NCBI RefSeq assembly: GCF_016921195.1
Contig: NZ_JAFGYF010000012.1
Coordinates: 1 to 64,000 of the forward strand
Source: Cellulosimicrobium cellulans
GTDB taxonomy: Bacteria > Actinomycetota > Actinomycetes > Actinomycetales > Cellulomonadaceae
DNA length: 64,000 nt
Direction of reading: 5' to 3'
This document shows, piece after piece, positions 1-64,000 of this stretch. The translations under genes were made by a program, and so were the position numbers. Under the pieces are notes generated by a model, which saw only the letters and a list, made by a program, of their open reading frames with translations, searched no databases and was not told the origin of the DNA. Within the stretch, counting starts at the first letter, position 1; each line of letters starts with the position of its first letter.

Positions 1-68
1 CGGATGGTAGACGCGGCACCACCACCCACCCCGCCCACCCCAGGCGACCACACGCCGTCGAGCACGAC

Positions 69-194
69 AACCACGGTTCTACCTCGCGCAACCACGGTTC
101 TACCTCGCGCAACCACGGTTCTACCTCGCGCAACCACGGTTCTACCTCGCGCGACCAGGGTTCTACCTCGCGCGACCAGGGTTCTATCTCGCGC
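69..194. repeat. Array A: six tandem 21-bp units
   Basis: Six head-to-tail units of exactly 21 bp share the core GGTTCTACCTCGCG. Units 1-4 begin AACCACGG, units 5-6 begin GACCAGGG, and the last unit (174-194) changes CTACCTC to CTATCTC. There are no spacers, so this is not CRISPR. It lies just beyond the terminator of the large glycosidase gene. An array of the same family, also six units and ending in the same variant, is at 42013-42138. A 21-bp period equals two helical turns, so every unit faces the same side of the DNA. Function unknown. Confidence 0.95.
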
Positions 195-199
195 GGACG

Positions 200-239
200 G
201 GTCTCGCCCCGGTCCGTGGGGACGGACCGGGGCGAGACC
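200..239 (-). terminator. Strong hairpin terminator of the GH121-like gene
   Basis: A perfect 18-bp stem (GGTCTCGCCCCGGTCCGT and its complement) closes a four-G loop. It starts 29 nt beyond the stop codon of the minus-strand gene at 269. There is no U tract, which is common for actinobacterial terminators. Confidence 0.85.
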
Positions 240-268
240 GGTGGTGCCGTGCGGCGCCGGACCGCGGC

Positions 269-3200
269 TCAGCCGCAGGTGGCGGCGTCGTACTGCTCGG
301 TGACGGTCGTCGACCTCCCCTCGGCGTCGGTGGCCACGACCGTGACCTCTCCGGCCTCGACCGACGTCGCCCGTGACGCGAACGACTGATAGGCGTTCTT
401 GGCGGGCTCGACGCCGTTGACGGTCCTGGTGCCGAACGGCGTGTCGAGGCGCACCGTGAGCGGCACCTCGTCGTCGTTCTGCGCGCGGACCGCGACGTAG
501 ACCTTGCCGGCGAGGCAACGAGTCGCCGCCGTGACGGTGATCGTGGGCCCGGCGGGGACGCCGTCGCCCACGGTCAGGGTGAGCGTCGTCGTCGTGGTGC
601 CGGCGGTGCTCACGTAGTCCGGGAGGACGAGGTCGCCCTGGATCACGTACACGCCCGGCGTCTCGACGACGGACTCCTCGTAGTCCCACTCGACGCCGAT
701 CGCCTGGTTGTCGCGCGAGCCGTCGTTGTACGACACGAGGACCTTGGTGGGCAGCCAGGGCTGCTCGCCGACGTCGACGCTCTGCTCGAACTGCTCGGCG
801 CCCTGGATCGAGATGCCGCCCTGCGAGTTCTCCGGCCGCACGTACACCTGGGCCTCGGCGAGGAGGCCGTAGGTCGTGTTGGTGCCGTGGACCGTGAACG
901 GCTCGACGTTGGTCTCCGCCACCATGGCCGGCGTGATGGGCTGCCAGGTGAAGTCGACCGTGCCGCGGCGGCCGCTGGAGTAGACGACGTCGAGCGACGT
1001 CGGCAGCTCGGGCACCTGGCCCGTGACGGTACGCACGATCACCGGGCTCGCGACCGAGTCGACCGTGTCCCCGTTGACGCGCCACCGCAGGATCCCGGTG
1101 CCCGCGCCGCCGGTCTGCACGCCGGTGATGCGGACGCGCAGGTAGCTGGCCTCGACGGGCTCGAACTCGAGGTGGTTGTACGCGTTGCGCTGGAGCGCGC
1201 CCGCGTACGTGGACCCCTCGGTCAGGGTGACGGGTGTCCAGTCGGTACCGTCCTGCGAGTACTCGACCGTGTAGGTGTCCGCGCGCGGCATGCGCGTCCC
1301 GCCGTTGTCGTCGTACCAGTAGATGTCGGTCGACGCGACGAGCACCGGGGACTCCCAGGCGTACCGGATCCACGCCGCGGTCTGCGGGCTCGTCCCGTTC
1401 GCGGGCTGCCCCCAGGTCCCCCAGCCGTTGCCCGCACCGGGGTTGGAGCTCCCGGGCGTCGAGGGTTCGTTGACGCGCAGCGGGTTCTCCCACGACGCCG
1501 ACCCGCTCGTCGTGATCGTCGCGAGCGCGCCGAACTCGGCCGACGTCGCCTTCTCGGTGAGCTCGACCTCGACGTCGCGCTCGGTCGTGAGCTCGCCGTC
1601 GGACGCGGTGAGGCGGAATGTGTACTCCCCCGCGGCCGTGCCCGTGACCGTGGTGGTCAGGGCGTCGGCGTCGCCGAAGATGACGCTCGCGCCCTCGGGC
1701 GCGGAGACCGTCGACCACCCGGAGGTGAGCGTCCCGTCCTCGGGGATGCCGTCGTCGGTCACGGTGCCGACGAGCGTCGTGGACAGGTTGCCGTCCTTCG
1801 ACCGGTCGACGTTGACCGTGACGGTCGGGGCGTCGTTGACGACCTCGGGGACCTCGCGGCCGGAGTCGAAGACCTGGATCTCCGAGATCGCCGTCCAGTA
1901 CGACGGCGTGTTCGTGAACGCGACGCGGACCTTGTCCGTGGTCACGGCCTCGAAGAGCGCCTCGTTGAACTTGGGGCCGGGGATCTTGGGGGCCTTGAAC
2001 GCGTCCGGCACCGTGGTCCAGCCACCCGAGCCGTCGGGCACCTGGATCGAGTACCGCAGCGGCTCGCGGTACCCGCCCGCCTGCCGGTCGCTGACGAACC
2101 AGACCTTGACGTTGTCGAACCTCGTGGGCTCGCCGAGGTCGAGCTCCACGTAGCCCGTGTCGCCCTCCGTGCCGTAGTTGCCCCAGTAGGGCTCGTTGAC
2201 GGTGCTGCCGTCCGTGACCGCGGCGAGCGACACGGGCCGCTCCGTCTCCTCGATCGCGCCCGGCGTGTAGTTCATCGAGCCCGTGCTCCAGCCCGGCGTG
2301 TGGAACTGGCGCCACGGCGTCGGGCGCGCCCCCTGCTGGGTGGCGGAGGACGACAGCTCCGCGCCGCGCGCGAGGTTGTCGGCGTCCTCCGTGAGGTCGA
2401 TGCCCGCGGTCTTCAGGTAGGAGACGACGCGCTGGTCCTCGATCGGGGTGTCGACCGCGGTCGGCAGGTCGGCGCCCTCGTCCGCGACGACCTCGACGCC
2501 GAGGCCCTCGTCGGACTCGACGACCTCGTTCGCGGCCGGGTCGTAGACGAACCGGCCCAGGCCGTCCGCCGCGGCCTTGCGCTCACCGTCGACGAACAGG
2601 CTGTAGCCCTCGCCGAGCCCGTAGTGCGAGCCGTCCTCGTCCCAGACGATCGTCACGTCCTTGCCGTGGTACCGCAGGTTGTTGACCATGAAGTGGTCGT
2701 ACCCGAGGTCGATCGGCCACAGCTCGATCTTGTCGTCGGACCGCGGCTGGATGCCGCCCATGTCCTCGACGTAGATGTAGTTCATGTTGCCGAGCATCAC
2801 GTGGTTCGGGTTGTTGCGGTTGAACGTCTGCGTGCTCGCGTTCCAGTTCGAGTAGTACTCGGCCTGGTTGGGGACCAGAGCGTTGCCGTTCGGGTAGATG
2901 CTCCACGCCATCCAGTCGAGCAGCTTGGCCGCGTACTCGGGCGTGACGTACGTGTGGTCCGGGTCGTAGTGCCGCAGCGCGGACCGCACGCCGCGGTACT
3001 GGACCGTGAAGTTGATGTTCGAGAAGTTGTTCGAGCCGCCGATGCCGAACTTCGCCCGGTCGTACTGGTTGGCCGTGTAGAACGGGAAGATCGGGAAGTT
3101 GTCGCCGTACCGCAGGAAGCGGAAGCCGTCCACGTACTTCTCGGCGTCCTCGACCGGGATGAGGTTCTCGGCGTAGATGTCGTAGAGGTTCGACTCCTTC

Positions 3201-4972
3201 GCCGGGATGAGGTCGCGCTCGGCCTGGCTCAGGGGGTTCTGGTTCCCGCCCGACGTCGCGCCGTGCGACGTGCCGGCGAGGAACATGCGCATCTCCTCGC
3301 TCCACAGCCGACCGAGGATCGCGTCGCGGATCTCGTCGGCGGTCCGGCCCATCTCCTCGACCTTCGCCGGGTCCGCCCCCGCCATCGCGTAGAGCTGGCG
3401 GGCGGCGTCGAACGCCCCCCAGACGTACGCGGACTCGGGCCGCTCGATCGTCCGCGCGCCCGGCGCACCGGCGTCGACCTTGGGGTACCCGAAGCTGATC
3501 GCGTCGGAGTCGTTGCCGGGCATGTAGTTGGTGTCGTAGGCGATGAGCTTGTCGTCGTTGCCGTCGTAGTGCTCGAGCTGGCCCGTGCCGTCGCCCTCGA
3601 AGTACGTCGCGAAGCGCTCGGCGACCGCCGGACCGCCGCCGTGCACGTTGAACGCCTCGAGGCCCGCGGTGCCGAGGTACTGCGAGTAGTGGTTGTTCCA
3701 GCTCGTGTGCCCCGGGCTGTCGAGGAAGGCGGAGGACCCGGACAGCTCACCGATGTTGAGGATCTGCCCGTAGCCCAGGTACGGGTTGCGGATCCACTTG
3801 GTGTCCTGGAGGTGCATGGGCTGGGTGAGCGCCACCGAGTTCTGGTAGAGGTTCACGCCCTCGATCGTCGTCGGGTACTGGTACACGTAGCCCGGCTCGT
3901 TCGCGTCCAGGCTGTTGTACCGCTCGCCCCACCAGCGGTAGACGATCGCCTTCTCGATGGCGTCGTCGGGCACGTCGATGTACGGGATGTCCTGGGCCCA
4001 CTGGCGGTTGAACGCCGTGACGCCGGTGCGGAACGCGTCCGCCGGCGACAGCTCCGCGTACTCGTGGAAGCTCTCGACCGACTCCGGGAGCGTGTCGCTG
4101 GACAGCACGCCGAGCACGGACAGGTCGACCGAGCCGCCCGCAGGGACCGTGACCTCGCGGTCGAGGTTGGTGCCGACGCGCTCGAACCCGGGTGCCTTGA
4201 GCCCGATCGTGACGTCGGACCACGGGGTGTCCACGAGGCCGTTGTTCGACCCGCTCGTCAGGGTCCGCGTCCCGGTGAGCTCGTCGGCGGAGTCCGTCGA
4301 CGTCGTCGCGAGCGGCGAGGCCGCGCGCACCGTGAACGTCACGTCGTTCGCGCCCGGGTTGGTGAACGTGATCGCCGACAGTGCCACGTTGTCGTACGTG
4401 ATGAGCTTCTTGAGGTCGGCGGTGACACCCGTCGAGCCGACCGTGTAGCGCGCCCTCGCGTGGCTCGGCGCGTTGAAGCGCTCCGCGCCGACCTCGGTGA
4501 TCGTCTGCCCGGGCACGGTCACGGTGTAGAGGTCGCCGAGGTTGTTCGGGCCGCCCGCGAAGGCGGAGCCGGCGAACCCCATGACGGCCCAGTTGCTGTT
4601 GCCCCGCAGGTACAGCGACCGGCCGCGCGTCTGGAGCACGTTGTTCCCCGACGTCCCGCTCACCCCGAGCACGCGGTCGAGGTAGTAGTCGGTGCCGCCC
4701 GCGGCCAGGTCCTTCTCGAAGATCGACCCGTGCATCGAGCGCGCCGTCCACGGGACGCCCGGCTCGAGGGCGGTGGCGACCTGGTCCAGGTTCGTGTAGA
4801 CCGGGTCACCGATGTCCATCGAGTCCGTCGTGCCGTCGGTGTAGACACCGACGTCGCTCTCGTTGCCCGGCACCACGTCGGCCTGCGCCGCCGGTGCCAG
4901 TGCGACGCCGGTGGCGGCCATCGCACCTGTCATCGCCGAGGCGACGACCCTTCTCCACGCTCTCCCCGACAT
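269..4972 (-). CDS. Secreted multidomain glycoside hydrolase, GH121-like (beta-L-arabinobiosidase candidate)
   Basis: A 1567-residue exported enzyme. The ATG at 4972 is preferred over an upstream TTG (4978) because GGAGAGG lies 8 nt ahead of it. A signal peptide covers about residues 1-32 (hydrophobic core, then APAAQA). Residues about 35-850 form a beta-sandwich plus a likely (alpha/alpha)6 catalytic barrel. Two F5/8-type-C-like modules (about 862-1035 and 1140-1300) flank a PKD-like domain, followed by bacterial Ig-like repeats and a C-terminal beta domain. Acidic residues in conserved-looking motifs include E371 (TIEGVN), E510/E513 (IERPES) and E750 (IELWP). The GH121 call rests on this architecture and on the GH127, ABC importer and LacI genes nearby, as in the Bifidobacterium HypBA2/HypBA1 system, where the GH121 enzyme releases beta-Ara2 from hydroxyproline-linked arabinan. 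Another barrel family, such as GH63-like, is possible. No sortase motif is seen. Confidence 0.65.
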   Translation of the reverse strand: MSGRAWRRVVASAMTGAMAATGVALAPAAQADVVPGNESDVGVYTDGTTDSMDIGDPVYTNLDQVATALEPGVPWTARSMHGSIFEKDLAAGGTDYYLDRVLGVSGTSGNNVLQTRGRSLYLRGNSNWAVMGFAGSAFAGGPNNLGDLYTVTVPGQTITEVGAERFNAPSHARARYTVGSTGVTADLKKLITYDNVALSAITFTNPGANDVTFTVRAASPLATTSTDSADELTGTRTLTSGSNNGLVDTPWSDVTIGLKAPGFERVGTNLDREVTVPAGGSVDLSVLGVLSSDTLPESVESFHEYAELSPADAFRTGVTAFNRQWAQDIPYIDVPDDAIEKAIVYRWWGERYNSLDANEPGYVYQYPTTIEGVNLYQNSVALTQPMHLQDTKWIRNPYLGYGQILNIGELSGSSAFLDSPGHTSWNNHYSQYLGTAGLEAFNVHGGGPAVAERFATYFEGDGTGQLEHYDGNDDKLIAYDTNYMPGNDSDAISFGYPKVDAGAPGARTIERPESAYVWGAFDAARQLYAMAGADPAKVEEMGRTADEIRDAILGRLWSEEMRMFLAGTSHGATSGGNQNPLSQAERDLIPAKESNLYDIYAENLIPVEDAEKYVDGFRFLRYGDNFPIFPFYTANQYDRAKFGIGGSNNFSNINFTVQYRGVRSALRHYDPDHTYVTPEYAAKLLDWMAWSIYPNGNALVPNQAEYYSNWNASTQTFNRNNPNHVMLGNMNYIYVEDMGGIQPRSDDKIELWPIDLGYDHFMVNNLRYHGKDVTIVWDEDGSHYGLGEGYSLFVDGERKAAADGLGRFVYDPAANEVVESDEGLGVEVVADEGADLPTAVDTPIEDQRVVSYLKTAGIDLTEDADNLARGAELSSSATQQGARPTPWRQFHTPGWSTGSMNYTPGAIEETERPVSLAAVTDGSTVNEPYWGNYGTEGDTGYVELDLGEPTRFDNVKVWFVSDRQAGGYREPLRYSIQVPDGSGGWTTVPDAFKAPKIPGPKFNEALFEAVTTDKVRVAFTNTPSYWTAISEIQVFDSGREVPEVVNDAPTVTVNVDRSKDGNLSTTLVGTVTDDGIPEDGTLTSGWSTVSAPEGASVIFGDADALTTTVTGTAAGEYTFRLTASDGELTTERDVEVELTEKATSAEFGALATITTSGSASWENPLRVNEPSTPGSSNPGAGNGWGTWGQPANGTSPQTAAWIRYAWESPVLVASTDIYWYDDNGGTRMPRADTYTVEYSQDGTDWTPVTLTEGSTYAGALQRNAYNHLEFEPVEASYLRVRITGVQTGGAGTGILRWRVNGDTVDSVASPVIVRTVTGQVPELPTSLDVVYSSGRRGTVDFTWQPITPAMVAETNVEPFTVHGTNTTYGLLAEAQVYVRPENSQGGISIQGAEQFEQSVDVGEQPWLPTKVLVSYNDGSRDNQAIGVEWDYEESVVETPGVYVIQGDLVLPDYVSTAGTTTTTLTLTVGDGVPAGPTITVTAATRCLAGKVYVAVRAQNDDEVPLTVRLDTPFGTRTVNGVEPAKNAYQSFASRATSVEAGEVTVVATDAEGRSTTVTEQYDAATCG

Positions 4973-4996
4973 CACCAAGTCCTCTCCATCGGGAAC

Positions 4997-5012
4997 CGGA
5001 ACAGGTTTCGGG
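4997..5012 (-). promoter_or_regulatory. Candidate LacI operator near the GH121 start
   Basis: On the minus strand it reads CCGAAACCTGTTCCGG, an imperfect palindrome. It resembles elements at 5201, 12900 and 13034, all next to genes of this locus. It sits 25-40 nt upstream of the start codon, between promoter and ribosome binding site. The link to the LacI gene at 13162 is inferred. Confidence 0.4.
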
Positions 5013-5200
5013 ACGACGACGGCGCCTCGCGTCGCGCGGGTGGACTGCCTCGTCCGCCCGCCCCGCTGCGGGACGCGTGACCCTGATCGTCGTGCCGGCT
5101 CGCGCCGCCCCGCGGGCCGGTGGTGACCGGGACCGGGGCCCCGGGTCCCTCCGCGGTGAGGTCGCCAGACGCGAGCCAGTCAACCAGCACGTCCGACCGA

Positions 5201-5217
5201 CCGCAATGGTTTTCGGT
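5201..5217 (-). promoter_or_regulatory. Candidate LacI operator, distal
   Basis: On the minus strand it reads ACCGAAAACCATTGCGG. The ACCGAAAA half is shared with the elements at 12900-12914 and 13034-13050 around the LacI/ABC divergent promoter. Confidence 0.4.
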
Positions 5218-5458
5218 ATCGACTTTGCGGACCGGCCGAGCGGCCGGACAGGACGGACTCTCGGGAAATCGTTGTCTTGAGTGGGAAACGCGGCAGTGAG
5301 ACGCGATCTCAGGAGCGACCGCGACACCGGATGTGACGCCCCACCGAAAGGCTGCTCATATCGCTTTCACTGCTCGTGGGCGTGCGGGGCACGCGGTCGC
5401 CGGCTCGATGACGCGGGTCGCCCGGTCGGGACGTCGGGCCGGTCGGAGCGGGCGACCG

Positions 5459-6268
5459 CTACGCGCCGTCGGCGGGCGGCGTCGTCTCCACCGGAGCCGT
5501 CTCCTCCGCGGGCGGGGCGGTCCCGTCGGCAGGCGGCGTCGCGCCGTCCGCCGGTGCCGTCCCGTCGGCCGGGGCGGTGCCCTCCGCCGGAGCGGTGGGC
5601 TCCGCCGGGTCGGGCGTGGGCGGGGGCGGCTCGAGGAGCGTGAAGGTGACGGGGTCGCTCGTCGCCCCCTCGACGCCCGCGACGCTCACGACCGCGGTGT
5701 AGGTGCCCGGACCCACCTCCGGCTGGTCGGGGGCGCAACCCTCGACGGAGCGGTGCCGGTCCCAGCGGACGAGCTTCGACGGGTCCTCGTCGCCGGTGCT
5801 CATGAGCAGCAGGCGCTCCGTCGTCCCGCAGTGCGCGGACGACCACACGAGCTCGTCCCCGGAGTAGATCTGCACCTGGCGTCCGGCGTCGGAGCCGTCG
5901 ACGAGGCACGGGCGTCCGCCGGACTGCCGCAGCGTGACGCTGAGCTGGACGGCACGACCGGGCTCGTACTCCGGCGCGCTCGTCGTGATGCCCAGATCGA
6001 GCGACGCGGCCGTGCAGTCCTGCGGCGGGCCGGCGGCCTCGGGCGTCGGCGGCGCGGACTTGCCCTCCTGGGCCGTCTCGTCCCCGGCGAGCAGCGGCTG
6101 GACCGCCCGCACGACGACCTGCCCGAGCAGCACGAGCCCGACCACGAGACCGACGAGCAGGGCGAGCGCGACGAGGCGGCGGCGGAGCAGGGCCCCGCGC
6201 GAGGGCCTGCTGGGCGCCCCGGTGCGGGAGCGCGGCCTCGGGGCGCGGTCGGTCCGCGGCGTGCTCAC
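5459..6268 (-). CDS. Membrane-anchored extracytoplasmic protein with Pro/Ala-rich tail, function unknown
   Basis: A 269-residue protein from a GTG start (6268). Residues 1-31 are basic and likely cytoplasmic. One hydrophobic helix (about 32-53) anchors it, with the rest outside the cell. The central part (about 75-215) has three Cys and looks like a beta-sandwich (alternating short strands, an ELVWSSAHCG stretch). The last 50 residues are low-complexity repeats of APADGTAP and TPPADGTAP type, suggesting a wall-spanning tail. It is transcribed away from mutY, which begins 209 nt away on the other strand. No enzymatic motif is visible, and I do not recognise the family (DUF4232-like is a guess). 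Confidence 0.7.
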   Translation of the reverse strand: MSTPRTDRAPRPRSRTGAPSRPSRGALLRRRLVALALLVGLVVGLVLLGQVVVRAVQPLLAGDETAQEGKSAPPTPEAAGPPQDCTAASLDLGITTSAPEYEPGRAVQLSVTLRQSGGRPCLVDGSDAGRQVQIYSGDELVWSSAHCGTTERLLLMSTGDEDPSKLVRWDRHRSVEGCAPDQPEVGPGTYTAVVSVAGVEGATSDPVTFTLLEPPPPTPDPAEPTAPAEGTAPADGTAPADGATPPADGTAPPAEETAPVETTPPADGA

Positions 6269-6477
6269 GGGGTCCTCCGGTGGTGCAGGTGCTGGTGGCC
6301 ACCACGGTATCCGCGCCCGAGGCCGGGCCTCGCGCTGCCGCGCCGACGACCCACCAGGTCGGGGCAGAATGGGTCGTCCCCACGATCCGCGCCGGGACCT
6401 CGTCACGGTCCTGCGCGACCGCTCGCCGGCACGTCGTCGGGGAACGCACCCGACGACCGAGAGGGACGACCGCCGCC

Positions 6478-7401
6478 ATGACCGCCCCGGCCGCGCGCCC
6501 GGCCCGCCCGTCCGCCGCGGGACACGACCCGCACGCGGACCTGCGCGACGCCGTCGGGCGCTGGTTCGCCCAGACCGCGCGCGACCTGCCCTGGCGCGCC
6601 GCGGACCGCACGGCCTGGGGCGTCCTCGTGAGCGAGGTCATGCTGCAGCAGACGCCGGTCGTCCGGGTCGAGCCGGCGTGGCGCGAGTGGATGGCGCGCT
6701 GGCCCGAGCCCGCCGACCTGGCGGCGGCGCCGACGGCCGACGTGCTGCGCGCGTGGGGCCGGCTCGGCTACCCGCGCCGCGCGCTGCGGCTCCAGGAGTG
6801 CGCCCGCGCGATCGTCGAGCGGCACGGCGGCGAGGTGCCGCGCGGCGAGGAGGCGCTGCGCGCCCTGCCGGGCGTCGGCGAGTACACCGCCGCGGCGGTG
6901 ACCGCGTTCGCGCACGGGCGGCGCGCGGTCGTCGTCGACACGAACGTGCGCCGCGTCCTGGCGCGGGCCGTCGGCGGGACCGCGCTGCCCGCGCCGTCGT
7001 ACACCGCCGCCGAGCGCGCGACCGCCGCCGCCGTCGCCCCGCCTGGTGACGAGGACGCCGTGCTGTGGGCCGCCGCGTCGATGGAGCTCGGCGCGCTCGT
7101 GTGTACCGCCCGGGCGCCGCGCTGCGGCACGTGCCCCGTGCGCGACGCGTGCGCGTGGCGCCGCGCCGGGCGGCCGGGCGACGAGCACGCGGCACGCCGC
7201 CGCACGCAGGCGTGGGCGGGCACCGACCGCCAGGTGCGCGGCCGGGTCATGGCCGCCCTGCGCGACGCACCGGGGCCGGTGCCGCGCGGCGTCGTGGCCG
7301 AGGTGTGGCACGACACCGCGCAGCTCGACCGCTGCGTCGCGAGCCTCGTCGAGGACGGGCTCGTCGAGCAGGAGGACGACCTCTACCGGCTCCCCGCCTG
7401 A
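6478..7401 (+). CDS. mutY: A/G-specific adenine DNA glycosylase MutY
   Basis: This base-excision repair enzyme removes adenine mispaired with 8-oxoguanine. The 307-residue protein has the HhH-GPD fold: SEVMLQQT near residue 52, the helix-hairpin-helix LPGVGEYTAAA followed by VDTNVRRVLAR carrying the catalytic Asp, and a C-X6-C-X2-C-X5-C iron-sulfur loop (CTARAPRCGTCPVRDAC). It ends soon after a short winged-helix-like tail, so the C-terminal NUDIX-type 8-oxoG recognition domain of longer MutY proteins is absent or highly reduced, as is frequent in actinobacteria. The ATG is preceded by GAGAGGG. It ends 6 nt from the convergent GH127 gene, and its place inside the arabinose locus looks incidental. 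Confidence 0.93.
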   Translation: MTAPAARPARPSAAGHDPHADLRDAVGRWFAQTARDLPWRAADRTAWGVLVSEVMLQQTPVVRVEPAWREWMARWPEPADLAAAPTADVLRAWGRLGYPRRALRLQECARAIVERHGGEVPRGEEALRALPGVGEYTAAAVTAFAHGRRAVVVDTNVRRVLARAVGGTALPAPSYTAAERATAAAVAPPGDEDAVLWAAASMELGALVCTARAPRCGTCPVRDACAWRRAGRPGDEHAARRRTQAWAGTDRQVRGRVMAALRDAPGPVPRGVVAEVWHDTAQLDRCVASLVEDGLVEQEDDLYRLPA

Positions 7402-7407
7402 CCGGCG

Positions 7408-9393
7408 TCAGACGGTCGGGAGCCAGACCCGCATGGTCGACGGGCCGCGTGCGGCCCAGTCGTGGTACGGCACGAGCCGCACGTCGACCGGGACCGCCGA
7501 CGGCACCTCGACCGGGACAGACCCGCGCGCGGCCCCGGTCCGCCCGGGCGCCCCGCCACGGAGCGGCGCGTACGGCCACGGGGCCGTCGTCGGGTCCACG
7601 AGCAGGCCGCGCACGACCACGCGCCCGTCCTCGTCGCGCGGCGGCACGGCCACGTCGACGCGCAGGTCGGCGACGTCGCGACCGCCCGGCAGGTCGACGG
7701 ACTCCACGCACAGCACCTCGGGACCGCGCTGGACGGCGACGCAACCGCGTACGGCGTCCACGCGCTCGTCGGGCACGAGGAACCGCGGCGCGACGTCGAG
7801 GTCGAGCGTGACGACGCTCCCCGCGCGCAGGTCGGGCACCGCGACGGTGCCCGGGGGCACCTGGCGCGCCGGGCCGTCGTCGACCACCAGCCGCCCGGAC
7901 CCGGACCACGTCGGCACGCGCAGCGTGAGCGCCCAGCGCTCGGGCGCCTCGACGACGCGCACGCGCACGCGCCCGTCCGCGGGGTAGCCGGTCTCGACGT
8001 CGATCGCGACGGGCTCGCCGGACGGCAGCGTCGCCCGCACCTCGCTCGTCGCGTACTGGTGGAGCTGCACGCCGCCGTCGTCGACCGTGGCGAGGTAGCT
8101 GGCGAGGCTCGCGAAGGTGCGCGCGACGTTGGGCGGGCAGCACGACACCTCGAACCACGGCGCGCGCAGCGACGACTCGGCGCGCTTGCTCACCTGGTCG
8201 GGCGCGGCGGGCTCGCCCGGGACGCGCTGGTGGAGCGTGTTCGCGTAGTAGAAGGCGCGGCCGTCGTGCGCGGGCGACGTCGCGACGACGTTGAACAGCG
8301 TGCGCTCCACGACGTCGGCGTACCGGGGGTCGCCCTGCGCGAGCAGGAGACGCCACGCCACCATGACGGACCCGATCGCCGCGCACGTCTCCGAGTACGC
8401 GCGGTCGGGCGGGAGGACGAAGTCCTCGCCGAACGCCTCGTCCTGGTGGTGCGAGCCCTGGCCCCCGGTGACGTAGGTGCGCGCGGCCTGCGTGCGCTCC
8501 CACTGCCGGGCGACCGCGGCGACGAGCTCGTCGTCGCCGGTCTCGACCGCGACGTCGACCGCGCCGGCGGCGAGGTAGTTCGCCCGGACGGCGTGGCCCC
8601 GGAACACGGTGGCCTCCCGCACCGGGACGTCGTCCTGGTAGTAGGAGCGGCCCCACTCGATGTCCGCGAGCGTGCCGTGCCCGCGCCGCTCGACGAAGAG
8701 CGCCGCCTGCCGCACGTAGCGCGGCTCGTCGAGGGCGCGCCCGAGCTCCGCGAGCGCCACCTCGACCTCGGCGTGCCCGCAGACCCCCTGGATGCCGTCC
8801 GGGCCGAACGCCTCGCACACGTGGTCGGCGGAGCGGCGCGCGACCTCGACGAGGAGGTCGTCCGGGTGCCCGGTGCGGGCCCGCGCGACCGCCGCCTGCA
8901 TGAGGTGGCCCTGCACGTACAGCTCGTGGCCCCACTCGAGGTCGGTGTACCGAGCGTCCTGGCCGGGGTTGCCGAACTTCGTGCACAGGTAGCCGTCCGG
9001 TGCCTGCGCCGCCGCGACGCGGCGCACGATCGCGGCGAACCGGCGCTCGAGCGCGTCGTCCGGCCGGCGACCGAGCTCCCACGCCATCGCCTCGAGCAGC
9101 TTGTACACCTCGGAGTCGCTGAACTCCCGGCCCCGCCGGGTCGTGGCGACGTCGCCGCGCACGACGGCGTCGAAGTTGCCCAGCCAGCCCTCGGCCTCGA
9201 GCCAGTGCTCGATGTGCCCGAGGGTCGCGGCGCGGTTGACCTCCTGGCGATCGGCCCAGAACCCGCCCGTGATGCGCACCTGCGCCAGCCCGAGCGGCTG
9301 CAGGCGCCCCGTCGCGGGGACGACCGGGCGTCCGCCGTCGGTCGGGCGGGCGCCGGTCCCGGTCGTCCGGGGCACGGTCGGGGTCGTGGTCAT
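7408..9393 (-). CDS. GH127 beta-L-arabinofuranosidase
   Basis: A 661-residue protein without signal peptide, so intracellular, that should split beta-L-arabinofuranosyl disaccharides into arabinose. The fold is an (alpha/alpha)6 barrel followed by beta-sandwiches. The family's unusual zinc site is intact: E335 and C337 in SETCAAIG, and C418-C419 in SCCPPN. These correspond to E338, C340, C417 and C418 of Bifidobacterium HypBA1, where a zinc-bound Cys is the nucleophile. The ATG follows GGAGGTG. It is the last gene of an importer operon (binding protein, two permeases, then this gene, 113 nt downstream of the second permease), so import and hydrolysis are co-expressed. It is paired with the secreted GH121-like enzyme upstream in the window. 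Confidence 0.92.
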   Translation of the reverse strand: MTTTPTVPRTTGTGARPTDGGRPVVPATGRLQPLGLAQVRITGGFWADRQEVNRAATLGHIEHWLEAEGWLGNFDAVVRGDVATTRRGREFSDSEVYKLLEAMAWELGRRPDDALERRFAAIVRRVAAAQAPDGYLCTKFGNPGQDARYTDLEWGHELYVQGHLMQAAVARARTGHPDDLLVEVARRSADHVCEAFGPDGIQGVCGHAEVEVALAELGRALDEPRYVRQAALFVERRGHGTLADIEWGRSYYQDDVPVREATVFRGHAVRANYLAAGAVDVAVETGDDELVAAVARQWERTQAARTYVTGGQGSHHQDEAFGEDFVLPPDRAYSETCAAIGSVMVAWRLLLAQGDPRYADVVERTLFNVVATSPAHDGRAFYYANTLHQRVPGEPAAPDQVSKRAESSLRAPWFEVSCCPPNVARTFASLASYLATVDDGGVQLHQYATSEVRATLPSGEPVAIDVETGYPADGRVRVRVVEAPERWALTLRVPTWSGSGRLVVDDGPARQVPPGTVAVPDLRAGSVVTLDLDVAPRFLVPDERVDAVRGCVAVQRGPEVLCVESVDLPGGRDVADLRVDVAVPPRDEDGRVVVRGLLVDPTTAPWPYAPLRGGAPGRTGAARGSVPVEVPSAVPVDVRLVPYHDWAARGPSTMRVWLPTV

Positions 9394-9506
9394 GGCAGCA
9401 CCTCCGGAGGCGGCGGCGCCGCCTCGTGGTTCGTCGGGTCGTTCGTGGGGTCGGTCGACGGGGACGCCGGACGGCGTGGGCCCGACGGGACGAGGGGCGT
9501 GGGTCG

Positions 9507-10400
9507 TCATCCCTTCAACGCCCCGGACATGAAGCCGCGCACGTAGTGGCGCTGGAGCAGCAGGAACAGGACGACGCACGGCGCGGCGAGCACGACGACG
9601 CCCGCCTGGGTCGCGCCGTAGTCGACGATGCCCATGACCTGCTGGCGCATGTTGGCCACCGCGAGCGGCAGCGGCGCCTTGGTCGAGTCGGTGATGAGGA
9701 TGAGCGGCGCGACGAAGTCGTTCCAGGCCGCGAGGAACGCGAACAGGCCCACGGTGATGAGACCCGGCTTCACGGCGGGGACGAGCACGCGTCGCAGCGC
9801 CCCGAACGACGAGCACCCGTCAACCATCGCGGCCTCGTCGAGCTCGCGCGGCACCGACTCGAAGGAGATGCGCATCATGAACGTCGCGAACGGGAGCTGG
9901 AACATGGTGAGCACGAGCGCGAGGCCGAGCAGCGAGTTCTGCAGGTGCAGCGTGTTGAGCAGCACGTAGAGCGGGATGAGCAGGGTCGCGTACGGGACCA
10001 TGAGGATCGCGAGCGTCACGAGGAACAGCACGTCGCGGCCCGGGAAGCGGAACCGCGCGAACGCGAACCCGCCCAGCAGCGAGACCCCGAGCGTGAAGAG
10101 CACCGTGAGGCCGGAGACGACGACGGAGTTCCACAGGTACTGCCAGATCCCGGCCTGGTAGCTCGCGAGCGTCGCGTAGTTGCCGAACCCCCAGCCGTCG
10201 ACCTGGGCGCTGCCCGGCTGCGGCGAGAACGACGCCACACCGGCCCACACGAGCGGGAAGAGGAAGACGATCGCGAGCCCGCCCGTGAGCACCCAGTACG
10301 GGGTGCGGGTGAGGACGCCGGCGATGCGGGCGCGGGGCGCGGGCCGCCCGGGTCGCGCGGGGCGCGTCGCGGGGGCGGGAGCGGGTGCGGTGACGGCCAT
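9507..10400 (-). CDS. ABC sugar importer permease (MalG-type)
   Basis: A 297-residue inner-membrane subunit of a CUT1 carbohydrate importer with six predicted helices, the first at about residues 34-56. The EAA loop that contacts the ATPase reads ELDEAAMVDGCSSFGALRRVLVPAVKPG (about 195-222). The start ATG lies 1 nt after the stop of the first permease gene, so translation is coupled. No ATPase gene is present, as is usual for actinobacterial CUT1 importers that share a MsiK-type ATPase encoded elsewhere. The likely cargo is a beta-L-arabinofuranosyl oligosaccharide, inferred from the neighbours. Confidence 0.93.
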   Translation of the reverse strand: MAVTAPAPAPATRPARPGRPAPRARIAGVLTRTPYWVLTGGLAIVFLFPLVWAGVASFSPQPGSAQVDGWGFGNYATLASYQAGIWQYLWNSVVVSGLTVLFTLGVSLLGGFAFARFRFPGRDVLFLVTLAILMVPYATLLIPLYVLLNTLHLQNSLLGLALVLTMFQLPFATFMMRISFESVPRELDEAAMVDGCSSFGALRRVLVPAVKPGLITVGLFAFLAAWNDFVAPLILITDSTKAPLPLAVANMRQQVMGIVDYGATQAGVVVLAAPCVVLFLLLQRHYVRGFMSGALKG

Positions 10401-10401
10401 G

Positions 10402-11412
10402 TCACTTCTCCTCAGGTGCGCGCATGCCACGGACCTGCGCGACGTTGATGAGCACGAGGGCCGCGAGCACGATGATCGACAGCGCGGCGGCCACGCCCAG
10501 GTCGTTCTGCCCCTGGAAGGCGATGTTGTAGATGAGCTGCACCACGGTGATCGTGCTGTTGTCCGGACCGCCCTTGGTGAGGATGTAGAACTGGTCGAAC
10601 GCGAGCAGCGAGCCGGTGACGCACATGATCGTGCAGAGGGCGAGCGACGGGCGCAGCAGCGGGAGCGTCACCCGGCCGAACGTCTGCCAGCGGTTGGCAC
10701 CGTCCATGCGCGCCGCCTCGTAGACCTCGTGCGGGATGCCCTGGAGGCCCACCATGAGCAGGAGCATGTAGAAGCCCGCGAAGCGCCAGACGATGAGGAA
10801 CACCGTCGACCACAGCGCGCCCTCGGGCGACCCGAGGAACGAGACCGGCTCGTCGACGATCCCGAGCCGCTCGAGCAGCGGCGAGACGGGGCCGACCTGC
10901 GGCGAGTACAGCGCGTAGAACAGCAGGGACGCGGACGCGAGGCCGAGCGCGCTCGGGACGAGGATCGACGTGCGCAGGAAGCTCTTCCACCGGCTCGACT
11001 CCTGGACCAGGAGCGCGAACCCGAGCCCCAGGCCGATGAGGAGCACGGTGGCGATCACCGTGTACTTGACCGTGAAGACGACGGAGTCCCAGAAGAACCG
11101 GTTGTCGACGGCGTCGCCGAAGTTGTCGGGGAAGTTCACGCCCCGGTTGCCCGCGAGCAGAGGCCAGTCGGACGCCGACATCTGGCCCACCAGCAGCACG
11201 GGGAAGACGAAGAGGACGAGCACGAACACCGCGGTCGGGGCGGCGTAGGCCCACCCGCGGGCCGCCTGCGAGCGCCCCGGCCGACGGCGCCGCCCGGCGC
11301 TCCCGGTCGCGGTGCCGCGGGGCGGCCGGTCGTCGCTCGCGGCGGGGCCCCGCGGCGCCGCGCCGTGCGGCACGGGCGGGGGCGGCGTCGAGGACGCGGA
11401 CTGCACGGACAT
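10402..11412 (-). CDS. ABC sugar importer permease (MalF-type)
   Basis: A 336-residue permease. About 50 basic and Pro-rich cytoplasmic residues precede the first helix (about 55-77), then come six helices. The EAA loop is VYEAARMDGANRWQTFGRVTLPLLRPS. The ATG at 11412 follows AGGAGA. It is the second gene of the operon that runs from the binding protein (11520-12836) to GH127. A stem-loop in the 107-nt gap upstream probably lowers permease expression relative to the binding protein. Confidence 0.93.
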   Translation of the reverse strand: MSVQSASSTPPPPVPHGAAPRGPAASDDRPPRGTATGSAGRRRRPGRSQAARGWAYAAPTAVFVLVLFVFPVLLVGQMSASDWPLLAGNRGVNFPDNFGDAVDNRFFWDSVVFTVKYTVIATVLLIGLGLGFALLVQESSRWKSFLRTSILVPSALGLASASLLFYALYSPQVGPVSPLLERLGIVDEPVSFLGSPEGALWSTVFLIVWRFAGFYMLLLMVGLQGIPHEVYEAARMDGANRWQTFGRVTLPLLRPSLALCTIMCVTGSLLAFDQFYILTKGGPDNSTITVVQLIYNIAFQGQNDLGVAAALSIIVLAALVLINVAQVRGMRAPEEK

Positions 11413-11453
11413 GAGAGGTCTCCTGGGACAGGGGTGAGGGAAGCCGGACCCGG

Positions 11454-11485
11454 CCCGCCGCCGCGCGGTGGGACGCGGCGGCGGG
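11454..11485 (-). other. Intercistronic stem-loop between binding protein and permeases
   Basis: A perfect 12-bp GC stem with an 8-nt loop lies between the binding-protein stop and the permease start. A similar element is found at the same place in the second ABC operon (50164-50203). Such hairpins commonly stabilise the upstream message or partly terminate transcription. Confidence 0.65.
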
Positions 11486-11519
11486 CGCTGTGGTCACGCG
11501 GGGGTGGTCACACCCGGGG

Positions 11520-12836
11520 TCACTGCGAGAGGACCGCGGTGATCTCCTCGTTGTCCGGCTCGATGCTCGAGCCGTCGCCGAACACCGCGTCGCGCACGAG
11601 CGTGAGCCACGGGCTGTTCGGCGCGTTGAACGCCTGCTGGAAGTTGCGCGCGACGGGCGTGCGGCCCTTGCTCGCGATCTCGTTGATCGTCACGACGCGC
11701 GGGTCGGCCGAGGAGTACTCGTTGTCGACCAGGTCGGCGCGCGAGACGACGTCGCCGTTCTTGGCGAGCACCTCGACCTGCGCCTCCTCGGACATCATCC
11801 AGGAGAGGAAGTTCCAGGCCTGGTCGGACTGCTCGCTGTCCTTGGAGATGCCGATGCCGTCGCCGCCCACGAACGTCGACTCGCCCCCGCCCGGGCCGGG
11901 GATCGGTGCGACGCCGACGTCCACGGTCTCGTCCGCCGTCGACAGGAGCGTCGCCGGGTACGGCATGACGCCGACCTTGCCCTCCTGGAACGGCGCGACC
12001 CACGTCGCGCCGGTCTCGTCCCGCGTGCCGGCGCCCACGGCGTCGGAGTCGACGAGGTCCTTGTACACGGCGTAGACGTCCTGCGCGGTGTCGCTCGCGA
12101 GGAGCGACTCCGTGCCGTCCGCGCCGAGGACGTCCTCGTCCGCGGCCCAGACCGACGGGAACCACGTGAACACGAGGCACCCGCCGCAGTTGCCGCCGAA
12201 GAACGTGCCGTCGACCCCACCGCCGAGCGCGTCGACCGCCTTGGCCTGCTCGGCGAACTCCTCGAGCGACGTCGGCGGGGCCTCGGGGTCGAGGCCGGCC
12301 TGCTCGTAGAGGTCCTTGTTGTAGAAGAGGACCGAGATGTCGAGCACGAACGGGAGGACGTGCTCGGCGTCCTCGTACGTGCCGGCCTCGAGGTGGCCCT
12401 GGTTGATCTCGTCCGCGAAGTCGAGCTGGTCGATGCGGTCGGTGACGTCCTGGAACAGGCCCTGCTCGACCCAGTTCGGCACGTACACGATGTCGGCCGC
12501 GAAGAGGTCGGGCAGGCCCCCGCTCCCGGCGGCCGCGCCGACCTTCGCGACGTAGTCGTCGTTGGGGACGATCGTCAGCTCGACCTGGTTCTCGTGGCTC
12601 GCGTTGTACGCGTCCACGAGCAGCTTCGCCTGCTTCTCGAGCGGCGCGCGCGTCCACAGCGTGAGCGTGCTGCCGTCGTCGACGCCCTCGACGCCCCCGG
12701 ATCCCGTCCCGCCCGTCGCGGCGTCGCCGCCGCCGGATCCGGACCCGCCGCACGCGGCGAGCCCCAGCGCGACGAGGCCGGCGAGCGTCGTCGTGGCCAC
12801 GGACCTCTTCCAGGAGGCCCCGCGGTGGTTCTTCAT
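11520..12836 (-). CDS. ABC importer sugar-binding lipoprotein
   Basis: A 438-residue family-1 solute-binding protein. The lipobox LAAC places the lipidated Cys at about residue 29, followed by a Gly/Ser-rich linker, so it is tethered outside the membrane. The mature part has the two-lobe binding-protein signature (LTLWTRAPLEKQAKLLVDAYN near the N-terminus; FQEGKVGVMPYPA and AWNFLSWMMSEEAQ later). It contains a CGGC pair (GNCGGC) that may form a disulphide. The ATG follows GAGGAGA. It is the first gene of the operon that also encodes two permeases and GH127 and is divergent from the LacI gene. The ligand is probably beta-Ara2, by context only. Confidence 0.92.
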   Translation of the reverse strand: MKNHRGASWKRSVATTTLAGLVALGLAACGGSGSGGGDAATGGTGSGGVEGVDDGSTLTLWTRAPLEKQAKLLVDAYNASHENQVELTIVPNDDYVAKVGAAAGSGGLPDLFAADIVYVPNWVEQGLFQDVTDRIDQLDFADEINQGHLEAGTYEDAEHVLPFVLDISVLFYNKDLYEQAGLDPEAPPTSLEEFAEQAKAVDALGGGVDGTFFGGNCGGCLVFTWFPSVWAADEDVLGADGTESLLASDTAQDVYAVYKDLVDSDAVGAGTRDETGATWVAPFQEGKVGVMPYPATLLSTADETVDVGVAPIPGPGGGESTFVGGDGIGISKDSEQSDQAWNFLSWMMSEEAQVEVLAKNGDVVSRADLVDNEYSSADPRVVTINEIASKGRTPVARNFQQAFNAPNSPWLTLVRDAVFGDGSSIEPDNEEITAVLSQ

Positions 12837-12899
12837 CTCGTGTCTCCTCGTACTCGTCTTCGAGCCGTTGCACCTGCGCCCCGTGCCCGCGCTGTGGGC

Positions 12900-12914
12900 G
12901 AACACGTTTTCGGT
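12900..12914 (-). promoter_or_regulatory. Candidate LacI operator before the ABC operon
   Basis: On the minus strand it reads ACCGAAAACGTGTTC, close to the palindrome GAAAACGTTTTC. It is 64 nt upstream of the binding-protein start. Confidence 0.45.
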
Positions 12915-13033
12915 CCCCGTGTCGCGCTGCGGCGCGCTCCACGTGGCCGACCCTCCCCTCAGGCGGCTAGTGTTCGAGGTCCTGATGTCGCCTGCGAGCC
13001 CCCCGCTCGCACCGTCCGTCGGAACCGAAACTA

Positions 13034-13050
13034 ACCGAAAAGGTTTTCTG
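13034..13050 (+). promoter_or_regulatory. Candidate LacI operator before the regulator gene
   Basis: ACCGAAAAGGTTTTCTG contains GAAAA-GG-TTTTC, a near-perfect palindrome. An extra half site, ACCGAAAC, lies just upstream at 13024-13031. The position suits autoregulation. Confidence 0.5.
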
Positions 13051-13161
13051 AATGTATGGCAGCGCGGTAGTCTCGTCAAGCACGACAGCGGGTTACAGTT
13101 CGATCACGGCTCGATCGTCGAGGGCGCAGCGCAGCGCACCGGCAGGAGGGGGAACGGCCTC

Positions 13162-14193
13162 ATGACGACCCAGAGCGGGAGCGCCACGCCGCGCGCGGCG
13201 ACCCTCACCGACGTCGCGCGCCTCGCGGGCGTGTCCATCGCGACCGCGTCCAAGGCGATCAACGGGCGCGACCAGGTGAAGGCCGAGACGCGCCTGCGCG
13301 TCCTGGAGGCCGCCGAGCGGCTGTCGTTCGCGCCCAACGCGCTCGCGCGCGGCCTGCTCAAGGGGCGCACGGGCACCGTCGGGCTGCTCACGAGCGACCT
13401 CGAGGGCCGCTTCTCGATCCCGGTGCTCATGGGCGCCGAGGACGCGTTCGGCGCCGGCCGCGTGTCCGTCTTCCTGTGCGACGCGCGCGGCGACGCCATC
13501 CGCGAGCAGCACCACGTGCGCGCCTTGCTCTCGCGGCGCGTGGACGGACTCATCGTCGTGGGGTCGCGCACCGACCCCCGCCCCCCGCTCAGCGCCGACG
13601 TCCCCGTCCCGGTGGTCTACGCCTACGCGCCGTCGGAGGACCCCTCCGACGTCTCGATCACGGCGGACAACGTCGGCGCCGGCCGGCTCGCCGTCGAGCA
13701 CCTGCTCTCGTGCGGGCGGCGCCGCGTCGCGCACGTCTCGGGCGACCCCGGGTACAAGGCCGCGCAGGACCGCGCGGCGGGCGCCGAGGCCGCGGTCGCC
13801 GCGGCCGGCCTGGAGCTCGTGGGCGGCCAGACGTTCTTCGGCTCGTGGAGCGAGGGCTGGGGGCGCGGAGCCGCACGCATGATCGTCGAGCAGCACGGCG
13901 ACGTCGACGCGTTCTTCTGCGGGTCGGACCAGATCGCGCGCGGCGTGCTCGACGCGCTGCGCGAGCTCGGCCGGGACGTCCCCGGCGAGGTGTCCGTCAT
14001 CGGGTTCGACAACTGGGAGGTGCTCACGACGAACGCGCGCCCCCAGCTCACGAGCGTCGACATGAACCTCGAGCGCCTCGGACGGGTGGCGGCGCAGCGC
14101 CTCTTCGCGGCGATCGACGGCACCGTGCGGCCCGGCGTCGAGGAGCTCCCCTGCCGGGTCGTGACGCGCGCGTCGACGGTCCCGATCAGCTGA
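13162..14193 (+). CDS. LacI-family transcriptional regulator of the arabino-oligosaccharide locus
   Basis: A 343-residue repressor. The N-terminal helix-turn-helix (TLTDVARLAGVSIATASKAING, about residues 15-36) and hinge helix (FAPNALARGLLKGRT) are typical. The rest is a periplasmic-binding-protein-like sugar sensor (ITADNVGAGRLAVEHLL, GFDNWEVLTTNARPQLTSVDM). The ATG follows GGAGGGGGA. It diverges from the ABC-GH127 operon, and similar palindromes lie in this gap and upstream of the GH121-like gene, so it probably controls all three units. It ends convergently with the acetyltransferase gene, overlapping it by 8 nt. Confidence 0.9.
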   Translation: MTTQSGSATPRAATLTDVARLAGVSIATASKAINGRDQVKAETRLRVLEAAERLSFAPNALARGLLKGRTGTVGLLTSDLEGRFSIPVLMGAEDAFGAGRVSVFLCDARGDAIREQHHVRALLSRRVDGLIVVGSRTDPRPPLSADVPVPVVYAYAPSEDPSDVSITADNVGAGRLAVEHLLSCGRRRVAHVSGDPGYKAAQDRAAGAEAAVAAAGLELVGGQTFFGSWSEGWGRGAARMIVEQHGDVDAFFCGSDQIARGVLDALRELGRDVPGEVSVIGFDNWEVLTTNARPQLTSVDMNLERLGRVAAQRLFAAIDGTVRPGVEELPCRVVTRASTVPIS

Positions 14194-14773
14194 GCGAGGC
14201 AGCGCCCTCCGGCACGTCGTCGAGGTCGAGCAGCATGCGCGTGTTTCCCAGGGTGTTGGGCTTCACGCGCGCGAGGTCGAGGAACTCCGCCACGCCGTCG
14301 TCGTGCGAGCGCAGGAGCTCGGCGTACACCTCGTGCGACACCGGCGTCCCCTCGATCGGGCGGAAGCCGTGCGCGCGGAAGAAGTCGACCTCGAACGTCA
14401 GGCAGAACACCCGACGGAGCCCGAGCGCGCGCGCCCGAGCCAGGAGCTCGACGACGAGCGCGTGCCCCACGCGGTGGCCGCGCCAGGCCGGGTCCACGGC
14501 GAGCGTGCGGATCTCGGCGAGGTCGTCCCACATGACGTGCAGCGCGCCGCACCCGACCACCAGGGGCGCACCCCCGCCGTCGGGCCCTCCTGTGGCGTCC
14601 GTCGCGGCCGGCCCCGCCTCGGCGACGACGAACTCCTGGACCGCCTCGTAGTACCCCACCAGCTCCTTGGCCAGCAGGATCCGCGCCTCCGCGTAGGGCT
14701 GCACGAGCGCGCGAACCGCACGCACGTCCGCGGGCAGGGCGGGACGGACGCGGACGGCGGAGGTCGTGGGCAC
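14186..14773 (-). CDS. GNAT acetyltransferase, ArgA-like (N-acetylglutamate synthase type)
   Basis: A 195-residue protein from a GTG at 14773. An ATG at 14818 gives a 15-residue longer form and cannot be excluded, since neither start has a strong ribosome site. The GNAT core is clear: IRTLAVDPAWRGHRVGHALVVELLARA holds the acetyl-CoA loop, and RRVFCLTFEVDFFRAHGF follows. The C-terminal part resembles the short stand-alone actinobacterial N-acetylglutamate synthases that start arginine synthesis, though no arg genes are nearby. A loop rich in Gly and Asp (about residues 55-70) is an insertion. It is 70 nt downstream of the SorC gene and may be read from it. Confidence 0.7.
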   Translation of the reverse strand: MPTTSAVRVRPALPADVRAVRALVQPYAEARILLAKELVGYYEAVQEFVVAEAGPAATDATGGPDGGGAPLVVGCGALHVMWDDLAEIRTLAVDPAWRGHRVGHALVVELLARARALGLRRVFCLTFEVDFFRAHGFRPIEGTPVSHEVYAELLRSHDDGVAEFLDLARVKPNTLGNTRMLLDLDDVPEGAASLS

Positions 14774-14843
14774 CGCGTCACTGTACGCGGACCCGAGGCT
14801 CCTCGCATAGTCATGCATCCGGACGCATAGGTCCGCGCAGTTC

Positions 14844-15794
14844 TCACCCGCCCCCGACCAGGCGGGACGCCGTGATCTCGTCCACCACGAGGTCCGTGAC
14901 GACGCCGGCACGCAGGGCCGCGCGCAGCGGCGCCACCTTGTTGTCCCCCGCCACGGCGCACACGCGCCGGGGGACGCTGCGCAGCTCGTCCGGACCCGGC
15001 CCGGTCGCGCGCTCGTTGAGCGCGATGTCGCGGTAGGTGCCGTCCGCGCGCAGGAACACGGTGCAGACGTCGCCGACGACCCCCTCGGCGTCGAGGACCG
15101 CGATGTCGTCGGGCTCGAGGTAGCCCGCTGAGTACACGTGGGACGGCACGCCGCCCGCGACGGCACCCACCGAGAAGAGCGCGATGTCCGCGCGGTGCTG
15201 CACGTCGAGCACGCGCCGCACCGACCGCTCACGCCACATCGCCCGCTTGGTCTCGGCGTAGTCGAAGAACGCGGGCACTGGGAAATGGTGCACGTGGGCG
15301 TCGAACGCGGTGCCGAAGCCGGCGATGAGGTCGCCCGCGTAGTGCACGCCCGACGTGCGCGTGTTGGCCGCGCCGTTGAGCTGCACGACGGCGCTCCCCC
15401 GCGTCGGCTTGCGCGGCAGGTGCCGCGAGACGGCCGAGAGCGTGGTCCCCCACGCGATGCCGAGGATCATGTCGGAGTCGAACCACGTCGACAGCAGGCG
15501 CGCCGTCGTCAGGGCGACCTGCTCCAACCGCTCGACCTGCGGCGCCTGGTCCGGCACCGGGACGACGTACGCGTCGATGCCCCACGTGCTCGAGAGGTGC
15601 TGCCCCAGCCCGGGCCCGCGGCTCCGCGCCGGCCGCAGCGATATCTCGACCAGACCCGTGTCCCGGGCACGCTTCACGAGCCGCGACACGGTCGACCGCG
15701 ACGTGTGCAGGTGCTTGGCGATGGCCTCCATCTTCATGTCCTGCAGGTAGTACATCGACGCCGCCCGCAGCACGTCCTGCTCCCGGTCCACCAT
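14844..15794 (-). CDS. SorC/DeoR-type sugar-responsive regulator, probable glycerol regulon control
   Basis: A 316-residue regulator. Residues about 5-60 form a helix-turn-helix (YYLQDMKMEAIAKHLHTSRSTVSRLVKRA). The remainder is the SorC effector domain of the phosphosugar-isomerase fold, with ILGIAWGTTLSAVSRHL, VVQLNGAAN and SVGAVAGG as ligand-loop motifs. The ATG at 15794 is preceded by GGGAG; an upstream ATG at 15821 lacks one. It is divergent from glpD, and a perfect-arm palindrome lies between them. SorC proteins usually sense a phosphorylated sugar, so glycerol-3-phosphate or DHAP is plausible here. That is inference. Confidence 0.85.
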   Translation of the reverse strand: MVDREQDVLRAASMYYLQDMKMEAIAKHLHTSRSTVSRLVKRARDTGLVEISLRPARSRGPGLGQHLSSTWGIDAYVVPVPDQAPQVERLEQVALTTARLLSTWFDSDMILGIAWGTTLSAVSRHLPRKPTRGSAVVQLNGAANTRTSGVHYAGDLIAGFGTAFDAHVHHFPVPAFFDYAETKRAMWRERSVRRVLDVQHRADIALFSVGAVAGGVPSHVYSAGYLEPDDIAVLDAEGVVGDVCTVFLRADGTYRDIALNERATGPGPDELRSVPRRVCAVAGDNKVAPLRAALRAGVVTDLVVDEITASRLVGGG

Positions 15795-15823
15795 GCCGGT
15801 CTCCCTTCGCTCGACCTCCATTC

Positions 15824-15837
15824 TGCACGTTCGTGCA
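15824..15837. promoter_or_regulatory. Palindrome between SorC gene and glpD
   Basis: TGCACG-TT-CGTGCA has perfect 6-bp arms. It lies 30 nt upstream of the SorC start in the SorC-glpD intergenic region, which suits an autoregulatory SorC operator. Confidence 0.5.
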
Positions 15838-16024
15838 CCACGGTTGCGCGTCCGTTCGGAGCGTGGTGGTCTGGATGGCGTGCCAACGCGTCGGGACCCC
15901 GGCGCGCGCACGGCGGTTACCGCTCGCGCACCCTGGTCGGGCGTGGGACCGTCGCTGTGAGCGCACCGTGGGCGCATCGGCCCGCGGCGTGCCCGCAGCA
16001 CCGAGGGACGAGAGAGGGAGACGG

Positions 16025-17773
16025 ATGGCATCCACGAGACTCACCGCGGAGTCGCGCCAGCAGGCGCTCGCCGCGCTCGAGGCCAGCACGAGCGCCGACG
16101 CGGAGCTCGACGTCCTCGTGATCGGCGGCGGCGTCACCGGCGCGGGGATCGCGCTCGACGCGGTGACCCGCGGGCTGTCGACGGCGATCGTCGAGGCCCA
16201 GGACTGGTCGGCCGGGACGTCGAGCCGGTCGAGCAAGCTCGTCCACGGCGGGCTGCGGTACCTGCAGATGCTCGACTTCCACCTGGTCAAGGAGGCGCTC
16301 ACCGAGCGCGACCTCCTGCTCAAGGAGATCGCGCCGCACCTCGTGCGGCCCGTCCCCTTCCTCTACCCGCTCGAGCACCGCGTGTGGGAGCGCGCCTACG
16401 TCGGCGCGGGCATCGCGCTCTACGACACGCTCGCGAGCGTCGCTCCCGGCAGGCGGGCGATGCCGCTGCACCGGCACCTGTCCCGCACCGGCATGGAGAA
16501 GAAGTTCCCCGACCTCGCGCACGACGCCGCGGTCGGCGCGGTCCAGTACTGGGACGCGTCCGTCGACGACGCCCGCCTGGTGACCACGCTCGTCCGGACC
16601 GCCGCGTCCTACGGCGCGCACGCCGCGTCGCGCACGCAGGTCGTCTCGCTCACCAAGGGCTCGACGGGCGCCGTGAACGGTGCCGTCCTCGTGGACCTCG
16701 AGTCCGGGCGGGAGATCACCGTGCGGGCGCGGGCCGTCATCAACGCGACGGGCGTGTGGACCGAGGACACCGAGGCGCTCGCGGGCAGCGAGGGCGGGCT
16801 CCGCGTGCTGGCGTCCAAGGGCATCCACATCGTCGTCCCGCGCGAGCGCATCAAGGGCAAGGTCGGGCTGATCCTCCAGACCGAGAAGTCGGTGCTCTTC
16901 GTCATCCCGTGGTCCCGCTACTGGGTGATCGGCACCACCGACACCCCGTGGGAGCAGGAGCTCCAGCACCCCGTCGCGACCGCCGCCGACATCGACTACG
17001 TGCTCGAGCACGCCAACGCGGTGCTCGCGCACCCGCTCACGCGCGACGACATCATCGGCACGTGGGCCGGCCTGCGACCGCTCCTGCAGCCGGGTACCAA
17101 GGAGGGCACGAGCTCGGCGAAGGTCTCGCGCGAGCACACCGTCGCCTCCCCCACCCCGGGCCTGACGGTCATCGCGGGCGGCAAGCTCACCACCTACCGC
17201 GTCATGGCGAAGGACGCGGTCGACTTCGCGATCGGCCAGCGCGCGAGCGCCCTGCCGTCGATCACGCACAAGATCCCGCTGCTCGGCGCCATCGGGCTCG
17301 ACGCCGTCCGGCGCCAGGCGCGGCCGTGGGCCTCGCGCTACGGCTGGACGCCCGCGCTCGTCGACCACCTGCTGCACCGGTACGGCTCCAACCTGCGGGA
17401 GATCGTCGAGCTGTGCGAGGCGCGGCCGGACCTCGCCACGCCGCTCGAGCACGCGCCCGCGTACCTGCGCGCCGAGATCGCGTACGGCGTCTCCCACGAG
17501 GGAGCGCTGCACCTCGAGGACCTGCTGCTGCACCGCACCCGGCTCAACTACGAGGTCGCCGACCGCGGCCTCGCCGCGCTGCCCGAGATCGCCGACCTCG
17601 TCGGCGAGCTGCTCGGGTGGGACGACGCGACCCGCGCCGCGGAGATCGCCAGCTACACCGACCGCGCGAACGCGGAGGCCGCCGCCGAGCAGGAGCCCGA
17701 CGACGCGTCCGCCGAGCGCACCCGGCTCCGGGCCGACGACGTGTCGCCCCTCCAGCCGCTGCGCACCACCTGA
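16025..17773 (+). CDS. glpD: Glycerol-3-phosphate dehydrogenase (FAD)
   Basis: A membrane-associated flavoenzyme oxidising glycerol-3-phosphate to dihydroxyacetone phosphate. It has 582 residues. The FAD-binding Rossmann motif VLVIGGGVTGAGIALDAVTRG starts near residue 30, followed by SSRSSKLVHGGLRYLQ, the family signature. The C-terminal helical domain (about 400-545) is present. The ATG follows GAGAGGGAGACGG. It is the first gene of glpD-glpF-glpK, with a hairpin after it that should limit read-through. Confidence 0.95.
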   Translation: MASTRLTAESRQQALAALEASTSADAELDVLVIGGGVTGAGIALDAVTRGLSTAIVEAQDWSAGTSSRSSKLVHGGLRYLQMLDFHLVKEALTERDLLLKEIAPHLVRPVPFLYPLEHRVWERAYVGAGIALYDTLASVAPGRRAMPLHRHLSRTGMEKKFPDLAHDAAVGAVQYWDASVDDARLVTTLVRTAASYGAHAASRTQVVSLTKGSTGAVNGAVLVDLESGREITVRARAVINATGVWTEDTEALAGSEGGLRVLASKGIHIVVPRERIKGKVGLILQTEKSVLFVIPWSRYWVIGTTDTPWEQELQHPVATAADIDYVLEHANAVLAHPLTRDDIIGTWAGLRPLLQPGTKEGTSSAKVSREHTVASPTPGLTVIAGGKLTTYRVMAKDAVDFAIGQRASALPSITHKIPLLGAIGLDAVRRQARPWASRYGWTPALVDHLLHRYGSNLREIVELCEARPDLATPLEHAPAYLRAEIAYGVSHEGALHLEDLLLHRTRLNYEVADRGLAALPEIADLVGELLGWDDATRAAEIASYTDRANAEAAAEQEPDDASAERTRLRADDVSPLQPLRTT

Positions 17774-17800
17774 CAGCAGAACACCGCTCGCGAGCGCGCC

Positions 17801-17831
17801 TCGGGCGCCGTCCGGCAGGGACGGCGCCCGA
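17801..17831 (+). terminator. Hairpin after glpD
   Basis: TCGGGCGCCGTCC pairs perfectly with GGACGGCGCCCGA around a 5-nt loop, 27 nt beyond the glpD stop. No U tract follows, so it may attenuate rather than fully stop transcription into glpF. Confidence 0.7.
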
Positions 17832-17952
17832 CCGGCGCCTCGCACACCGACCTCACGGGGCGCACGCCGACGGCGGACCGACCCGAGGACCCGACGCTCA
17901 GGCGCGCCGGGACGGTTGAGACAGAGAAGTCCACCACGAAAGAGAGAGCACG

Positions 17953-18714
17953 ATGGATCAACTCCTCATGAACGCCTTCTGGTCCGAGATCCTCGGCACG
18001 GCGACCCTGATCCTCCTCGGTGCGGGCGTCGTCGCGAACGTCGTCCTGCCGAGGACCAAGGGCTTCAACGGCGGCTGGCTCCTCATCAACTTCGGATGGG
18101 GCCTCGCGGTCTTCACCGCCGTCTACGTGGCCTACAAGTCGGGCGCCCACCTCAACCCGGCCGTCACGATCGGCCTCTTCACCGCCCAGGAGCCGTTCTA
18201 CTCGGTCACCGGGCCGGAGGGGATGGTCACGGCGACCATCGAGCCCACCGTGGGCAACATGTTCATGTACTGGGGTGCCCAGATGATCGGCGCGATCATC
18301 GGTGCCGTGGTCGCGTTCCTCGCGTACAAGAAGCACTTCGACGAGGACGCCCCCAGCGCGACCAAGCTCGCCGTGTTCTCCACCGGCCCCGAGATCCGCT
18401 CCTACGCGTGGAACTTCGTGACCGAGGTCATCGCGACCTTCGTGCTCGTGTTCTTCGTCGTGGCCTCCGGCAAGACGCCGTCGGGGCTGGGCCCGCTCGC
18501 GGTCGCGCTCGTCGTGGTCGCGATCGGCGCGAGCATCGGTGGTCCCACGGGGTACGCCATCAACCCTGCCCGTGACCTCGGTCCCCGCATCGCCCACGCG
18601 CTGCTGCCGATCCGGGGCAAGGGCTCGAGCGACTGGGCCTACTCGTGGGTCCCCGTCGCCGGTCCGCTGGTCGGCGGTGTCCTCGCCGGCCTGCTCGGCG
18701 CCGCCTGGATCTGA
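17953..18714 (+). CDS. glpF: Glycerol facilitator, MIP/aquaglyceroporin family
   Basis: A 253-residue membrane channel for glycerol entry. Both pore NPA boxes are intact: HLNPAVT near residue 68 and INPARDLGPR near residue 200, the latter with the extra Asp typical of glycerol channels. Six helices and two half-helices fit the family. The ATG follows AAAGAGAGAG. It lies between glpD and glpK with a hairpin on each side, so the three genes may be transcribed both together and separately. Confidence 0.95.
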   Translation: MDQLLMNAFWSEILGTATLILLGAGVVANVVLPRTKGFNGGWLLINFGWGLAVFTAVYVAYKSGAHLNPAVTIGLFTAQEPFYSVTGPEGMVTATIEPTVGNMFMYWGAQMIGAIIGAVVAFLAYKKHFDEDAPSATKLAVFSTGPEIRSYAWNFVTEVIATFVLVFFVVASGKTPSGLGPLAVALVVVAIGASIGGPTGYAINPARDLGPRIAHALLPIRGKGSSDWAYSWVPVAGPLVGGVLAGLLGAAWI

Positions 18715-18741
18715 CCGGCCCGGACGAGCCGGACCTCTCCC

Positions 18742-18780
18742 CCGCGTGACCGGGGAGCCGGGGCCTCCCCGGTCACGCGG
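18742..18780 (+). terminator. Hairpin between glpF and glpK
   Basis: A perfect 15-bp stem (CCGCGTGACCGGGGA and complement) encloses a 9-nt loop. It lies 28 nt after the glpF stop and 73 nt before glpK. Confidence 0.75.
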
Positions 18781-18852
18781 CCCGCCGCCGTCGGGCGCCG
18801 GGCACCCACCACGTAACCCACACCCACACCGACGTGAAGGACTGAACGCACC

Positions 18853-20370
18853 ATGGCCGACTACGTTCTCGCCATCGACCAGGGGACCACGAGCTCCCGG
18901 GCCATCGTCTTCAACCACTCCGGGGAGATCGTCTCCACCGGGCAGCTCGAGCACGACCAGATCTTCCCGCGCGCAGGGTGGGTGGAGCACAACCCGGAGC
19001 AGATCTGGAACAACGTCCGCGAGGCCGTGGGCCTCGCGCTCACCCGCGCCAACGTCACGCACAACGACATCGCCGCGGTCGGCATCACCAACCAGCGCGA
19101 GACCGCCGTCGTGTGGGACAGGACGACGGGCAAGCCGGTCTACAACGCGATCGTCTGGCAGGACACCCGCACCCAGAAGATCGTCGACGAGCTGGGCGGC
19201 TCCGACGGCCCGGACAAGTACAAGTCGATCGTCGGGCTCCCGCTCGCGACCTACTTCTCCGGCCCCAAGGTCAAGTGGATCCTCGACAACGTCGAGGGCG
19301 CGCGCGAGAAGGCCGAGGCGGGCGACCTGCTGTTCGGCAACACCGACACGTGGACGCTGTGGAACCTCACGGGCGGCGTCAACGGCGGTGTGCACGTCAC
19401 CGACGTGACCAACGCGTCGCGCACCATGCTCATGGACCTCGACACGCTCTCCTGGCGCGAGGACATCGCGGCGGACATGGGCATCCCGCTGTCGATGCTC
19501 CCCGAGATCAAGTCCTCCTCCGAGGTCTACGGGCACGGCCGCCAGCAGGGGCTGCTCCCCGGCGTGCCGATCGCCGGCATCCTCGGCGACCAGCAGGCCG
19601 CCACGTTCGGCCAGGCGTGCTTCGAGGTCGGGCAGGCCAAGAACACGTACGGCACGGGCAACTTCATGCTGCTCAACACGGGCACGGAGAAGGTCATGAG
19701 CCAGAACGGCCTGCTCACGACCGTCTGCTACAAGATCGGCGACCAGCCCGTCCGCTACGCGCTCGAAGGGTCGATCGCCGTCACCGGCTCGCTCATCCAG
19801 TGGCTCCGCGACAACCTCGGCATGTTCGAGGACGCGCCCGACGTCGAGTGGCTCGCGGGCAAGGTCGAGGACAACGGCGGCGCGTACTTCGTGCCCGCGT
19901 TCTCCGGTCTCTTCGCCCCGTACTGGCGCTCCGACGCGCGCGGCGCGCTCGTCGGGCTCACCCGCTACGTCAACCGCAACCACATCGCGCGCGCCGCCCT
20001 CGAGGCGACCGCGTACCAGACGCGCGAGGTGCTCGACGCGATGAACGCCGACTCCGGCGTCGACCTCACCGAGCTGCGCGTCGACGGCGGCATGGTCGCC
20101 AACGAGCTGCTCATGCAGTTCCAGGCCGACCAGCTCGGCGTCGACGTCGTGCGCCCCAAGGTCGCCGAGACGACGGCGCTCGGCGCCGCGTACGCCGCGG
20201 GGATCGCCGTCGGGTTCTGGAAGGGCGAGCAGGACGTCATCGACAACTGGGCCGAGGACAAGCGCTGGAGCCCGTCGATGGACGACGCCGAGCGCGAGCG
20301 CCTCTACCGGAACTGGAAGAAGGCCGTGACGAAGACGTTCGAGTGGGTGGACGAGGACGTCGAGCAGTAG
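18853..20370 (+). CDS. glpK: Glycerol kinase
   Basis: A 505-residue FGGY-family kinase that phosphorylates glycerol with [16 protein letters not shown] at residue 8 is the N-terminal phosphate loop. [10 protein letters not shown] and [30 protein letters not shown] are the glycerol kinase signatures, and [16 protein letters not shown] is the second ATP site. Length is normal for the family. Together with glpF and glpD it completes glycerol uptake and conversion to DHAP. Confidence 0.97.
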
Positions 20371-20406
20371 GCCCGTCGTCGCCTCCCTCGCGGGACGCGG
20401 CACGTG

Positions 20407-20443
20407 CGGAGGGGCGGGGTGCCCGGGGCGCCCCGCCCCTCCG
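20407..20443 (+). terminator. Terminator after glpK
   Basis: A perfect 13-bp stem (CGGAGGGGCGGGG and complement) with an 11-nt loop lies 36 nt past the glpK stop. Confidence 0.8.
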
Positions 20444-20534
20444 TCGTCCCCGGGCCCCGGCGGGCGAGCCCCCGGGCACGTGCCTAGCGTCGGAACGGGC
20501 CGCGACACGGCGGACCACCACGACGGGAGGCGTC

Positions 20535-21044
20535 ATGACCGACACGCACCACGAGCTGCCGCACGCCGGGTCCGACGAGGTCCGGAAGGTCCGCGAGCTC
20601 ATCAAGGACGAGCGGATCGCCATGCTCACGACGGTCGCGGAGGACGGGAGCCTCGTCAGCCGGCCCATGGGGGTGCAGGCCGTCGACTTCGACGGCGACC
20701 TGTGGTTCTTCGCCGCGACGGACTCCCACAAGGTCGCGGAGATCGCCCGGGACTCCGCCGCCAACGCCGCGTTCTCGGGGACGAGCTCCTGGGTGTCGCT
20801 CTCGGGCCGCGCCACGCTGGTGCACGACCCGGACAAGATCCGCGAGCTGTGGAACGCCGTCGCCGACGCGTGGTTCCCCGACGGCCCGGACACCCCCGGG
20901 GTCGTGCTCATCCGTCTGCACGCCGAGACCGCCGAGTACTGGGACTCCCCTGGCGGCCGCGTCGCGACGCTCTTCAGCCTCGTCAAGGCGAAGGTCACCG
21001 GGCGCCCGTACGACGGCGGGGAGAACGAGACCGTCGAGCTCTGA
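20535..21044 (+). CDS. Pyridoxamine-phosphate-oxidase-fold protein (general stress protein 26-like)
   Basis: A 169-residue FMN-binding split-barrel protein. The run ERIAMLTTVAEDGSLVSRPMGVQAVDFDGDLWFFAATDSHKVAEI is the family core. The C-terminal AEYWDSPGGRVATLFSLVKAKVTG is characteristic of the GSP26 group, which has uncertain enzymatic roles. The ATG follows GGGAGG. It stands alone between the glpK terminator and the peptidase gene, whose start is 37 nt downstream. Confidence 0.85.
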   Translation: MTDTHHELPHAGSDEVRKVRELIKDERIAMLTTVAEDGSLVSRPMGVQAVDFDGDLWFFAATDSHKVAEIARDSAANAAFSGTSSWVSLSGRATLVHDPDKIRELWNAVADAWFPDGPDTPGVVLIRLHAETAEYWDSPGGRVATLFSLVKAKVTGRPYDGGENETVEL

Positions 21045-21081
21045 CGACCGCGCCGTCGGTCGCTCTGGCTAGGGTGGCGGG

Positions 21082-22395
21082 GTGAGCGTCGTGCGCGAGA
21101 CCAGCTACACCGTCCCTGGCATCCACGTGACCGACCGCGAGCTCGAGGTGCCGCTCGTCTGGGGCGACGACGGCGACCCGCGCCGCCTGACGCTGTTCGT
21201 GCGCGAGCTCGTCGACCCCGTGCGCCGTCGGGACGACCTGCCGTTGCTCGTCTTCCTCCAGGGCGGCCCGGGCGGGAAGGGGCCGCGGCCCACCGGGCCC
21301 GACGGCTGGGTCGGCACGGCGCTCGAGACCCACCGCGTCGTGCTGCTCGACCAGCGCGGCACCGGCCGCTCGTCGGCCGTGCGGGGCGCGGCGCTCGCCG
21401 CCCGCGGGACGGGCGCCGCCCAGGCCGACTACCTGGCGCACTTCCGCGCCGACGCGATCGTCGCGGACGCGGAGCACGTGCGGCGCACCGTCTACGGCGG
21501 CCGGCGCTGGTCGTCGCTCGGGCAGTCCTACGGCGGGTTCCTCACCATGACCTACCTGTCCCGGGCACCCGAGGCCCTCGACGCGTGCTACGTGACGGGC
21601 GGTCTCCCGGGCCTGACGGCGGACGCGCGCGAGGTCTACCGCCGTACCCAGCCGCGCGTCGTCGCGAAGAACGCCGCCTACCGCGAGCGCTACCCGGACG
21701 ACGCGGCCCGGCTCGGACGCGTCGCGGACCGCCTGGCCGCCGGCGGCGTGCGGCTGCCCGACGGCGACGCGCTCACGGTGCGTCGGCTCCAGTCGCTCGG
21801 CACGGACCTCGGCATGAAGCCCGGCCCGGAACGCATCCACTGGGTCGTCGACGAGGCGTTCGACGCCGACGCGCCCGACGAGCTCACCGACACGTTCCTC
21901 GCGGAGGTCGCGGCGGCGACGTCGTTCCGGACCAACCCGCTGTACGCCGTCCTGCACGAGTCGATCTACGCGCAGTCCGGCACCGGGCCCACGGACTGGG
22001 CGGCGGAGGCGGTGCGCGCCGAGGACCCCGCGTTCGACCCGGCGGCCCGGCCGCTGCTGCTGACGGGCGAGATGATCTACCCCTGGATGTTCGACGAGGT
22101 CGCGGCGCTGCGCCCCTTCCGCGCGGCGGCGGAGGCGCTCGCCGCGCGCGAGGAGTGGCCGGACCTGTACGACCTCGACGTGCTCGCGCGCAACGACGTG
22201 CCGGTCGAGGCGGCGGTCTACGTCGACGACATGTTCGTCGACGCGGGACTGTCGCTCGAGACCGCCGCGCGCGTGGGCAACGTCCGCACGTGGGTGACGA
22301 ACGAGTTCGAGCACGACGGCCTGCGCACCGGCGACGTCCTCGCCCGCCTGCGCGACCGCCTCGCCGCCCGCGGCGGCCCCCTCCCCGCCTGCTGA
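21082..22395 (+). CDS. Alpha/beta hydrolase, prolyl aminopeptidase-like
   Basis: A 437-residue cytoplasmic hydrolase, GTG start. The oxyanion stretch LQGGPGGKG (about residue 59) and the nucleophile elbow GQSYGGF (about residue 148) match the S33 proline iminopeptidase family, which removes N-terminal proline. A long helical cap (about 180-330) is present, and the final His is probably in NEFEHDGLRTGDV. Some actinobacterial members are annotated only as hydrolases, so substrate is not certain. It is 37 nt from the FMN-binding protein gene and may be co-transcribed. Confidence 0.87.
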   Translation: MSVVRETSYTVPGIHVTDRELEVPLVWGDDGDPRRLTLFVRELVDPVRRRDDLPLLVFLQGGPGGKGPRPTGPDGWVGTALETHRVVLLDQRGTGRSSAVRGAALAARGTGAAQADYLAHFRADAIVADAEHVRRTVYGGRRWSSLGQSYGGFLTMTYLSRAPEALDACYVTGGLPGLTADAREVYRRTQPRVVAKNAAYRERYPDDAARLGRVADRLAAGGVRLPDGDALTVRRLQSLGTDLGMKPGPERIHWVVDEAFDADAPDELTDTFLAEVAAATSFRTNPLYAVLHESIYAQSGTGPTDWAAEAVRAEDPAFDPAARPLLLTGEMIYPWMFDEVAALRPFRAAAEALAAREEWPDLYDLDVLARNDVPVEAAVYVDDMFVDAGLSLETAARVGNVRTWVTNEFEHDGLRTGDVLARLRDRLAARGGPLPAC

Positions 22396-22447
22396 GTGCA
22401 GGAGACCGTCGCGTCCACGGCCCGCGGACGCGGACGATCCCATGCGC

Positions 22448-23968
22448 TCAGCGAGGGGTGGGCGACGGGGCGTGCTTCGCCAGGAAGGCGTAGACCTCCG
22501 TGGCGTCGACGCCCGGGAAGGCGCCGGACGGGAGGGCGGAGAGCACGTGCTGGTGCATGCGCGCGCTCGGCCAGGAGGCGTCCTCCCAGCGCGCGGCAGC
22601 GTCGGCGGCGGGGCGCCGGCAGCACGACTCGTCCGGGCACGACGACTGGCGCCGCACGGTCGTGTCGCGGCCGCGGAACCACTTGGCCGCCGCGAACGGC
22701 ACGCCGACGGCGATCGAGAACTGACCGGTCGTCGTCGTGCCGGTCTGGGTCGAGCACCAGAACGTCCCGGCGGGCGTGTCGGTGTACTGGTACGACTCCT
22801 GCGCGCGGTCGCGGCGCGTGAACGCCTCCCGGACCGCCCACTTGCGGCAGACCATCTGGCCCTCGATCGCGCCGGTCACGTCGGCGGGCAGGGGCAGGCC
22901 GTCGTTCTCGTACCCGCGGAACAGGGCGCCGTCGTCGCCGACGCGCAGGAAGTGCAGCGGGATGCCGAGGTGCACGGTCGCGAGGTTGGTGAACCGCTGC
23001 GCCGCGGCCTCGTGCGTCACGCCGAACGAGTCGCGGAAGTCCTCGACCGCGAGGTCCTTCTCGCGCTTGCGTCGCTCGAGGAACTCGACGGCGGCGGACT
23101 GCGGGATGAGGCAGCACGCCGCGAAGTACGTGATCTCGACGCGCTGGCGCAGGAACTCGGCGTACGACCGGGGGCGCTCGTGCCCGAGGACGCGGTGCGC
23201 GATGGCCTGGAGCGCGAGCGAGCGGAGCCCGTGCCCGCCGGGGATGGACGCGGGCGGCAGGTAGATGCGCCCGTTCTCGAGGTCCGTCACCGTGCGCGTC
23301 GAGTGCGGCAGGTCGTCGACGTGCCAGATGGTGAAGCCGAGCTGCTCGGCCATGCGCGCGACGGTGCGGTGGGTGAGCGCGCCGACCGTGTACCCGGCCT
23401 TGCGCGCCATGTCCTCGGCGAGCTCCTCGATCTCCGGGTAGTAGTTGTCCCGCGCCTGCCGTTCGAGACGCAGCTCGGTGTTCGCGCGGCGCGCCTCCTC
23501 GGGCGTCGCGACGGCCTCGGTCGCGCGCCGCTGGAGCTCGGCGTGCAGACCCACGAGGTTCTCCAGCACGGGCAGGGGCAGCTTCTGGCTCGCCTTCACG
23601 GCGGGCAGCCCGAGCCCGGCGAACAGCGGTCCGCGCTGCGCACGGTCCAGCGCGATCTCCAGGGCCGCGCGGCGCGACGGCGGCTCGTCGGTGAGCAGGT
23701 CCGTGAGCGGCACGTCGAGCGCCTGGGCGAGGTGCTGGAGGAGCGACAGCCGCGGCTCGCGCCGACCGTTCTCGATCATCGACAGCAGGCTCGGGGCGGT
23801 GCCGACCGTCTCGCCGAGCGCGTCCAGCGTGAGGCCGCGGGTCGTGCGGAAGTGGCGCAGACGGCGGCCGAGCGTGATGAGGTCTGCCTGCGGCCCGGAC
23901 GTGGTCGGCTCCGCTGCGCGACCGGCGAGCGCGCCGCCCGGCGTCGGCACGGAGGATGAAGTAGCCAT
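22448..23968 (-). CDS. ramB: RamB-like XRE/ScfR-family regulator of carbon metabolism
   Basis: A 506-residue regulator. An XRE helix-turn-helix occupies about residues 33-90 ([37 protein letters not shown]). An ImmA/IrrE-like middle domain (with HRVLGHER in place of a full HExxH) and a Cys-rich C-terminal ScfR domain ([19 protein letters not shown]) follow. In Corynebacterium RamB controls acetate and glyoxylate genes. Here it is divergent from pckG, so it may also control gluconeogenesis. The ATG is only 2 nt from a palindrome, suggesting a short or absent leader and autoregulation. Confidence 0.88.
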
Positions 23969-23970
23969 GG

Positions 23971-23999
23971 CTTGACGATATGTCAAGATCCACGGATCT
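23971..23999. promoter_or_regulatory. Two adjoining palindromes in the ramB-pckG gap
   Basis: CTTGAC-N5-GTCAAG (23971-23987) is followed at once by AGATCC-AC-GGATCT (23986-23999). Both have perfect 6-bp arms. They sit immediately upstream of the RamB-like start and about 90 nt from pckG, a good place for an operator acting on both genes. Confidence 0.55.
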
Positions 24000-24087
24000 T
24001 CACAGCGTTTCGGTTGGAAATCTCGCCATGCGCGGCGTGAGGCTGGAGGGAGCACGAGGCCACCGCCGACCCTTGGGAGCGTCCCCG

Positions 24088-26028
24088 ATGAGCACAGCTG
24101 CCCGCACCGTCCACCCGCGCTGTACGCGGTCCGCCGCCCTGCTCGACGACGTCGAGACCGACCTTCTCGGGCTGCGCGCCACGTCCGGCTCGGCCCCCAC
24201 GCTCGGGAGCGACGACCCGCGCCCGCGCGACGCCCGCGCCTGGGTGCGCGAGATCGCGAACCTCACCGAGCCGGACGCGATCGTGTGGTGCGACGGCTCC
24301 GCGGCGGAGAAGCAGCGGCTCATCGACCTCCTCGTCGACGCCGGGACCCTGCTTCCCCTCGACCCCGAGCTGCGCCCGGGCAGCTACCTCGCGCGGTCGG
24401 ACCCGAGCGACGTCGCACGCGTCGAGTCGCGCACGTTCATCTGCTCGCGCGCCGAGGTGGACGCCGGTCCGATGAACAACTGGCGCGAGCCCGAGGCCAT
24501 GCGCGCCGAGCTGCGTGGCGTCTTCGAGGGCTCCATGCGGGGCCGGACCATGTACGTCGTCCCGTTCTCGATGGGCCCGGTGGGCGGGCCGATCTCGCAG
24601 GTTGGCATCGAGGTGACCGACTCGCCGTACGTGGTGGTGAGCATGGGGATCATGACGCGCGTCGGCCAGGAGGTCATGGACCTCATCGACGCCGGCGCCC
24701 CGTTCGTCCCGGCGGTCCACTCGGTCGGCGCGCCGCTCGTCGACGACACCGGGGCGGTCTCCGAGGACGTGCCGTGGCCGTGCAACGACACGAAGTACGT
24801 CGTCCACTTCCCCGAGACGCGCGAGATCTGGTCGTACGGCTCGGGGTACGGCGGCAACGCCCTGCTCGGCAAGAAGTGCTTCGCGCTGCGCATCGCCTCT
24901 GCGATGGCGCGCGACGAGGGCTGGCTCGCCGAGCACATGCTGCTCATCCGCGCGACGTCGCCCGAGGGTCGCGCCTACCACCTCGCCGCCGCGTTCCCCT
25001 CGGCGTGCGGCAAGACGAACCTCGCGATGCTGCGCCCGACGATCCCGGGCTGGACGGTCGAGACGATCGGCGACGACATCGCGTGGTTGCGCCCCGGCCC
25101 CGACGGCCGCCTGCGCGCGATCAACCCCGAGGCCGGCTTCTTCGGCGTCGCGCCCGGCACCGGCGTCGAGACCAACCCCGCCGCGGTCGAGACGTTCGCG
25201 CGCGACACGATCTTCACGAACGTCGCGCTCACCGACGACGGCGACGTCTGGTGGGAGGGCCTGACTCCCGAGCCGCCCGCGCACCTGGTCGACTGGACCG
25301 GCCAGGACTGGACGCCCGACTCCGGCCGTCCCGCCGCGCACCCCAACTCGCGGTTCACCGTCTCCGCGGCGCAGTGCCCGACGATCGCCGACTCCTGGGA
25401 GGACCCCGAGGGCGTACCGATCGACGCGATCGTGTTCGGCGGGCGCCGCGCGACCAACGTGCCGCTCGTCGCCCAGGCGTACGGCTGGGAGCACGGCGTC
25501 TTCATGGGCGCCACCATCTCCTCCGAGCAGACCGCCGCCGCCGAGGGCACGGTGGGCGCCCTGCGTCGCGACCCCTTCGCGATGCTGCCGTTCTGCGGCT
25601 ACAACATGGCCGACCACTGGGCGCACTGGCTGCGCGTGGGGGCGTCGCTCGACCCCGACAAGCGACCGAAGATCTTCCAGGTCAACTGGTTCCGCAAGGA
25701 CGCCGACGGCCGGTTCCTCTGGCCCGGGTTCGGCGAGAACTCGCGCGTGCTCGCGTGGATCGCGGCGCAGGTGGACCGTTCGCGCGGCGTGCGCACCGAC
25801 TGCGGCGCCGTCAAGAGCCCTGTCGGCCTGCTCCCCGCCCCCGGTGCGCTCGAGCTCGGCGGTCTGCACCTGGACGACGGCGACCTCGACGCCCTGTTCG
25901 ACGTCTCGCCCGAGCAGTGGCTCGCCGAGGCCGAGCTGACCGCCGAGTTCTTCGACACGTTCGGCAACCGCGTCCCCGACGAGCTCTGGGCACAGCTCGC
26001 CCGGCTGCGCGACCGGCTCGGCGCCTGA
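24088..26028 (+). CDS. pckG: Phosphoenolpyruvate carboxykinase (GTP)
   Basis: A 646-residue gluconeogenic enzyme that converts oxaloacetate and GTP to PEP. The kinase P-loop [12 protein letters not shown] (about residue 305) and the metal and substrate motifs [33 protein letters not shown] are complete. [14 protein letters not shown] and [11 protein letters not shown] near the C-terminus are typical of the GTP class. The chosen ATG follows GGGAG. It is divergent from the RamB-like gene, which likely regulates it, and ends before a hairpin. Confidence 0.97.
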
Positions 26029-26038
26029 GCCGCCGGCC

Positions 26039-26080
26039 GCCCCGCACCGCGTCGCGCCCTCGGCTGACGCGGCGCGGGGC
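26039..26080 (+). terminator. Terminator after pckG
   Basis: A 15-bp stem with a single mismatch (GCCCCGCACCGCGTC against GACGCGGCGCGGGGC) and a 12-nt loop begins 10 nt beyond the stop. Confidence 0.75.
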
Positions 26081-26178
26081 GCGTGCCGCCCACGTGCGTG
26101 CGCCCGTGCGCGCTCGCACGATGGAGAGGTCGGCTCCAGCAGACGGGCCTTGTCGCAGCACCGTCCGAAGGACCCACC

Positions 26179-26838
26179 ATGATCAGCACGGACCAGATCG
26201 AGAGGCTGCTCTCCGGCGGCACCGTCGTCTCGCAGGCCGGTGAGAAGGTCGGCAAGGTCGGCCAGGTCTTCCTCGACGACCGCAGCGGCGAGCCCGAGTG
26301 GGTGACGGTCAAGACCGGCCTGTTCGGCACCGCCGAGTCCTTCGTGCCCCTCGCGGACGCGGACGTCCAGGGCGACGAGATCCGCGTCCCGTACACGAAG
26401 GACACGGTCAAGGGCGCGCCCCGCGTCGACGACTCCGAGGGGCACCTCTCGCTCGAGGAGGAGGCGGAGCTCTACCGCTACTACGGGCGGAGCACGACCT
26501 CCACCGACGACGCCCCTTCCGCCGGCGAGACAGCCCGGGACGAGGGCGCGGCGGGCGAGGGCGACGCGAGCGACGGCGCAGCACGCGACGAGGGTGTGGT
26601 CGGCAGGCACGCCGCCGGTCCGCCCACGGACGACGCGGCCACCGCGTCCGGCGGCACGCGCCCCGGCCCGGGGGCCGCCACGGGCGACACGTACCGCCTG
26701 CGTCGGTACGTCGTCACCGAGTACGTCACCGAGACCGTTCCGGCCGACGCGGTCCCTCCGGCGCCCGAGCCTCGTGGCACGAACGCCACGAGAGAGACAT
26801 CCGCAGGAGACGAGTCCCGAGAGGAGCACCGGTCATGA
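26179..26838 (+). CDS. PRC-barrel protein with DUF2382-like tail
   Basis: A 219-residue protein. Residues 1-95 form a PRC-barrel (GEKVGKVGQVFLDDRSGEPEWVTVKTGLFGTAESFVPL). A disordered Ala/Gly/Asp-rich linker spans about 110-170. The end RLRRYVVTEYVTETVPADAV resembles the start of DUF2382 stress-linked domains. Such proteins are common in actinobacteria and often stress-induced, but the biochemical role is unknown. Its stop codon overlaps the next start (ATGA), so the two genes are coupled. Confidence 0.8.
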   Translation: MISTDQIERLLSGGTVVSQAGEKVGKVGQVFLDDRSGEPEWVTVKTGLFGTAESFVPLADADVQGDEIRVPYTKDTVKGAPRVDDSEGHLSLEEEAELYRYYGRSTTSTDDAPSAGETARDEGAAGEGDASDGAARDEGVVGRHAAGPPTDDAATASGGTRPGPGAATGDTYRLRRYVVTEYVTETVPADAVPPAPEPRGTNATRETSAGDESREEHRS

Positions 26839-27521
26839 GCACCAGCTACGGGTCCACCCCGCCCCCCGACGACCCCCGCGACCCCGACCGGTCGGCCGAC
26901 CGCGTCGGAGCGGACCGCCCCGGGGACGACCGAGCAGCGCCCGGACCTGTGGCGCGCGACCGGGAGTCGGTCGTGGCACGGGAGAAGGAGGAGTACGGCG
27001 GCATCAAGCTCGGCTCCGCCTTCTTCGGATGGCTCACCGCCACCGGGACGGCCGTCATCCTCACCGCCCTGGCCGCCGCCGCGGGAGCGGCCTTCGGCCT
27101 CTCGGGCACCACCGACGCCCAGGAGGTCGTGGACCAGGCGACCGAGAACGCCGACACGATCGGCATCGTCGGCGGCATCGTGCTCGTCGTCGTGCTGTTC
27201 GTCGCCTACTTCTGCGGCGGGTACGTCGCGGGCCGGATGGCGCGCTTCGACGGCGCGAAGCAGGGCCTCGCGGTGTGGCTGTGGGCCGTGGTCATCGCGA
27301 TCGTGCTCGCCCTCCTGGGCCTCGTGGCAGGCAGCCAGTACAACGTGCTGTCGCAGCTCAACGCGTTCCCCCAGATCCCGGTGAGCGCGAGCGACCTCAC
27401 GACGGGCGGTGTCATCGCCCTCGTCGCGGCCGCCGTCGTGAGCCTCGTCGGCGCGGTCCTCGGCGGCATCGCCGGCATGCGCTTCCACCGCAAGGTCGAC
27501 CGCGCCGGCCTGGACGTCTGA
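26835..27521 (+). CDS. Small membrane protein with four helices, function unknown
   Basis: A 228-residue membrane protein. The first 60 residues are acidic and disordered. Predicted helices lie at about 67-90, 110-135 (GIVGGIVLVVVLFVAYFCGGYVAGRM), 145-165 and 190-215. Gly-rich helices with a GGYVAGRM turn suggest a YrzE/TIGR04086-type membrane protein. The ATG overlaps the stop of the PRC-barrel gene and follows GAGAGGAG. The pair probably acts together at the membrane, perhaps in stress response. Confidence 0.75.
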   Translation: MSTSYGSTPPPDDPRDPDRSADRVGADRPGDDRAAPGPVARDRESVVAREKEEYGGIKLGSAFFGWLTATGTAVILTALAAAAGAAFGLSGTTDAQEVVDQATENADTIGIVGGIVLVVVLFVAYFCGGYVAGRMARFDGAKQGLAVWLWAVVIAIVLALLGLVAGSQYNVLSQLNAFPQIPVSASDLTTGGVIALVAAAVVSLVGAVLGGIAGMRFHRKVDRAGLDV

Positions 27522-27630
27522 CGACGGGAGGGCCGCCGCCCCGACGGGTGCGCCCGGGATAGAGCGCTGCGCCCGGGAGTGCAGCACTCGACCCGTGGCG
27601 CGTCGCGGGCGCCAGTGCGCCAGTGCCTCG

Positions 27631-28794
27631 TCAGTACGACGTGCCCATGAGCTCGCAGACGTCGGCGAGGGTGCGGTCAGCGATGGCGTTCGCGCGGGCG
27701 TTGCCCTCGCGCAGCACGTCGAGCGGGTCGGGGCCGTCGCCCGCGGCGAGCGCCCGCCGCCGGGCGCGCAGGGGACGGAGGTGCTCGACGAGCGCCTCCG
27801 TCACCACCTGCTTGAGCCGGCCCGCACCCGCCGCGCCGACCTCGTCCGCGAGCGCCTCCGGCGTCGTCCCCGCGGCGAACGCGCCGAGCGTGAGGAGGTT
27901 CGCGACCTCGGGACGACGCTCGGGCTCGTAGGTCACGTGGCGCTCGGAGTCGGTGCGGTGGCGGCGGACGAAGCGCGCGGTGGCGTCCTCGTCGTCGCGC
28001 AGCTCGAGCGCGTTGCCCGCGGACTTGCTCATCTTGCGACCGTCGGTGCCGAGCACGGTGGGCGCTGGCGCGAGCAGGACGTCGGGCTCGGGGAAGTACG
28101 GCTGCGCGGCGGCGTAGCGCTGGTTGAAGCGGCGGGCGACGGTGCGCGTGATCTCGACGTGCGGGAGCTGGTCCTGCCCGCCGGGGACGAGGTTCCCGTG
28201 GCAGAACAGGATGTCGGCGGCCTGGTGCACCGGGTAGGTGAAGAGCAGGCCGCTCATGGGCCGGCCCTGCCGCGCCGCGGCCGCGGCGGCCTCGGTCTTG
28301 ACGGTCGGGTTGCGCTCGATCTCGGCGGTGGTGACGAGGCTGAGGAACGGGAGCAGGAGCTGGTTGAGGGCGGGGACGGCGGAGTGGGCGAAGATCGTCG
28401 TGCGGACGGGATCGATGCCGGCGGCCAGGTAGTCGAGGACGACCTCGCGGACGGTCCCGCGCAGGTCGCCGGGGTCGTCGCGGTCGGTGATCACCTGGTA
28501 GTCGGCGACGACGAGCACGACCTCGACGCCGTCGTCCTGGAGCCGGACGCGGTTCGCGAGGGTGCCGAGGTAGTGGCCCAGGTGCAGCGCCCCGGTCGGG
28601 CGGTCGCCCGTGAGGACGCGGAACCCGGACGGATCGGTCGCGAGGCGCGCCTCGATCTGGGCGGAGCGCTCGCGCGCGGCGGCGACGGACGCGGTCGACG
28701 ACGGCAGCGTGGTCGAGGGCGCGGACGAGGAGCCGGACGCCGGGACGGCAGCGGTCGGACGGATCGTCCCGGTCGGGTCGAGGGTCGTGGTCAT
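27631..28794 (-). CDS. trpS: Tryptophanyl-tRNA synthetase
   Basis: A 387-residue class I aminoacyl-tRNA synthetase. PTGALHLGHYLG near residue 66 is the HIGH box, and KMSKSAGNAL near residue 255 is the KMSKS loop. DQLPHVEITRTVARRFN is typical of TrpRS. Residues 1-50 are a Thr/Ser/Ala-rich extension not needed for catalysis. The ATG follows CAGGAGAG. A leader peptide with three consecutive Trp codons and hairpins lie upstream, so transcription is probably attenuated by charged tRNA-Trp. Streptomyces carry a similarly controlled trpS1 as one of two paralogues, so a second constitutive copy may exist. Confidence 0.95.
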   Translation of the reverse strand: MTTTLDPTGTIRPTAAVPASGSSSAPSTTLPSSTASVAAARERSAQIEARLATDPSGFRVLTGDRPTGALHLGHYLGTLANRVRLQDDGVEVVLVVADYQVITDRDDPGDLRGTVREVVLDYLAAGIDPVRTTIFAHSAVPALNQLLLPFLSLVTTAEIERNPTVKTEAAAAAARQGRPMSGLLFTYPVHQAADILFCHGNLVPGGQDQLPHVEITRTVARRFNQRYAAAQPYFPEPDVLLAPAPTVLGTDGRKMSKSAGNALELRDDEDATARFVRRHRTDSERHVTYEPERRPEVANLLTLGAFAAGTTPEALADEVGAAGAGRLKQVVTEALVEHLRPLRARRRALAAGDGPDPLDVLREGNARANAIADRTLADVCELMGTSY

Positions 28795-28828
28795 GGTGCT
28801 CTCCTGGGGTGGGAGCCACGCACCACGC

Positions 28829-28892
28829 CCGGTCGAGGACCGGACCGGCCCGGACATGACGACGTCCCGGCTGCGGCGCGCAGCTCGGGACG
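28829..28892 (-). promoter_or_regulatory. trpS: Attenuator hairpins of the trpS leader
   Basis: Between the leader peptide and trpS lie a stem at 28863-28892 (CGTCCC/GGGACG plus CTGCG/CGCAG) and a second at 28829-28843 (CCGGTC-GAG-GACCGG). The leader-peptide segment itself holds a GGCTGC/GCAGCC hairpin whose sequence is partly repeated in the first stem, which would allow alternative pairings. Confidence 0.6.
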
Positions 28893-28905
28893 TGGGCAGG
28901 ACAGG

Positions 28906-28947
28906 TCACGGCTGCGGGGGCAGCCACCACCAGCTCTGCGTGATCAT
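28906..28947 (-). CDS. trpL: Trp leader peptide MITQSWWWLPPQP
   Basis: A 13-codon reading frame upstream of trpS, starting at ATG and ending at TGA. Codons 6-8 are three consecutive Trp codons. This is the pattern of ribosome-mediated attenuation: stalling on Trp codons during tryptophan shortage would change the downstream fold and favour trpS transcription. Known leaders in Streptomyces and Corynebacterium have the same WWW core. I see no good ribosome site, so it may be leaderless. Confidence 0.8.
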   Translation of the reverse strand: MITQSWWWLPPQP

Positions 28948-29003
28948 GCGCCCACCCTACGCCCCGGCCTCGCGTGGCCGAGCCCCTCGGCGAGAATGGT
29001 CGG

Positions 29004-29876
29004 ATGCCCGAGATCTCCGTCGAGAACGTCACCGGTCCCGTCGCCTACCACGCGGAGGGTCCGGTGTGGTGGCCGGGCTGGGGCGGGCTCCGCTACGTGG
29101 ACATGCTCGCGGGCGACCTCCTGACGCTGCGGCCCGACGGCGGTGTCGACCGCCTCCACGTGGGCGACCACGCGGCCGTGGTGCGGCCGCGCACCGGGGG
29201 CGGGTTCGTGGTCGGGCTCGCGCGGTCGGTCGCGGTCGCGGACGACGACGGTGCACCGGTCCGCACGCTCGCGACGCTCGTCGACGACCCGACGGTCCGC
29301 CTCAACGAGGGGGCCGCCGGACCCGACGGCGCGTTCTACGCGGGCGGCCAGGCGGAGGGCGAGCGGCCGAGCGCGCTGTACCGGGTGGAGGTTGACGGCT
29401 CGTCGCGCGTCGTGCTCGACGGCATCGAGGTGTCGAACGGGCTCGGGTTCTCGCCGGACGGGTCCCGGGCCTACTACGTCGACTCGGCGACGCGGCGGAT
29501 CGACGTGCTCGACGTCGTCCCGGCCGCGGAGGACCCGCGCGGTCTCGTGCGGCGTCGCCCGTTCGTGGAGATCGACCCCGACGACGGCATGCCGGACGGC
29601 CTCACGGTCGACGCGGAGGGCGGCGTCTGGGTGGCGCTGTGGGGCGGCGGCGCGGTCCAGCGCTACTCCCCCGACGGCACGCTCGACGCCGTCGTGCCGC
29701 TCCCGGTGTCGCAGGTGAGCGCGTGCACGTTCGGCGGCGACGACCTCGACCGGTTGTTCGTCACGACGTCGCGCCAGGGACTGGACGACCCCGACGCGGA
29801 CGAGGCCGCGTCGGGGTCGCTGTTCGTGGCGGAGCCGGGGGTCCGGGGGCTCCCGGCCCTGCCGTTCGCGGGCTGA
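29004..29876 (+). CDS. SMP-30/gluconolactonase-family sugar lactonase
   Basis: A 290-residue six-bladed propeller. GPVWWPGWGGLRYVDM, VRLNEGAAGPDGAFYAGG, ISNGLGFSPDGSRAYYVDS (here VSNGL) and DGMPDGLTVDAEGGVWVALWGGG are the family's metal-site motifs: the Glu in the first blade, Asn in SNGLGFS and Asp in PDGLTVD. It should open a sugar lactone to the acid. It is convergent with the FAH-family gene 17 nt away and fits the second step of an oxidative sugar pathway encoded beyond it. No TGCTATAGCA element lies upstream, so co-regulation is unproved. A GTG at 28974 is an alternative start. Confidence 0.85.
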   Translation: MPEISVENVTGPVAYHAEGPVWWPGWGGLRYVDMLAGDLLTLRPDGGVDRLHVGDHAAVVRPRTGGGFVVGLARSVAVADDDGAPVRTLATLVDDPTVRLNEGAAGPDGAFYAGGQAEGERPSALYRVEVDGSSRVVLDGIEVSNGLGFSPDGSRAYYVDSATRRIDVLDVVPAAEDPRGLVRRRPFVEIDPDDGMPDGLTVDAEGGVWVALWGGGAVQRYSPDGTLDAVVPLPVSQVSACTFGGDDLDRLFVTTSRQGLDDPDADEAASGSLFVAEPGVRGLPALPFAG

Positions 29877-29892
29877 GCGGCGCCGCGGGGCC

Positions 29893-30747
29893 TCAGCGGA
29901 CGGCGTCGCGCACGCGCTGCTCGGCGCGGCCCAGGCCGTCGATCTCGAGCGCGACGACGTCGCCCGCACGCAGGTAGGGAAAGCGCCCGGACAGGGCGAC
30001 GCCCTGCGGTGTCCCGGTGTTGATGAGGTCGCCGGGCTCGAGGACCATGTACTGCGACAGGTGGTGCACGAGGTACGCGACGTCGAAGATCATGTCGGCC
30101 GTCGTCGAGTCCTGGCGGGGCTCGCCGTTGACCCAGGACCGGAGCCCGAGGTTCTGGACGTCCACCTCGTCGGCGGGGACGAGCCACGGGCCGAGCGGGT
30201 TGAACGTCTCGCAGCTCTTGCCCTTGGACCACTGACCGCCGGAGACCTTCATCTGGTAGTCGCGCTCGGAGACGTCGTGCGACAGGACGTAGCCCGCGAC
30301 GTGGTCGAGCGCCTCCTGGGGCGACGACAGGTAGCGCGCCCGCCGGCCGATCACGACGCCGAGCTCGACCTCCCAGTCGACCGTCGTCGCGCCGGGCGGC
30401 ACGAGGACGTCGTCGTGCGGGCCGACGACCGTGTTCGAGTGCTTCCAGAAGACGATCGGGACCTCCGGCGGTGCCGAGCCGGACTCGGCGGCGTGCTCCG
30501 CGTAGTTCATCCCGATGCAGACGACGGCCGTGGGCCGGGCGACGGGCGCGCCGACGCGCAGATCGTCCGCGCCGTCGAGCACGGGCAGCGCGCCCGCGGC
30601 GAGCGCCGCGCGGACCCGGCCGACGCCGTCGGCCGCGAGGAACGCGCCGTCGATGTCGCGGGTGAGCGGGTCGAGGGAGTACACGACCCCGTCCTCGCGG
30701 ACGGCGGGACGCTCCTGGCCGAGGGGGCCGAGTCGGACGAGCTGCAC
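29893..30747 (-). CDS. Fumarylacetoacetate hydrolase family protein
   Basis: A 284-residue protein, GTG start after AGGAGACC. The FAH catalytic core is intact: CIGMNYAEHAAESG, FWKHSNTVVGPHD, DWEVELGVVIGRRAR (metal-binding E..E), YVLSHDVSERDYQ, INTGTPQGVAL. The family cleaves C-C bonds in 2,4-diketo acids or decarboxylates and hydrates them. In L-fucose and L-rhamnose oxidation it splits 2,4-diketo-3-deoxy acids into pyruvate and a hydroxyacid. It follows the hydroxyacid dehydrogenase gene by 84 nt on the same strand, downstream of the operator at 31845. Confidence 0.88.
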   Translation of the reverse strand: MQLVRLGPLGQERPAVREDGVVYSLDPLTRDIDGAFLAADGVGRVRAALAAGALPVLDGADDLRVGAPVARPTAVVCIGMNYAEHAAESGSAPPEVPIVFWKHSNTVVGPHDDVLVPPGATTVDWEVELGVVIGRRARYLSSPQEALDHVAGYVLSHDVSERDYQMKVSGGQWSKGKSCETFNPLGPWLVPADEVDVQNLGLRSWVNGEPRQDSTTADMIFDVAYLVHHLSQYMVLEPGDLINTGTPQGVALSGRFPYLRAGDVVALEIDGLGRAEQRVRDAVR

Positions 30748-30831
30748 GGGTGGGTCTCCTAGGTCTGGGGCGGGCGGGGCCGACCGCGGCGTGCTGCGGA
30801 GCGCCGCGGTGCGAGAGCAGTGTGCGCGTTC

Positions 30832-31836
30832 TCAGGCGAGGGCGCGCGCGTGGTCCGGGTTGACGATCGACGGCACGGGCCGGCCCGCGAGGAAGTCGAC
30901 GGCGTTGCGCGCGGTGTGCACGGGGAGGTCCTGCATGGCCTCGGGCGAGAACCACGCGGCGTGCGGGGTGAGCAGCACGTTGTCCAGGGTGCGCAGGCGC
31001 GAGTCGGCGGGCAGCGGCTCGGTCGCGTAGACGTCGAGCGCGGCCGAGCCCACGTGGCCGGACGCGAGCGCGTCGGCGAGCGCGTCCTCGTCGATGAGCG
31101 GCCCCCGGCACGTGTTGACGACCCGCACCCCCGGCTTCGCGGTGGCGAGCGTGCGGGCGTCGAGCAGGTGGCGCGTCGAGTCGGTGAGCGGCGCGTGCAG
31201 CGTGATGACGTCGGCGCGCGCGACGGCCTCGTCGATCCCCACGGCCTCGTGCCCGTCGGACGCCACGGCCTGCGGATCGACGAACGGGTCGTGCACGAGC
31301 ACGCGGTAGCCGAGCGCGCGGGCGGAGCGCGCGACCTCGGAGCCGATCCGCCCGTACCCGATCACGGCGACGACCGTGCTGGACAGGCGCGCGGCGTGCT
31401 GCGCCGTCGGCGCCCACGTGCCGGCGCGCAGCGCGCGGTCGTAGGCGACGAGGCCGCGGTCGAGCGTGAGGATCATCGCGACCGTGTGGCTCGCGACCTC
31501 CTCGATGCAGTAGGTCGGGGTGTTCGCGACGGCGACGCCGCGCTCGGTGGCGGCCGCGACGTCGACCATGTCGTAGCCGATGCCCATGCGCGAGACCATG
31601 CGCACCCCGCCCGGCCCGGCGACGGCGTCGAGCACGCGGGCCGTGATCGGGGCCCACTGCACGACGAGCGCGGAGGGCACGGACCCGCTCGCGGCGGCCT
31701 CCTCGACGGCGGCGATCACCTCGTCCTCGGTGCGCGCGGCGGCGCGCACGGCCCGCAGCCCGGCGGCGGTCAGGGTGTCCTCGCACGCGGTCCCGGGCAG
31801 GTCGCAGTCGGTGATGACGACGGTGTCGGCTGTCAT
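30832..31836 (-). CDS. D-2-hydroxyacid dehydrogenase (CtBP/phosphoglycerate dehydrogenase-like)
   Basis: A 334-residue NAD-dependent oxidoreductase. VVAVIGYGRIGSEVARSARALG is the dinucleotide fold. Catalytic Arg (NTCRGPLID), Glu (EPLPAD) and His (LTPHAAWFSPEAM) are present. The family reduces 2-keto acids to D-hydroxyacids or oxidises sugar-acid analogues. The ATG (31836) has no ribosome site. A TATAGC box inside the operator palindrome ends 9 nt upstream, so the message is probably almost leaderless and the operator covers the -10 box. It forms an operon with the FAH-family gene. Confidence 0.88.
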   Translation of the reverse strand: MTADTVVITDCDLPGTACEDTLTAAGLRAVRAAARTEDEVIAAVEEAAASGSVPSALVVQWAPITARVLDAVAGPGGVRMVSRMGIGYDMVDVAAATERGVAVANTPTYCIEEVASHTVAMILTLDRGLVAYDRALRAGTWAPTAQHAARLSSTVVAVIGYGRIGSEVARSARALGYRVLVHDPFVDPQAVASDGHEAVGIDEAVARADVITLHAPLTDSTRHLLDARTLATAKPGVRVVNTCRGPLIDEDALADALASGHVGSAALDVYATEPLPADSRLRTLDNVLLTPHAAWFSPEAMQDLPVHTARNAVDFLAGRPVPSIVNPDHARALA

Positions 31837-31844
31837 GCGATGGA

Positions 31845-31861
31845 TGCTATAGCAAATAGCA
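31845..31861. promoter_or_regulatory. GntR operator 1, TGCTATAGCAAATAGCA
   Basis: The perfect 10-bp palindrome TGCTATAGCA (31845-31854) is followed by a half site AATAGCA. The same 17 bases occur at 47319-47335 in front of the transporter operon. It overlaps the likely -10 box of the minus-strand hydroxyacid dehydrogenase operon. Confidence 0.8.
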
Positions 31862-31889
31862 CCCTCGACCAACCCTCGGGCCGCCCGGA

Positions 31890-31899
31890 TGCTATAGCG
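31890..31899. promoter_or_regulatory. GntR operator 2, TGCTATAGCG
   Basis: One mismatch from the palindrome. TATAGC (31893-31898) ends 8 nt before the SDR start at 31907, the spacing of a -10 box for a leaderless transcript. Sites 1 and 2 are centred 45 bp apart and serve divergent genes. Confidence 0.75.
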
Positions 31900-31906
31900 T
31901 GGCCTC

Positions 31907-32719
31907 ATGACCCTTGCCCCGGACGGCGCCCGCCGCCGACTCGCCCTCGTCACCGGCGCCAGCTCCGGCATCGGCGCCGCCACCGCCCTCCAGCTCGCGC
32001 GCGACGGGCACGACGTCTGGCTCACGTACACCGGCGGCGAGGCCGGCGCGCGCGCCACCGCCGCTCGGTGCGAGGAGGAGGGCGCCGCGACGCGCGTCTC
32101 CCGCCTCGACCTGCGCGACACCGCGTCCGTCGAGGCGCTCGTCGCCGAGGTCACCGACGCCTGGGGACGCCTCGACGTGCTCGTCAACAACGGCGGCGTG
32201 TGCCCCTACCGCGCGCTCGACGACATCGAGCTCGACGAGTGGGACCTCGTCATGGAGACCAACGCGCGCGGCACGTTCGTGCTGTCGCGCGCCGCGCTCC
32301 CGCTGCTGCGCGCGGACCGGCCCGAGCCCGCTGGGGCGACCGCCACGCCCGACGAGCGGACCGCGCGCGACCGCGCGATCGTCAACCTCTCGTCCATCGC
32401 GGGCGAGCAGGGCGCACTGAAGACCGGCGTGCACTACGCCGCGAGCAAGGCCGCGATCCTCGCGATCACGCGCTCCTTCGCGCGCATCCTCGCGAGCGAG
32501 GGCATCCGCGTGAACGCCGTGACGCCCGGCCCCGTGACGAGCGCGATCACCGACCAGCTCGCCCCCGACGCGCGCGCCGGGCTCACCGCGTCCATCCCCC
32601 TCGGGGACTTCGGCACGCCCGACGACGTCGCCTGGGTCGTCGCGGCCCTCGCCTCCCCGCGCGCCGGGTTCGTCACCGGCGCGACGTACGACGTCAACGG
32701 CGGCATCCGGATCGACTGA
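31907..32719 (+). CDS. Short-chain dehydrogenase/reductase (sugar dehydrogenase candidate)
   Basis: A 270-residue NAD(P)-dependent SDR. TGASSGIG begins near residue 16, NNGGV marks the core strand, Ser in NLSSIAG and Y177/K181 (YAASK) complete the catalytic set. INGGIRID-type ending (VNGGIRID) is typical of classical SDRs. Placed opposite the hydroxyacid dehydrogenase across two operators and followed by a SnoaL-like gene, it could oxidise the imported sugar to its lactone. The ATG lacks a ribosome site, and its promoter suggests a leaderless message. Confidence 0.88.
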   Translation: MTLAPDGARRRLALVTGASSGIGAATALQLARDGHDVWLTYTGGEAGARATAARCEEEGAATRVSRLDLRDTASVEALVAEVTDAWGRLDVLVNNGGVCPYRALDDIELDEWDLVMETNARGTFVLSRAALPLLRADRPEPAGATATPDERTARDRAIVNLSSIAGEQGALKTGVHYAASKAAILAITRSFARILASEGIRVNAVTPGPVTSAITDQLAPDARAGLTASIPLGDFGTPDDVAWVVAALASPRAGFVTGATYDVNGGIRID

Positions 32720-32760
32720 CGCCCAGCTCCCCCGCCCACCCCCTGCCCGAGGAGGCACCC

Positions 32761-33093
32761 ATGAGCACGTCCCCGTCCGCCGTCGTCACCGCCCAGGTCG
32801 ACACCTTCAACGTCCGCGACCTCGACGCGTTCTGCGCGACCTACGCGCCCGACGCCGTCGTGAGCGGCGTGACCCCCGAGCCGATCGTCGGCCGCGACGC
32901 CCTGCGCGCGTTCTACGCGAGCCGGTTCGAGGACACCGCGCTGCACTGCGTCATCGACGCGTCCGTGACGTTCGGCGACCGCTGGCTCGTCGCGCGCGAG
33001 CTCGTCACGACGTCGAACGGCACCGGCGAGACCATCGCGACGTTCGAGGTCCGCGACGGCCTCATCACCAGCGCGAGCATGGTCAAGGGCTGA
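32761..33093 (+). CDS. SnoaL-like/NTF2-fold protein
   Basis: A 110-residue single-domain protein of the nuclear transport factor 2 fold (VVTAQVDTFNVRDLDAFCATYAPDAVVSG at the N-terminus, IATFEVRDGLITSASMVKG at the end). Members are binding proteins, isomerases or hydrolases and cannot be assigned by sequence alone. GAGGAGG precedes the ATG. It is 41 nt downstream of the SDR gene, so both belong to the unit controlled by operator 2. Confidence 0.8.
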   Translation: MSTSPSAVVTAQVDTFNVRDLDAFCATYAPDAVVSGVTPEPIVGRDALRAFYASRFEDTALHCVIDASVTFGDRWLVARELVTTSNGTGETIATFEVRDGLITSASMVKG

Positions 33094-33155
33094 CGCGCCG
33101 GCCTACGATCTCCTGCACGTGTCGGGACGCGGCAGGCGCGACCTCGATCCGCGCC

Positions 33156-33329
33156 TCACACGAGGCCGAGGTCAGCCTTGACCTGTTCCCAGGGCAACGC
33201 AGTCCCCGAGCCGCTCAGCTCGTCGCGAGCCGCCTGCGCGGCGCGGAGATCTGCCAGATCGTCGGCCGTCTCCACCGGGCGCGCCAGGTCGTCCACCTCA
33301 GAGGCTTCTGCACGGCTCCCGATATTCAC
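33156..33329 (-). CDS. Probable orphan type II antitoxin
   Basis: A 57-residue frame starting at GTG, with an in-frame stop four codons upstream that fixes the N-terminal limit. The acidic, helical body ends in GTALPWEQVKADLGLV, which matches the common C-terminus of actinobacterial Phd/RelB-like antitoxins (pattern PWEEVKAELGL). No toxin frame follows: only about 60 nt separate it from the SnoaL-like gene. It may be a relic or act on a distant toxin. The start codon lacks a clear ribosome site. The base composition is lower in GC than its neighbours, as for the adjacent nuclease gene. Confidence 0.45.
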   Translation of the reverse strand: MNIGSRAEASEVDDLARPVETADDLADLRAAQAARDELSGSGTALPWEQVKADLGLV

Positions 33330-33424
33330 CCGCTGAGGCTAACGCCTCGCTCTGTCCATGTCCGAGACAGCGCACTAGGCTCCCCCGCAACCTTTCGCAA
33401 CGGCACGACCAGGGGGAACTCACT

Positions 33425-34519
33425 GTGGAGATCGGCGAACGACTGGCGTCATTGGCGACGAAGATCCAGCAGCAGAAGGCGACGATCGGCACCGAGGAAG
33501 CGACGAAGAACGCGTTCGTCATGCCGTTCATCTCATTGGTCCTCGGGTACGACGTCTTCAACCCGAACGAGGTGATCCCCGAGTTCACGGCGGACGTCGG
33601 GACGAAGAAGGGCGAGAAGATCGACTACGCGATCGTCAAGGACGGCGAGCTCCAGATGCTCGTCGAGGCGAAGACGATCGGGTCCCCGCTGAGCCTGAAC
33701 CACGCCTCCCAGCTGTTCCGCTACTTCGCGACGACCAACGCCCGGATCGCCATCCTCACGAACGGGCAGCACTTCCACTTCTTCACCGATCTCGACAAGC
33801 CCAACCGCATGGACGAGAAGCCCTTCCTCCAGCTCGATTTGCTCGACCTGGACGAGACGCTCATCCCCGAGGTGCAGAAGCTCACGAAGGACACGTTCGA
33901 TCTGGAGTCCGTCGTCAGCGCTGCGGAGGAGCTCAAGTACATCGGCGCTCTGAAGCGTGCGCTCGCCGCTCAGTTCCGCGAGCCGGACGACGAGTGGATC
34001 AAGGCGCTCACGAACCGGGTGTACGACGGCTCGTTCACGCAGAAGGTGAAGGAGCAGTTCAGGATCCTCGTCGCCAAGGCGATGAAGCAGTTCCTCGCCG
34101 ACCAGGTCAACGACAGGCTGAAGGCGGCGCTCGGTGGCCAGGCGTACCCGGACGCGGGCAGCGTGCCGATGACCGGCACCGAGGCAGCACAGGAGAGTGT
34201 CGCCGAAGCGGCACGCCCCGACGACCGGGGTATCGAGACGACCCTCGACGAGATCGAGGGGTATCAGATCATCCGCGCGATCGCGTGCAGCGAGGTCTCA
34301 CCGGCCCGGATCGTGCATCGTGACACCAAGAGCTACATGGGTGTCCTGCTGGACGACAACAACCGCAAGCCGATCGCGCGCCTGCACTTCAACACCGGGC
34401 AGAGGTATCTCGGGCTGTTCGACGAGAACAAGGTCGAGACGCGGCACCCGATCACGTCCCTCGACGAGATCTACGAGCACGCCGAGCACGTGCGCAAGAC
34501 CGTCCACAACTACCTCTAG
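33425..34519 (+). CDS. Stand-alone type I restriction R-subunit N-terminal-like nuclease
   Basis: A 364-residue protein, GTG start after AGGGGGAA. Residues about 25-130 match the HSDR_N-type PD-(D/E)xK nuclease domain: IPEFTADVGTKKGEKIDYAIVKDGELQMLVEAKTIG contains the Asp, Glu-x-Lys pattern, followed by QLFRYFATTNARIAILTNG. Residues about 150-235 are helical. The C-terminal 100 residues form a separate beta-rich domain. No helicase, HsdM or HsdS gene is nearby. Stand-alone members occur widely and are often annotated as restriction endonucleases; a defence role is plausible but unproved. Codon use is less GC-rich than the flanking catabolic genes, suggesting later arrival. Confidence 0.75.
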   Translation: MEIGERLASLATKIQQQKATIGTEEATKNAFVMPFISLVLGYDVFNPNEVIPEFTADVGTKKGEKIDYAIVKDGELQMLVEAKTIGSPLSLNHASQLFRYFATTNARIAILTNGQHFHFFTDLDKPNRMDEKPFLQLDLLDLDETLIPEVQKLTKDTFDLESVVSAAEELKYIGALKRALAAQFREPDDEWIKALTNRVYDGSFTQKVKEQFRILVAKAMKQFLADQVNDRLKAALGGQAYPDAGSVPMTGTEAAQESVAEAARPDDRGIETTLDEIEGYQIIRAIACSEVSPARIVHRDTKSYMGVLLDDNNRKPIARLHFNTGQRYLGLFDENKVETRHPITSLDEIYEHAEHVRKTVHNYL

Positions 34520-34556
34520 AGGGTGACGGACCGCCCCGCGTCGGTAATCCCGCCGG

Positions 34557-35396
34557 TCAGGTGAGGCCGTACCGCGCGTCGAGGTCGGGGTCGTGGGGCG
34601 GGTCGCCGAACGACGCGGTCCAGGCGCCGTCGGCGGCGATCGACTGGCCGGAGACGTAGCCCGCCTCGTCGGACAGGAGGAACGCGACGAGTGCGGCAAT
34701 CTCCGCGGACTCGGCGATGCGGCCGAGCGGCGGACCCTCGGCGAGCGCGCGCTCCTCGGCGGCCGGGTCGGCGGCGCGGGCGATCTGGGCGTCGAGGTGC
34801 GGGGTGCGTACCCCGCCCGGCGCGACGGTGTTGGCGCGGATGCCGTACCGCCCGTACGTCACGGCGACGGAGCGCGCGAGCGCGTCGATGCCGCCCTTGG
34901 TCAGCTCGTAGGCGGCGTGGTCGGCGAACGCCGCGCGGCCGTGGATCGAGCCGATGTTGACGATCGACCCGCCGCTCACCTGGTCGGTGAACGCCTCGAC
35001 GGCGGCAGCGCAGCCCCACAGGTAGCCGAGGCCGTTGATCTCGACGACGTCGCGCGCGTCCTGCTCGACCTGCGCCGCCCGCTCCGGGTCGGCGAGCGCG
35101 TGCAGCGGCGTGCGGACGGTGATGCCCGCGTTGTTCACCCATCCGGCGAGCGGCGCGAGGTCGCGCGCGGTCCGCGCGGCCTCGCGGTGGGCCTCGCGGT
35201 CGCGCGAGTCCCCCAGCACGACGGCGGCGCACACCCCCTCCTCGACCGTCCCCGAGCCCGGGGTGCGTTCCAGCCCGACGACAGTCCACCCGTCGGCGGT
35301 GAGGCGCGCGGCCACGGCGCGGCCGATGCCCTTGCCGCTGCCGGTCACGACGGCGCTTCGGTGCCGGTTCACAGGTCCGGCTGCGGGTCCTGTCAC
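34557..35396 (-). CDS. Short-chain dehydrogenase (third in the operon-linked set)
   Basis: A 279-residue SDR, last gene of a four-gene operon. VVTGSGKGIGRAVAARL is the cofactor loop, NNAGI the structural motif, and S (NIGSIHG), Y163 and K167 (YELTK) the catalytic residues. GTG start overlaps the stop of the enolase-superfamily gene (GTGA). In oxidative fucose or rhamnose-type pathways an SDR oxidises the 2-keto-3-deoxy acid at C4. One of the two SDRs in this operon likely does this, though which one cannot be told. Confidence 0.87.
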   Translation of the reverse strand: MTGPAAGPVNRHRSAVVTGSGKGIGRAVAARLTADGWTVVGLERTPGSGTVEEGVCAAVVLGDSRDREAHREAARTARDLAPLAGWVNNAGITVRTPLHALADPERAAQVEQDARDVVEINGLGYLWGCAAAVEAFTDQVSGGSIVNIGSIHGRAAFADHAAYELTKGGIDALARSVAVTYGRYGIRANTVAPGGVRTPHLDAQIARAADPAAEERALAEGPPLGRIAESAEIAALVAFLLSDEAGYVSGQSIAADGAWTASFGDPPHDPDLDARYGLT

Positions 35397-36706
35397 GAGG
35401 GCTCCTCCAGGTCGAAGCGGTCGGGGTCGAGCGTGAAGCCCAGGCCGGGGGCGTCGGGCGGGGTCGCGTGGCCGCCGTCGAACACGGGACCGCCGCGCAC
35501 GAGCAACGGCGCGGGGTCGTAGGGGTTGCCCGCGGGCGAGCGGTCGAACGTCTCGACGCCGATGCCCGCCGCTCCGCCCAGGTGCACGCTCACCTCGGGG
35601 TACACATGACTGGACACGACCTTCCCCCGCGCGGCCCACGCGCGCACGAGCGGGTCGGCGGCGGTGATGCCGCCGATCGCCACGACGTCGACGCGCGGCA
35701 CGTCGAGCGCGCCCCGCGCTTCGAGCCGGGCGAAGACCTCGGGGTCGGTGACCTCGTCACCGACGGAAAGCGGGAGCCCGGACGCGTCGCGCACGCGCGC
35801 GGCGCCGACGGCGTCCTCGGGGAGCAGCGGGTCCTCGAGCCACGCGAGCGCGGGCGCGCTCTCCCCCGCCGCACCCGTGACGCCCCACGCGTCGAGGTCC
35901 GCGAGCGCCTCGTCCGCGTCGCGCCAGCCGAAGCCCACGTCGACGACGACGCCGCTGCGCCCCGCGACGGTCGGCCGGCCCGTGACCTCGGGCAGCTCGG
36001 CGCGCAGGATCGCGAGCAGGTCGCGCATGAGGGCGCGGTCGGGCGACCGCGAGATCTTCAGCAGCGGCCACCCGGTGCGCGCGTGCGCGAGCACCTCGTC
36101 CGCGACGTCGCGCGCGGTCCGGCCCGGCGTCGGGTATGCCGCGACGAGGATCGCGGGGCGTGGCACAGCGGCGGCCGTCCCGGATGAGACGTCGCCGGGA
36201 CTCCCTGCGACGGCACGTGACGGAGCGCCCCTGTCGCCGCCGACACCGGGCTCCGCGGACCCCGCGAGGTCCGGGCCGTCGTCGAGCAGGGACCACACGG
36301 GACGACCGGCGAGGCGGCCCGCGAGGTCCCACAGCGCGACGTCGACCAGGCCGATCGCGCGCCGCACGAGGCCCACGCGGCCGACGATCGCGGACCCGCG
36401 CAGGGCCGCGTCCCAGACGGCGCCGACGCTCTGGCGTGCTGCAACGCCGTCGGACGCGACGACCTCCCGGCCCACCACGTGCGGGGCGACGAGCCGGTCC
36501 ACGAGCTCGGCCATGGGTGCCTCGCGCGTGAGCGCGTACGACTCCCCGGCGACGGTGCGGCCGTCGTCCGTCTCGGCGACGACGCGCACACCGACGTACT
36601 CGCGGCGCTCGACCGTCATCGCGCCGAGGCGCAGCGGCTGCGGCAGCGGGACGACCGTCGTCGCGGTGCGGACGGCGACGACGCGCGCGGCGGTCCCCAC
36701 GCTCAC
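35393..36706 (-). CDS. Enolase-superfamily acid-sugar dehydratase (mandelate racemase/fuconate dehydratase type)
   Basis: A 437-residue enzyme. The N-terminal capping domain is followed by a TIM barrel. Metal ligands appear as D256 (VVVDVGFGW), E291 (AWLEDPL) and E318 (SVGDEV). The base His of the MR subgroup is probably H367 (SSHVYPEVSVHL). At the second-strand position the usual KxK is K217-I-S (LLKISRS), so only one lysine remains and the His would be the main base. The expected reaction is dehydration of a sugar acid to its 2-keto-3-deoxy form. A 30-residue Gly/Ser/Ala-rich insertion lies near residues 145-180. GTG starts overlap stops at both ends. Confidence 0.85.
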   Translation of the reverse strand: MSVGTAARVVAVRTATTVVPLPQPLRLGAMTVERREYVGVRVVAETDDGRTVAGESYALTREAPMAELVDRLVAPHVVGREVVASDGVAARQSVGAVWDAALRGSAIVGRVGLVRRAIGLVDVALWDLAGRLAGRPVWSLLDDGPDLAGSAEPGVGGDRGAPSRAVAGSPGDVSSGTAAAVPRPAILVAAYPTPGRTARDVADEVLAHARTGWPLLKISRSPDRALMRDLLAILRAELPEVTGRPTVAGRSGVVVDVGFGWRDADEALADLDAWGVTGAAGESAPALAWLEDPLLPEDAVGAARVRDASGLPLSVGDEVTDPEVFARLEARGALDVPRVDVVAIGGITAADPLVRAWAARGKVVSSHVYPEVSVHLGGAAGIGVETFDRSPAGNPYDPAPLLVRGGPVFDGGHATPPDAPGLGFTLDPDRFDLEEPS

Positions 36707-37500
36707 TCCGGCTTCTTGGCGAGCGGTACGCCGTAGTCGACGAGGAAACCGCCGTCGACGTAGACGGTCTGCCCGACCATGTACGCGGCCTGGTCGGACA
36801 CGAGCCAGCTCACCGCGTTGCCGATCTCCTCCGGCTGGGCGAGCCGGCGGGCGGGGATGCGCGCGAGGATCGTCTCCTCCGAGAGCGTGCCCTGGGCGAC
36901 GCCCTGGCGGAAGACGCCCGTGTCGATGTACCCGGGGGCGACGGCGTTGACCCGCACTCCCCGCGCGGCCCACTCGGCGCCCGCGGTCGCGGTGAGCCCG
37001 ATGACGGCGGCCTTGGTCGTCGAGTAGGGCGCCCGGCCCGCGGAGCCGCGCGCCGAGACGGACGAGATGTTGACGACGGCGCCCCGGCCCGCCGCGAGCA
37101 TGTGGCGACCCGCGGCCTGGAGGCACGCGAAGACGCCGTGCAGGTTGACGTCCACGACGGCCGACCACTCGTCCCACGTGAGGTCCTCGAGCGCGCGGTG
37201 GCGCTGGATGCCCGCGTTGTTGACGAGCGCGTCGATCCCGCCGAACGCCGCGGCGAGGTCGTCGAACGCGGCGCGCACGGCGGCGTGGTCCGTGACGTCG
37301 AGCGGGGCCCAGACGAGCCCGGGCGCGTGGGGGACGGCGCCGAGGTCGAGCGCGGGCAGGTCGTGCTGCACGACGTCCGCGCACACGACCCGGAACCCGT
37401 CGGTCGCGAGGCGCTCGGCGACGGCGCGGCCGATGCCGGCCGCTCCCCCGGTGACGACGGCGAGCGGGACGCGCGGGGCGTCGGGGGCGGGGGTGGTCAC
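36703..37500 (-). CDS. Short-chain dehydrogenase (second in the operon)
   Basis: A 265-residue classical SDR. VVTGGAAGIGRAVAERL, NNAGIQ, S in NISSVSARG and Y159/K163 (YSTTK) are all present, and the C-terminus YVDGGFLVDYG is standard. Starts at GTG overlapping the stop of the ceramidase-like gene and ends overlapping the dehydratase start. It likely oxidises a sugar or 2-keto-3-deoxy-acid intermediate with NAD. Confidence 0.88.
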   Translation of the reverse strand: MTTPAPDAPRVPLAVVTGGAAGIGRAVAERLATDGFRVVCADVVQHDLPALDLGAVPHAPGLVWAPLDVTDHAAVRAAFDDLAAAFGGIDALVNNAGIQRHRALEDLTWDEWSAVVDVNLHGVFACLQAAGRHMLAAGRGAVVNISSVSARGSAGRAPYSTTKAAVIGLTATAGAEWAARGVRVNAVAPGYIDTGVFRQGVAQGTLSEETILARIPARRLAQPEEIGNAVSWLVSDQAAYMVGQTVYVDGGFLVDYGVPLAKKPE

Positions 37501-39173
37501 TGGTCCTCCTCGGGGACGGGACGGGTCGGGGACGCGGCGGGTGTGGGTGCGGCGGGTGTCGGTGCGGCGGGTCGTGCTGCGACGTCGCCGGCGGGCCAGG
37601 CGGCGGCGTCGGCGAGCACGTCGTCGACGACGGCGCACGCGTGCCGCTCCAGGCGTTCGAGCGAGCCCGGCGCGAGCGGCGACTGCCACGCCTGGTAGGC
37701 GCCGACGTCGTACGCCTCTTGCGTGGGCAGGTAGACGAAGCCGGGGCCGTTCGTGAGGTTCGCGACGACGACGGGCCGCGTCCCGGCGTGAGCGCGCACC
37801 GTGCGCTGGAGGCGCGAGTACGCCTCGCCCGGGTGCGCGACGAGCAGCGCCTCGCCGACGCGCCACACCCAGGTGGGGTGCTCCACGGTCGGGCCGGTGA
37901 CGTAGCCGTCGCGGAGGTTCCGCGCGCGGCGCAGGCGCTCCTCGCGCGAGCGCGGGTCGATGTCGGCCCACTCGGCCTCGAGCTCGTCCCACGTCGGGAG
38001 GTCGCGCAGGTCGAGCGTGACAGGCTCCGTCACGGCCGCGAGCGTCCGTGCGTCGGGCCGGGCGCCTGCGCCGGCGGCCGTGACCGCGTCGGGGAGCGCG
38101 GCCGACGGCGCGGGCTCCCACACGGCGAGCGGCGCACCGGACTCGACGACGTGGGTCAGCTCCAGCTCCGTGCCCGGCGGCGGGAGCTCGGCGAGCGCCG
38201 CGAGCACGGCGTGGCCGAGCGAGGAGCCGTGGCGGTCCGCGACGGCGGTGTCACCCGTGTACTGCTCGCGCGGCGCAAGCTCGCCCGACGCGCCCTGCAG
38301 GAACGCGACGGGGGCGCTTGTCTCCCGCTCGACGAGGTCGCGCATCGCGCCCACGTAGTCGGGCGAGACGAGCCGGTTTTGCCACGCGAGCGTCGTCGGG
38401 TGGCACGCGTAGTTGACGATCGTCGCGAGGGTGACGTCCTCGCGTACGGGCGCGGCGCCGTCGGGCCGCGTCTCCCCGGCGGGCGCCGAGCGTGCGGTGA
38501 GGCGCCCGACGACGACGGTGTCGTCCGCGGGGTCGGCGCCGGGCGAGCACGGGGTGCCGGCGTCGGGGTTGAAGCCGACGAGCGGCCGGGGCGACGTGCT
38601 CTCCGCAGCGGCTCCCGCGGTCGTGCCCGCGTCCCCGCCGGCGCAGCCGTCGAGCAGCGCCTCGCGGTTCGACGCGAGGCCGCAGCGGCCGGTCGTCCAC
38701 TCGAGGGTGGCGGGCCGGAGGGACCCGATCGCCTCCACGGCGGCGTCGGCCGCTGCGCGCGCGAGGTCGTCCAGGTAGGCGACGCCGCGGTCGCCGCCCG
38801 CGAGGTCGGCGTCGCCCGAGCACAGGACGGGCCCGGCGTGCGTGTGGGAGAGCGACACGAGCAGGCGCTCGACGGGCAGCCCGGTCGCGTCGAGGACGGT
38901 CGCGCGCAGGGTCGCCTCGTCGTCGACCCGGCGCCACCAGGTGCCGTCGATCGTGACGAGGACGAAGGGCTCGGCGACCCCGGGGTCGGAGCGCTCCTCC
39001 GCGAGCGCGACGGCGGTCAGCGTCATCGCGCGATGCGCGCCCTCGGAGACGTCCCAGTCCGCCGGGCCCCAGTTGCGCGCCCGGATGCCGGGGGCAGGCG
39101 TCACGTCGCGGACGGCGACGCCCGCCAGGCCGACGAACGCGGGGACGGGTGCCCGCGTGTGCAGGGCGACCAT
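37497..39173 (-). CDS. Neutral/alkaline ceramidase-like hydrolase, cytoplasmic form
   Basis: A 558-residue protein, ATG after GAGGAGG. Its N-terminal half resembles the neutral ceramidase N-terminal domain: AGVAVRDVTPAPG, then VSLSHTHAGP with the metal-binding His pair, SNREAL, and NYACHPTTLAWQN, which supplies another His. There is no signal peptide, unlike lipid ceramidases, and the C-terminal domain is short. Placed first in an operon with two SDRs and a sugar-acid dehydratase, and behind operator 3, it more likely removes an acyl or amide group from an imported sugar than acts on lipids. That is inference. True substrate unknown. Confidence 0.7.
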   Translation of the reverse strand: MVALHTRAPVPAFVGLAGVAVRDVTPAPGIRARNWGPADWDVSEGAHRAMTLTAVALAEERSDPGVAEPFVLVTIDGTWWRRVDDEATLRATVLDATGLPVERLLVSLSHTHAGPVLCSGDADLAGGDRGVAYLDDLARAAADAAVEAIGSLRPATLEWTTGRCGLASNREALLDGCAGGDAGTTAGAAAESTSPRPLVGFNPDAGTPCSPGADPADDTVVVGRLTARSAPAGETRPDGAAPVREDVTLATIVNYACHPTTLAWQNRLVSPDYVGAMRDLVERETSAPVAFLQGASGELAPREQYTGDTAVADRHGSSLGHAVLAALAELPPPGTELELTHVVESGAPLAVWEPAPSAALPDAVTAAGAGARPDARTLAAVTEPVTLDLRDLPTWDELEAEWADIDPRSREERLRRARNLRDGYVTGPTVEHPTWVWRVGEALLVAHPGEAYSRLQRTVRAHAGTRPVVVANLTNGPGFVYLPTQEAYDVGAYQAWQSPLAPGSLERLERHACAVVDDVLADAAAWPAGDVAARPAAPTPAAPTPAASPTRPVPEEDQ

Positions 39174-39202
39174 CGCACCTCCTCTGGGCTCGGGAGTGCC
39201 GA

Positions 39203-39212
39203 TGCTATAGCA
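39203..39212. promoter_or_regulatory. GntR operator 3, TGCTATAGCA
   Basis: A perfect palindrome 30 nt upstream of the ceramidase-like start, in the gap shared with the divergent GntR gene (start 39324). It overlaps the probable -10 box of the minus-strand operon and may also serve autoregulation. Confidence 0.8.
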
Positions 39213-39323
39213 TGTTGCTCGGTCGACACGCCCGACCAGGGACGGCGCCGTGGCCGCTATCCTTCGGGGCGTCCGACCGACGACGATCCGAGCCCGCCGC
39301 CCCCACGACACCACGGAGAAGCC

Positions 39324-40013
39324 ATGGCGCTCAAGAGCGTGCCGGACCAGAACGTCGCCGACCGCGTGACGGTCGAGCTGCGCGAGGCGATCTTCAGCGG
39401 CGACCTCGCGCCGGGCGAGCGGCTCGTCGAGCGCAAGCTCGCCGAGCGCCTCGGCACGAGCCACATCCCGGTGCGCGAAGCACTGACGCGCCTGACGCAG
39501 GAAGGCCTCGTCGAGCGGCTCCCCCACCGCGGCGCGCGCGTCGCCGCGCTCACGAGCCGCGACCTCGAGGAGATCTCGAGCCTGCGCACCCTGCTGGAGC
39601 AGTTCGCCGTCGTGCGGGTCCAGGACGCCTGGGACCCGGCGAAGGAGGCGAAGCTGCGCAAGACGGTCCAGCAGATGGTCCAGGCGGCGGAGAAGGGCAG
39701 CAACGCCCGCGTCTTCGAGCTCGACCGGCGCTTCCACGAGCAGCTCTGGGAGATGGCCGACCACCGCATGCTCATGACGCTCAACGCCCAGCTCCGCAGT
39801 CGCATCACCGGGTTCCTGCGCGCCGCGAACGCCGCGCTCGAGCCCGAGGCGCGCGTCGCGCACGCCCGCACCCACGAGCTCATCGTCGACGCCATCGCAG
39901 GCGGCGACCCCGCCGCGGCGCAGCGCGTCATGGCCGAGCACATCGGCGAGGCCGCCGCGCGCCTCGCGAGCCACACGGCCGACGAGACAGAGCCCGCCGC
40001 CGCGAACGGCTGA
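39324..40013 (+). CDS. GntR-family regulator, FadR/FCD subgroup
   Basis: A 229-residue regulator. The winged helix (residues about 8-75) reads RVTVELREAIFSGDLAPGERLVERKLAERLGTSHIPVREALTRLTQEGLVERLPHRGARVA, the GntR signature. The all-helical FCD domain follows, with likely metal ligands Asp and His in FELDRRFHEQL and two later His (THELIVDAI, AEHIGEAA). FCD regulators sense small acids and bind short palindromes of TNNTATANNA type; TGCTATAGCA fits. It lies in the middle of the seven sites found in the window and next to site 3, so it is the best candidate to control all of them. Confidence 0.9.
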   Translation: MALKSVPDQNVADRVTVELREAIFSGDLAPGERLVERKLAERLGTSHIPVREALTRLTQEGLVERLPHRGARVAALTSRDLEEISSLRTLLEQFAVVRVQDAWDPAKEAKLRKTVQQMVQAAEKGSNARVFELDRRFHEQLWEMADHRMLMTLNAQLRSRITGFLRAANAALEPEARVAHARTHELIVDAIAGGDPAAAQRVMAEHIGEAAARLASHTADETEPAAANG

Positions 40014-40074
40014 CCGCCGCCGCGTCCGCGCCGTGCTGCGACTCGCGCGAACCCGGGCCGCCTAGGGTCGCGGG

Positions 40075-40677
40075 ATGGACATCGTGCGCGCCGCCGAAGC
40101 GTTCGCCGCCTGGGCGCAGACGCATCCCCAGGACTTCGGCGAGTGGGAGGCCGACTACCCCGAGTGGCCCGCGGCGTACGACAGCGCTCGGGCCCTCCTC
40201 GACGACCGACCCTTCCCGGAGTGGAACGACCCGGAGAAGCAGTCCTTCCTCTCTCTGCTCGCGCGTGACAACGAGGTCGAGGACCTCGCGCACCTGCTCT
40301 CCGAGCACCCGACGACGCTGGTTTGCGTCGCCGAGCACGTCTGCGCCTCGCCGGAGTCCGCCGAGCCCCACGCACGGTGGCAGATCGCGGCATACCTCCC
40401 CGCTGCCGGGCCGGACGCGACCCCGTCGCTCCTGACGCTCGTGGCCGACGACGACGAATACGTCCGCCGTCGCGCACTGCTGTCGCTCGGCACGCTCCGG
40501 GCACCGGCCGCGGAACGGTGCGCCGTCGCCGCCTGGGAGTCCGGTCTCGAGTACCAGCGGATCGTCGCACTGCACGTCCTGCGCGAGGTGGGGTCACCCC
40601 GGTTCGAGACGTACGCGGCGCTCGCGGCGGACGACCCGCGCGTGCTCGTCCGACAGGCAGCCCAGCGGCCCGGCTGA
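40075..40677 (+). CDS. HEAT-repeat-like protein, function unknown
   Basis: A 200-residue soluble, mostly helical protein. The second half has alternating helices (ATPSLLTLVADDDEYVRRRALLSLGTLRAPAAERCAVAAW) typical of HEAT-like repeats, which bind other proteins. No catalytic motif is seen. It sits 61 nt behind the GntR gene and ends before a terminator hairpin, so it may be transcribed with the regulator, but its role in the cluster is unclear. Confidence 0.75.
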   Translation: MDIVRAAEAFAAWAQTHPQDFGEWEADYPEWPAAYDSARALLDDRPFPEWNDPEKQSFLSLLARDNEVEDLAHLLSEHPTTLVCVAEHVCASPESAEPHARWQIAAYLPAAGPDATPSLLTLVADDDEYVRRRALLSLGTLRAPAAERCAVAAWESGLEYQRIVALHVLREVGSPRFETYAALAADDPRVLVRQAAQRPG

Positions 40678-40694
40678 TCTCAGGCGAGCAGGAG

Positions 40695-40723
40695 CCCGGA
40701 TGGCGGCAGTGCCGCCATCCGGG
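40695..40723 (+). terminator. Terminator after the HEAT-like gene
   Basis: A perfect 13-bp stem (CCCGGATGGCGGC and complement) with loop AGT, 17 nt after the stop. Confidence 0.8.
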
Positions 40724-40796
40724 GGTCGTGCGCGCCCAGCCCGGCCCGCACGGTCCGTCGCGTCGCACGCCGACGGTCGTCCAGCGACCCTACTTT

Positions 40797-40806
40797 TGCT
40801 ATAGCA
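40797..40806. promoter_or_regulatory. GntR operator 4, TGCTATAGCA
   Basis: A perfect palindrome 34 nt upstream of the acetyltransferase start at 40841. TATAGC within it is correctly placed to be the -10 box. Confidence 0.75.
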
Positions 40807-40840
40807 TCCCGTCAACACCGGCTCGCGACCCTGGACGGCC

Positions 40841-41905
40841 ATGCACCTGCGCACCGCCACGCCCGACGACGTCCCCTCCCTCTACGCGCTGTGGGACCGC
40901 GCGTTCGACGCGCCGCTCATGGTGCCGGTCTATGAGACCGACGACGGTCGGCTCGACCGCACGCACATCGCCGTAGACCCGCTCGACGGCGGGGTCGTGG
41001 GCTCGGTGTACTGGACCCCGCGCGAGCTCGGCGGGCCCGACGGCGGCACCCTCCGGGCGGGCGGTGTCGCCAACGTCGCGACCGCCCCCGAGGCCCGTGG
41101 CCGGGGCCTCGTCCGCGCGCTGCTCGCGCGGGCCGTCGAGCAGATGGAGCAGGACGACGCGGACCTCGCGCTGCTGTTCACCGGCACGCCCGACGTCTAC
41201 CGGTCGAGCGGCTTCGAGACGTTCCACGTCCCGCTGCTGCGCGGCGCGCCCCGCCCGGTCGGCGACCCGGACCCCGGACACGACGACCTCGACGACGACG
41301 GGCTCCCGACGGACGCCGCGCCGTCGGACCGCGTGGGCGACGCCACCGTGCGGGTCCGCACCGACCGCCTGCCGGGCATCCCCTGGCGCGCGTGGTCCGT
41401 CGCGCTCCATTGGGAGCAGCTTGCCGTGCTGCACGACGCGTTCGACACCGTGACCGCCGGACCGCGCCCCCTCACCACCCGGCGCACCGGCGAGCACTGG
41501 GAGCACCGCATCCCGCTCTGGTACTCCGGCGCCGAGGTGTTCACCGCGCGGGCTACCGACGGGGAGGTCGTGGGCTATCTCGTCCTCGAGCCCGGGCCGG
41601 GCGTGCTGAAGGTCCGCGAGCTCGGCGTCGACCCGACGGCGGATCGCGCCAGCGAGGTCGTCGACGCCCTCGCGCGCACGACCCTCCAGCGCACGCGTCC
41701 CCACGCCTCCCCCGTGGTCGAGGTCCGCCTGCCCGCGCACGCTCTCACCGACCGCTTCGCCGCGGCAGTCCTCGACGCGCCGCTCGCCGGCACCGACTCG
41801 ACCGGGATGCTCCGGCCCGTCCGCGCGAGCGCCGACGTCGTCGCGCGCCTCCGCGGCACCGCCGCGGCCAGGGTGGGCTTCCACTGGCCTGGGGACTACC
41901 TCTGA
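40841..41905 (+). CDS. GNAT acetyltransferase, Eis-like two-domain form
   Basis: A 354-residue protein. The N-terminal GNAT domain carries VANVATAPEARGRGLVRALLARAVEQM, the acetyl-CoA loop. A second GNAT-like domain (about 150-290) and an SCP-like end fit the Eis family, whose members acetylate amines, including sugars and aminoglycosides. An Asp-rich insertion (DPDPGHDDLDDDG) lies near residue 145. The operator upstream puts it in the sugar regulon, so an amino- or acylated sugar substrate is conceivable. Confidence 0.75.
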   Translation: MHLRTATPDDVPSLYALWDRAFDAPLMVPVYETDDGRLDRTHIAVDPLDGGVVGSVYWTPRELGGPDGGTLRAGGVANVATAPEARGRGLVRALLARAVEQMEQDDADLALLFTGTPDVYRSSGFETFHVPLLRGAPRPVGDPDPGHDDLDDDGLPTDAAPSDRVGDATVRVRTDRLPGIPWRAWSVALHWEQLAVLHDAFDTVTAGPRPLTTRRTGEHWEHRIPLWYSGAEVFTARATDGEVVGYLVLEPGPGVLKVRELGVDPTADRASEVVDALARTTLQRTRPHASPVVEVRLPAHALTDRFAAAVLDAPLAGTDSTGMLRPVRASADVVARLRGTAAARVGFHWPGDYL

Positions 41906-42012
41906 CCAAGACCACGAACGCGGCACTACCACTCGGCGGGCCGCCCACCTGGGTCTCTGCTCACCTCAGGGGACCACCCGCGCTGCGGACCCGAACCCGC
42001 GCGCCGAGACCC

Positions 42013-42138
42013 GACCACGGTTCTACCTCGCGCGACCACGGTTCTACCTCGCGCCACCACGGTTCTACCTCGCGCGACCACGGTTCTACCTCGGGTGACC
42101 GCGGTTCTACCTCGGGTGACCGCGGTTCTATCTCGGCA
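42013..42138. repeat. Array B: six tandem 21-bp units
   Basis: Six direct 21-bp units with core GGTTCTACCTCG, in the same orientation as array A at 69-194. Units 1-2 start GACCACGG, unit 3 CACCACGG, unit 4 GACCACGG and units 5-6 GACCGCGG. As in array A the final unit alone reads CTATCTC. It lies in a 538-nt gap between the acetyltransferase gene and the beta-helix operon, 36 nt before operator 5. I see nothing else in 41906-42012. Confidence 0.95.
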
Positions 42139-42173
42139 TGGCCCGACATCAGGAACGGACGTCCGGACGCGCG

Positions 42174-42183
42174 TGCTATGGCA
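42174..42183. promoter_or_regulatory. GntR operator 5, TGCTATGGCA
   Basis: One base from the palindrome. It is the exact reverse complement of operator 6, 61 nt downstream. Confidence 0.6.
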
Positions 42184-42244
42184 TCTGATCGGGCGAGACG
42201 TTCCGTCTGACCTGCATGAATGTCTGCCACGCTGCCCTTGACGA

Positions 42245-42254
42245 TGCCATAGCA
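42245..42254. promoter_or_regulatory. GntR operator 6, TGCCATAGCA
   Basis: Exact reverse complement of operator 5. The pair lies upstream of the two beta-helix genes, about 190 nt before the first start, and could support looping between two dimers. Confidence 0.6.
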
Positions 42255-42443
42255 TCGGGCTAGTCTCCGAGGGTCCGGTTCACCGTCGCAACGACGCGCA
42301 CGAACCCGCTGACCCCGACCCAGCATCAGAACCGCACGACCCCCGCAGCACCGCTCCCCCGGAAGACCCCGCAGCCCCGGGCCGCCGGAGCCATCGCGTC
42401 GCCCGCCCGCACGGCGTCCTCCGACGTCACGAAGGGTGCCCCG

Positions 42444-44717
42444 TTGTCCACTCCAAGATCCCAGACCCGCCCCGCGTCCGCCGACCTCGGCGCGATCGAC
42501 CCGATGACCGCCGAGGCGCCACCGTCGCCGTCGCGCCGCAGCCTGCTGCGCGTCGCCGGCATGGCCTCCCTGGCCGCCGGAGCCGTCGCCCTCGGCACCG
42601 GCAGCGCGCACGCGGCGCCCGTCGCCGGCGCGCCGCTCGCGGCGAAGAAGGACGACGAGCCCGACGCCGAGGTCCTCGTCGCCACCACCGTCGCTCAGCT
42701 CACCGGCTGGAAGGCCAAGAAGGTCGACGACGGCACCGTCGTCCAGCTCCTCGGCCACGCCACCCCCGGCGACGGCGCGGCACGCCTCGTGCGCTACGAC
42801 GCGACGTCCACCGCGACACCCAACGGAGGCACCGTCCTCGCCCCCGCCGACGCCGGCGCCACAGGCCGCTGGCACACCCTGCACACCGGCACCGCCGACT
42901 TCCGCTGGTTCGGCCTCTTCGGCCCCGACACCCCCGCCGACCACGCGCTCGACGCCCTGGTGAACGACCCCAGCATCACCCGCATCGAGGCCCGCACGGA
43001 CCTCAACTTCACGCGGCGCCACACGTTCACGCGCTCGAACCTCGAGCTCGACTTCGGCGGGCGCACGGTCACGACGGAGGGCATCGAGCGCAACGCCCAC
43101 GACAACCCGTTCGGCGCGGTCCTGTTCTTCCAGGGTCGCGTGACCGACGAGACGCAGGAGCGCACGCTCGCCGCGATTCTCTCCGACCTCACGGACGTCT
43201 TCGAGGTCGCGGACGCGGGCGCGTTCGCCGTCGGGCAGTGGTGGGCGCTGCGCTCGGACGAGCGCCCGGGCGGCGGCGGGGACGAGCGCGAGCTCCAGCG
43301 CCTCGTCCAGGTCACGCAGGTGCTCGACGCGACGCACGTGCGCGTGGACTACAAGAACGGCTGGGAGCTGCCCGCCGGGCGCGTGCTCACCTGGACGCGC
43401 GTCGAGCCCGTGGAGCAGGTGCACGTGCGCGCGATGACGTTCCACGGCTCCGGGCCCTTCGACGGCCCGGCGAACGGCGAGCTGCCCGACGACCGGGAGA
43501 TGACCGGCTCGCACCCCGTCGCGTTCGAGTACGCGGTGCGCTGCGACGTCTCCGACGTCCACGGCCACCGCACGTGGTGGCCCGTCATCATGCGGCGCTG
43601 GAACACCCACTTCGTCACGGAGCGGTGCTCGGTCGCCAACCCGCCGACGGTGTTCTACGGCGGCGCCGGCTACCTCACGCAGCAGATCTACTGCCTGTAC
43701 GGGCGGGTCTCCGACTGCACGAGCCACAACGCGCGGCACCTCAACGACCTCACGGCGTCGGCGTACTGCCTCGTGGAGAACTGCCACGGCGACGGCGACG
43801 ACCAGGGCGGCAACCCCTTCACGACCCACGGCCAGTACGAGCACGACCTCGTGTTCGTCGGCAACAGCGGGCTCATGGACATCGCCAACTCGGGCGGTCA
43901 GTGGGGCACGGCGGCCAAGCGCATCACGGTCAAGCACCACACGTGCTCGTGGTTCGTCGCGGGCACCAAGATCACGGACCTCACGCTCGAGGACGTGCAC
44001 GTCGTCGCGCGGTCGACGTTCGACCCGCAGGCCACGCTCACGATCAACGCCGACGGCGCGCACGTGCGCGGCTGCACGGCCGGCTTCTTCGCCGTCGGGC
44101 AGCGGTCGTCGCTGTCGCGACGCCCGACGGTCGTGGAGGACTGCGCGTTCGCGCTGCCCGCGGGGTCCGTGCTGCACCAGACGCCGGTGACGAACCCCGT
44201 GCACTTCGTGCGCACCCGCATCACCGGCGTGGACGGCACGATCCTGCGCGGCGCCGGCCCCGTGACGTTCACCGACTGCGAGCTCGTGGGCGGCACGGAC
44301 GACGCCCCGGCTGCGCCGGTCGACCTCGGCTCGGCAGACGTCACCGTCACGGGCGGGTCGTGGCAGGGCGTGGGCGTGCGGCTCAGCGGCGCGCGCGACC
44401 AGCGGCTCGTGCTCGACGGCGTCCGGGCCGCGGGCACGACGACGGCCGGGGCCCTCGTCTCGCGCGGCACCGGCGCGGGGGCCGTGGACGTCACGCTCCG
44501 CGGCGCCGACCTGCGGGCCCCCGACGGCACCGCGCACGTCGCGCTGCGCCCCGGCGACCGCTACTCCGCGACCGGGTCGCGGTTCACGGGCGGTCGCCTC
44601 GACCTGCCCGACGGCGTGCGCGTCCTCCATGCCCGCAACGTCGAGACCGGCGTCGACCGCGCGGGGCTGCCGACCGCAGGCGACGGCGTGCTCGTCGACG
44701 CGAACCTCACCGTGTGA
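42444..44717 (+). CDS. Tat-exported right-handed beta-helix protein 1 (polysaccharide lyase/hydrolase candidate)
   Basis: A 757-residue protein from a TTG preceded by GAAGGG; ATG at 42504 is an alternative. The signal has the twin-arginine motif SRRSLLRVAG (RR at 31-32) and ends GSAHA. Residues about 75-150 (VVQLLGHATPGDGAARLVRYDATS...WHTLHTGTADFRWFG) resemble the N-terminal part of pectate-lyase-3 superfamily proteins. A long parallel beta-helix follows (about 170-757). Conserved with its neighbour: AGYLTQQIYC, ENCHGDGDDQG and HGQYEHDLVFVGNSGLM; the Asp-rich loop could be catalytic. It is the first gene after operators 5 and 6. Folded export by Tat may mean a bound metal. The substrate is unknown. 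Confidence 0.8.
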   Translation: MSTPRSQTRPASADLGAIDPMTAEAPPSPSRRSLLRVAGMASLAAGAVALGTGSAHAAPVAGAPLAAKKDDEPDAEVLVATTVAQLTGWKAKKVDDGTVVQLLGHATPGDGAARLVRYDATSTATPNGGTVLAPADAGATGRWHTLHTGTADFRWFGLFGPDTPADHALDALVNDPSITRIEARTDLNFTRRHTFTRSNLELDFGGRTVTTEGIERNAHDNPFGAVLFFQGRVTDETQERTLAAILSDLTDVFEVADAGAFAVGQWWALRSDERPGGGGDERELQRLVQVTQVLDATHVRVDYKNGWELPAGRVLTWTRVEPVEQVHVRAMTFHGSGPFDGPANGELPDDREMTGSHPVAFEYAVRCDVSDVHGHRTWWPVIMRRWNTHFVTERCSVANPPTVFYGGAGYLTQQIYCLYGRVSDCTSHNARHLNDLTASAYCLVENCHGDGDDQGGNPFTTHGQYEHDLVFVGNSGLMDIANSGGQWGTAAKRITVKHHTCSWFVAGTKITDLTLEDVHVVARSTFDPQATLTINADGAHVRGCTAGFFAVGQRSSLSRRPTVVEDCAFALPAGSVLHQTPVTNPVHFVRTRITGVDGTILRGAGPVTFTDCELVGGTDDAPAAPVDLGSADVTVTGGSWQGVGVRLSGARDQRLVLDGVRAAGTTTAGALVSRGTGAGAVDVTLRGADLRAPDGTAHVALRPGDRYSATGSRFTGGRLDLPDGVRVLHARNVETGVDRAGLPTAGDGVLVDANLTV

Positions 44718-44802
44718 CCCGTCCGGGCGACGCCCGGGCACCCTGATCCCCCCCTCCCACCGACACCCGCGCCGTCGTGCACGGGCCGACGAAAGGACAC
44801 CC

Positions 44803-47022
44803 ATGACCCTCGAGACCACGACCGAGCCGACGACGGCCGCACCGGGCGAGGCCGCCCAGCCGCCCTCGCGACGCAACCTGCTGCGCGTCGCCGGCATCGC
44901 CTCCCTCGCCGCGGGCGCCGTCGCCCTCGGCAGCGGCAGCGCCCACGCGGCGCCCCTCGTCGGCGCGCCGCTCGCGGCGAAGAAGGACGACAAGCCCGAC
45001 GCCGAGGTCCTCGTCGCCGCCACCGTCGCCGAGCTCACGGGCTGGAAGACCAAGAAGCTCGACGACGGCACCGTCGCCCAGCTCCTCGGCCACGCCACCC
45101 CCGGCGACGGCGCCGCCCGGCTCCTGCGCTACGACGCGAAGTCCACCGCCGCCCCGAACGGCGGCACGGTCCTCGCCCCGAAGGACGCGGGAGCCAAGGG
45201 CCGCTGGCACACCCTGCACACCGGCACCGCCGACTTCCGCTGGTTCGGCCTCTTCGGCCCCGACACCCCCGCCGACGACGCCCTCGACGCCCTCGTCGAC
45301 GACCTCAGCGTCACGCGCATCGAGGCCCACACCGACCTCAACTTCACCCGCCGCCACACCTTCACGCGCTCGAACCTCGAGCTCGACTTCGGCAACCACC
45401 TCATGACCACCGAGGGCATCGAGGACGCCGGCCAGGACGACCCGTTCGCGGCCGTGCTGTTCTTCCGTGGCAAGGTCACGGACGACGTCCGGACGAACAC
45501 CCTCACCGCGACGATGCCGGAGCTGCGCGACGACTACGAGGTCGCGGACTCGTCGCAGTTCGAGGTGGGCCAGTGGTACGCGGTCGAGGTCAACGCGCTC
45601 GCCGGCCGGTGGGAGCGGGAGCTCCAGCGCCTCGTCCAGATCACGCAGATCGTCGACGCCACCCACGTGCGCGTCAACTACAAGGCGGGCTGGTCGCTCG
45701 CGAAGGGCCGCACGCTCACGTGGACGCGCGTCGAGCCCGTCGAGCAGGTGCACGTGCGCAACCTCGCGTTCCGCGGCCGACCCGACGGCGACCAGTACAC
45801 CGGCTCGCACCCGATCGCCTACGAGTACGCGGTGCGCTGCGACGTGGAGAACGTGCACGGCGTCGCGACGTTCTGGCCGCTCGTCATGCGCCGCTGGAGC
45901 ACGTTCTTTCGCACGGCGGGCTGCTCGCTGACCAACCCGGCGTCGGTCACGTGGGGCGGCGCGGGCTACCTGACGCAGCAGATCTACTGCAACTACGGGC
46001 ACGTGGTCGACTGCCACACGACCAACGCGCGGCACCTCAACGACTGGACCGCGTCGTCGTACGGGCTCGTGGAGAACTGCCACGGCGACGGCGACGACCA
46101 GGGCCCGTTCGTCACGCACGGCCAGTACGAGCACGACCTCACCTACGTGGGGAACTCGGGCCTCATGACGTTCGCCAACTCGGGCGCGGCCTGGGGCGGG
46201 GCCGCCAAGCGCATCACGGTCACGCGGCACGTGTGCTCGTGGTTCGTCGCGCGCGTCAAGGTCACCGACCTCACGCTCGAGGACGTGCAGGTCATCCGCA
46301 AGGACGGCCTCGCGGGCTCGGGGATGCTGTGGGTCAACGCCGACGGCGTGCAGCTTCGCGGCTGCCAGGCCGACGACACCCTGATCATCTCCCAGGCGTC
46401 GGCGCTGTCGAAGCGACCCAACGTCATCGAGGGATCGCGCTTCGCGGTCCTGCCGGACACCGCGATCACCCAGGCGAACGTCACGAACCCGGTGCACCTC
46501 GTCCGCACGACCCTGAACGGGCTGAAGAACGCGTCGTTCGCCGGGAAGGGCGCCGTCGTGCTGGACGCGTGCACGCTCGAGGCGGCCGAGGGCGAGGGCA
46601 CCGTGACGGCGAGCGGCGACCTCACGGTGCGCGGCGGCGTCGTGCGCAACGTCGCCCTCGTCGCGGCAGGCGCGGCCGAGCAGACGATCCGGCTCGACGG
46701 CGGCGCTCGGCTCGAGGGGAAGCCCGCGGGCGGGAGCTTCCTGCGCCGGGCGAAGGCGGACAAGCCGGTCACGTGGGCGCTCGACGGCGTCCGGAGCACC
46801 GCGCCGTCGGGTGACACTGGGCACGTGAACCTCGACGCCGGCATCAACAAGTGGTCCGCCACGGGCTCGACCTTTGCGGGCGGGACCCTGGCGCTCGCAC
46901 CGTCCGCCCTGGGCGGCGACTCGTTCGTCCTCCACAGCGGGAACGTCGAGCAGGGCGTCACCCGCACGGCGTTCCCCGACGACGGCGACCGCGTCGTCAC
47001 GACGGGCAACCTCGTCGTCTGA
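44803..47022 (+). CDS. Tat-exported right-handed beta-helix protein 2 (paralogue)
   Basis: A 739-residue protein, ATG after GAAAGGA. It is a close paralogue of the preceding protein over the whole N-terminal 500 residues: SRRNLLRVAGIASLAAGAVALG (RR at 23-24), the same TPGDGAARLLRYD and RWFGLFGPDTPAD segments, AGYLTQQIYC, ENCHGDGDDQG and HGQYEHDLTYVGNSGLM. The C-terminal 200 residues differ strongly, so the two may cut different bonds or bind different chains. It is 85 nt behind gene 1, in the same unit, and is followed by a long palindrome that may end transcription. Confidence 0.8.
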   Translation: MTLETTTEPTTAAPGEAAQPPSRRNLLRVAGIASLAAGAVALGSGSAHAAPLVGAPLAAKKDDKPDAEVLVAATVAELTGWKTKKLDDGTVAQLLGHATPGDGAARLLRYDAKSTAAPNGGTVLAPKDAGAKGRWHTLHTGTADFRWFGLFGPDTPADDALDALVDDLSVTRIEAHTDLNFTRRHTFTRSNLELDFGNHLMTTEGIEDAGQDDPFAAVLFFRGKVTDDVRTNTLTATMPELRDDYEVADSSQFEVGQWYAVEVNALAGRWERELQRLVQITQIVDATHVRVNYKAGWSLAKGRTLTWTRVEPVEQVHVRNLAFRGRPDGDQYTGSHPIAYEYAVRCDVENVHGVATFWPLVMRRWSTFFRTAGCSLTNPASVTWGGAGYLTQQIYCNYGHVVDCHTTNARHLNDWTASSYGLVENCHGDGDDQGPFVTHGQYEHDLTYVGNSGLMTFANSGAAWGGAAKRITVTRHVCSWFVARVKVTDLTLEDVQVIRKDGLAGSGMLWVNADGVQLRGCQADDTLIISQASALSKRPNVIEGSRFAVLPDTAITQANVTNPVHLVRTTLNGLKNASFAGKGAVVLDACTLEAAEGEGTVTASGDLTVRGGVVRNVALVAAGAAEQTIRLDGGARLEGKPAGGSFLRRAKADKPVTWALDGVRSTAPSGDTGHVNLDAGINKWSATGSTFAGGTLALAPSALGGDSFVLHSGNVEQGVTRTAFPDDGDRVVTTGNLVV

Positions 47023-47096
47023 CGCGCCCGCCCCGCGCCGCTCTCCCCACCGGCCGCACCCCGGCGCGGGAGCAGCGCGCGAGGTGAGACGACGAA

Positions 47097-47198
47097 GGGG
47101 CCGGGGGGTGGTGAGTGCGGGTCGTGGCGGGCCTGGCGGGAGCGCCGCGAGGAACGAGCAGCGCGGATGGTAGACCCGCACTCACCACCCCCGGCCCC
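47097..47198. repeat. Extragenic long palindrome
   Basis: A 26-nt arm (47097-47122, starting GGGGCCGGGGGG) and a 25-nt arm (47174-47198) pair perfectly except for one bulged G, around a 51-nt loop. The loop's right side, CGGATGGTAGAC (47164-47175 includes it), recurs as the first 12 bases of this window, where a similar ACCACCACCC stretch follows. It may be a dispersed repeat and could also terminate the beta-helix unit. Confidence 0.75.
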
Positions 47199-47318
47199 GG
47201 CCCACGACGACCACCGCGCCGGCACCCCGAGGCGCGGCACGAAAGGTCACAACTCCGCATCGCGTCGTGCGCGAGTTAACACGAGCGCCGATCTGGCGTA
47301 ACATCGGCATGGCAGGCT

Positions 47319-47335
47319 TGCTATAGCAAATAGCA
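47319..47335. promoter_or_regulatory. GntR operator 7, TGCTATAGCAAATAGCA
   Basis: The same 17 bases as operator 1, including the AATAGCA half site. It lies 70 nt before the GTG of the oxidoreductase gene that starts the transporter operon. The remaining parts of the 382-nt gap show only the palindrome above. Confidence 0.8.
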
Positions 47336-47404
47336 AACGAGGCCTGCCAGGGCCGGGAGACCCCCGCCCCGCAGGACCATCGCAACGGAGCAAGGACCGC
47401 ACAC

Positions 47405-48778
47405 GTGACCCCGAACCCCCCGCCTGTCACCGTCGCCCTCGTCGGCGCCGGCAACCGTGGTCAGACGTACGCGCGCTGGATCGCCGAGCACCCCGAGCGC
47501 GCACGTCTCGTCGCCGTCGCCGACCCCCGCCCCCACCAGCGCGGGCTCGTCGTCGACCAGGCCGTCGCGGCGCAGGCCGGCCTCTCCGCAGCCCAGGCCG
47601 TCGCGTCGGGCACCGCGCTCAATGTCGAACCGGGTGCCGAGCTCCCGCAGGTCGCGGAGTTCGCCGGCTGGCGCGACCTCGTCGCCGCGGGCGACGCCGA
47701 CCGGGCCGCGGGGGGCACCGGTCGACTCGCGGACATGGTGATCGTCGCGACGCAGGACCGCGAGCACCGCGACCCCGTCGTCGCGCTCGCGCCGCAGGGG
47801 TACGCGATCCTCGTCGAGAAGCCGCTCGCGCCGAGCCCGGAGGAGTGCCGGGACGTCGTGGACGCGGTCGAGGAGTCGGGCGTGCTCTTCGGCGTGTGCC
47901 ACGTGATGCGCTACATGCCGTACACGGACCTCGTGAAGTCGGTCGTCGACTCGGGCGTCCTGGGCGAGATCGTCAACGTCCAGCACCTCGAGCCCGTCGG
48001 CTGGTGGCACGACGCCCACTCCTACGTGCGCGGCCCGTGGCGCTCGGAGAAGACGTCGAGCCCGATGCTCCTCGCGAAGTCGAGCCACGACCTCGACTGG
48101 ATCCGCTACGTCACGGGCAAGCGGATCGCGACGGTCGCGAGCTTCGGCTCCCTCAAGCACTTCCGGCCCGAGGAGCGGCCCGCGGGCGCGGCGGACCGCT
48201 GCCTGGACTGCCCGCTCGAGCCCACGTGCCCGTACTCGGCGCCGCGCCTGTACCTGTCGACGCTCCGCGAGAAGGGCCCGATCTGGCCGGTCTCCGTCAT
48301 CACGGACGCGACCGACGAGGCGGGCGTCGTCGAGGCCTTGCGTACCACCGACTACGGCCGCTGCGTCTACGACTCGGACAACGACGTCGTCGACCACCAG
48401 GTGGTCGCGATGGAGCTCGAGGGCGGCGGCGCGGCGACGTTCACCATGACGGCGTTCTCCGAGCAGGACCACCGCAAGACCCAGATCTTCGGGACCCACG
48501 GGTGCCTCGACGGTGACGGCGAGAAGGTCCGCGTGACCGACTTCCGCGACGGCAGCGTGACCGTGCACGACGGCGGCCACCACGGCGCCACGAACGCCGC
48601 CGACGACCACGGCGGCGGCGACTCGGGCGTCATGGACGCGTTCGTGCGCGCCGTCGCCACGGGCGACCCGAGCCACGTCCGGTCGGGCGCCGTCGAGTCC
48701 CTCCAGAGCCACCTCGCCGTGTTCGCGGCCGAGGAGTCGCGCCACCGGCGCACCGTCGTCGACGTCCCGGCCCGCTGA
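47405..48778 (+). CDS. Gfo/Idh/MocA-family sugar oxidoreductase
   Basis: A 457-residue NAD-dependent oxidoreductase, GTG start. GAGNRG (about residue 14) binds the cofactor, VEKPLAPS carries the family's catalytic Lys, and HVMRYMPY and SSHDLDWIRYVTG complete the active site (His and Asp). An internal insert holds a CLDCPLEPTCPY cluster of three Cys, seen in a subset of actinobacterial members. It probably oxidises the imported sugar at C1 or C3 to a keto or lactone form. First gene of a seven-gene unit with the ABC importer, behind operator 7. Confidence 0.88.
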   Translation: MTPNPPPVTVALVGAGNRGQTYARWIAEHPERARLVAVADPRPHQRGLVVDQAVAAQAGLSAAQAVASGTALNVEPGAELPQVAEFAGWRDLVAAGDADRAAGGTGRLADMVIVATQDREHRDPVVALAPQGYAILVEKPLAPSPEECRDVVDAVEESGVLFGVCHVMRYMPYTDLVKSVVDSGVLGEIVNVQHLEPVGWWHDAHSYVRGPWRSEKTSSPMLLAKSSHDLDWIRYVTGKRIATVASFGSLKHFRPEERPAGAADRCLDCPLEPTCPYSAPRLYLSTLREKGPIWPVSVITDATDEAGVVEALRTTDYGRCVYDSDNDVVDHQVVAMELEGGGAATFTMTAFSEQDHRKTQIFGTHGCLDGDGEKVRVTDFRDGSVTVHDGGHHGATNAADDHGGGDSGVMDAFVRAVATGDPSHVRSGAVESLQSHLAVFAAEESRHRRTVVDVPAR

Positions 48779-48881
48779 CGCGTCCGGCGCGACGACCGCA
48801 CCTCCACAGCACCACACCGCACAGCACCACCCCACCCCCCACCCGCCCACCCCGGCGGGACCTCACCAAGGAGACACGTCG

Positions 48882-50156
48882 ATGACCCTGCGCACGACGA
48901 AGCGCCTCTGGACCGCCGCCCTCGCGGTCGGCACGCTCGGCGCGCTGAGCGCCTGCGCCGGCGGTGCCGGCGCCGGCAGCTCCACCCCCACCCCCGAGGA
49001 CGGCGCCGCGTCCGGCTCCGTGACGATGTGGACGTACCCCGTCATCGCCGACGAGGCCGCCCACAAGGCCTTCTGGGACGAGCAGATCGCCGCCTTCCAG
49101 GAGGAGAACCCGGACGTCGAGGTCAAGGTCGAGATCTACCCGTGGGCCGGTCGTGACGAGACCCTCGCGACGGCCATCGCGGGCAACAAGGGCCCGGACG
49201 TCGTCTACCTCATCCCGGACCAGATCCCCAAGTACGGCAAGTCGCTGGCTGCGGTGGACAACTACGTCACCGACCAGGTGGGCGACCTGCGCGAGAACGC
49301 GTCGAAGGCCGTCACGGTCGACGGCGCGATGCTCGGCTCGCCGCTGATCATGAACAGCAAGCCGCTCGTGTGCAACGCCGCGGCGTTCGAGGCCGTCGGC
49401 GAGGCCGGCAACTACCCCGAGACGTGGGACGACCTCATGGCGCTCGCGCCGACGTTCCAGGCCGCGGGCTACGACGTCACCAACTACTGGGGCTCGGTCG
49501 ACGCGACGCTCAACGAGTCCTTCTACCCGCTGCTGTGGCAGGCGGGCGGGTCCGTCTTCTCCGAGGACGGCTCGTCGGTGGCGTTCGACTCGCCCGAGGG
49601 CGTCCAGGCCCTCCAGTTCGCGGTCGACCTCGCCGAGGGCGGGTACATCGAGAAGGACCTGCTGACGACGATCCCCGCGTTCGAGCAGACCAACACCGCC
49701 AAGGGCAAGATCGCGTGCACCTGGCAGCAGGGCCCCGCCGACGTCGCCGGCTTCTGGGGCGAGGAGAACGTCGTCGTCCTCCCGCCCCTCAAGGAGGCGG
49801 AGGCGGTCGCGTTCGGCACGGTCGGCTCGCTGTCCGTGCTCAAGACGGCGGACAACCTCGACGCCGCGGGCAAGTGGGCCGCGTTCGCGACCTCGCCCGA
49901 GGTGAGCACGGAGTACGCGAAGGCGGCGGGCTGGTTCTCGCCGTACGAGACCGAGTCGGGCCTCTACGCCGACGACCCGGTGCTCTCCGCGCTCGAGGAC
50001 ACGCTCCAGTACACGACCGCGGGCGAGGTCAACGAGAAGTCCCGTGAGGTCATGGGCGTGCTCGCCCCGGAGATCCAGGCCGCGCTCATCGGCGAGAAGA
50101 CGCCGGAGCAGGCCCTGAAGGACGCGGCCGCAGCGGCGAACCCGCTGCTCGGCTGA
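48882..50156 (+). CDS. ABC importer sugar-binding lipoprotein, cluster 2
   Basis: A 424-residue solute-binding lipoprotein. The lipobox LSAC (Cys about residue 26) precedes a Gly/Ser/Thr linker. VTMWTYPVIADEAAHKAFWDEQIAAFQEENPDVEVKVEIYPW is the N-terminal lobe, and GKIACTWQQGPADVAGFWG lines the binding cleft. It is unlike the first binding protein (11520) apart from the fold, so it takes a different ligand, presumably fragments released by the beta-helix proteins. AAGGAGA precedes the ATG. Confidence 0.92.
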   Translation: MTLRTTKRLWTAALAVGTLGALSACAGGAGAGSSTPTPEDGAASGSVTMWTYPVIADEAAHKAFWDEQIAAFQEENPDVEVKVEIYPWAGRDETLATAIAGNKGPDVVYLIPDQIPKYGKSLAAVDNYVTDQVGDLRENASKAVTVDGAMLGSPLIMNSKPLVCNAAAFEAVGEAGNYPETWDDLMALAPTFQAAGYDVTNYWGSVDATLNESFYPLLWQAGGSVFSEDGSSVAFDSPEGVQALQFAVDLAEGGYIEKDLLTTIPAFEQTNTAKGKIACTWQQGPADVAGFWGEENVVVLPPLKEAEAVAFGTVGSLSVLKTADNLDAAGKWAAFATSPEVSTEYAKAAGWFSPYETESGLYADDPVLSALEDTLQYTTAGEVNEKSREVMGVLAPEIQAALIGEKTPEQALKDAAAAANPLLG

Positions 50157-50163
50157 CCGACGT

Positions 50164-50203
50164 CGCGGCGCGGGCGGCCCTCCCCCTGGCCGCCCGCGCC
50201 GCG
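50164..50203 (+). other. Intercistronic stem-loop after the binding-protein gene
   Basis: A perfect 16-bp stem (CGCGGCGCGGGCGGCC and complement) around an 8-nt loop lies between the binding-protein stop and the first permease. It parallels the element at 11454-11485 in the other ABC operon. Confidence 0.7.
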
Positions 50204-50232
50204 GCACCCCTCGCGGTACGAGAGGAGAACCC

Positions 50233-51186
50233 ATGACCGCGACCGCCCCCACCTCGGACGGGATCACCGCCGACGGGGCCGACCGGCGCCCGGCGTCGAA
50301 GCCCCCGCGCGGCGGCACCCGCCGCGTCCTGCAGCGCCGCGAGGCGAGGATCGGCCTGCTGTTCGCCCTCCCCGCGTTCCTGCTGTTCCTGCTGTTCCGG
50401 TTCGGTCCCGCCATCGCGGGCGTCGCGCTGAGCTTCTTCGACTACACCATCGGCGTCGGCGCCGAGTGGACGGGCGTCGAGAACTTCCGGCGCATGGTCG
50501 ACGACCCGATCTTCTGGTCGGCGCTGCGCGTCACGGTCGTGCTGAGCCTGCTCATCGTCCCGGTGTCGCTCGCGATCTCGACGTTCATGGCGCTCATGGT
50601 GCGCCGCTCGTTCCGCGGCTCCGGCTTCTACCGGTCGGTGTTCTTCCTGCCCGTCGTCACGAGCCTCGTGCTCGCCGCGACCGTGTTCACGTGGGTGTTC
50701 TCCACGAACGGCCCGTGGTCCAAGCTCATGGGCGCGCTCGGGTTCTCGACGGAGTCCTGGCTCGGCGACACGCTGCTCGTGCTGCCCGCGCTCGCCATGG
50801 TCGCGATCTGGTCGCGCTTCGGGTACGGGATGCTCATCCTCCTCGCCCGCATGCAGGACCTGCCTCGCGAGCTCGAGGAGGCCGCCGCGATCGACGGCGC
50901 CGGACCGTGGAAGCGGTTCTGGCACATCATCGCGCCGCAGCTCAAGCCCACGCTCTTCTTCCTCGCCGTCATCGAGACGACGGCGTCGTTCCAGATCTTC
51001 GACCTCGTCTACGTGATGACGGCGGGCGGACCGGCCCGGGCGAGCTACAACCTCGTCTTCTACATCTACGACCAGGGCTTCAAGTACTTCGACCTCGGCT
51101 ACGCGAGCGCGCTCGGCGTCGCGCTGTTCGTCGTCACGCTCGTCGTCGCCCTCATCCAGCGCTTCGCCATCGGGAGGGACAAGTGA
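50233..51186 (+). CDS. ABC sugar permease (MalF-type), cluster 2
   Basis: A 317-residue CUT1 permease with six helices, the first at about residues 35-60. The EAA loop is ELEEAAAIDGAGPWKRFWHIIAPQLKPT. GAGAGGAGA precedes the ATG. Its stop overlaps the next start (GTGA). As in the first importer, the ATPase is not encoded nearby. Confidence 0.93.
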   Translation: MTATAPTSDGITADGADRRPASKPPRGGTRRVLQRREARIGLLFALPAFLLFLLFRFGPAIAGVALSFFDYTIGVGAEWTGVENFRRMVDDPIFWSALRVTVVLSLLIVPVSLAISTFMALMVRRSFRGSGFYRSVFFLPVVTSLVLAATVFTWVFSTNGPWSKLMGALGFSTESWLGDTLLVLPALAMVAIWSRFGYGMLILLARMQDLPRELEEAAAIDGAGPWKRFWHIIAPQLKPTLFFLAVIETTASFQIFDLVYVMTAGGPARASYNLVFYIYDQGFKYFDLGYASALGVALFVVTLVVALIQRFAIGRDK

Positions 51187-52103
51187 CCGCCGCCGACCCC
51201 ACCACCACCGAGCGCGTGCTCGAGGGGGCCGCGCTGCCGGTGCGCCCCACCGCGACCCGGCGCCGGCGCGGCCGCAAGGGCGCGAGCGACCTGTCGCTGC
51301 GCGGCAAGGTGCTGCGCTACGTCGTGCTCTCGCTCGCCGCCGTCGTGACGATCTTCCCGTTCTACGCGATGGTCGTGCTGTCGCTGAAGCCGGCCGCCGC
51401 GATCGACTTCCCCGCGTCGCTCCTGCCGACGAACCTCACGACCGAGGCCTACGGCCGCGTGCTCGGCGCGGGCAACATCGGCACCTGGCTCGTCAACACG
51501 CTCGTGTACTCGGTCGTGTCCGTCGTCGCCGTGCTGCTGCTCGCGTCGATGGCCGGCTACGCGTTCGCCAAGAAGAAGTTCCCCGGGCGCGAGGCCATGT
51601 TCTGGTCGTTCCTCGCGATGGTCATGGTCCCGTACCACGTGACCCTCATCCCGACGTTCATCCTCATCGCGCAGGCGGGCGGACTCGACACGTACTGGGG
51701 CCTGATCCTGCCGACGCTCGCGAACGCGCAGGCCGTGTTCCTCATGCGGCAGTTCATCCTCGACCTGCCCGACGAGCTGTTCGAGGCCGCGAAGCTCGAC
51801 GGCGCCTCGGAGTGGCGCATCTTCCTGCGCATCGTGCTGCCCCTGTGCAAGCCGATCCTCGCGACGCTCGGCACGTTCGTCTTCCTGTGGCACTGGAACG
51901 ACTTCCTGTGGCCGCTCATCATCGGCCAGGGCACCGACCACTGGACGCTGACCGTCGGCATCGCCTCGCTCCAGCAGCAGGACGTGCCGCTCAACATGGT
52001 GCTCGCGGGCGCCACCATCTCGTTCGTTCCGATCTTCGCCTCGTACCTCGTGGCCCAGCGCTTCTTCGTCGAGGGCGTCACCTCGTCCGGCATCAAGGGA
52101 TGA
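51183..52103 (+). CDS. ABC sugar permease (MalG-type), cluster 2
   Basis: A 306-residue permease from a GTG overlapping the previous stop. The first helix (about 47-70) reads VLSLAAVVTIFPFYAMVVLSLK, and the EAA loop is ELFEAAKLDGASEWRIFLRIVLPLCKPI. The C-terminus GVTSSGIKG is typical of MalG proteins. Its stop overlaps the start of the epimerase gene (ATGA), so transport and catabolic genes are translationally coupled. Confidence 0.93.
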   Translation: MTAADPTTTERVLEGAALPVRPTATRRRRGRKGASDLSLRGKVLRYVVLSLAAVVTIFPFYAMVVLSLKPAAAIDFPASLLPTNLTTEAYGRVLGAGNIGTWLVNTLVYSVVSVVAVLLLASMAGYAFAKKKFPGREAMFWSFLAMVMVPYHVTLIPTFILIAQAGGLDTYWGLILPTLANAQAVFLMRQFILDLPDELFEAAKLDGASEWRIFLRIVLPLCKPILATLGTFVFLWHWNDFLWPLIIGQGTDHWTLTVGIASLQQQDVPLNMVLAGATISFVPIFASYLVAQRFFVEGVTSSGIKG

Positions 52104-53170
52104 CTCACCACATGACCACGCAGACCAGCACCACCGCCCTGAAAGCCCCGACGTCCGTCGCGGAGCTCGAGGAGCTGCTCACGACGCCGTCGCCCGCCCT
52201 CGTGGAGGACCTGGCCGCCCGCTCGGGCGACCTCGTCATCCTCGGAGCGGGCGGCAAGATGGGTCCGAGCCTCACCGTCCTCGCCCGCCGGGCGCTCGAC
52301 GCGGCCGGGCGCACAGGCGACGCCGTGCACGCCGTCTCGCGGTGGTCCGACGCCGCGCAGGCCGACCGCCTGCGCGACGCCGGCGTGAACGTCGTCGCGG
52401 CCGACCTGCTCGCGCCCGACGCGGACCTCGCCGCCCTGCCCGACGGCGCCGACGTCGTCTACATGGTGGGCGCCAAGTTCGGCACGTCGTCCGCGCCGTC
52501 GCTCGCGTGGGCCGCGAACGCGGCGCTCGTGCACGACGTCGCGCGCCGCTACGCCGACTCGACCATCGCGGCGTTCTCCACCGGGAACGTCTACCCGCTC
52601 GTGCCCGTCGAGTCGGGCGGGTGCTCCGAGGAGCACCCCGTGGGGCCGGTCGGCGAGTACGCGATGAGCTGCCTCGGGCGCGAGCGCGTGCTCCAGCACG
52701 CCGCGCTCTCGCGCGGCACGAAGGTCGTGACGATCCGCCTCAACTACGCCGTCGACCTGCGCTACGGCGTGCTGTTCGACGTCGCGTCACCGATCCTCGC
52801 GGGCGAGCCCGTGGACCTCACGACGGGGCACGTCAACGTCGTGTGGCAGGGGTACGCGAACGAGGTCGCGCTGCGCTCGCTCGCGCTCGCGTCGTCGCCC
52901 GCGACGGCGATCAACCTCACCGGACCGGAGACGGCGTCGGTACGGCGCCTCGCGGAGCTCCTCGGCCGCGGCCTCGACCGCGAGGTGTCGTTCACGGGCG
53001 AGCCCGCCCCGACGGCGCTCCTCAACGACGCGACGCGCTGCCACGAGCTGTTCGGCTACCCGCAGGTGCCGCTGCGCACGCTCGTGGACTGGCAGGCGCG
53101 GTGGCTCGCGGCCGGGCTGCCGACGAGCGGCAAGCCGACGAAGTTCGCCGTGCGCGACGGGGCGTTCTGA
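52100..53170 (+). CDS. NAD-dependent epimerase/dehydratase family protein
   Basis: A 356-residue extended-SDR-like protein. LVILGAGGKMGPSLTVLARRAL near residue 45 binds the dinucleotide, but the usual YxxxK is not evident: the expected region reads VGEYAMSCLGRERV, with Tyr followed by Cys-Leu-Gly rather than a clear Lys. Catalysis by the standard SDR mechanism is therefore doubtful. It could be a sugar 3-dehydrogenase, epimerase or binding relic. Coupled to genes on both sides by overlaps of 4 and 1 nt. Confidence 0.8.
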   Translation: MTHHMTTQTSTTALKAPTSVAELEELLTTPSPALVEDLAARSGDLVILGAGGKMGPSLTVLARRALDAAGRTGDAVHAVSRWSDAAQADRLRDAGVNVVAADLLAPDADLAALPDGADVVYMVGAKFGTSSAPSLAWAANAALVHDVARRYADSTIAAFSTGNVYPLVPVESGGCSEEHPVGPVGEYAMSCLGRERVLQHAALSRGTKVVTIRLNYAVDLRYGVLFDVASPILAGEPVDLTTGHVNVVWQGYANEVALRSLALASSPATAINLTGPETASVRRLAELLGRGLDREVSFTGEPAPTALLNDATRCHELFGYPQVPLRTLVDWQARWLAAGLPTSGKPTKFAVRDGAF

Positions 53171-54339
53171 TGACGAGCGCCGTCACGGTCCCGCGCCTCG
53201 CGGACGACGTCGCGAGGCTGCTGCGGACGGGGACCGTCATCCCCGCGCAGCCGCTCGCGCTCGACGCCGACCGCCGCCTCGACGAGCGCCGCCAGCGCGC
53301 GCTCACGCGGTACTACCACGCCGCGGGCGCGGGCGGCGTGGCGGTCGGCGTCCACACGACCCAGTTCGAGATCCGCGAGCACGGGCTCCTGCGACCCGTG
53401 CTCGAGCTCGCCGCAGAGGTGTCGCGCGCGACGATCGCGGGCGACGCGCCCGCGGGCTCGCTGCACACCGGGCCCCGCCCGCTCGTCCAGGTCGCGGGCG
53501 CCGCCGGCGACGTGCGGCAGGCCGTCGCCGAGGCGGAGCTCGCGGCAGGACTCGGCTACGACGCGGTGCTGCTCGCGCCCCGCGTGCCCGGACTCACGGG
53601 CTCGCGCGAGGAGGTCGAGCGCGTGCTGCTCGACCGGGCGCGCGCGGTCGGCGAGGTGCTGCCCGTCATCGGGTTCTACCTCCAGGAGGCGATCGGCGGG
53701 CCGCGACTGTCCGTCGGCTTCTGGCGCGAGTACGCGTCGATCGAGGCGGTCGTCGCGATCAAGGCCGCGCCGTTCCACCGCTACCGGACGCTCGACGTCC
53801 TGCGCGGCGTCGCCGCGTCCGGGCGCGGCGACGAGATCGCGCTGTACACGGGCAACGACGACGCGATCGTCGCCGACCTCACTCAGCGCCTCGACGTCCC
53901 GGTGACCGACGCCGAGGGGCGCGCCTCGACCTTCACGGCGCGGTTCGTGGGCGGCCTGCTCGGGCAGTGGGCGGTCTGGACCCGGGGCGCGGTCGAGACG
54001 CTGGCCCTCGCGCACGCGGCCCAGGGCATCGGGCCGGACGGGGGCGCCACCGTGCCCGACGCCGCCGCCCTCGCGACCCTCACCGCGCGCGCGGCCGGCC
54101 TCACCGACGCGAACGCGGCCGTCTTCGACGCGGCGGGCGACTTCGCGGGCGTCATCGCAGGCGTGCACGAGGTGCTGCGCCGCCAGGGCCTGCTCGAGGG
54201 CATCTGGTGCCTCGACCCGGACGAGACCCTCTCCCCCGGCCAGGCCGACGAGCTGACGCGCGTGACGGCGTCGTACCCGTGGCTCGCGGCCGCGGACGAC
54301 GCGCTCGTCGCGGAGCACCTCGAGGACTGGCTGCGATGA
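53170..54339 (+). CDS. DapA-like aldolase (dihydrodipicolinate synthase/KDG aldolase family)
   Basis: A 389-residue TIM-barrel protein. The Schiff-base Lys is likely in EAVVAIKAAPFHRYR (about residue 198), with the assisting Tyr in IGFYLQEAIGG (about 172). The usual glycine pair for the pyruvate carboxylate is less clear. It is about 90 residues longer than DapA, with a helical C-terminal extension. This subgroup is found beside sugar dehydrogenases and may cleave a 2-keto-3-deoxy acid to pyruvate and an aldehyde. The ATG overlaps the previous stop by one base (TGATG). Confidence 0.82.
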   Translation: MTSAVTVPRLADDVARLLRTGTVIPAQPLALDADRRLDERRQRALTRYYHAAGAGGVAVGVHTTQFEIREHGLLRPVLELAAEVSRATIAGDAPAGSLHTGPRPLVQVAGAAGDVRQAVAEAELAAGLGYDAVLLAPRVPGLTGSREEVERVLLDRARAVGEVLPVIGFYLQEAIGGPRLSVGFWREYASIEAVVAIKAAPFHRYRTLDVLRGVAASGRGDEIALYTGNDDAIVADLTQRLDVPVTDAEGRASTFTARFVGGLLGQWAVWTRGAVETLALAHAAQGIGPDGGATVPDAAALATLTARAAGLTDANAAVFDAAGDFAGVIAGVHEVLRRQGLLEGIWCLDPDETLSPGQADELTRVTASYPWLAAADDALVAEHLEDWLR

Positions 54340-55400
54340 CCGGCGCGCCCGGCACGGAGACCGTCGCGGGGCCTGGTCCGGGAGCCGGGGCTGCCCGCGC
54401 GGTCGTCGCGGTCGCGCCGTGGTTGCGCACCGAGCTGTTCGCCCCGGACGTCTGGGAGCGCCTGGCCGGCGCGGGACCGTTCGACGTCGTCGACGACCCG
54501 CGGGCGCTCGGCGCCGCGCTCGACCGGCTGAGCCCCGCGGTGCGCGAGCGCGTCGACGCGCTCGTCATCTCCTGGGGCACGCCGCCCCTGGACGACGACC
54601 TCCTGGACCGGCTCCCCCGGCTGCGGCTCGTCGCGCACACGGGCGCCTCCGTCAAACCGTTCGTCACGCCCGCGCTGTGGGAGCGCGGGGTCCGCGTGAC
54701 ACAGGCGGGCCAGGCGATGGCGCGCCCCGTCGCGGAGGTCTCGGTGACGTTCGCGCTCGCGCTGCTGCACCAGGTCCCCGCGTTCCACAACGCCCTGCAC
54801 GACGGCGTCCCGTGGGCCGACGCCGAGGCCGCACCCCCGCGGTACGAGATCGCGGGCACGCGCGTCGGCGTCGTCGGGGCGTCGCGCACCGGCCGTGCGG
54901 CGATCGCGATGCTGCGTGCGCTCGGCGCGGAGGTCGTGGTCGCCGACCCGACCCTCTCCCCCGCCGACGCCGCCGCGCTCGGCGCGACGCTCGTCGCGCT
55001 CGACGAGCTGCTCGCGACGAGCCGCGTGACGATGCTGCACGCGCCCGTGCTGCCCGAGACCCACCACCTGCTCGGCGCGCGCGAGCTCGCGCTCCTGCCC
55101 GACCACGCGGGCCTCGTCAACACCGCGCGGTCGTGGCTCACCGACGAGGACGCGCTCGTCCGCGAGCTCGCGACGGGGCGGATCAGCGCCGCGCTCGACG
55201 TCTACGACGCCGAGCCGCTGCCCGAGGACCACCCGCTGCGCCGCCTGCGGAACGTGCTCCTCACGCCGCACCACGCCGCCGCGACCGTGCAGGGGCGGCT
55301 CGCGCAGGGCGCGATCGTCGTCGACGAGCTCGCGCGGTTCCGCGCGGGCGAGCCGCTGGTCCACGAGGTCCGGGAGGCGGACCTCGACCGCATGGGCTGA
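54336..55400 (+). CDS. 2-Hydroxyacid dehydrogenase, cluster 2
   Basis: A 354-residue D-isomer hydroxyacid dehydrogenase. TRVGVVGASRTGRAAIAMLRALG is the NAD loop, with Ser-Arg replacing the usual Tyr-Gly. The catalytic region has NTARSW (Arg), EPLPEDHP (Glu) and LTPHHAA (His). It is last in the operon, overlapping the aldolase stop by 4 nt, and ends 7 nt from the convergent EamA gene. A role in reducing keto acids or oxidising the hydroxyacid product of the pathway is plausible. Confidence 0.87.
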   Translation: MTGAPGTETVAGPGPGAGAARAVVAVAPWLRTELFAPDVWERLAGAGPFDVVDDPRALGAALDRLSPAVRERVDALVISWGTPPLDDDLLDRLPRLRLVAHTGASVKPFVTPALWERGVRVTQAGQAMARPVAEVSVTFALALLHQVPAFHNALHDGVPWADAEAAPPRYEIAGTRVGVVGASRTGRAAIAMLRALGAEVVVADPTLSPADAAALGATLVALDELLATSRVTMLHAPVLPETHHLLGARELALLPDHAGLVNTARSWLTDEDALVRELATGRISAALDVYDAEPLPEDHPLRRLRNVLLTPHHAAATVQGRLAQGAIVVDELARFRAGEPLVHEVREADLDRMG

Positions 55401-55407
55401 CGCCCGA

Positions 55408-56442
55408 TCACGGCGAGCCGCCCGGGGGCGCGGCCGGCGCCGCCGGTGCCGGTCGCCGTCGCGGCAGCGTCGCGACGGCGACGCCGGCCAGGCACAGCGC
55501 ACCTCCCGCGAGCGTGACGACGGCCGGGACCTCGGCGAGGACGAGCCACGACAGCATCACGACGATCGGCGGGACGAGGTACGTCGTCGCGGCCGCCCTG
55601 CCCGCGCTGAGGCGCGAGAGCGCGTATCCCCACGTCGTGAAGGCGACGGCGGTCGGGCCGAGCCCGAGGAGCACCACGGCCCACGTGGACGACGCGGGGG
55701 CCGGGCCCACGTCCGCGGCGAGCGCCGAGGCGAACGGCAGGAGCGCGACCGTGCCCGCGAGGCACCCGACCCACGTCATCGTCAGGGCGTCGACGCGTGC
55801 GAGCAGCCGCTTCTGCGACGTCGCCGCGCCCGCGTAGAGGACCGCGGCCGCCAGCCCGAGCGCGACCCCGAGGACGTCCCGCTCCCCCGAGGACGTCGCC
55901 GTCGCGATGACGGCCACGCCCGCGAACGCGGCGGCCATGCCCACGAGGAGGCGGCGCGGGAAGCCCTCGCCGAGCAGCAGCCCCGCGAGCACCGCGACGA
56001 GGACGGGCGCGACGTTCACGAGCAGCGCCGTCGTCCCCGCGTCGAGGTGCTGCTCGGCGGCGTTGAGCGCGAGGTTGTAGAGGCTGAACCACCCCACGCC
56101 CCACGCGAGGACGGCGACGAGGACGCGACCGCGCGGGAGGACGGGACGCGCGCCGCTGCGCAGCCATCGGACGGCGACGATCGCCGTGAGGCCGACGCTG
56201 CCGGCGAGCTGACGGCCGAGCGCGAGCGACCCGGGCTCGTAGTCGTGGCCCGCGGCCCGCACACCGATGAACGCCGATGCCCACAGCAGGACCGTCACGG
56301 CCACCGCGAGGACGACGGAGAACGCGGCGCGACGGGCCGACCCGCGAGCCGGGAGCGGCCCCGACCGGGCGGAGGTCGCTGCCGGGACGGCGGGCCGGGA
56401 GGCGTCGACGGGCGTGGTCGTCCGGGTCTCACGTGCGGTCAC
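55408..56442 (-). CDS. EamA/DMT-family transporter
   Basis: A 344-residue inner-membrane protein with ten predicted helices in two EamA repeats (about 40-170 and 190-325). SLYNLALNAAEQHLDAGTTALLVNVAPVLVAVLAG and LGLGPTAVAFTTWGYALSRLSAGRAAATTYLVPP are the repeat signatures. Such transporters export metabolites or amino acids. The GTG start is 82 nt from the divergent LysR gene, its likely regulator. Confidence 0.9.
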   Translation of the reverse strand: MTARETRTTTPVDASRPAVPAATSARSGPLPARGSARRAAFSVVLAVAVTVLLWASAFIGVRAAGHDYEPGSLALGRQLAGSVGLTAIVAVRWLRSGARPVLPRGRVLVAVLAWGVGWFSLYNLALNAAEQHLDAGTTALLVNVAPVLVAVLAGLLLGEGFPRRLLVGMAAAFAGVAVIATATSSGERDVLGVALGLAAAVLYAGAATSQKRLLARVDALTMTWVGCLAGTVALLPFASALAADVGPAPASSTWAVVLLGLGPTAVAFTTWGYALSRLSAGRAAATTYLVPPIVVMLSWLVLAEVPAVVTLAGGALCLAGVAVATLPRRRPAPAAPAAPPGGSP

Positions 56443-56524
56443 GCGTCGATCGTCGCCCCACAGGAACGTTCAGCACCAGCGAGATCTTCTACCGCTCGAT
56501 TCAGCGCGGCTGTAGCGTGGGACG

Positions 56525-57442
56525 ATGCTCGACGTCCACCGGCTGCGCGTCTTCCGGTCCGTCGTCGCGAGCGGGTCGGTCCAGGCCGCCGCGGCGGCGC
56601 TCGGGTACACGCCGTCCGCCGTGAGCCAGCACGTCGCCGCGCTCCAGCGCGAGACCGGTCTGACGCTGCTCGAACGAGCCGGGCGCGGCGTGCGGCCCAC
56701 CGCGTCGGGGCTCGCCCTCGCCGCCCAGGCCGACGGCGTGCTGGCGCGGCTCGGCGAGGCCGAGGCCGTCGTCGCGGACCTGCGCGCGGGCCGGACGGGG
56801 ACGCTGTCCGTCGCCTACTTCGCCTCGGTGGGCGCCGCGTGGCTCCCCCAGGTCGTGCGCCGGCTCACGACCGACTTCCCGGGCGTCCGGCTCGACCTGG
56901 AGCTGCGCGAGACGATCCCCGACGACCCCGACGCGCGCGCCGACGTGCAGCTCGTCGTCGCACCGCGCGGGTTCGCCCCGGGCAGCGGCTTCCGGTCGCA
57001 CCACCTGCTCGACGACCCGTACGTCGTCGTGCTGCGCGACGACCATCCCCTGGCGCGCCGCGACACGGTCGAGCTCGCGGAGCTGCGCGAGGAGCGCTGG
57101 GTCGACAACGACTTCGCACGCGGGTGGTGCCGTCGCACCCTCGTCGAGGCGTGCACGGCCGCCGGGTTCAGCCCGCCGTTCCACGTCGAGGCGCACGACT
57201 ACCCGACCGCGATCGCGTTCGTCGGCGCGGGCGTCGGCCTCACGGTCCTGCCCGCGCTCGGCGCCGCGCACCTGCCGCCCGGCGTCGTCGCCGTCCCCGT
57301 GGTCCGACCCGCTCCGGTGCGCTCGATCCACGCCGTGCTGCGCGACGCCGTGGTGGGCACGCCTCCGGGCCGGGCGGTCCTCGACACGCTCCACGACGTC
57401 GCGGGCGCGCGTGTCGATCTCGTGGGTCCCCGTTCGACCTGA
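56525..57442 (+). CDS. LysR-family regulator
   Basis: A 305-residue regulator. RLRVFRSVVASGSVQAAAAALGYTPSAVSQHVAALQRETGLTLLERAGRGVRPT is the N-terminal winged helix, and the effector domain begins near residue 90 (GTLSVAYFASVGAAWLPQVV). It is divergent from the EamA transporter. A TGTAGC box 10 nt ahead of the ATG and absence of a ribosome site suggest a leaderless transcript. GAACGTTC (in 56463-56475) is a small palindrome in the gap. Confidence 0.9.
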   Translation: MLDVHRLRVFRSVVASGSVQAAAAALGYTPSAVSQHVAALQRETGLTLLERAGRGVRPTASGLALAAQADGVLARLGEAEAVVADLRAGRTGTLSVAYFASVGAAWLPQVVRRLTTDFPGVRLDLELRETIPDDPDARADVQLVVAPRGFAPGSGFRSHHLLDDPYVVVLRDDHPLARRDTVELAELREERWVDNDFARGWCRRTLVEACTAAGFSPPFHVEAHDYPTAIAFVGAGVGLTVLPALGAAHLPPGVVAVPVVRPAPVRSIHAVLRDAVVGTPPGRAVLDTLHDVAGARVDLVGPRST

Positions 57443-57489
57443 GGATGAGAGGGTCGGGTGGTCCGGCCCGCAGGCACGAGGAGACGACG

Positions 57490-57909
57490 ATGAAGTACAT
57501 GCTCATCATGCGTGGCAGCGACGAGAGCCAGGCGGCGTTCGAGGACGTCTCGTTCGACGAGATGCTCGAGACCGTGGGGCGGTTCAACGACGAGCTGATC
57601 CGGGCGGGCGTGCTGCTCGCGGCCGAGGGCCTGGACGACCCCGGGCAGGGCGTGGTCGTGGACCTCTCGTCCGACGTGCCCGTCGTGACCGACGGCCCGT
57701 ACGGGGAGACCAAGGAGCTGTTCGGCGGCTACTACGTCCTCGACGTCGCGTCGAAGGAGGAGGCGGTCGAGTGGGCCAAGCGGCTCCCGTTCTCCGGCCC
57801 CGGGACGAAGGTCGAGGTCCGTCGCGTGACGACGATCGACGAGTTCCCGCAGGACAACGAGTGGATCCGCAAGGAGCGGGCGTGGCGCGAGGCGACCGGC
57901 CAGCTGTGA
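57490..57909 (+). CDS. DGPF/YCII-family protein, partner of the ECF sigma factor
   Basis: A 139-residue ferredoxin-like-fold protein starting MKYMLIMRG. DGPYGETKELFGGYYVLDV is the DGPF-type signature. DGPF proteins accompany ECF42 sigma factors, and their exact role is unresolved. GAGGAGACG precedes the ATG. The stop overlaps the sigma gene start (GTGA), so the two are made together. Confidence 0.9.
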   Translation: MKYMLIMRGSDESQAAFEDVSFDEMLETVGRFNDELIRAGVLLAAEGLDDPGQGVVVDLSSDVPVVTDGPYGETKELFGGYYVLDVASKEEAVEWAKRLPFSGPGTKVEVRRVTTIDEFPQDNEWIRKERAWREATGQL

Positions 57910-59252
57910 GCGCGAGCGACGCGGGCGCCGGCTCGGGTGTCGGCCAGAGCCAGCAGACCGACCCGGGCCGGCGCGCGGTCGAGGCCGTGTGGCGCATCGA
58001 GTCCGCGCGGATCGTCGGCGCGCTCGCGCGCTACACCGGTGACTTCGCGCTCGCCGAGGACCTCGCGCAGGAGGCGCTCGCCGAGGCGCTCGTCGCGTGG
58101 CCCCGCGACGGCGTGCCGCGCCACCCCTCGGGATGGCTCCTCACGGTCGGCAGGCGCCGCGCGATCGACGCGTTCCGCCGCCGCGCAGCCCTCGACGAGC
58201 GCTACGCGGCCCTCGCCCACGGCCTGGGAGAGGGCGCGGTCGTCACGGGAGGGCCGCCGTCGGGCCCGTCGCCCGGCGAGGGCGCCGACCTGCTGTGGGA
58301 CCCCGACCAGGTCCACGACGACGTGCTCGCCCTCATGTTCGTCGCGTGCCACCCGGTGCTCTCGCCCGAGGCGCGCGTCGCGCTCACCCTGCGCGTGGTC
58401 GGCGGTCTCTCGAGCGACCAGGTCGCGCGCGCGTTCCTCGTGCCCACGGCGACGGTCCAGGCGCGGATCACGCGCGCCAAGAAGACGCTCGCCGCGGCCG
58501 GCGTACCGTTCGGCGTGCCCCCGGCCGAGGAGCGGCGCGAGCGTCTGGGCTCGGTCCTCCACGTGCTGTACGTGATCTTCACGGAGGGGTCCACGGCCAC
58601 GACCGGCGACGACTGGCTGCGCCCCGACCTCGCGCACGAGGCGCTCCGGCTCGCGCGCGTCCTCGCGGGGCTGGTCCCCGACGAGCACGAGGCCCACTCG
58701 CTCGTCGCGCTCCTCGAGCTCACGGCCGCGCGGTTCCCCGCCCGCACCACGCCCGACGGCGACCCGGTGCTGCTCGCCGACCAGGACCGACGGCGCTGGG
58801 ACCGCTCGGCGATCCGGCGCGGCCGTGCGGCGCTCGCCCGCGCCGACGCGGTGGGCACGCCGGGCCACGGCCGCGGCGCGTACGGGCTGCAGGCGGCGAT
58901 CGCCGAGTGCCACGCGGTCGCCCCGTCGGTCGAGGAGACGGACTGGGACCGCGTCGTCCTCCTCTACGAGGCGCTCGGACGTCTCGCGCCCTCACCGGTC
59001 GTGGAGCTCAACCGGGCCGTCGCCGTCGCGATGGCGCACGGCCCGCAGGAGGCGCTGCAGATCGTCGACGAGCTCGTCGCGACCGACCGCCTGCCCGGGT
59101 TCCACCTCCTGCCGAGCGTGCGGGCCGAGCTCCTCGGACGCCTCGGTCGTGTCGACGAGGCCCGCACGGAGTACGAGCTCGCGCTGCGGCTGTGCCCGAA
59201 CCCGCGCGAGCGGGACCTGCTGCGTCGCAAGGCGGACGCGCTCGGCACGTGA
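57906..59252 (+). CDS. ECF42-type RNA polymerase sigma factor with C-terminal TPR-like domain
   Basis: A 448-residue sigma factor. Region 2 (about 25-90) includes DFALAEDLAQEALAEALVAWP and GWLLTVGRRRAIDAFRRRAAL. Region 4 (about 150-205) includes LSSDQVARAFLVPTATVQARITRAKKTL. A long helical C-terminal extension (about 210-448) has TPR-like repeats (LPSVRAELLGRLGRVDEARTEYELALRL). Length, extension and the neighbouring DGPF gene define ECF42. No anti-sigma gene is seen, as expected for this group. GTG start overlaps the previous stop. Confidence 0.92.
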   Translation: MSASDAGAGSGVGQSQQTDPGRRAVEAVWRIESARIVGALARYTGDFALAEDLAQEALAEALVAWPRDGVPRHPSGWLLTVGRRRAIDAFRRRAALDERYAALAHGLGEGAVVTGGPPSGPSPGEGADLLWDPDQVHDDVLALMFVACHPVLSPEARVALTLRVVGGLSSDQVARAFLVPTATVQARITRAKKTLAAAGVPFGVPPAEERRERLGSVLHVLYVIFTEGSTATTGDDWLRPDLAHEALRLARVLAGLVPDEHEAHSLVALLELTAARFPARTTPDGDPVLLADQDRRRWDRSAIRRGRAALARADAVGTPGHGRGAYGLQAAIAECHAVAPSVEETDWDRVVLLYEALGRLAPSPVVELNRAVAVAMAHGPQEALQIVDELVATDRLPGFHLLPSVRAELLGRLGRVDEARTEYELALRLCPNPRERDLLRRKADALGT

Positions 59253-59255
59253 GCG

Positions 59256-59651
59256 CTACGACCCGTCGGACGCCGTGTACGACGTGCCGGGCCAGTACGG
59301 CCACTCCTCGAAGTGCTCGACGCGCCCGTCCGGGGCGAACCGGAGCACCCACAGGTCGCGGTACTCCTGCGCCTGAGGCGCGAGGTAGCGGACCTCGAGG
59401 CGCACGACGGCGTCGGGACCCTCGACCGCGACGGGCTCCGCGGTCACGGTGAAGGTCGCGCCCTCGTCCGCGGTCCAGAAGCCGCGGATCGCGTCGTGAC
59501 CGCGCAACGGCTCGTCGTCGTAGGGCGAACGCAGGTACGTCGCGTCCGGGGTGAACAGCCGCTCGACGGCGGTCGTGTCGCTCGCGCGCCACGCCTCCTC
59601 GTACGCCGCGACCCAGGCCGTCACGGCCTCGCGCTGGACGGTCTCGGGCAC
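59256..59651 (-). CDS. SnoaL-like NTF2-fold protein
   Basis: A 131-residue single-domain protein, GTG after GAGGAG. VTAWVAAYEEAWRASDTTAVERLFTPDATYLRSPYDDEPLRGHDAIRGFW is the SnoaL-type N-terminal core, and LWVLRFAPDGRVEHFEEWPYWPG the end. Function unknown. It converges on the sigma factor gene with a 3-nt gap. Confidence 0.8.
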   Translation of the reverse strand: MPETVQREAVTAWVAAYEEAWRASDTTAVERLFTPDATYLRSPYDDEPLRGHDAIRGFWTADEGATFTVTAEPVAVEGPDAVVRLEVRYLAPQAQEYRDLWVLRFAPDGRVEHFEEWPYWPGTSYTASDGS

Positions 59652-59723
59652 AGGTCGCTCCTCGGTCGGTCGTCGTCGACCCGTCCGACGCTACCCCTCC
59701 CGCGACGCTGCGAGAATCGGGGG

Positions 59724-60260
59724 GTGAGCGAGACCCCCGACCCCGGCACCGACTGGCGCCCGCACGTCGCCGACCCGGCCGCCCGACCGCCGTCGACCCT
59801 GCCCCACGTGGTGTTCTTCGAGCCGCGCATCCCCGGCAACACGGGCAACGCGATCCGCCTCGCGGCGGTGACCGGCGCGCGCCTCCACCTCGTCGAGCCG
59901 CTCGGGTTCGACCTGGACGAGCCCAGGCTGCGCCGCGCGGGCCTGGACTACCACGACCTCGCGAGCGTCGAGGTGCACGCGGACCTGGACGCCGCGCTCG
60001 CGACCCTCCCGGGCCGCGTCTTCGCGTTCACGACCCGCGCGACGACGTCGTTCACCGACGTGAACTACCGGCCCGACGACGTCCTGCTCTTCGGCCCCGA
60101 GCCGACGGGACTGCCCGACGACGTGCTCGCGCACGAGCGGATCACGGACCAGCTGAGGATCCCCATGCTGCCCGGTCGCCGCTCGCTCAACCTCACCAAC
60201 GCGGCGTCGATCGCCGTCTACGAGGCGTGGCGGCAGACGGGCTTCGCCGGGGGCGCCTGA
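59724..60260 (+). CDS. trmL: tRNA (cytidine/uridine-2'-O-)-methyltransferase TrmL
   Basis: A 178-residue SPOUT-class methyltransferase that modifies the wobble base of certain tRNA-Leu. HVVFFEPRIPGNTGNAIRLAAVTGARLHLVEPLGF, LLFGPEPTGLP and IPMLPGRRSLNLTNAASIAVYEAWRQ form the knotted SAM site. GTG start. The box GAGAAT lies about 8 nt upstream, so the message may be leaderless. Confidence 0.92.
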   Translation: MSETPDPGTDWRPHVADPAARPPSTLPHVVFFEPRIPGNTGNAIRLAAVTGARLHLVEPLGFDLDEPRLRRAGLDYHDLASVEVHADLDAALATLPGRVFAFTTRATTSFTDVNYRPDDVLLFGPEPTGLPDDVLAHERITDQLRIPMLPGRRSLNLTNAASIAVYEAWRQTGFAGGA

Positions 60261-60300
60261 GGGAGGCCGCCCACCGGGGCACGGCGGCCCCCCGACTGCA

Positions 60301-60339
60301 GGAAGAGTCGCGCCCGAGGGGATCGGGCGCGACTCTTCC
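60301..60339. terminator. Bidirectional terminator between trmL and xylB
   Basis: A perfect 16-bp stem (GGAAGAGTCGCGCCCG and complement) around a 7-nt loop sits midway between the two convergent genes. Confidence 0.85.
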
Positions 60340-60359
60340 GCACTCAGCGCTCGGGCGGG

Positions 60360-61955
60360 TCAGACCAGGTCGCGGACCGCCGCGTACTGCTCGCGGATCG
60401 CGGGGACCGGGTCGGCCTCGACCACCGTGGCCGACGACGCGGCCCAGGTGGGTGGAGCGACGTCCGCCCCGGAGCCGCCCGCCTCGTGCGCGGCGAGGAC
60501 CCACGCCGCCTGGCGTGCGGCGCCGTCGGCCACGTACTCGCCGGGCTCGGGGACGGTGACGGGCAGTCCGAGGACCTGTGGCGCGATGCGCCGGACCGCC
60601 TCGGACTGCGCGCCGCCGCCGATGAGCTGCACGCGCTCGACCCGGACGCCGAGCGCCCGCAGCGCGTCGAGCCCGTCCGCGAGGCCGCAGAGCATGCCCT
60701 CGACGTACGCGCGCGCGAGGTGCTCCGGCGTCGAGGTGCCGAGCCGGATGCCGTGCAGCGTGCCCGACGCGTCGGGGCGGTTGGGCATGCGCTCGCCCTC
60801 CAGGTACGGCACGAGCACGAGCCCGTCGGCGCCGGGGGGCGCCTGGAGCGCGAGCCGCGACAGCCCCGCGTGGTCGACGCCGAGCACCGCGCGCGCCGCG
60901 TCGAGCACGCGGCTCGCGTTGAGCGTCACCGCGAGCAGCAGGTACCGGCCCGTCGCGTCGGAGAACCCGTTGACGAGGCCAGACCCGTCGGCGGTGCGGT
61001 CGTCGGTCACGGCGGACACGACGCCCGACGTCCCGATCGACACCGCGACGTCGCCCGCGACCATGCCGAGGCCGAGCGCCGCGCCGGCGTTGTCGCCCGC
61101 GCCCGGACCGAGCAGCGTGCCGCCCTCGACCGCGCTCCCTGCGACCGAGGCGTGCGCAACGCCGGCCGTCGCGGACGGCGCGACGACGCGCGGCAGCACG
61201 ACGTCGGCCCGGCCGAGCGCGAGCTCCAGCAGGTCGAGGCGGTACGCGCCCCGGCCGTCGGGCCCGTCGTCCCTGGTCGCGTCGTAGTAGCCCGTGCCCG
61301 ACGCGTCGGACGCGTCGGTGACGAGCGCGTCGAGGTCCGGCCCGAGCGGCGCGGACTCGTCGCCCGCGGGGCCGTACCCCGCGATACGCCACGTGAGCCA
61401 GTCGTGCGGCAGCGCGACGGCGGCGACGCGCGCCGCGTTCTCCGGCTCCGCGTCGCGCAGCCAGCGCAGCTTGGTCACGGTGAGCGAGGCGACCGGCACG
61501 GACCCGATCGCGTCGGCCCACGCCTGCGCGCCCGCCTCGCTCGCGGACTCGACCCGGTCGTGGGCGTCCGGGACGCCCTCGGCGAGGCGGGCCTCGCCGA
61601 GCTCACGGATCAGGTCGCGCGCCGCGGGGGCCGAGCGCGTGTCGTTCCACAGGAGCGCGTCGCGCACGACGTTCCCCTCGGCGTCGAGCGCGACGAGACC
61701 GTGCTGCTGGCCGCCGACGGCGAGCGCCGCGACGTCGTCGAGCCCGCCCGCCGCGGACGCGGCCTCGCGGAACGCGTCCCACCACGCGTCGGGGTGGACC
61801 TCGGTGCCGTCGGGGTGCTTCGCCGATCCCGTGCGCACGAGCGCGCCCGTCGCGGCGTCGCGCACGACGACCTTGCAGGACTGCGTGGACGTGTCGACGC
61901 CGGCGACGAGCGTGCGCTCGTCGCCGGCGTCGGACGTCCTGACGTCGGTCGTCAC
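60360..61955 (-). CDS. xylB: Xylulokinase
   Basis: A 531-residue FGGY kinase that phosphorylates D-xylulose. [13 protein letters not shown] is the phosphate loop, [11 protein letters not shown] and LLWNDTRS bind sugar, [26 protein letters not shown] and [18 protein letters not shown] bind ATP. GTG start, 1 nt after the xylA stop. It ends before the shared terminator. Confidence 0.94.
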
Positions 61956-61956
61956 C

Positions 61957-63138
61957 TCAGCCGATCAGGTGCTCGAGCGCGAGCTGGTTGAGGCGCACGA
62001 AGCCGAAGTCGCGGTTCGCCGCGGCGTCGACGTCGAACTCCTCGTACGTGCTGCGGTCAGCGAGCAGGTCGGCCACGGACTCGCCCTCGGCGAGGGTCGG
62101 CTGGCCCAGCTCGAACACGCCGGAGTGAGCGAACGCCTCCTGGACGCGGCTGTCGGCGCGGTACGCCGCGGCCTTGCGCGCGAGCAGGCGGTAGGTCTCC
62201 ATGTTGGCGCGCGCGGAGTCCCACACGCCGACCTCGTTCTCGGTGCGCGACGGCTTGTAGTCGAAGTGGCGCGGGCCCGTGTAGGTGGGGCCGCCGTTCG
62301 GGAAGCCGTTCTCGAGCAGGTCGACCGTGAAGAACGCCGAGAGCAGGTCGCCGTGGCCGAACACGAGGTCCTGGTCGAACTTGATCGAGCGCTGGCCGTT
62401 GAGGTCGATGTGGAAGAGCTTGCCCGCCCACAGCGCCTGCGCGATGCCGTGCGTGTAGTTGAGGCCCGCCATCTGCTCGTGGCCCGTCTCCGGGTTGAGG
62501 CCGACGATGTCGCCGTTGTCGAGCTTCGCGATGAGGCCGAGCGCGTGACCGATGGTCGGCAGGAAGATGTCGCCGCGGGGCTCGTTCGGCTTGGGCTCGA
62601 GCGCGATCTTGAGGTCGTAGCCCTTCTCCTTGATGTACGCCGCGGTGAGGTCGATGCCCTCGGCGTAGCGCTCGTGCGCGGAGTGCAGGTCCTTGACGCC
62701 GTCGTACTCGGTGCCCTCGCGGCCGCCCCACATGACGAACGTCTTGGCGCCGAGCTCGGCCGTGAGGTCGACGTTGCGCAGCACCTTGCGCAGCGCGTAG
62801 CGACGCACGCCGCGGTCGTTCGACGTGAGACCGCCGTCCTTGAAGACGGGGTGGCTGAAGAGGTTGGTCGTCACCATCTCGATGACGAGGCCGGTGTCCT
62901 CGGCGGCCTGGCGCACCGCGGCGAGGCGCTTGGTGCGCTCCTCGTCGTCGGAGCCGAACGGGACGACGTCGTCGTCGTGGAACGTGAAGCCCCACGCGCC
63001 GAGGTCGGCCAGACGGCGCACGGACTCGGCCGGATCGAGCGCGGGACGGCTGGCGCTGCCGAACTGGTCCTGCGCGGTCCAGCCCACGGTCCACAGACCG
63101 AAGGAGAAGTTGATGTCCTGGGTGGTCTCGTCGGCCAC
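61957..63138 (-). CDS. xylA: Xylose isomerase
   Basis: A 393-residue actinobacterial-type xylose isomerase that converts D-xylose to D-xylulose. [12 protein letters not shown] has the catalytic His-Asp, [34 protein letters not shown] (metal Glu and Lys) and [23 protein letters not shown] (metal ligands) are intact. GTG start preceded by GAGGAGA. It leads the xylAB operon and diverges from the ROK repressor. Confidence 0.96.
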
Positions 63139-63202
63139 GGTGATCTCCTCGTCGAGAGGGCCGCGACGCGCTCCTCGCGCCGACGGCCGCATTTTTGTCT
63201 TA

Positions 63203-63237
63203 CGGATGAACTTATCCGCCCGGGTCGGTAAGGTCAA
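63203..63237 (-). promoter_or_regulatory. xylA: xylA promoter with overlapping XylR-type operator
   Basis: On the minus strand TTGACC (63232-63237) and TAAGTT (63209-63214) are 17 nt apart, a good -35/-10 pair. The palindrome CGGAT-N6-ATCCG (63203-63218) covers the -10 box and suits a ROK repressor released by xylose. A wider CTTAC/GTAAG pair flanks it. Confidence 0.7.
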
Positions 63238-63241
63238 GACC

Positions 63242-64000
63242 GTGAACCGCAGCGTCGCGACCCGCACGGGTCCCCCAGCAGCCCGGCAGGCCACGCTGCG
63301 CGAGCACAACCTCGCCCTCGTCGCCCGCGCGGTCTTCGAGTCCGCCCGGCCGTGCTCGCGCGCCGACATCGCCGCGGCGAGCGGGCTGACCCGCGCGACC
63401 GTCTCCACCCTCGTCGACCGCCTCGTCGCCGCGGGCATCGTCGCCGAGCTCCCGCCCGCGACCCCCCAGCGAGCCGGCCGGCCCGCGGTGCCGCTCGCAC
63501 CCGCACCGCGATCGCTCGTCGGGCTCGGCCTCGAGGTCAACGTCGACTACCTCGGCGGCCGCGTGCTCGACCTCACCGGCGCCGTCGTCGCCGAGCACGT
63601 CGACCCCGACGACCTCCACGACAGCGACCCCGCCGAGGTGCTCGCCCGGCTGGGGCGCATCGCGCACGAGCTCCTCGCGCAGGTGCGCGCCGACGGCATG
63701 ACCGTCGCCGGCGCCCGCCTCGCCCTCCCGGGACTCGTCGACACGCGCGCCGGGCGGCTCGAGGTCGCACCCAACCTCGGCTGGTCCCGCCTCGACCCCG
63801 TCCCGCTCCTCGGCATGGACCCCGACGTCCCGGTCGACATCGGCAACGAGGCCAAGCTCGCCGCGCTCGCCCAGGCGAGCCGCGGCGTCGTGCCCGACGG
63901 CGCGACGGACCCCGCGTCCGGCCCGGTGCCGTCCACGTACCTCTACGTCTCGGGCGACGTCGGCATCGGCTCCGCGATCGTCGTCGACCGCCGGCTCTTC
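63242..64000 (+). CDS. xylR: ROK-family xylose repressor, cut by the window end
   Basis: The 253 codons visible run off the window without a stop; the family is usually about 390-410 residues. The N-terminal winged helix ([49 protein letters not shown]) is followed by the ROK sugar-binding fold: [41 protein letters not shown] and [15 protein letters not shown] start has no ribosome site; TAAGGT lies 7 nt upstream, so it may be leaderless. It should repress xylAB and itself. Confidence 0.9.

What the first reader, a model, noticed from the sequence alone, without database searches (positions are those of the whole stretch)
29893..55400. A candidate undescribed sugar-acid catabolic regulon tied together by TGCTATAGCA
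Seven copies of one palindrome (four exact TGCTATAGCA, three with 1-2 changes) stand in front of five transcription units and nowhere else that I found in the window. The units supply two secreted beta-helix proteins, an importer, sugar oxidation (SDR, Gfo/Idh), an acid-sugar dehydratase, a further SDR, a FAH-type hydrolase, a DapA-like aldolase and two hydroxyacid dehydrogenases. This has the steps of an oxidative, phosphate-free sugar pathway plus its own depolymerases. The combination is not one I can name, and the substrate is not obvious.
Basis: partly seen in the sequence, partly recalled or inferred. Interest (0 to 1): 0.8.

Follow-up and report, generated by a model that had tools for sequence, protein, structure and literature searches.

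The report
GntR-controlled sugar-acid scavenging regulon
A soil actinobacterium (Cellulosimicrobium) uses one DNA switch sequence, found almost nowhere else in its genome, to control a set of genes that probably cut up an acidic polysaccharide, import the pieces and burn them; the switch also stands before a distant serine-breakdown gene, which hints at what the food is.

Summary
The palindrome is real and specific. The 4.58-Mb genome holds four exact TGCTATAGCA copies, all in this cluster, and eight places within one mismatch, seven of them here. In 200 genomes of the family, the 15 with the cluster's GntR-FCD regulator (39324-40013) hold 4-6 exact copies each; the other 185 hold none (171) or one (14). 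Places are kept in Isoptericola and Oerskovia; in Microbacterium only half of the units keep sites. At the two units with a recognisable promoter the site sits where a repressor would. The eighth place lies 32-33 bp before sdaA (L-serine ammonia-lyase): present in 13 of 14 regulator-bearing and 0 of 8 regulator-less genomes with an ortholog. So: seven local units plus sdaA, not five. Gene content fits uptake and oxidative, non-phosphorylating breakdown of a sugar or uronic acid. The secreted beta-helix proteins resemble tailspike depolymerases; one enzyme has a neutral-ceramidase-like fold; the DapA-like enzyme belongs to a widespread subfamily I could not name. The substrate is not established. 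I found no description of operator or regulon in the papers searched. A new variant of a known kind (FadR-type GntR catabolic regulon).

The parts
29004..29876 (+). SMP-30/gluconolactonase-family gene (SGL); neighbour by synteny, no operator of its own
   Evidence: Pfam PF08450 E 6e-65; kept beside FAH in relatives
29893..30747 (-). FAH-family hydrolase, best PDB match L-2,4-diketo-3-deoxyrhamnonate hydrolase
30832..31836 (-). D-2-hydroxyacid dehydrogenase HAD1 (unit HAD1-FAH)
31845..31854 (.). operator, exact TGCTATAGCA, for HAD1-FAH; extra half-site beside it
31890..31899 (.). operator TGCTATAGCG, 7 bases before the SDR1 start codon
31907..32719 (+). SDR1 dehydrogenase (unit SDR1-SnoaL)
32761..33093 (+). 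SnoaL-like protein
34557..35348 (-). SDR2 dehydrogenase (start codon uncertain)
35393..36706 (-). enolase-superfamily (MR/MLE) acid-sugar dehydratase-like
   Evidence: Pfam MR_MLE_C/N
36703..37500 (-). SDR3 dehydrogenase
37497..39173 (-). neutral-ceramidase-like Zn amidase candidate (NCDase-like), first gene of the NCDase-SDR3-MR/MLE-SDR2 unit
   Evidence: Pfam PF04734 21.9 bits, below cut-off; fold match to neutral ceramidases E 7e-13 on a low-confidence model
39203..39212 (.). operator, exact, between NCDase-like unit and gntR (divergent)
39324..40013 (+). GntR-family regulator with FCD domain (FadR subfamily)
   Evidence: Pfam GntR E 1e-18, FCD E 1e-21
40797..40806 (.). operator, exact, before the GNAT gene
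40841..41905 (+). GNAT acetyltransferase, regulon member
   Evidence: Pfam Acetyltransf_9; site kept although the protein is only 51-55% identical in G016, G084, G085, G113
42174..42183 (.). operator TGCTATGGCA, upstream of Bhel1
42245..42254 (.). operator TGCCATAGCA inside the 17-base spacer of the Bhel promoter (TTGACG-17-TAGTCT)
42444..44717 (+). Bhel1, Tat-type secreted beta-helix protein (start uncertain; the longest frame, TTG at 42444, includes a Tat-like signal)
44803..47022 (+). Bhel2, Tat-type secreted beta-helix protein, tailspike-depolymerase-like
47319..47328 (.). operator, exact, 15-24 bases after the -10 element of TTAACA-17-TAACAT; extra half-site follows
47405..48778 (+). Gfo/Idh/MocA oxidoreductase
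48882..50156 (+). ABC importer, solute-binding protein
50233..51186 (+). ABC importer permease 1
51183..52103 (+). ABC importer permease 2
52112..53170 (+). NAD-dependent epimerase-like protein (Epim), found near the DapA-like gene in many phyla
53170..54339 (+). DapA-like enzyme of a separate subfamily (Lys198, Tyr170, HTTQ loop)
54336..55400 (+). D-2-hydroxyacid dehydrogenase HAD2

Best explanation
The GntR-FCD protein at 39324-40013 is most likely a repressor that binds WTGCTATAGCAW in front of seven local transcription units and, 33 bp before its start codon, the unlinked gene sdaA. When a carboxylic intermediate of the pathway binds the FCD domain, the repressor lets go. The regulon then makes two Tat-exported, tailspike-like beta-helix proteins that cut an acidic, probably bacterial, polysaccharide; an ABC importer for the fragments; and cytoplasmic enzymes (Gfo/Idh, three SDRs, epimerase-like, enolase-superfamily dehydratase, lactonase neighbour, DapA-like enzyme, FAH-type hydrolase, two hydroxyacid dehydrogenases, a ceramidase-fold amidase/esterase candidate) that oxidise, dehydrate and cleave the sugars or sugar acids without phosphorylation to pyruvate plus a hydroxy acid; SdaA turns serine that the pathway releases or forms into pyruvate. 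Shown by sequence: the sites, their linkage to the regulator across genomes, the promoter position at two units, the gene content. Inferred: repression, effector, export of active depolymerases, order of steps, substrate.
For: Site distribution in own genome. Regulator and sites occur together: 15 of 15 regulator-bearing family genomes have 4-6 exact copies; 0 of 185 others have more than one. Within the genus, DapA-like and Bhel2 genes are in the same 8 of 17 genomes as the regulator. Same sites and genes in the ten mapped relatives of three genera (one g23 unit found separately). In six Microbacterium genomes all 16 exact copies lie at homologous genes. Streptomyces, Embleya and Microtetraspora loci carry Bhel, importer, Epim, DapA and HAD2 but, within those loci, no such GntR and no site, so the motif follows the regulator, not the enzymes. 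sdaA site: 13 of 14 versus 0 of 8; SdaA meets TIGR00720. Operator fills the 17-base promoter spacer of the Bhel unit at the same offset in 4 of 4 genomes looked at, from three genera. Recognition-helix residue 47 is His in 9 of 9 aligned regulators where FadR has the G-contacting Arg45, and the operator has C where the usual consensus has that G (PMC4494728). FAH best match 8gsr, L-2,4-diketo-3-deoxyrhamnonate hydrolase. Bhel2 fold: tailspike depolymerases and alginate epimerase/lyases.
Against: No binding or expression data. One regulator-bearing genome (G016) has no site before sdaA, six Microbacterium genomes have sdaA relatives but none of their <=1-mismatch sites is there, and G084 has no sdaA ortholog at the threshold. 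For the units other than Bhel and Gfo/Idh my scan saw no consistent promoter. The TKGT/ACMA consensus of the subfamily is not met. Bhel proteins match no Pfam or PHROGs family; in NCBIfam Bhel2 has only a below-cut-off match over its signal region (TIGR02811, 20.4 against 48.45 bits). The Bhel2 model is of middling confidence (mean pLDDT 70.9; TM-scores about 0.3) and the strongly conserved stretch around 377-466 is poorly modelled. FAH, MR/MLE and the SDRs score below the cut-offs of the NCBIfam models listed (for SDRs only the best 25 of 210-229 models were shown).
Confidence: 0.72

Rival explanations
1. Deoxyhexose version: the regulon degrades L-fucose, L-rhamnose or a like 6-deoxy sugar by the known non-phosphorylating route 3 (dehydrogenase, lactonase, dehydratase, SDR, FAH hydrolase to pyruvate and L-lactate), with HAD1/HAD2 handling the hydroxy acid.
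For: FAH best PDB match is L-2,4-diketo-3-deoxyrhamnonate hydrolase (8gsr, E 3e-61) and NF053535 is its top NCBIfam model; dehydrogenase, lactonase, dehydratase, SDR and hydrolase are the route-3 steps described in PMC11199699 (passages).
Against: FAH scores 266.6 against a cut-off of 500; MR/MLE resembles several dehydratases weakly and none above cut-off; does not explain the DapA-like/Epim pair, the ceramidase-like protein, GNAT or sdaA.
Confidence: 0.25
2. Uronate version: Epim, MR/MLE and the DapA-like enzyme work like uronate dehydrogenase, aldarate dehydratase/cycloisomerase and KdgD of the oxidative uronate pathway, feeding on an alginate- or pectin-like acidic polysaccharide.
Against: No NCBIfam match of Epim or the DapA-like protein at E 1e-3; Epim has Tyr183 in 69 of 69 homologs but no Lys in the usual YxxxK place; a shared beta-helix fold shows no activity; the pathway comparison is recalled.
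Confidence: 0.25
3. The palindromes are strong promoter -10 elements (TGNTATA) of one sigma factor rather than operators.
For: TGCTATAGC looks like an extended -10 element (recalled); HAD1 and SDR1 sites lie within 20 bases of start codons.
Against: Perfect palindromes at four places, and A or T at both outer positions in 93 of 98 sites (the inner ten bases were selected by match, so only the outer ones are independent); separate TTGACR-17-TAnnnT or TTAACA-17-TAACAT promoters around or before two of the sites; linkage with the regulator gene.
Confidence: 0.03
4. Sites are conserved only because the whole locus is a recently spread block, without function.
For: Genes and sites are inherited as one block within Cellulosimicrobium (most proteins over 90% identical outside G016).
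Against: Sites persist where neighbours diverge (GNAT 51-55% identical; Microbacterium with a 52-59% identical regulator) and occur at the unlinked sdaA only in regulator-bearing genomes.
Confidence: 0.02

Closest known systems
FadR-subfamily (FCD) GntR regulators such as UxuR, ExuR, DgoR, GntR, HypR (PMC4494728)
   Same: GntR winged helix plus FCD domain; palindromic A/T-centred operators, here with the 2-base centre also reported for UxuR, GntR and HypR; divergent gene next to sugar-acid genes; extra half-sites beside some sites
   Different: Operator has CT..AG in place of GT..AC; His in place of the recognition-helix Arg; unlinked sdaA target; effector and substrate unknown
Non-phosphorylating L-fucose/L-rhamnose route 3 (PMC11199699)
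   Same: Dehydrogenase, lactonase-family, dehydratase, SDR and FAH-type diketo-acid hydrolase steps
   Different: Members below family cut-offs; adds DapA-like/Epim, Gfo/Idh, two hydroxyacid dehydrogenases, ceramidase-like enzyme, GNAT, tailspike-like secreted proteins
Oxidative uronate pathway (Udh, Gci or aldarate dehydratase, KdgD; recalled)
   Same: Epimerase-family SDR, enolase-superfamily and DapA-family enzymes together
   Different: No match to named families; catalytic motifs of Epim and of the DapA-like loop differ
Phage tailspike capsule depolymerases (K64-1 S2-4, AP22 gp54, LKA1 gp49, K2-2 TSP)
   Same: A stretch near the N-terminus and the right-handed beta-helix
   Different: Chromosomal, Tat-type signal, under catabolic control, no PHROGs match
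Neutral ceramidases (2zws, 4wgk)
   Same: Predicted fold of the 37497-39173 protein; H110, H112, H258, E450 and Y481 invariant in 7 of 7 where I recall the zinc ligands
   Different: No signal peptide seen by eye, below Pfam cut-off, sits in a sugar-acid operon

Membership tests
FadR-subfamily GntR regulator | N-terminal GntR winged helix | tested here: met
   PF00392 67 bits, cut-off 27
FadR-subfamily GntR regulator | C-terminal FCD domain | tested here: met
   PF07729 78 bits, cut-off 24.3; Asp134, His138, His184, His206 invariant in 9 of 9, metal role recalled
FadR-subfamily GntR regulator | typical (not defining; NanR and BioR also depart from it) operator TKGT..ACMA | tested here: not met
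   sites read TGCT..AGCA; consensus from PMC4494728
FadR-subfamily GntR regulator | carboxylic-acid effector | not testable with these tools
   needs a binding assay
L-2,4-diketo-3-deoxyrhamnonate hydrolase (NF053535) | score above curated cut-off | tested here: not met
   266.6 bits against 500
DHDPS/NAL (DapA) enzymes | Schiff-base Lys and active-site Tyr | tested here: met
   Lys198 and Tyr170 in 80 of 80 homologs; mapping to DapA recalled
DHDPS/NAL (DapA) enzymes | GTTGE carboxylate-binding loop (recalled) and Pfam match | tested here: not met
   HTTQ in 80 of 80 at that place; no Pfam match at E 1e-3
Neutral ceramidase | Pfam PF04734 above cut-off | tested here: not met
   21.9 bits against 32.1
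Neutral ceramidase | fold | tested here: inconclusive
   four ceramidase chains are the only matches under E 1e-3 (E 7e-13 to 1e-10, TM 0.41-0.49), but model pLDDT is 57.9
Phage tailspike depolymerase | sequence family membership (PHROGs) | tested here: not met
   no PHROGs match to E 0.1 for three proteins; PDB profile search weak, E 0.0065 at best
Phage tailspike depolymerase | tailspike-type beta-helix | tested here: inconclusive
L-serine ammonia-lyase (SdaA, unlinked target) | TIGR00720 above cut-off | tested here: met
   587 bits against 345

The most novel reading that the evidence does not exclude
The regulon is a scavenging system for an amino-acid-decorated bacterial polysaccharide: tailspike-like secreted enzymes, domesticated from or convergent with phage depolymerases, cut a capsule or exopolysaccharide whose uronic acids carry serine in amide linkage; the ceramidase-fold amidase splits uronoyl-serine inside the cell; serine goes to SdaA, and the uronic acid goes through the Epim/DapA-like pair, a widespread two-enzyme module with an uncharacterised reaction.
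Probability: 0.12. Interest if true: 0.88.

Novelty: new variant of a known kind. Interest (0 to 1): 0.62.

Why it matters
It is an unusually clean case in which one short palindrome marks a regulon in four actinobacterial genera and, in two of them, reaches a distant gene, so predictions can be tested directly. It carries several enzymes of unknown reaction that recur together in many phyla (an Epim gene lay within the same locus in 71 of 80 DapA-like loci), so finding the substrate would annotate genes in hundreds of genomes. A regulator whose Arg-to-His change is matched by a G-to-C change in its operator would be a natural specificity switch. The same enzyme set seems to have changed regulator between genera (GntR here, perhaps ROK in Microbacterium), a chance to study regulon rewiring. 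If the secreted proteins do cut bacterial capsules, they would be a chromosomal source of capsule depolymerases outside phages.

Tried and rejected
Reading the 10-mer as chance: rejected by genome-wide counts and regulator-less controls. Two-mismatch matches as sites: not counted; their conservation was not tested. HsdR-N-like gene 33452-34519 and gene 40075-40677 as members: rejected; among ten mapped relatives the first was seen in G008 only and the second in G010 only.

Naming the substrate from paper searches led nowhere. 'TGCTATAGCA' or 'GntR': 1,946 papers hold at least one; the five listed hold no copy of the 10-mer. The six-gene combination (at least four terms): 0 papers. Cellulosimicrobium + polysaccharide + gene cluster + GntR: 0 papers. 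DapA-family with L-fucose/GntR (10 of 34 listed), depolymerase in these genera (8 of 8), DapA-family with mandelate racemase (8 of 13): the listings show nothing on this locus. Searches served single points (listings). Passages were seen of PMC4494728 (also its section 10), PMC11199699 and PMC11989651; no paper was read whole. 'Not described' therefore means not found in these searches of an open-licence library.

Rows dropped before counts: in the sdaA test G014 (75% complete, has the site, regulator not assembled) was left out and G001 had no ortholog at the threshold; nine of the 16 genomes had no ortholog. In one search, 10 of the 14 other regulator-bearing family genomes were mapped (plus the G014 fragment). 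Alignments A1-A4 and A7 used chosen subsets of the relatives. Promoters were looked at in four genomes per unit. PDB sequence searches with single Bhel2, DapA-like, NCDase-like and Epim proteins gave nothing useful. Phylum-wide, the Bhel alignment found no further genome in 396 although Streptomyces, Embleya and Microtetraspora relatives exist, so that sample is sparse. The count of 32 of 98 extra half-sites has no chance control.


Full report
What was claimed and what is there. All seven are there: four exact, three with one change each. The genome (G000, 4,580,223 bases, 23 contigs) holds four exact copies, all in the cluster, and eight places with at most one mismatch, seven in the cluster and one at C18:250910. 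Seven of eight in a given 15.5-kb span has a chance of 4e-17.

The regulator. The gene at 39324-40013 encodes a GntR-family protein with an FCD domain, divergent from the NCDase-like operon, with an exact site in between. In 200 genomes of the family the regulator (E <= 1e-30) is in 15. The exact 10-mer is in 29 of the same 200: those 15 hold 4 (eight genomes of this genus), 5 (G084) or 6 (six genomes of genus g23) copies; of the 185 others, 14 hold one and 171 none. One of the 14 is G014, 75% complete, whose single copy lies in a fragment of this very cluster. Within the genus, the DapA-like gene and Bhel2 are found in the same 8 of 17 genomes as the regulator.

Conservation of places. In ten relatives with fetched regions (seven of this genus; two of g23, by contig match Oerskovia; one of g21, Isoptericola) the sites stand before the same genes; in G085 and G057 the HAD1/SDR1 unit lies apart with its sites. 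In the g21 and g23 genomes the pair of one-mismatch sites before the beta-helix genes is replaced by a single exact site. The GNAT gene keeps its site although its protein is only 51-55% identical in G016, G084, G085 and G113, which argues that it belongs.

Microbacterium: a narrower regulon. Microbacterium has most of the genes in similar order and a 52-59% identical regulator. In six Microbacterium genomes all 16 exact copies lie at homologous genes, as do 10 of 22 one-mismatch places: around gntR, before the NCDase-like/SDR3 genes and between SDR1 and HAD1. There an Opp-type importer (SBP_bac_5 and two permeases, tested in L126) stands beside gntR. But the SBP-to-HAD2 operon (12 of 12 loci), Bhel2 (7 of 7) and GNAT (6 of 6) have no site within two mismatches in the 400 bases upstream; a gene of the ROK family (Pfam, tested in L054) stands divergent to that operon in 12 loci. 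So there are two modules: one that follows this GntR in all four genera (NCDase-like unit, SDR1/SnoaL, HAD1/FAH), and one (Bhel, importer, Epim, DapA-like, HAD2, GNAT) that is under the palindrome in three genera only. Streptomyces, Embleya and Microtetraspora loci that hold the second module show, within the loci, neither this GntR nor a site, and their genomes hold no exact copy. The motif follows the regulator.

The unlinked target. The eighth place, C18:250910 (CGCTATAGCA), lies 33 bases before the start of sdaA (L040:6954), an L-serine ammonia-lyase that meets TIGR00720 (587 bits, cut-off 345). In six g23 genomes an exact TGCTATAGCA stands at the same distance. Of 14 regulator-bearing genomes with an sdaA ortholog, 13 have the site (32-33 bases before the start), G016 does not; of eight regulator-less genomes with an ortholog, none does (Fisher P 3e-5, not corrected for common descent). 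Microbacterium sdaA relatives are not at any of the listed sites. So sdaA very probably belongs to the regulon in two genera, and the pathway may release or make serine.

How the switch works. Over 98 sites, chosen by at most one mismatch to the 10-mer in 11 genomes and seven Microbacterium loci (75 distinct 34-mers), A or T stands at both outer places in 93 of 98: WTGCTATAGCAW. Before the beta-helix genes the operator fills the 17-base spacer of a TTGACR-17-TAnnnT promoter at the same offset in four of four genomes looked at, from three genera; before the Gfo/Idh operon it begins 14-15 bases past the -10 element of a TTAACA-17-TAACAT promoter in three of four. Both are positions for a repressor. 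At the other four intergenic places my scan saw no consistent promoter. Thirty-two of 98 sites have a third half-site within nine bases (no chance control); extra half-sites near the palindrome are reported for this subfamily (PMC4494728, passages). That paper gives TKGT..ACMA as the subfamily's consensus and a recognition-helix Arg (FadR Arg45) contacting G as the main base-specific contact (section 10 and passages). Here the operator has C in that place and the aligned residue is His47 in 9 of 9 regulators (alignment to FadR by eye). A matched change of protein and DNA is a simple reading; it is not tested.

What the genes do. FAH: best solved relative is L-2,4-diketo-3-deoxyrhamnonate hydrolase (8gsr, E 3e-61), but 266.6 bits against a cut-off of 500. 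MR/MLE: an enolase-superfamily protein with weak resemblance to several acid-sugar dehydratases. Three SDRs, two hydroxyacid dehydrogenases and a Gfo/Idh protein are assigned to superfamily only. SMP-30 (29004) is a neighbour without a site. These could make the steps of the route-3 non-phosphorylating fucose/rhamnose pathway (PMC11199699, passages), with more genes left over.

The DapA-like/Epim pair. The DapA-like protein has no Pfam match. In 80 loci fetched from named genomes (the 80 best of at least 591) Lys198 and Tyr170 are invariant, as in class I aldolases of this fold (recalled), but the usual carboxylate loop (GTTGE, recalled) reads HTTQ in all 80. An Epim gene lies in the same locus in 71 of 80, mostly right beside it, from Actinomycetota to Bacteroidota, Acidobacteriota, Planctomycetota and Pseudomonadota; its Tyr183 is invariant in 69 of 69 but the usual Lys four places on is not there. 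In several alphaproteobacterial loci an MR/MLE-type gene and a GNAT gene join the pair, in Nitratireductor an MR/MLE gene and tricarboxylate-type transporters. The reaction is unknown to me.

The ceramidase-like protein. The first gene of the NCDase-SDR3-MR/MLE-SDR2 unit scores below the Pfam ceramidase cut-off, but the only fold matches under E 1e-3 are four neutral-ceramidase chains (E 7e-13 to 1e-10), on a low-confidence model (pLDDT 57.9). Neutral ceramidases are zinc amidases (recalled). Together with sdaA this suggests an amide whose amine is serine. Uronic acids amidated with amino acids are known in bacterial O-polysaccharides (PMC11989651, passages: lysine predominant; serine and threonine among the abbreviations of a legend). 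This is the boldest reading, given 0.12.

Verdict. A real, well-delimited regulon with a plausible repressor and an unexpected serine link. The kind of system (FadR-type GntR control of sugar-acid use) is known; I found no description of the operator, the target set or several of the reactions in what I could search.

Noticed in passing
L040:6911-6920 (G000 C18:250910) and L156-L159, L161, L162: Operator 33 bases before sdaA, seen only in genomes that carry the cluster's regulator (and in the incomplete G014): an unlinked regulon member.
   Followed up: yes
L044-L123 (80 genome loci): DapA-like plus epimerase-like genes recur together across many phyla (71 of 80 loci), with a two-domain GNAT gene and an enolase-superfamily gene in alphaproteobacteria and an Nramp-type transporter in a Saprospiraceae locus (L114); reaction unknown.
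   Followed up: partly
window 42012-42135: Tandem array of 5.9 copies of a 21-base unit (CGACCACGGTTCTACCTCGCG), 94% matches, just upstream of the beta-helix operators.
   Followed up: partly
window 33452-34519 and 40075-40677: HsdR-N-like gene and a small repeat-protein-like gene between regulon units; each found in only one of ten mapped relatives.
   Followed up: partly
   Followed up: partly
L133 (OY725879.1): A record named Subdoligranulum variabile plasmid encodes a 53% identical Bhel relative, and two other such records parts of a DapA-like gene; unannotated, origin doubtful.
   Followed up: no
L050-L056, L060, L062, L063, L065, L066: In Microbacterium a ROK-type gene stands divergent to the importer operon, which there lacks the palindrome: control seems split between two regulators. 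A ROK gene also precedes the Gfo/Idh-importer operon on a Streptomyces atratus plasmid.
   Followed up: partly
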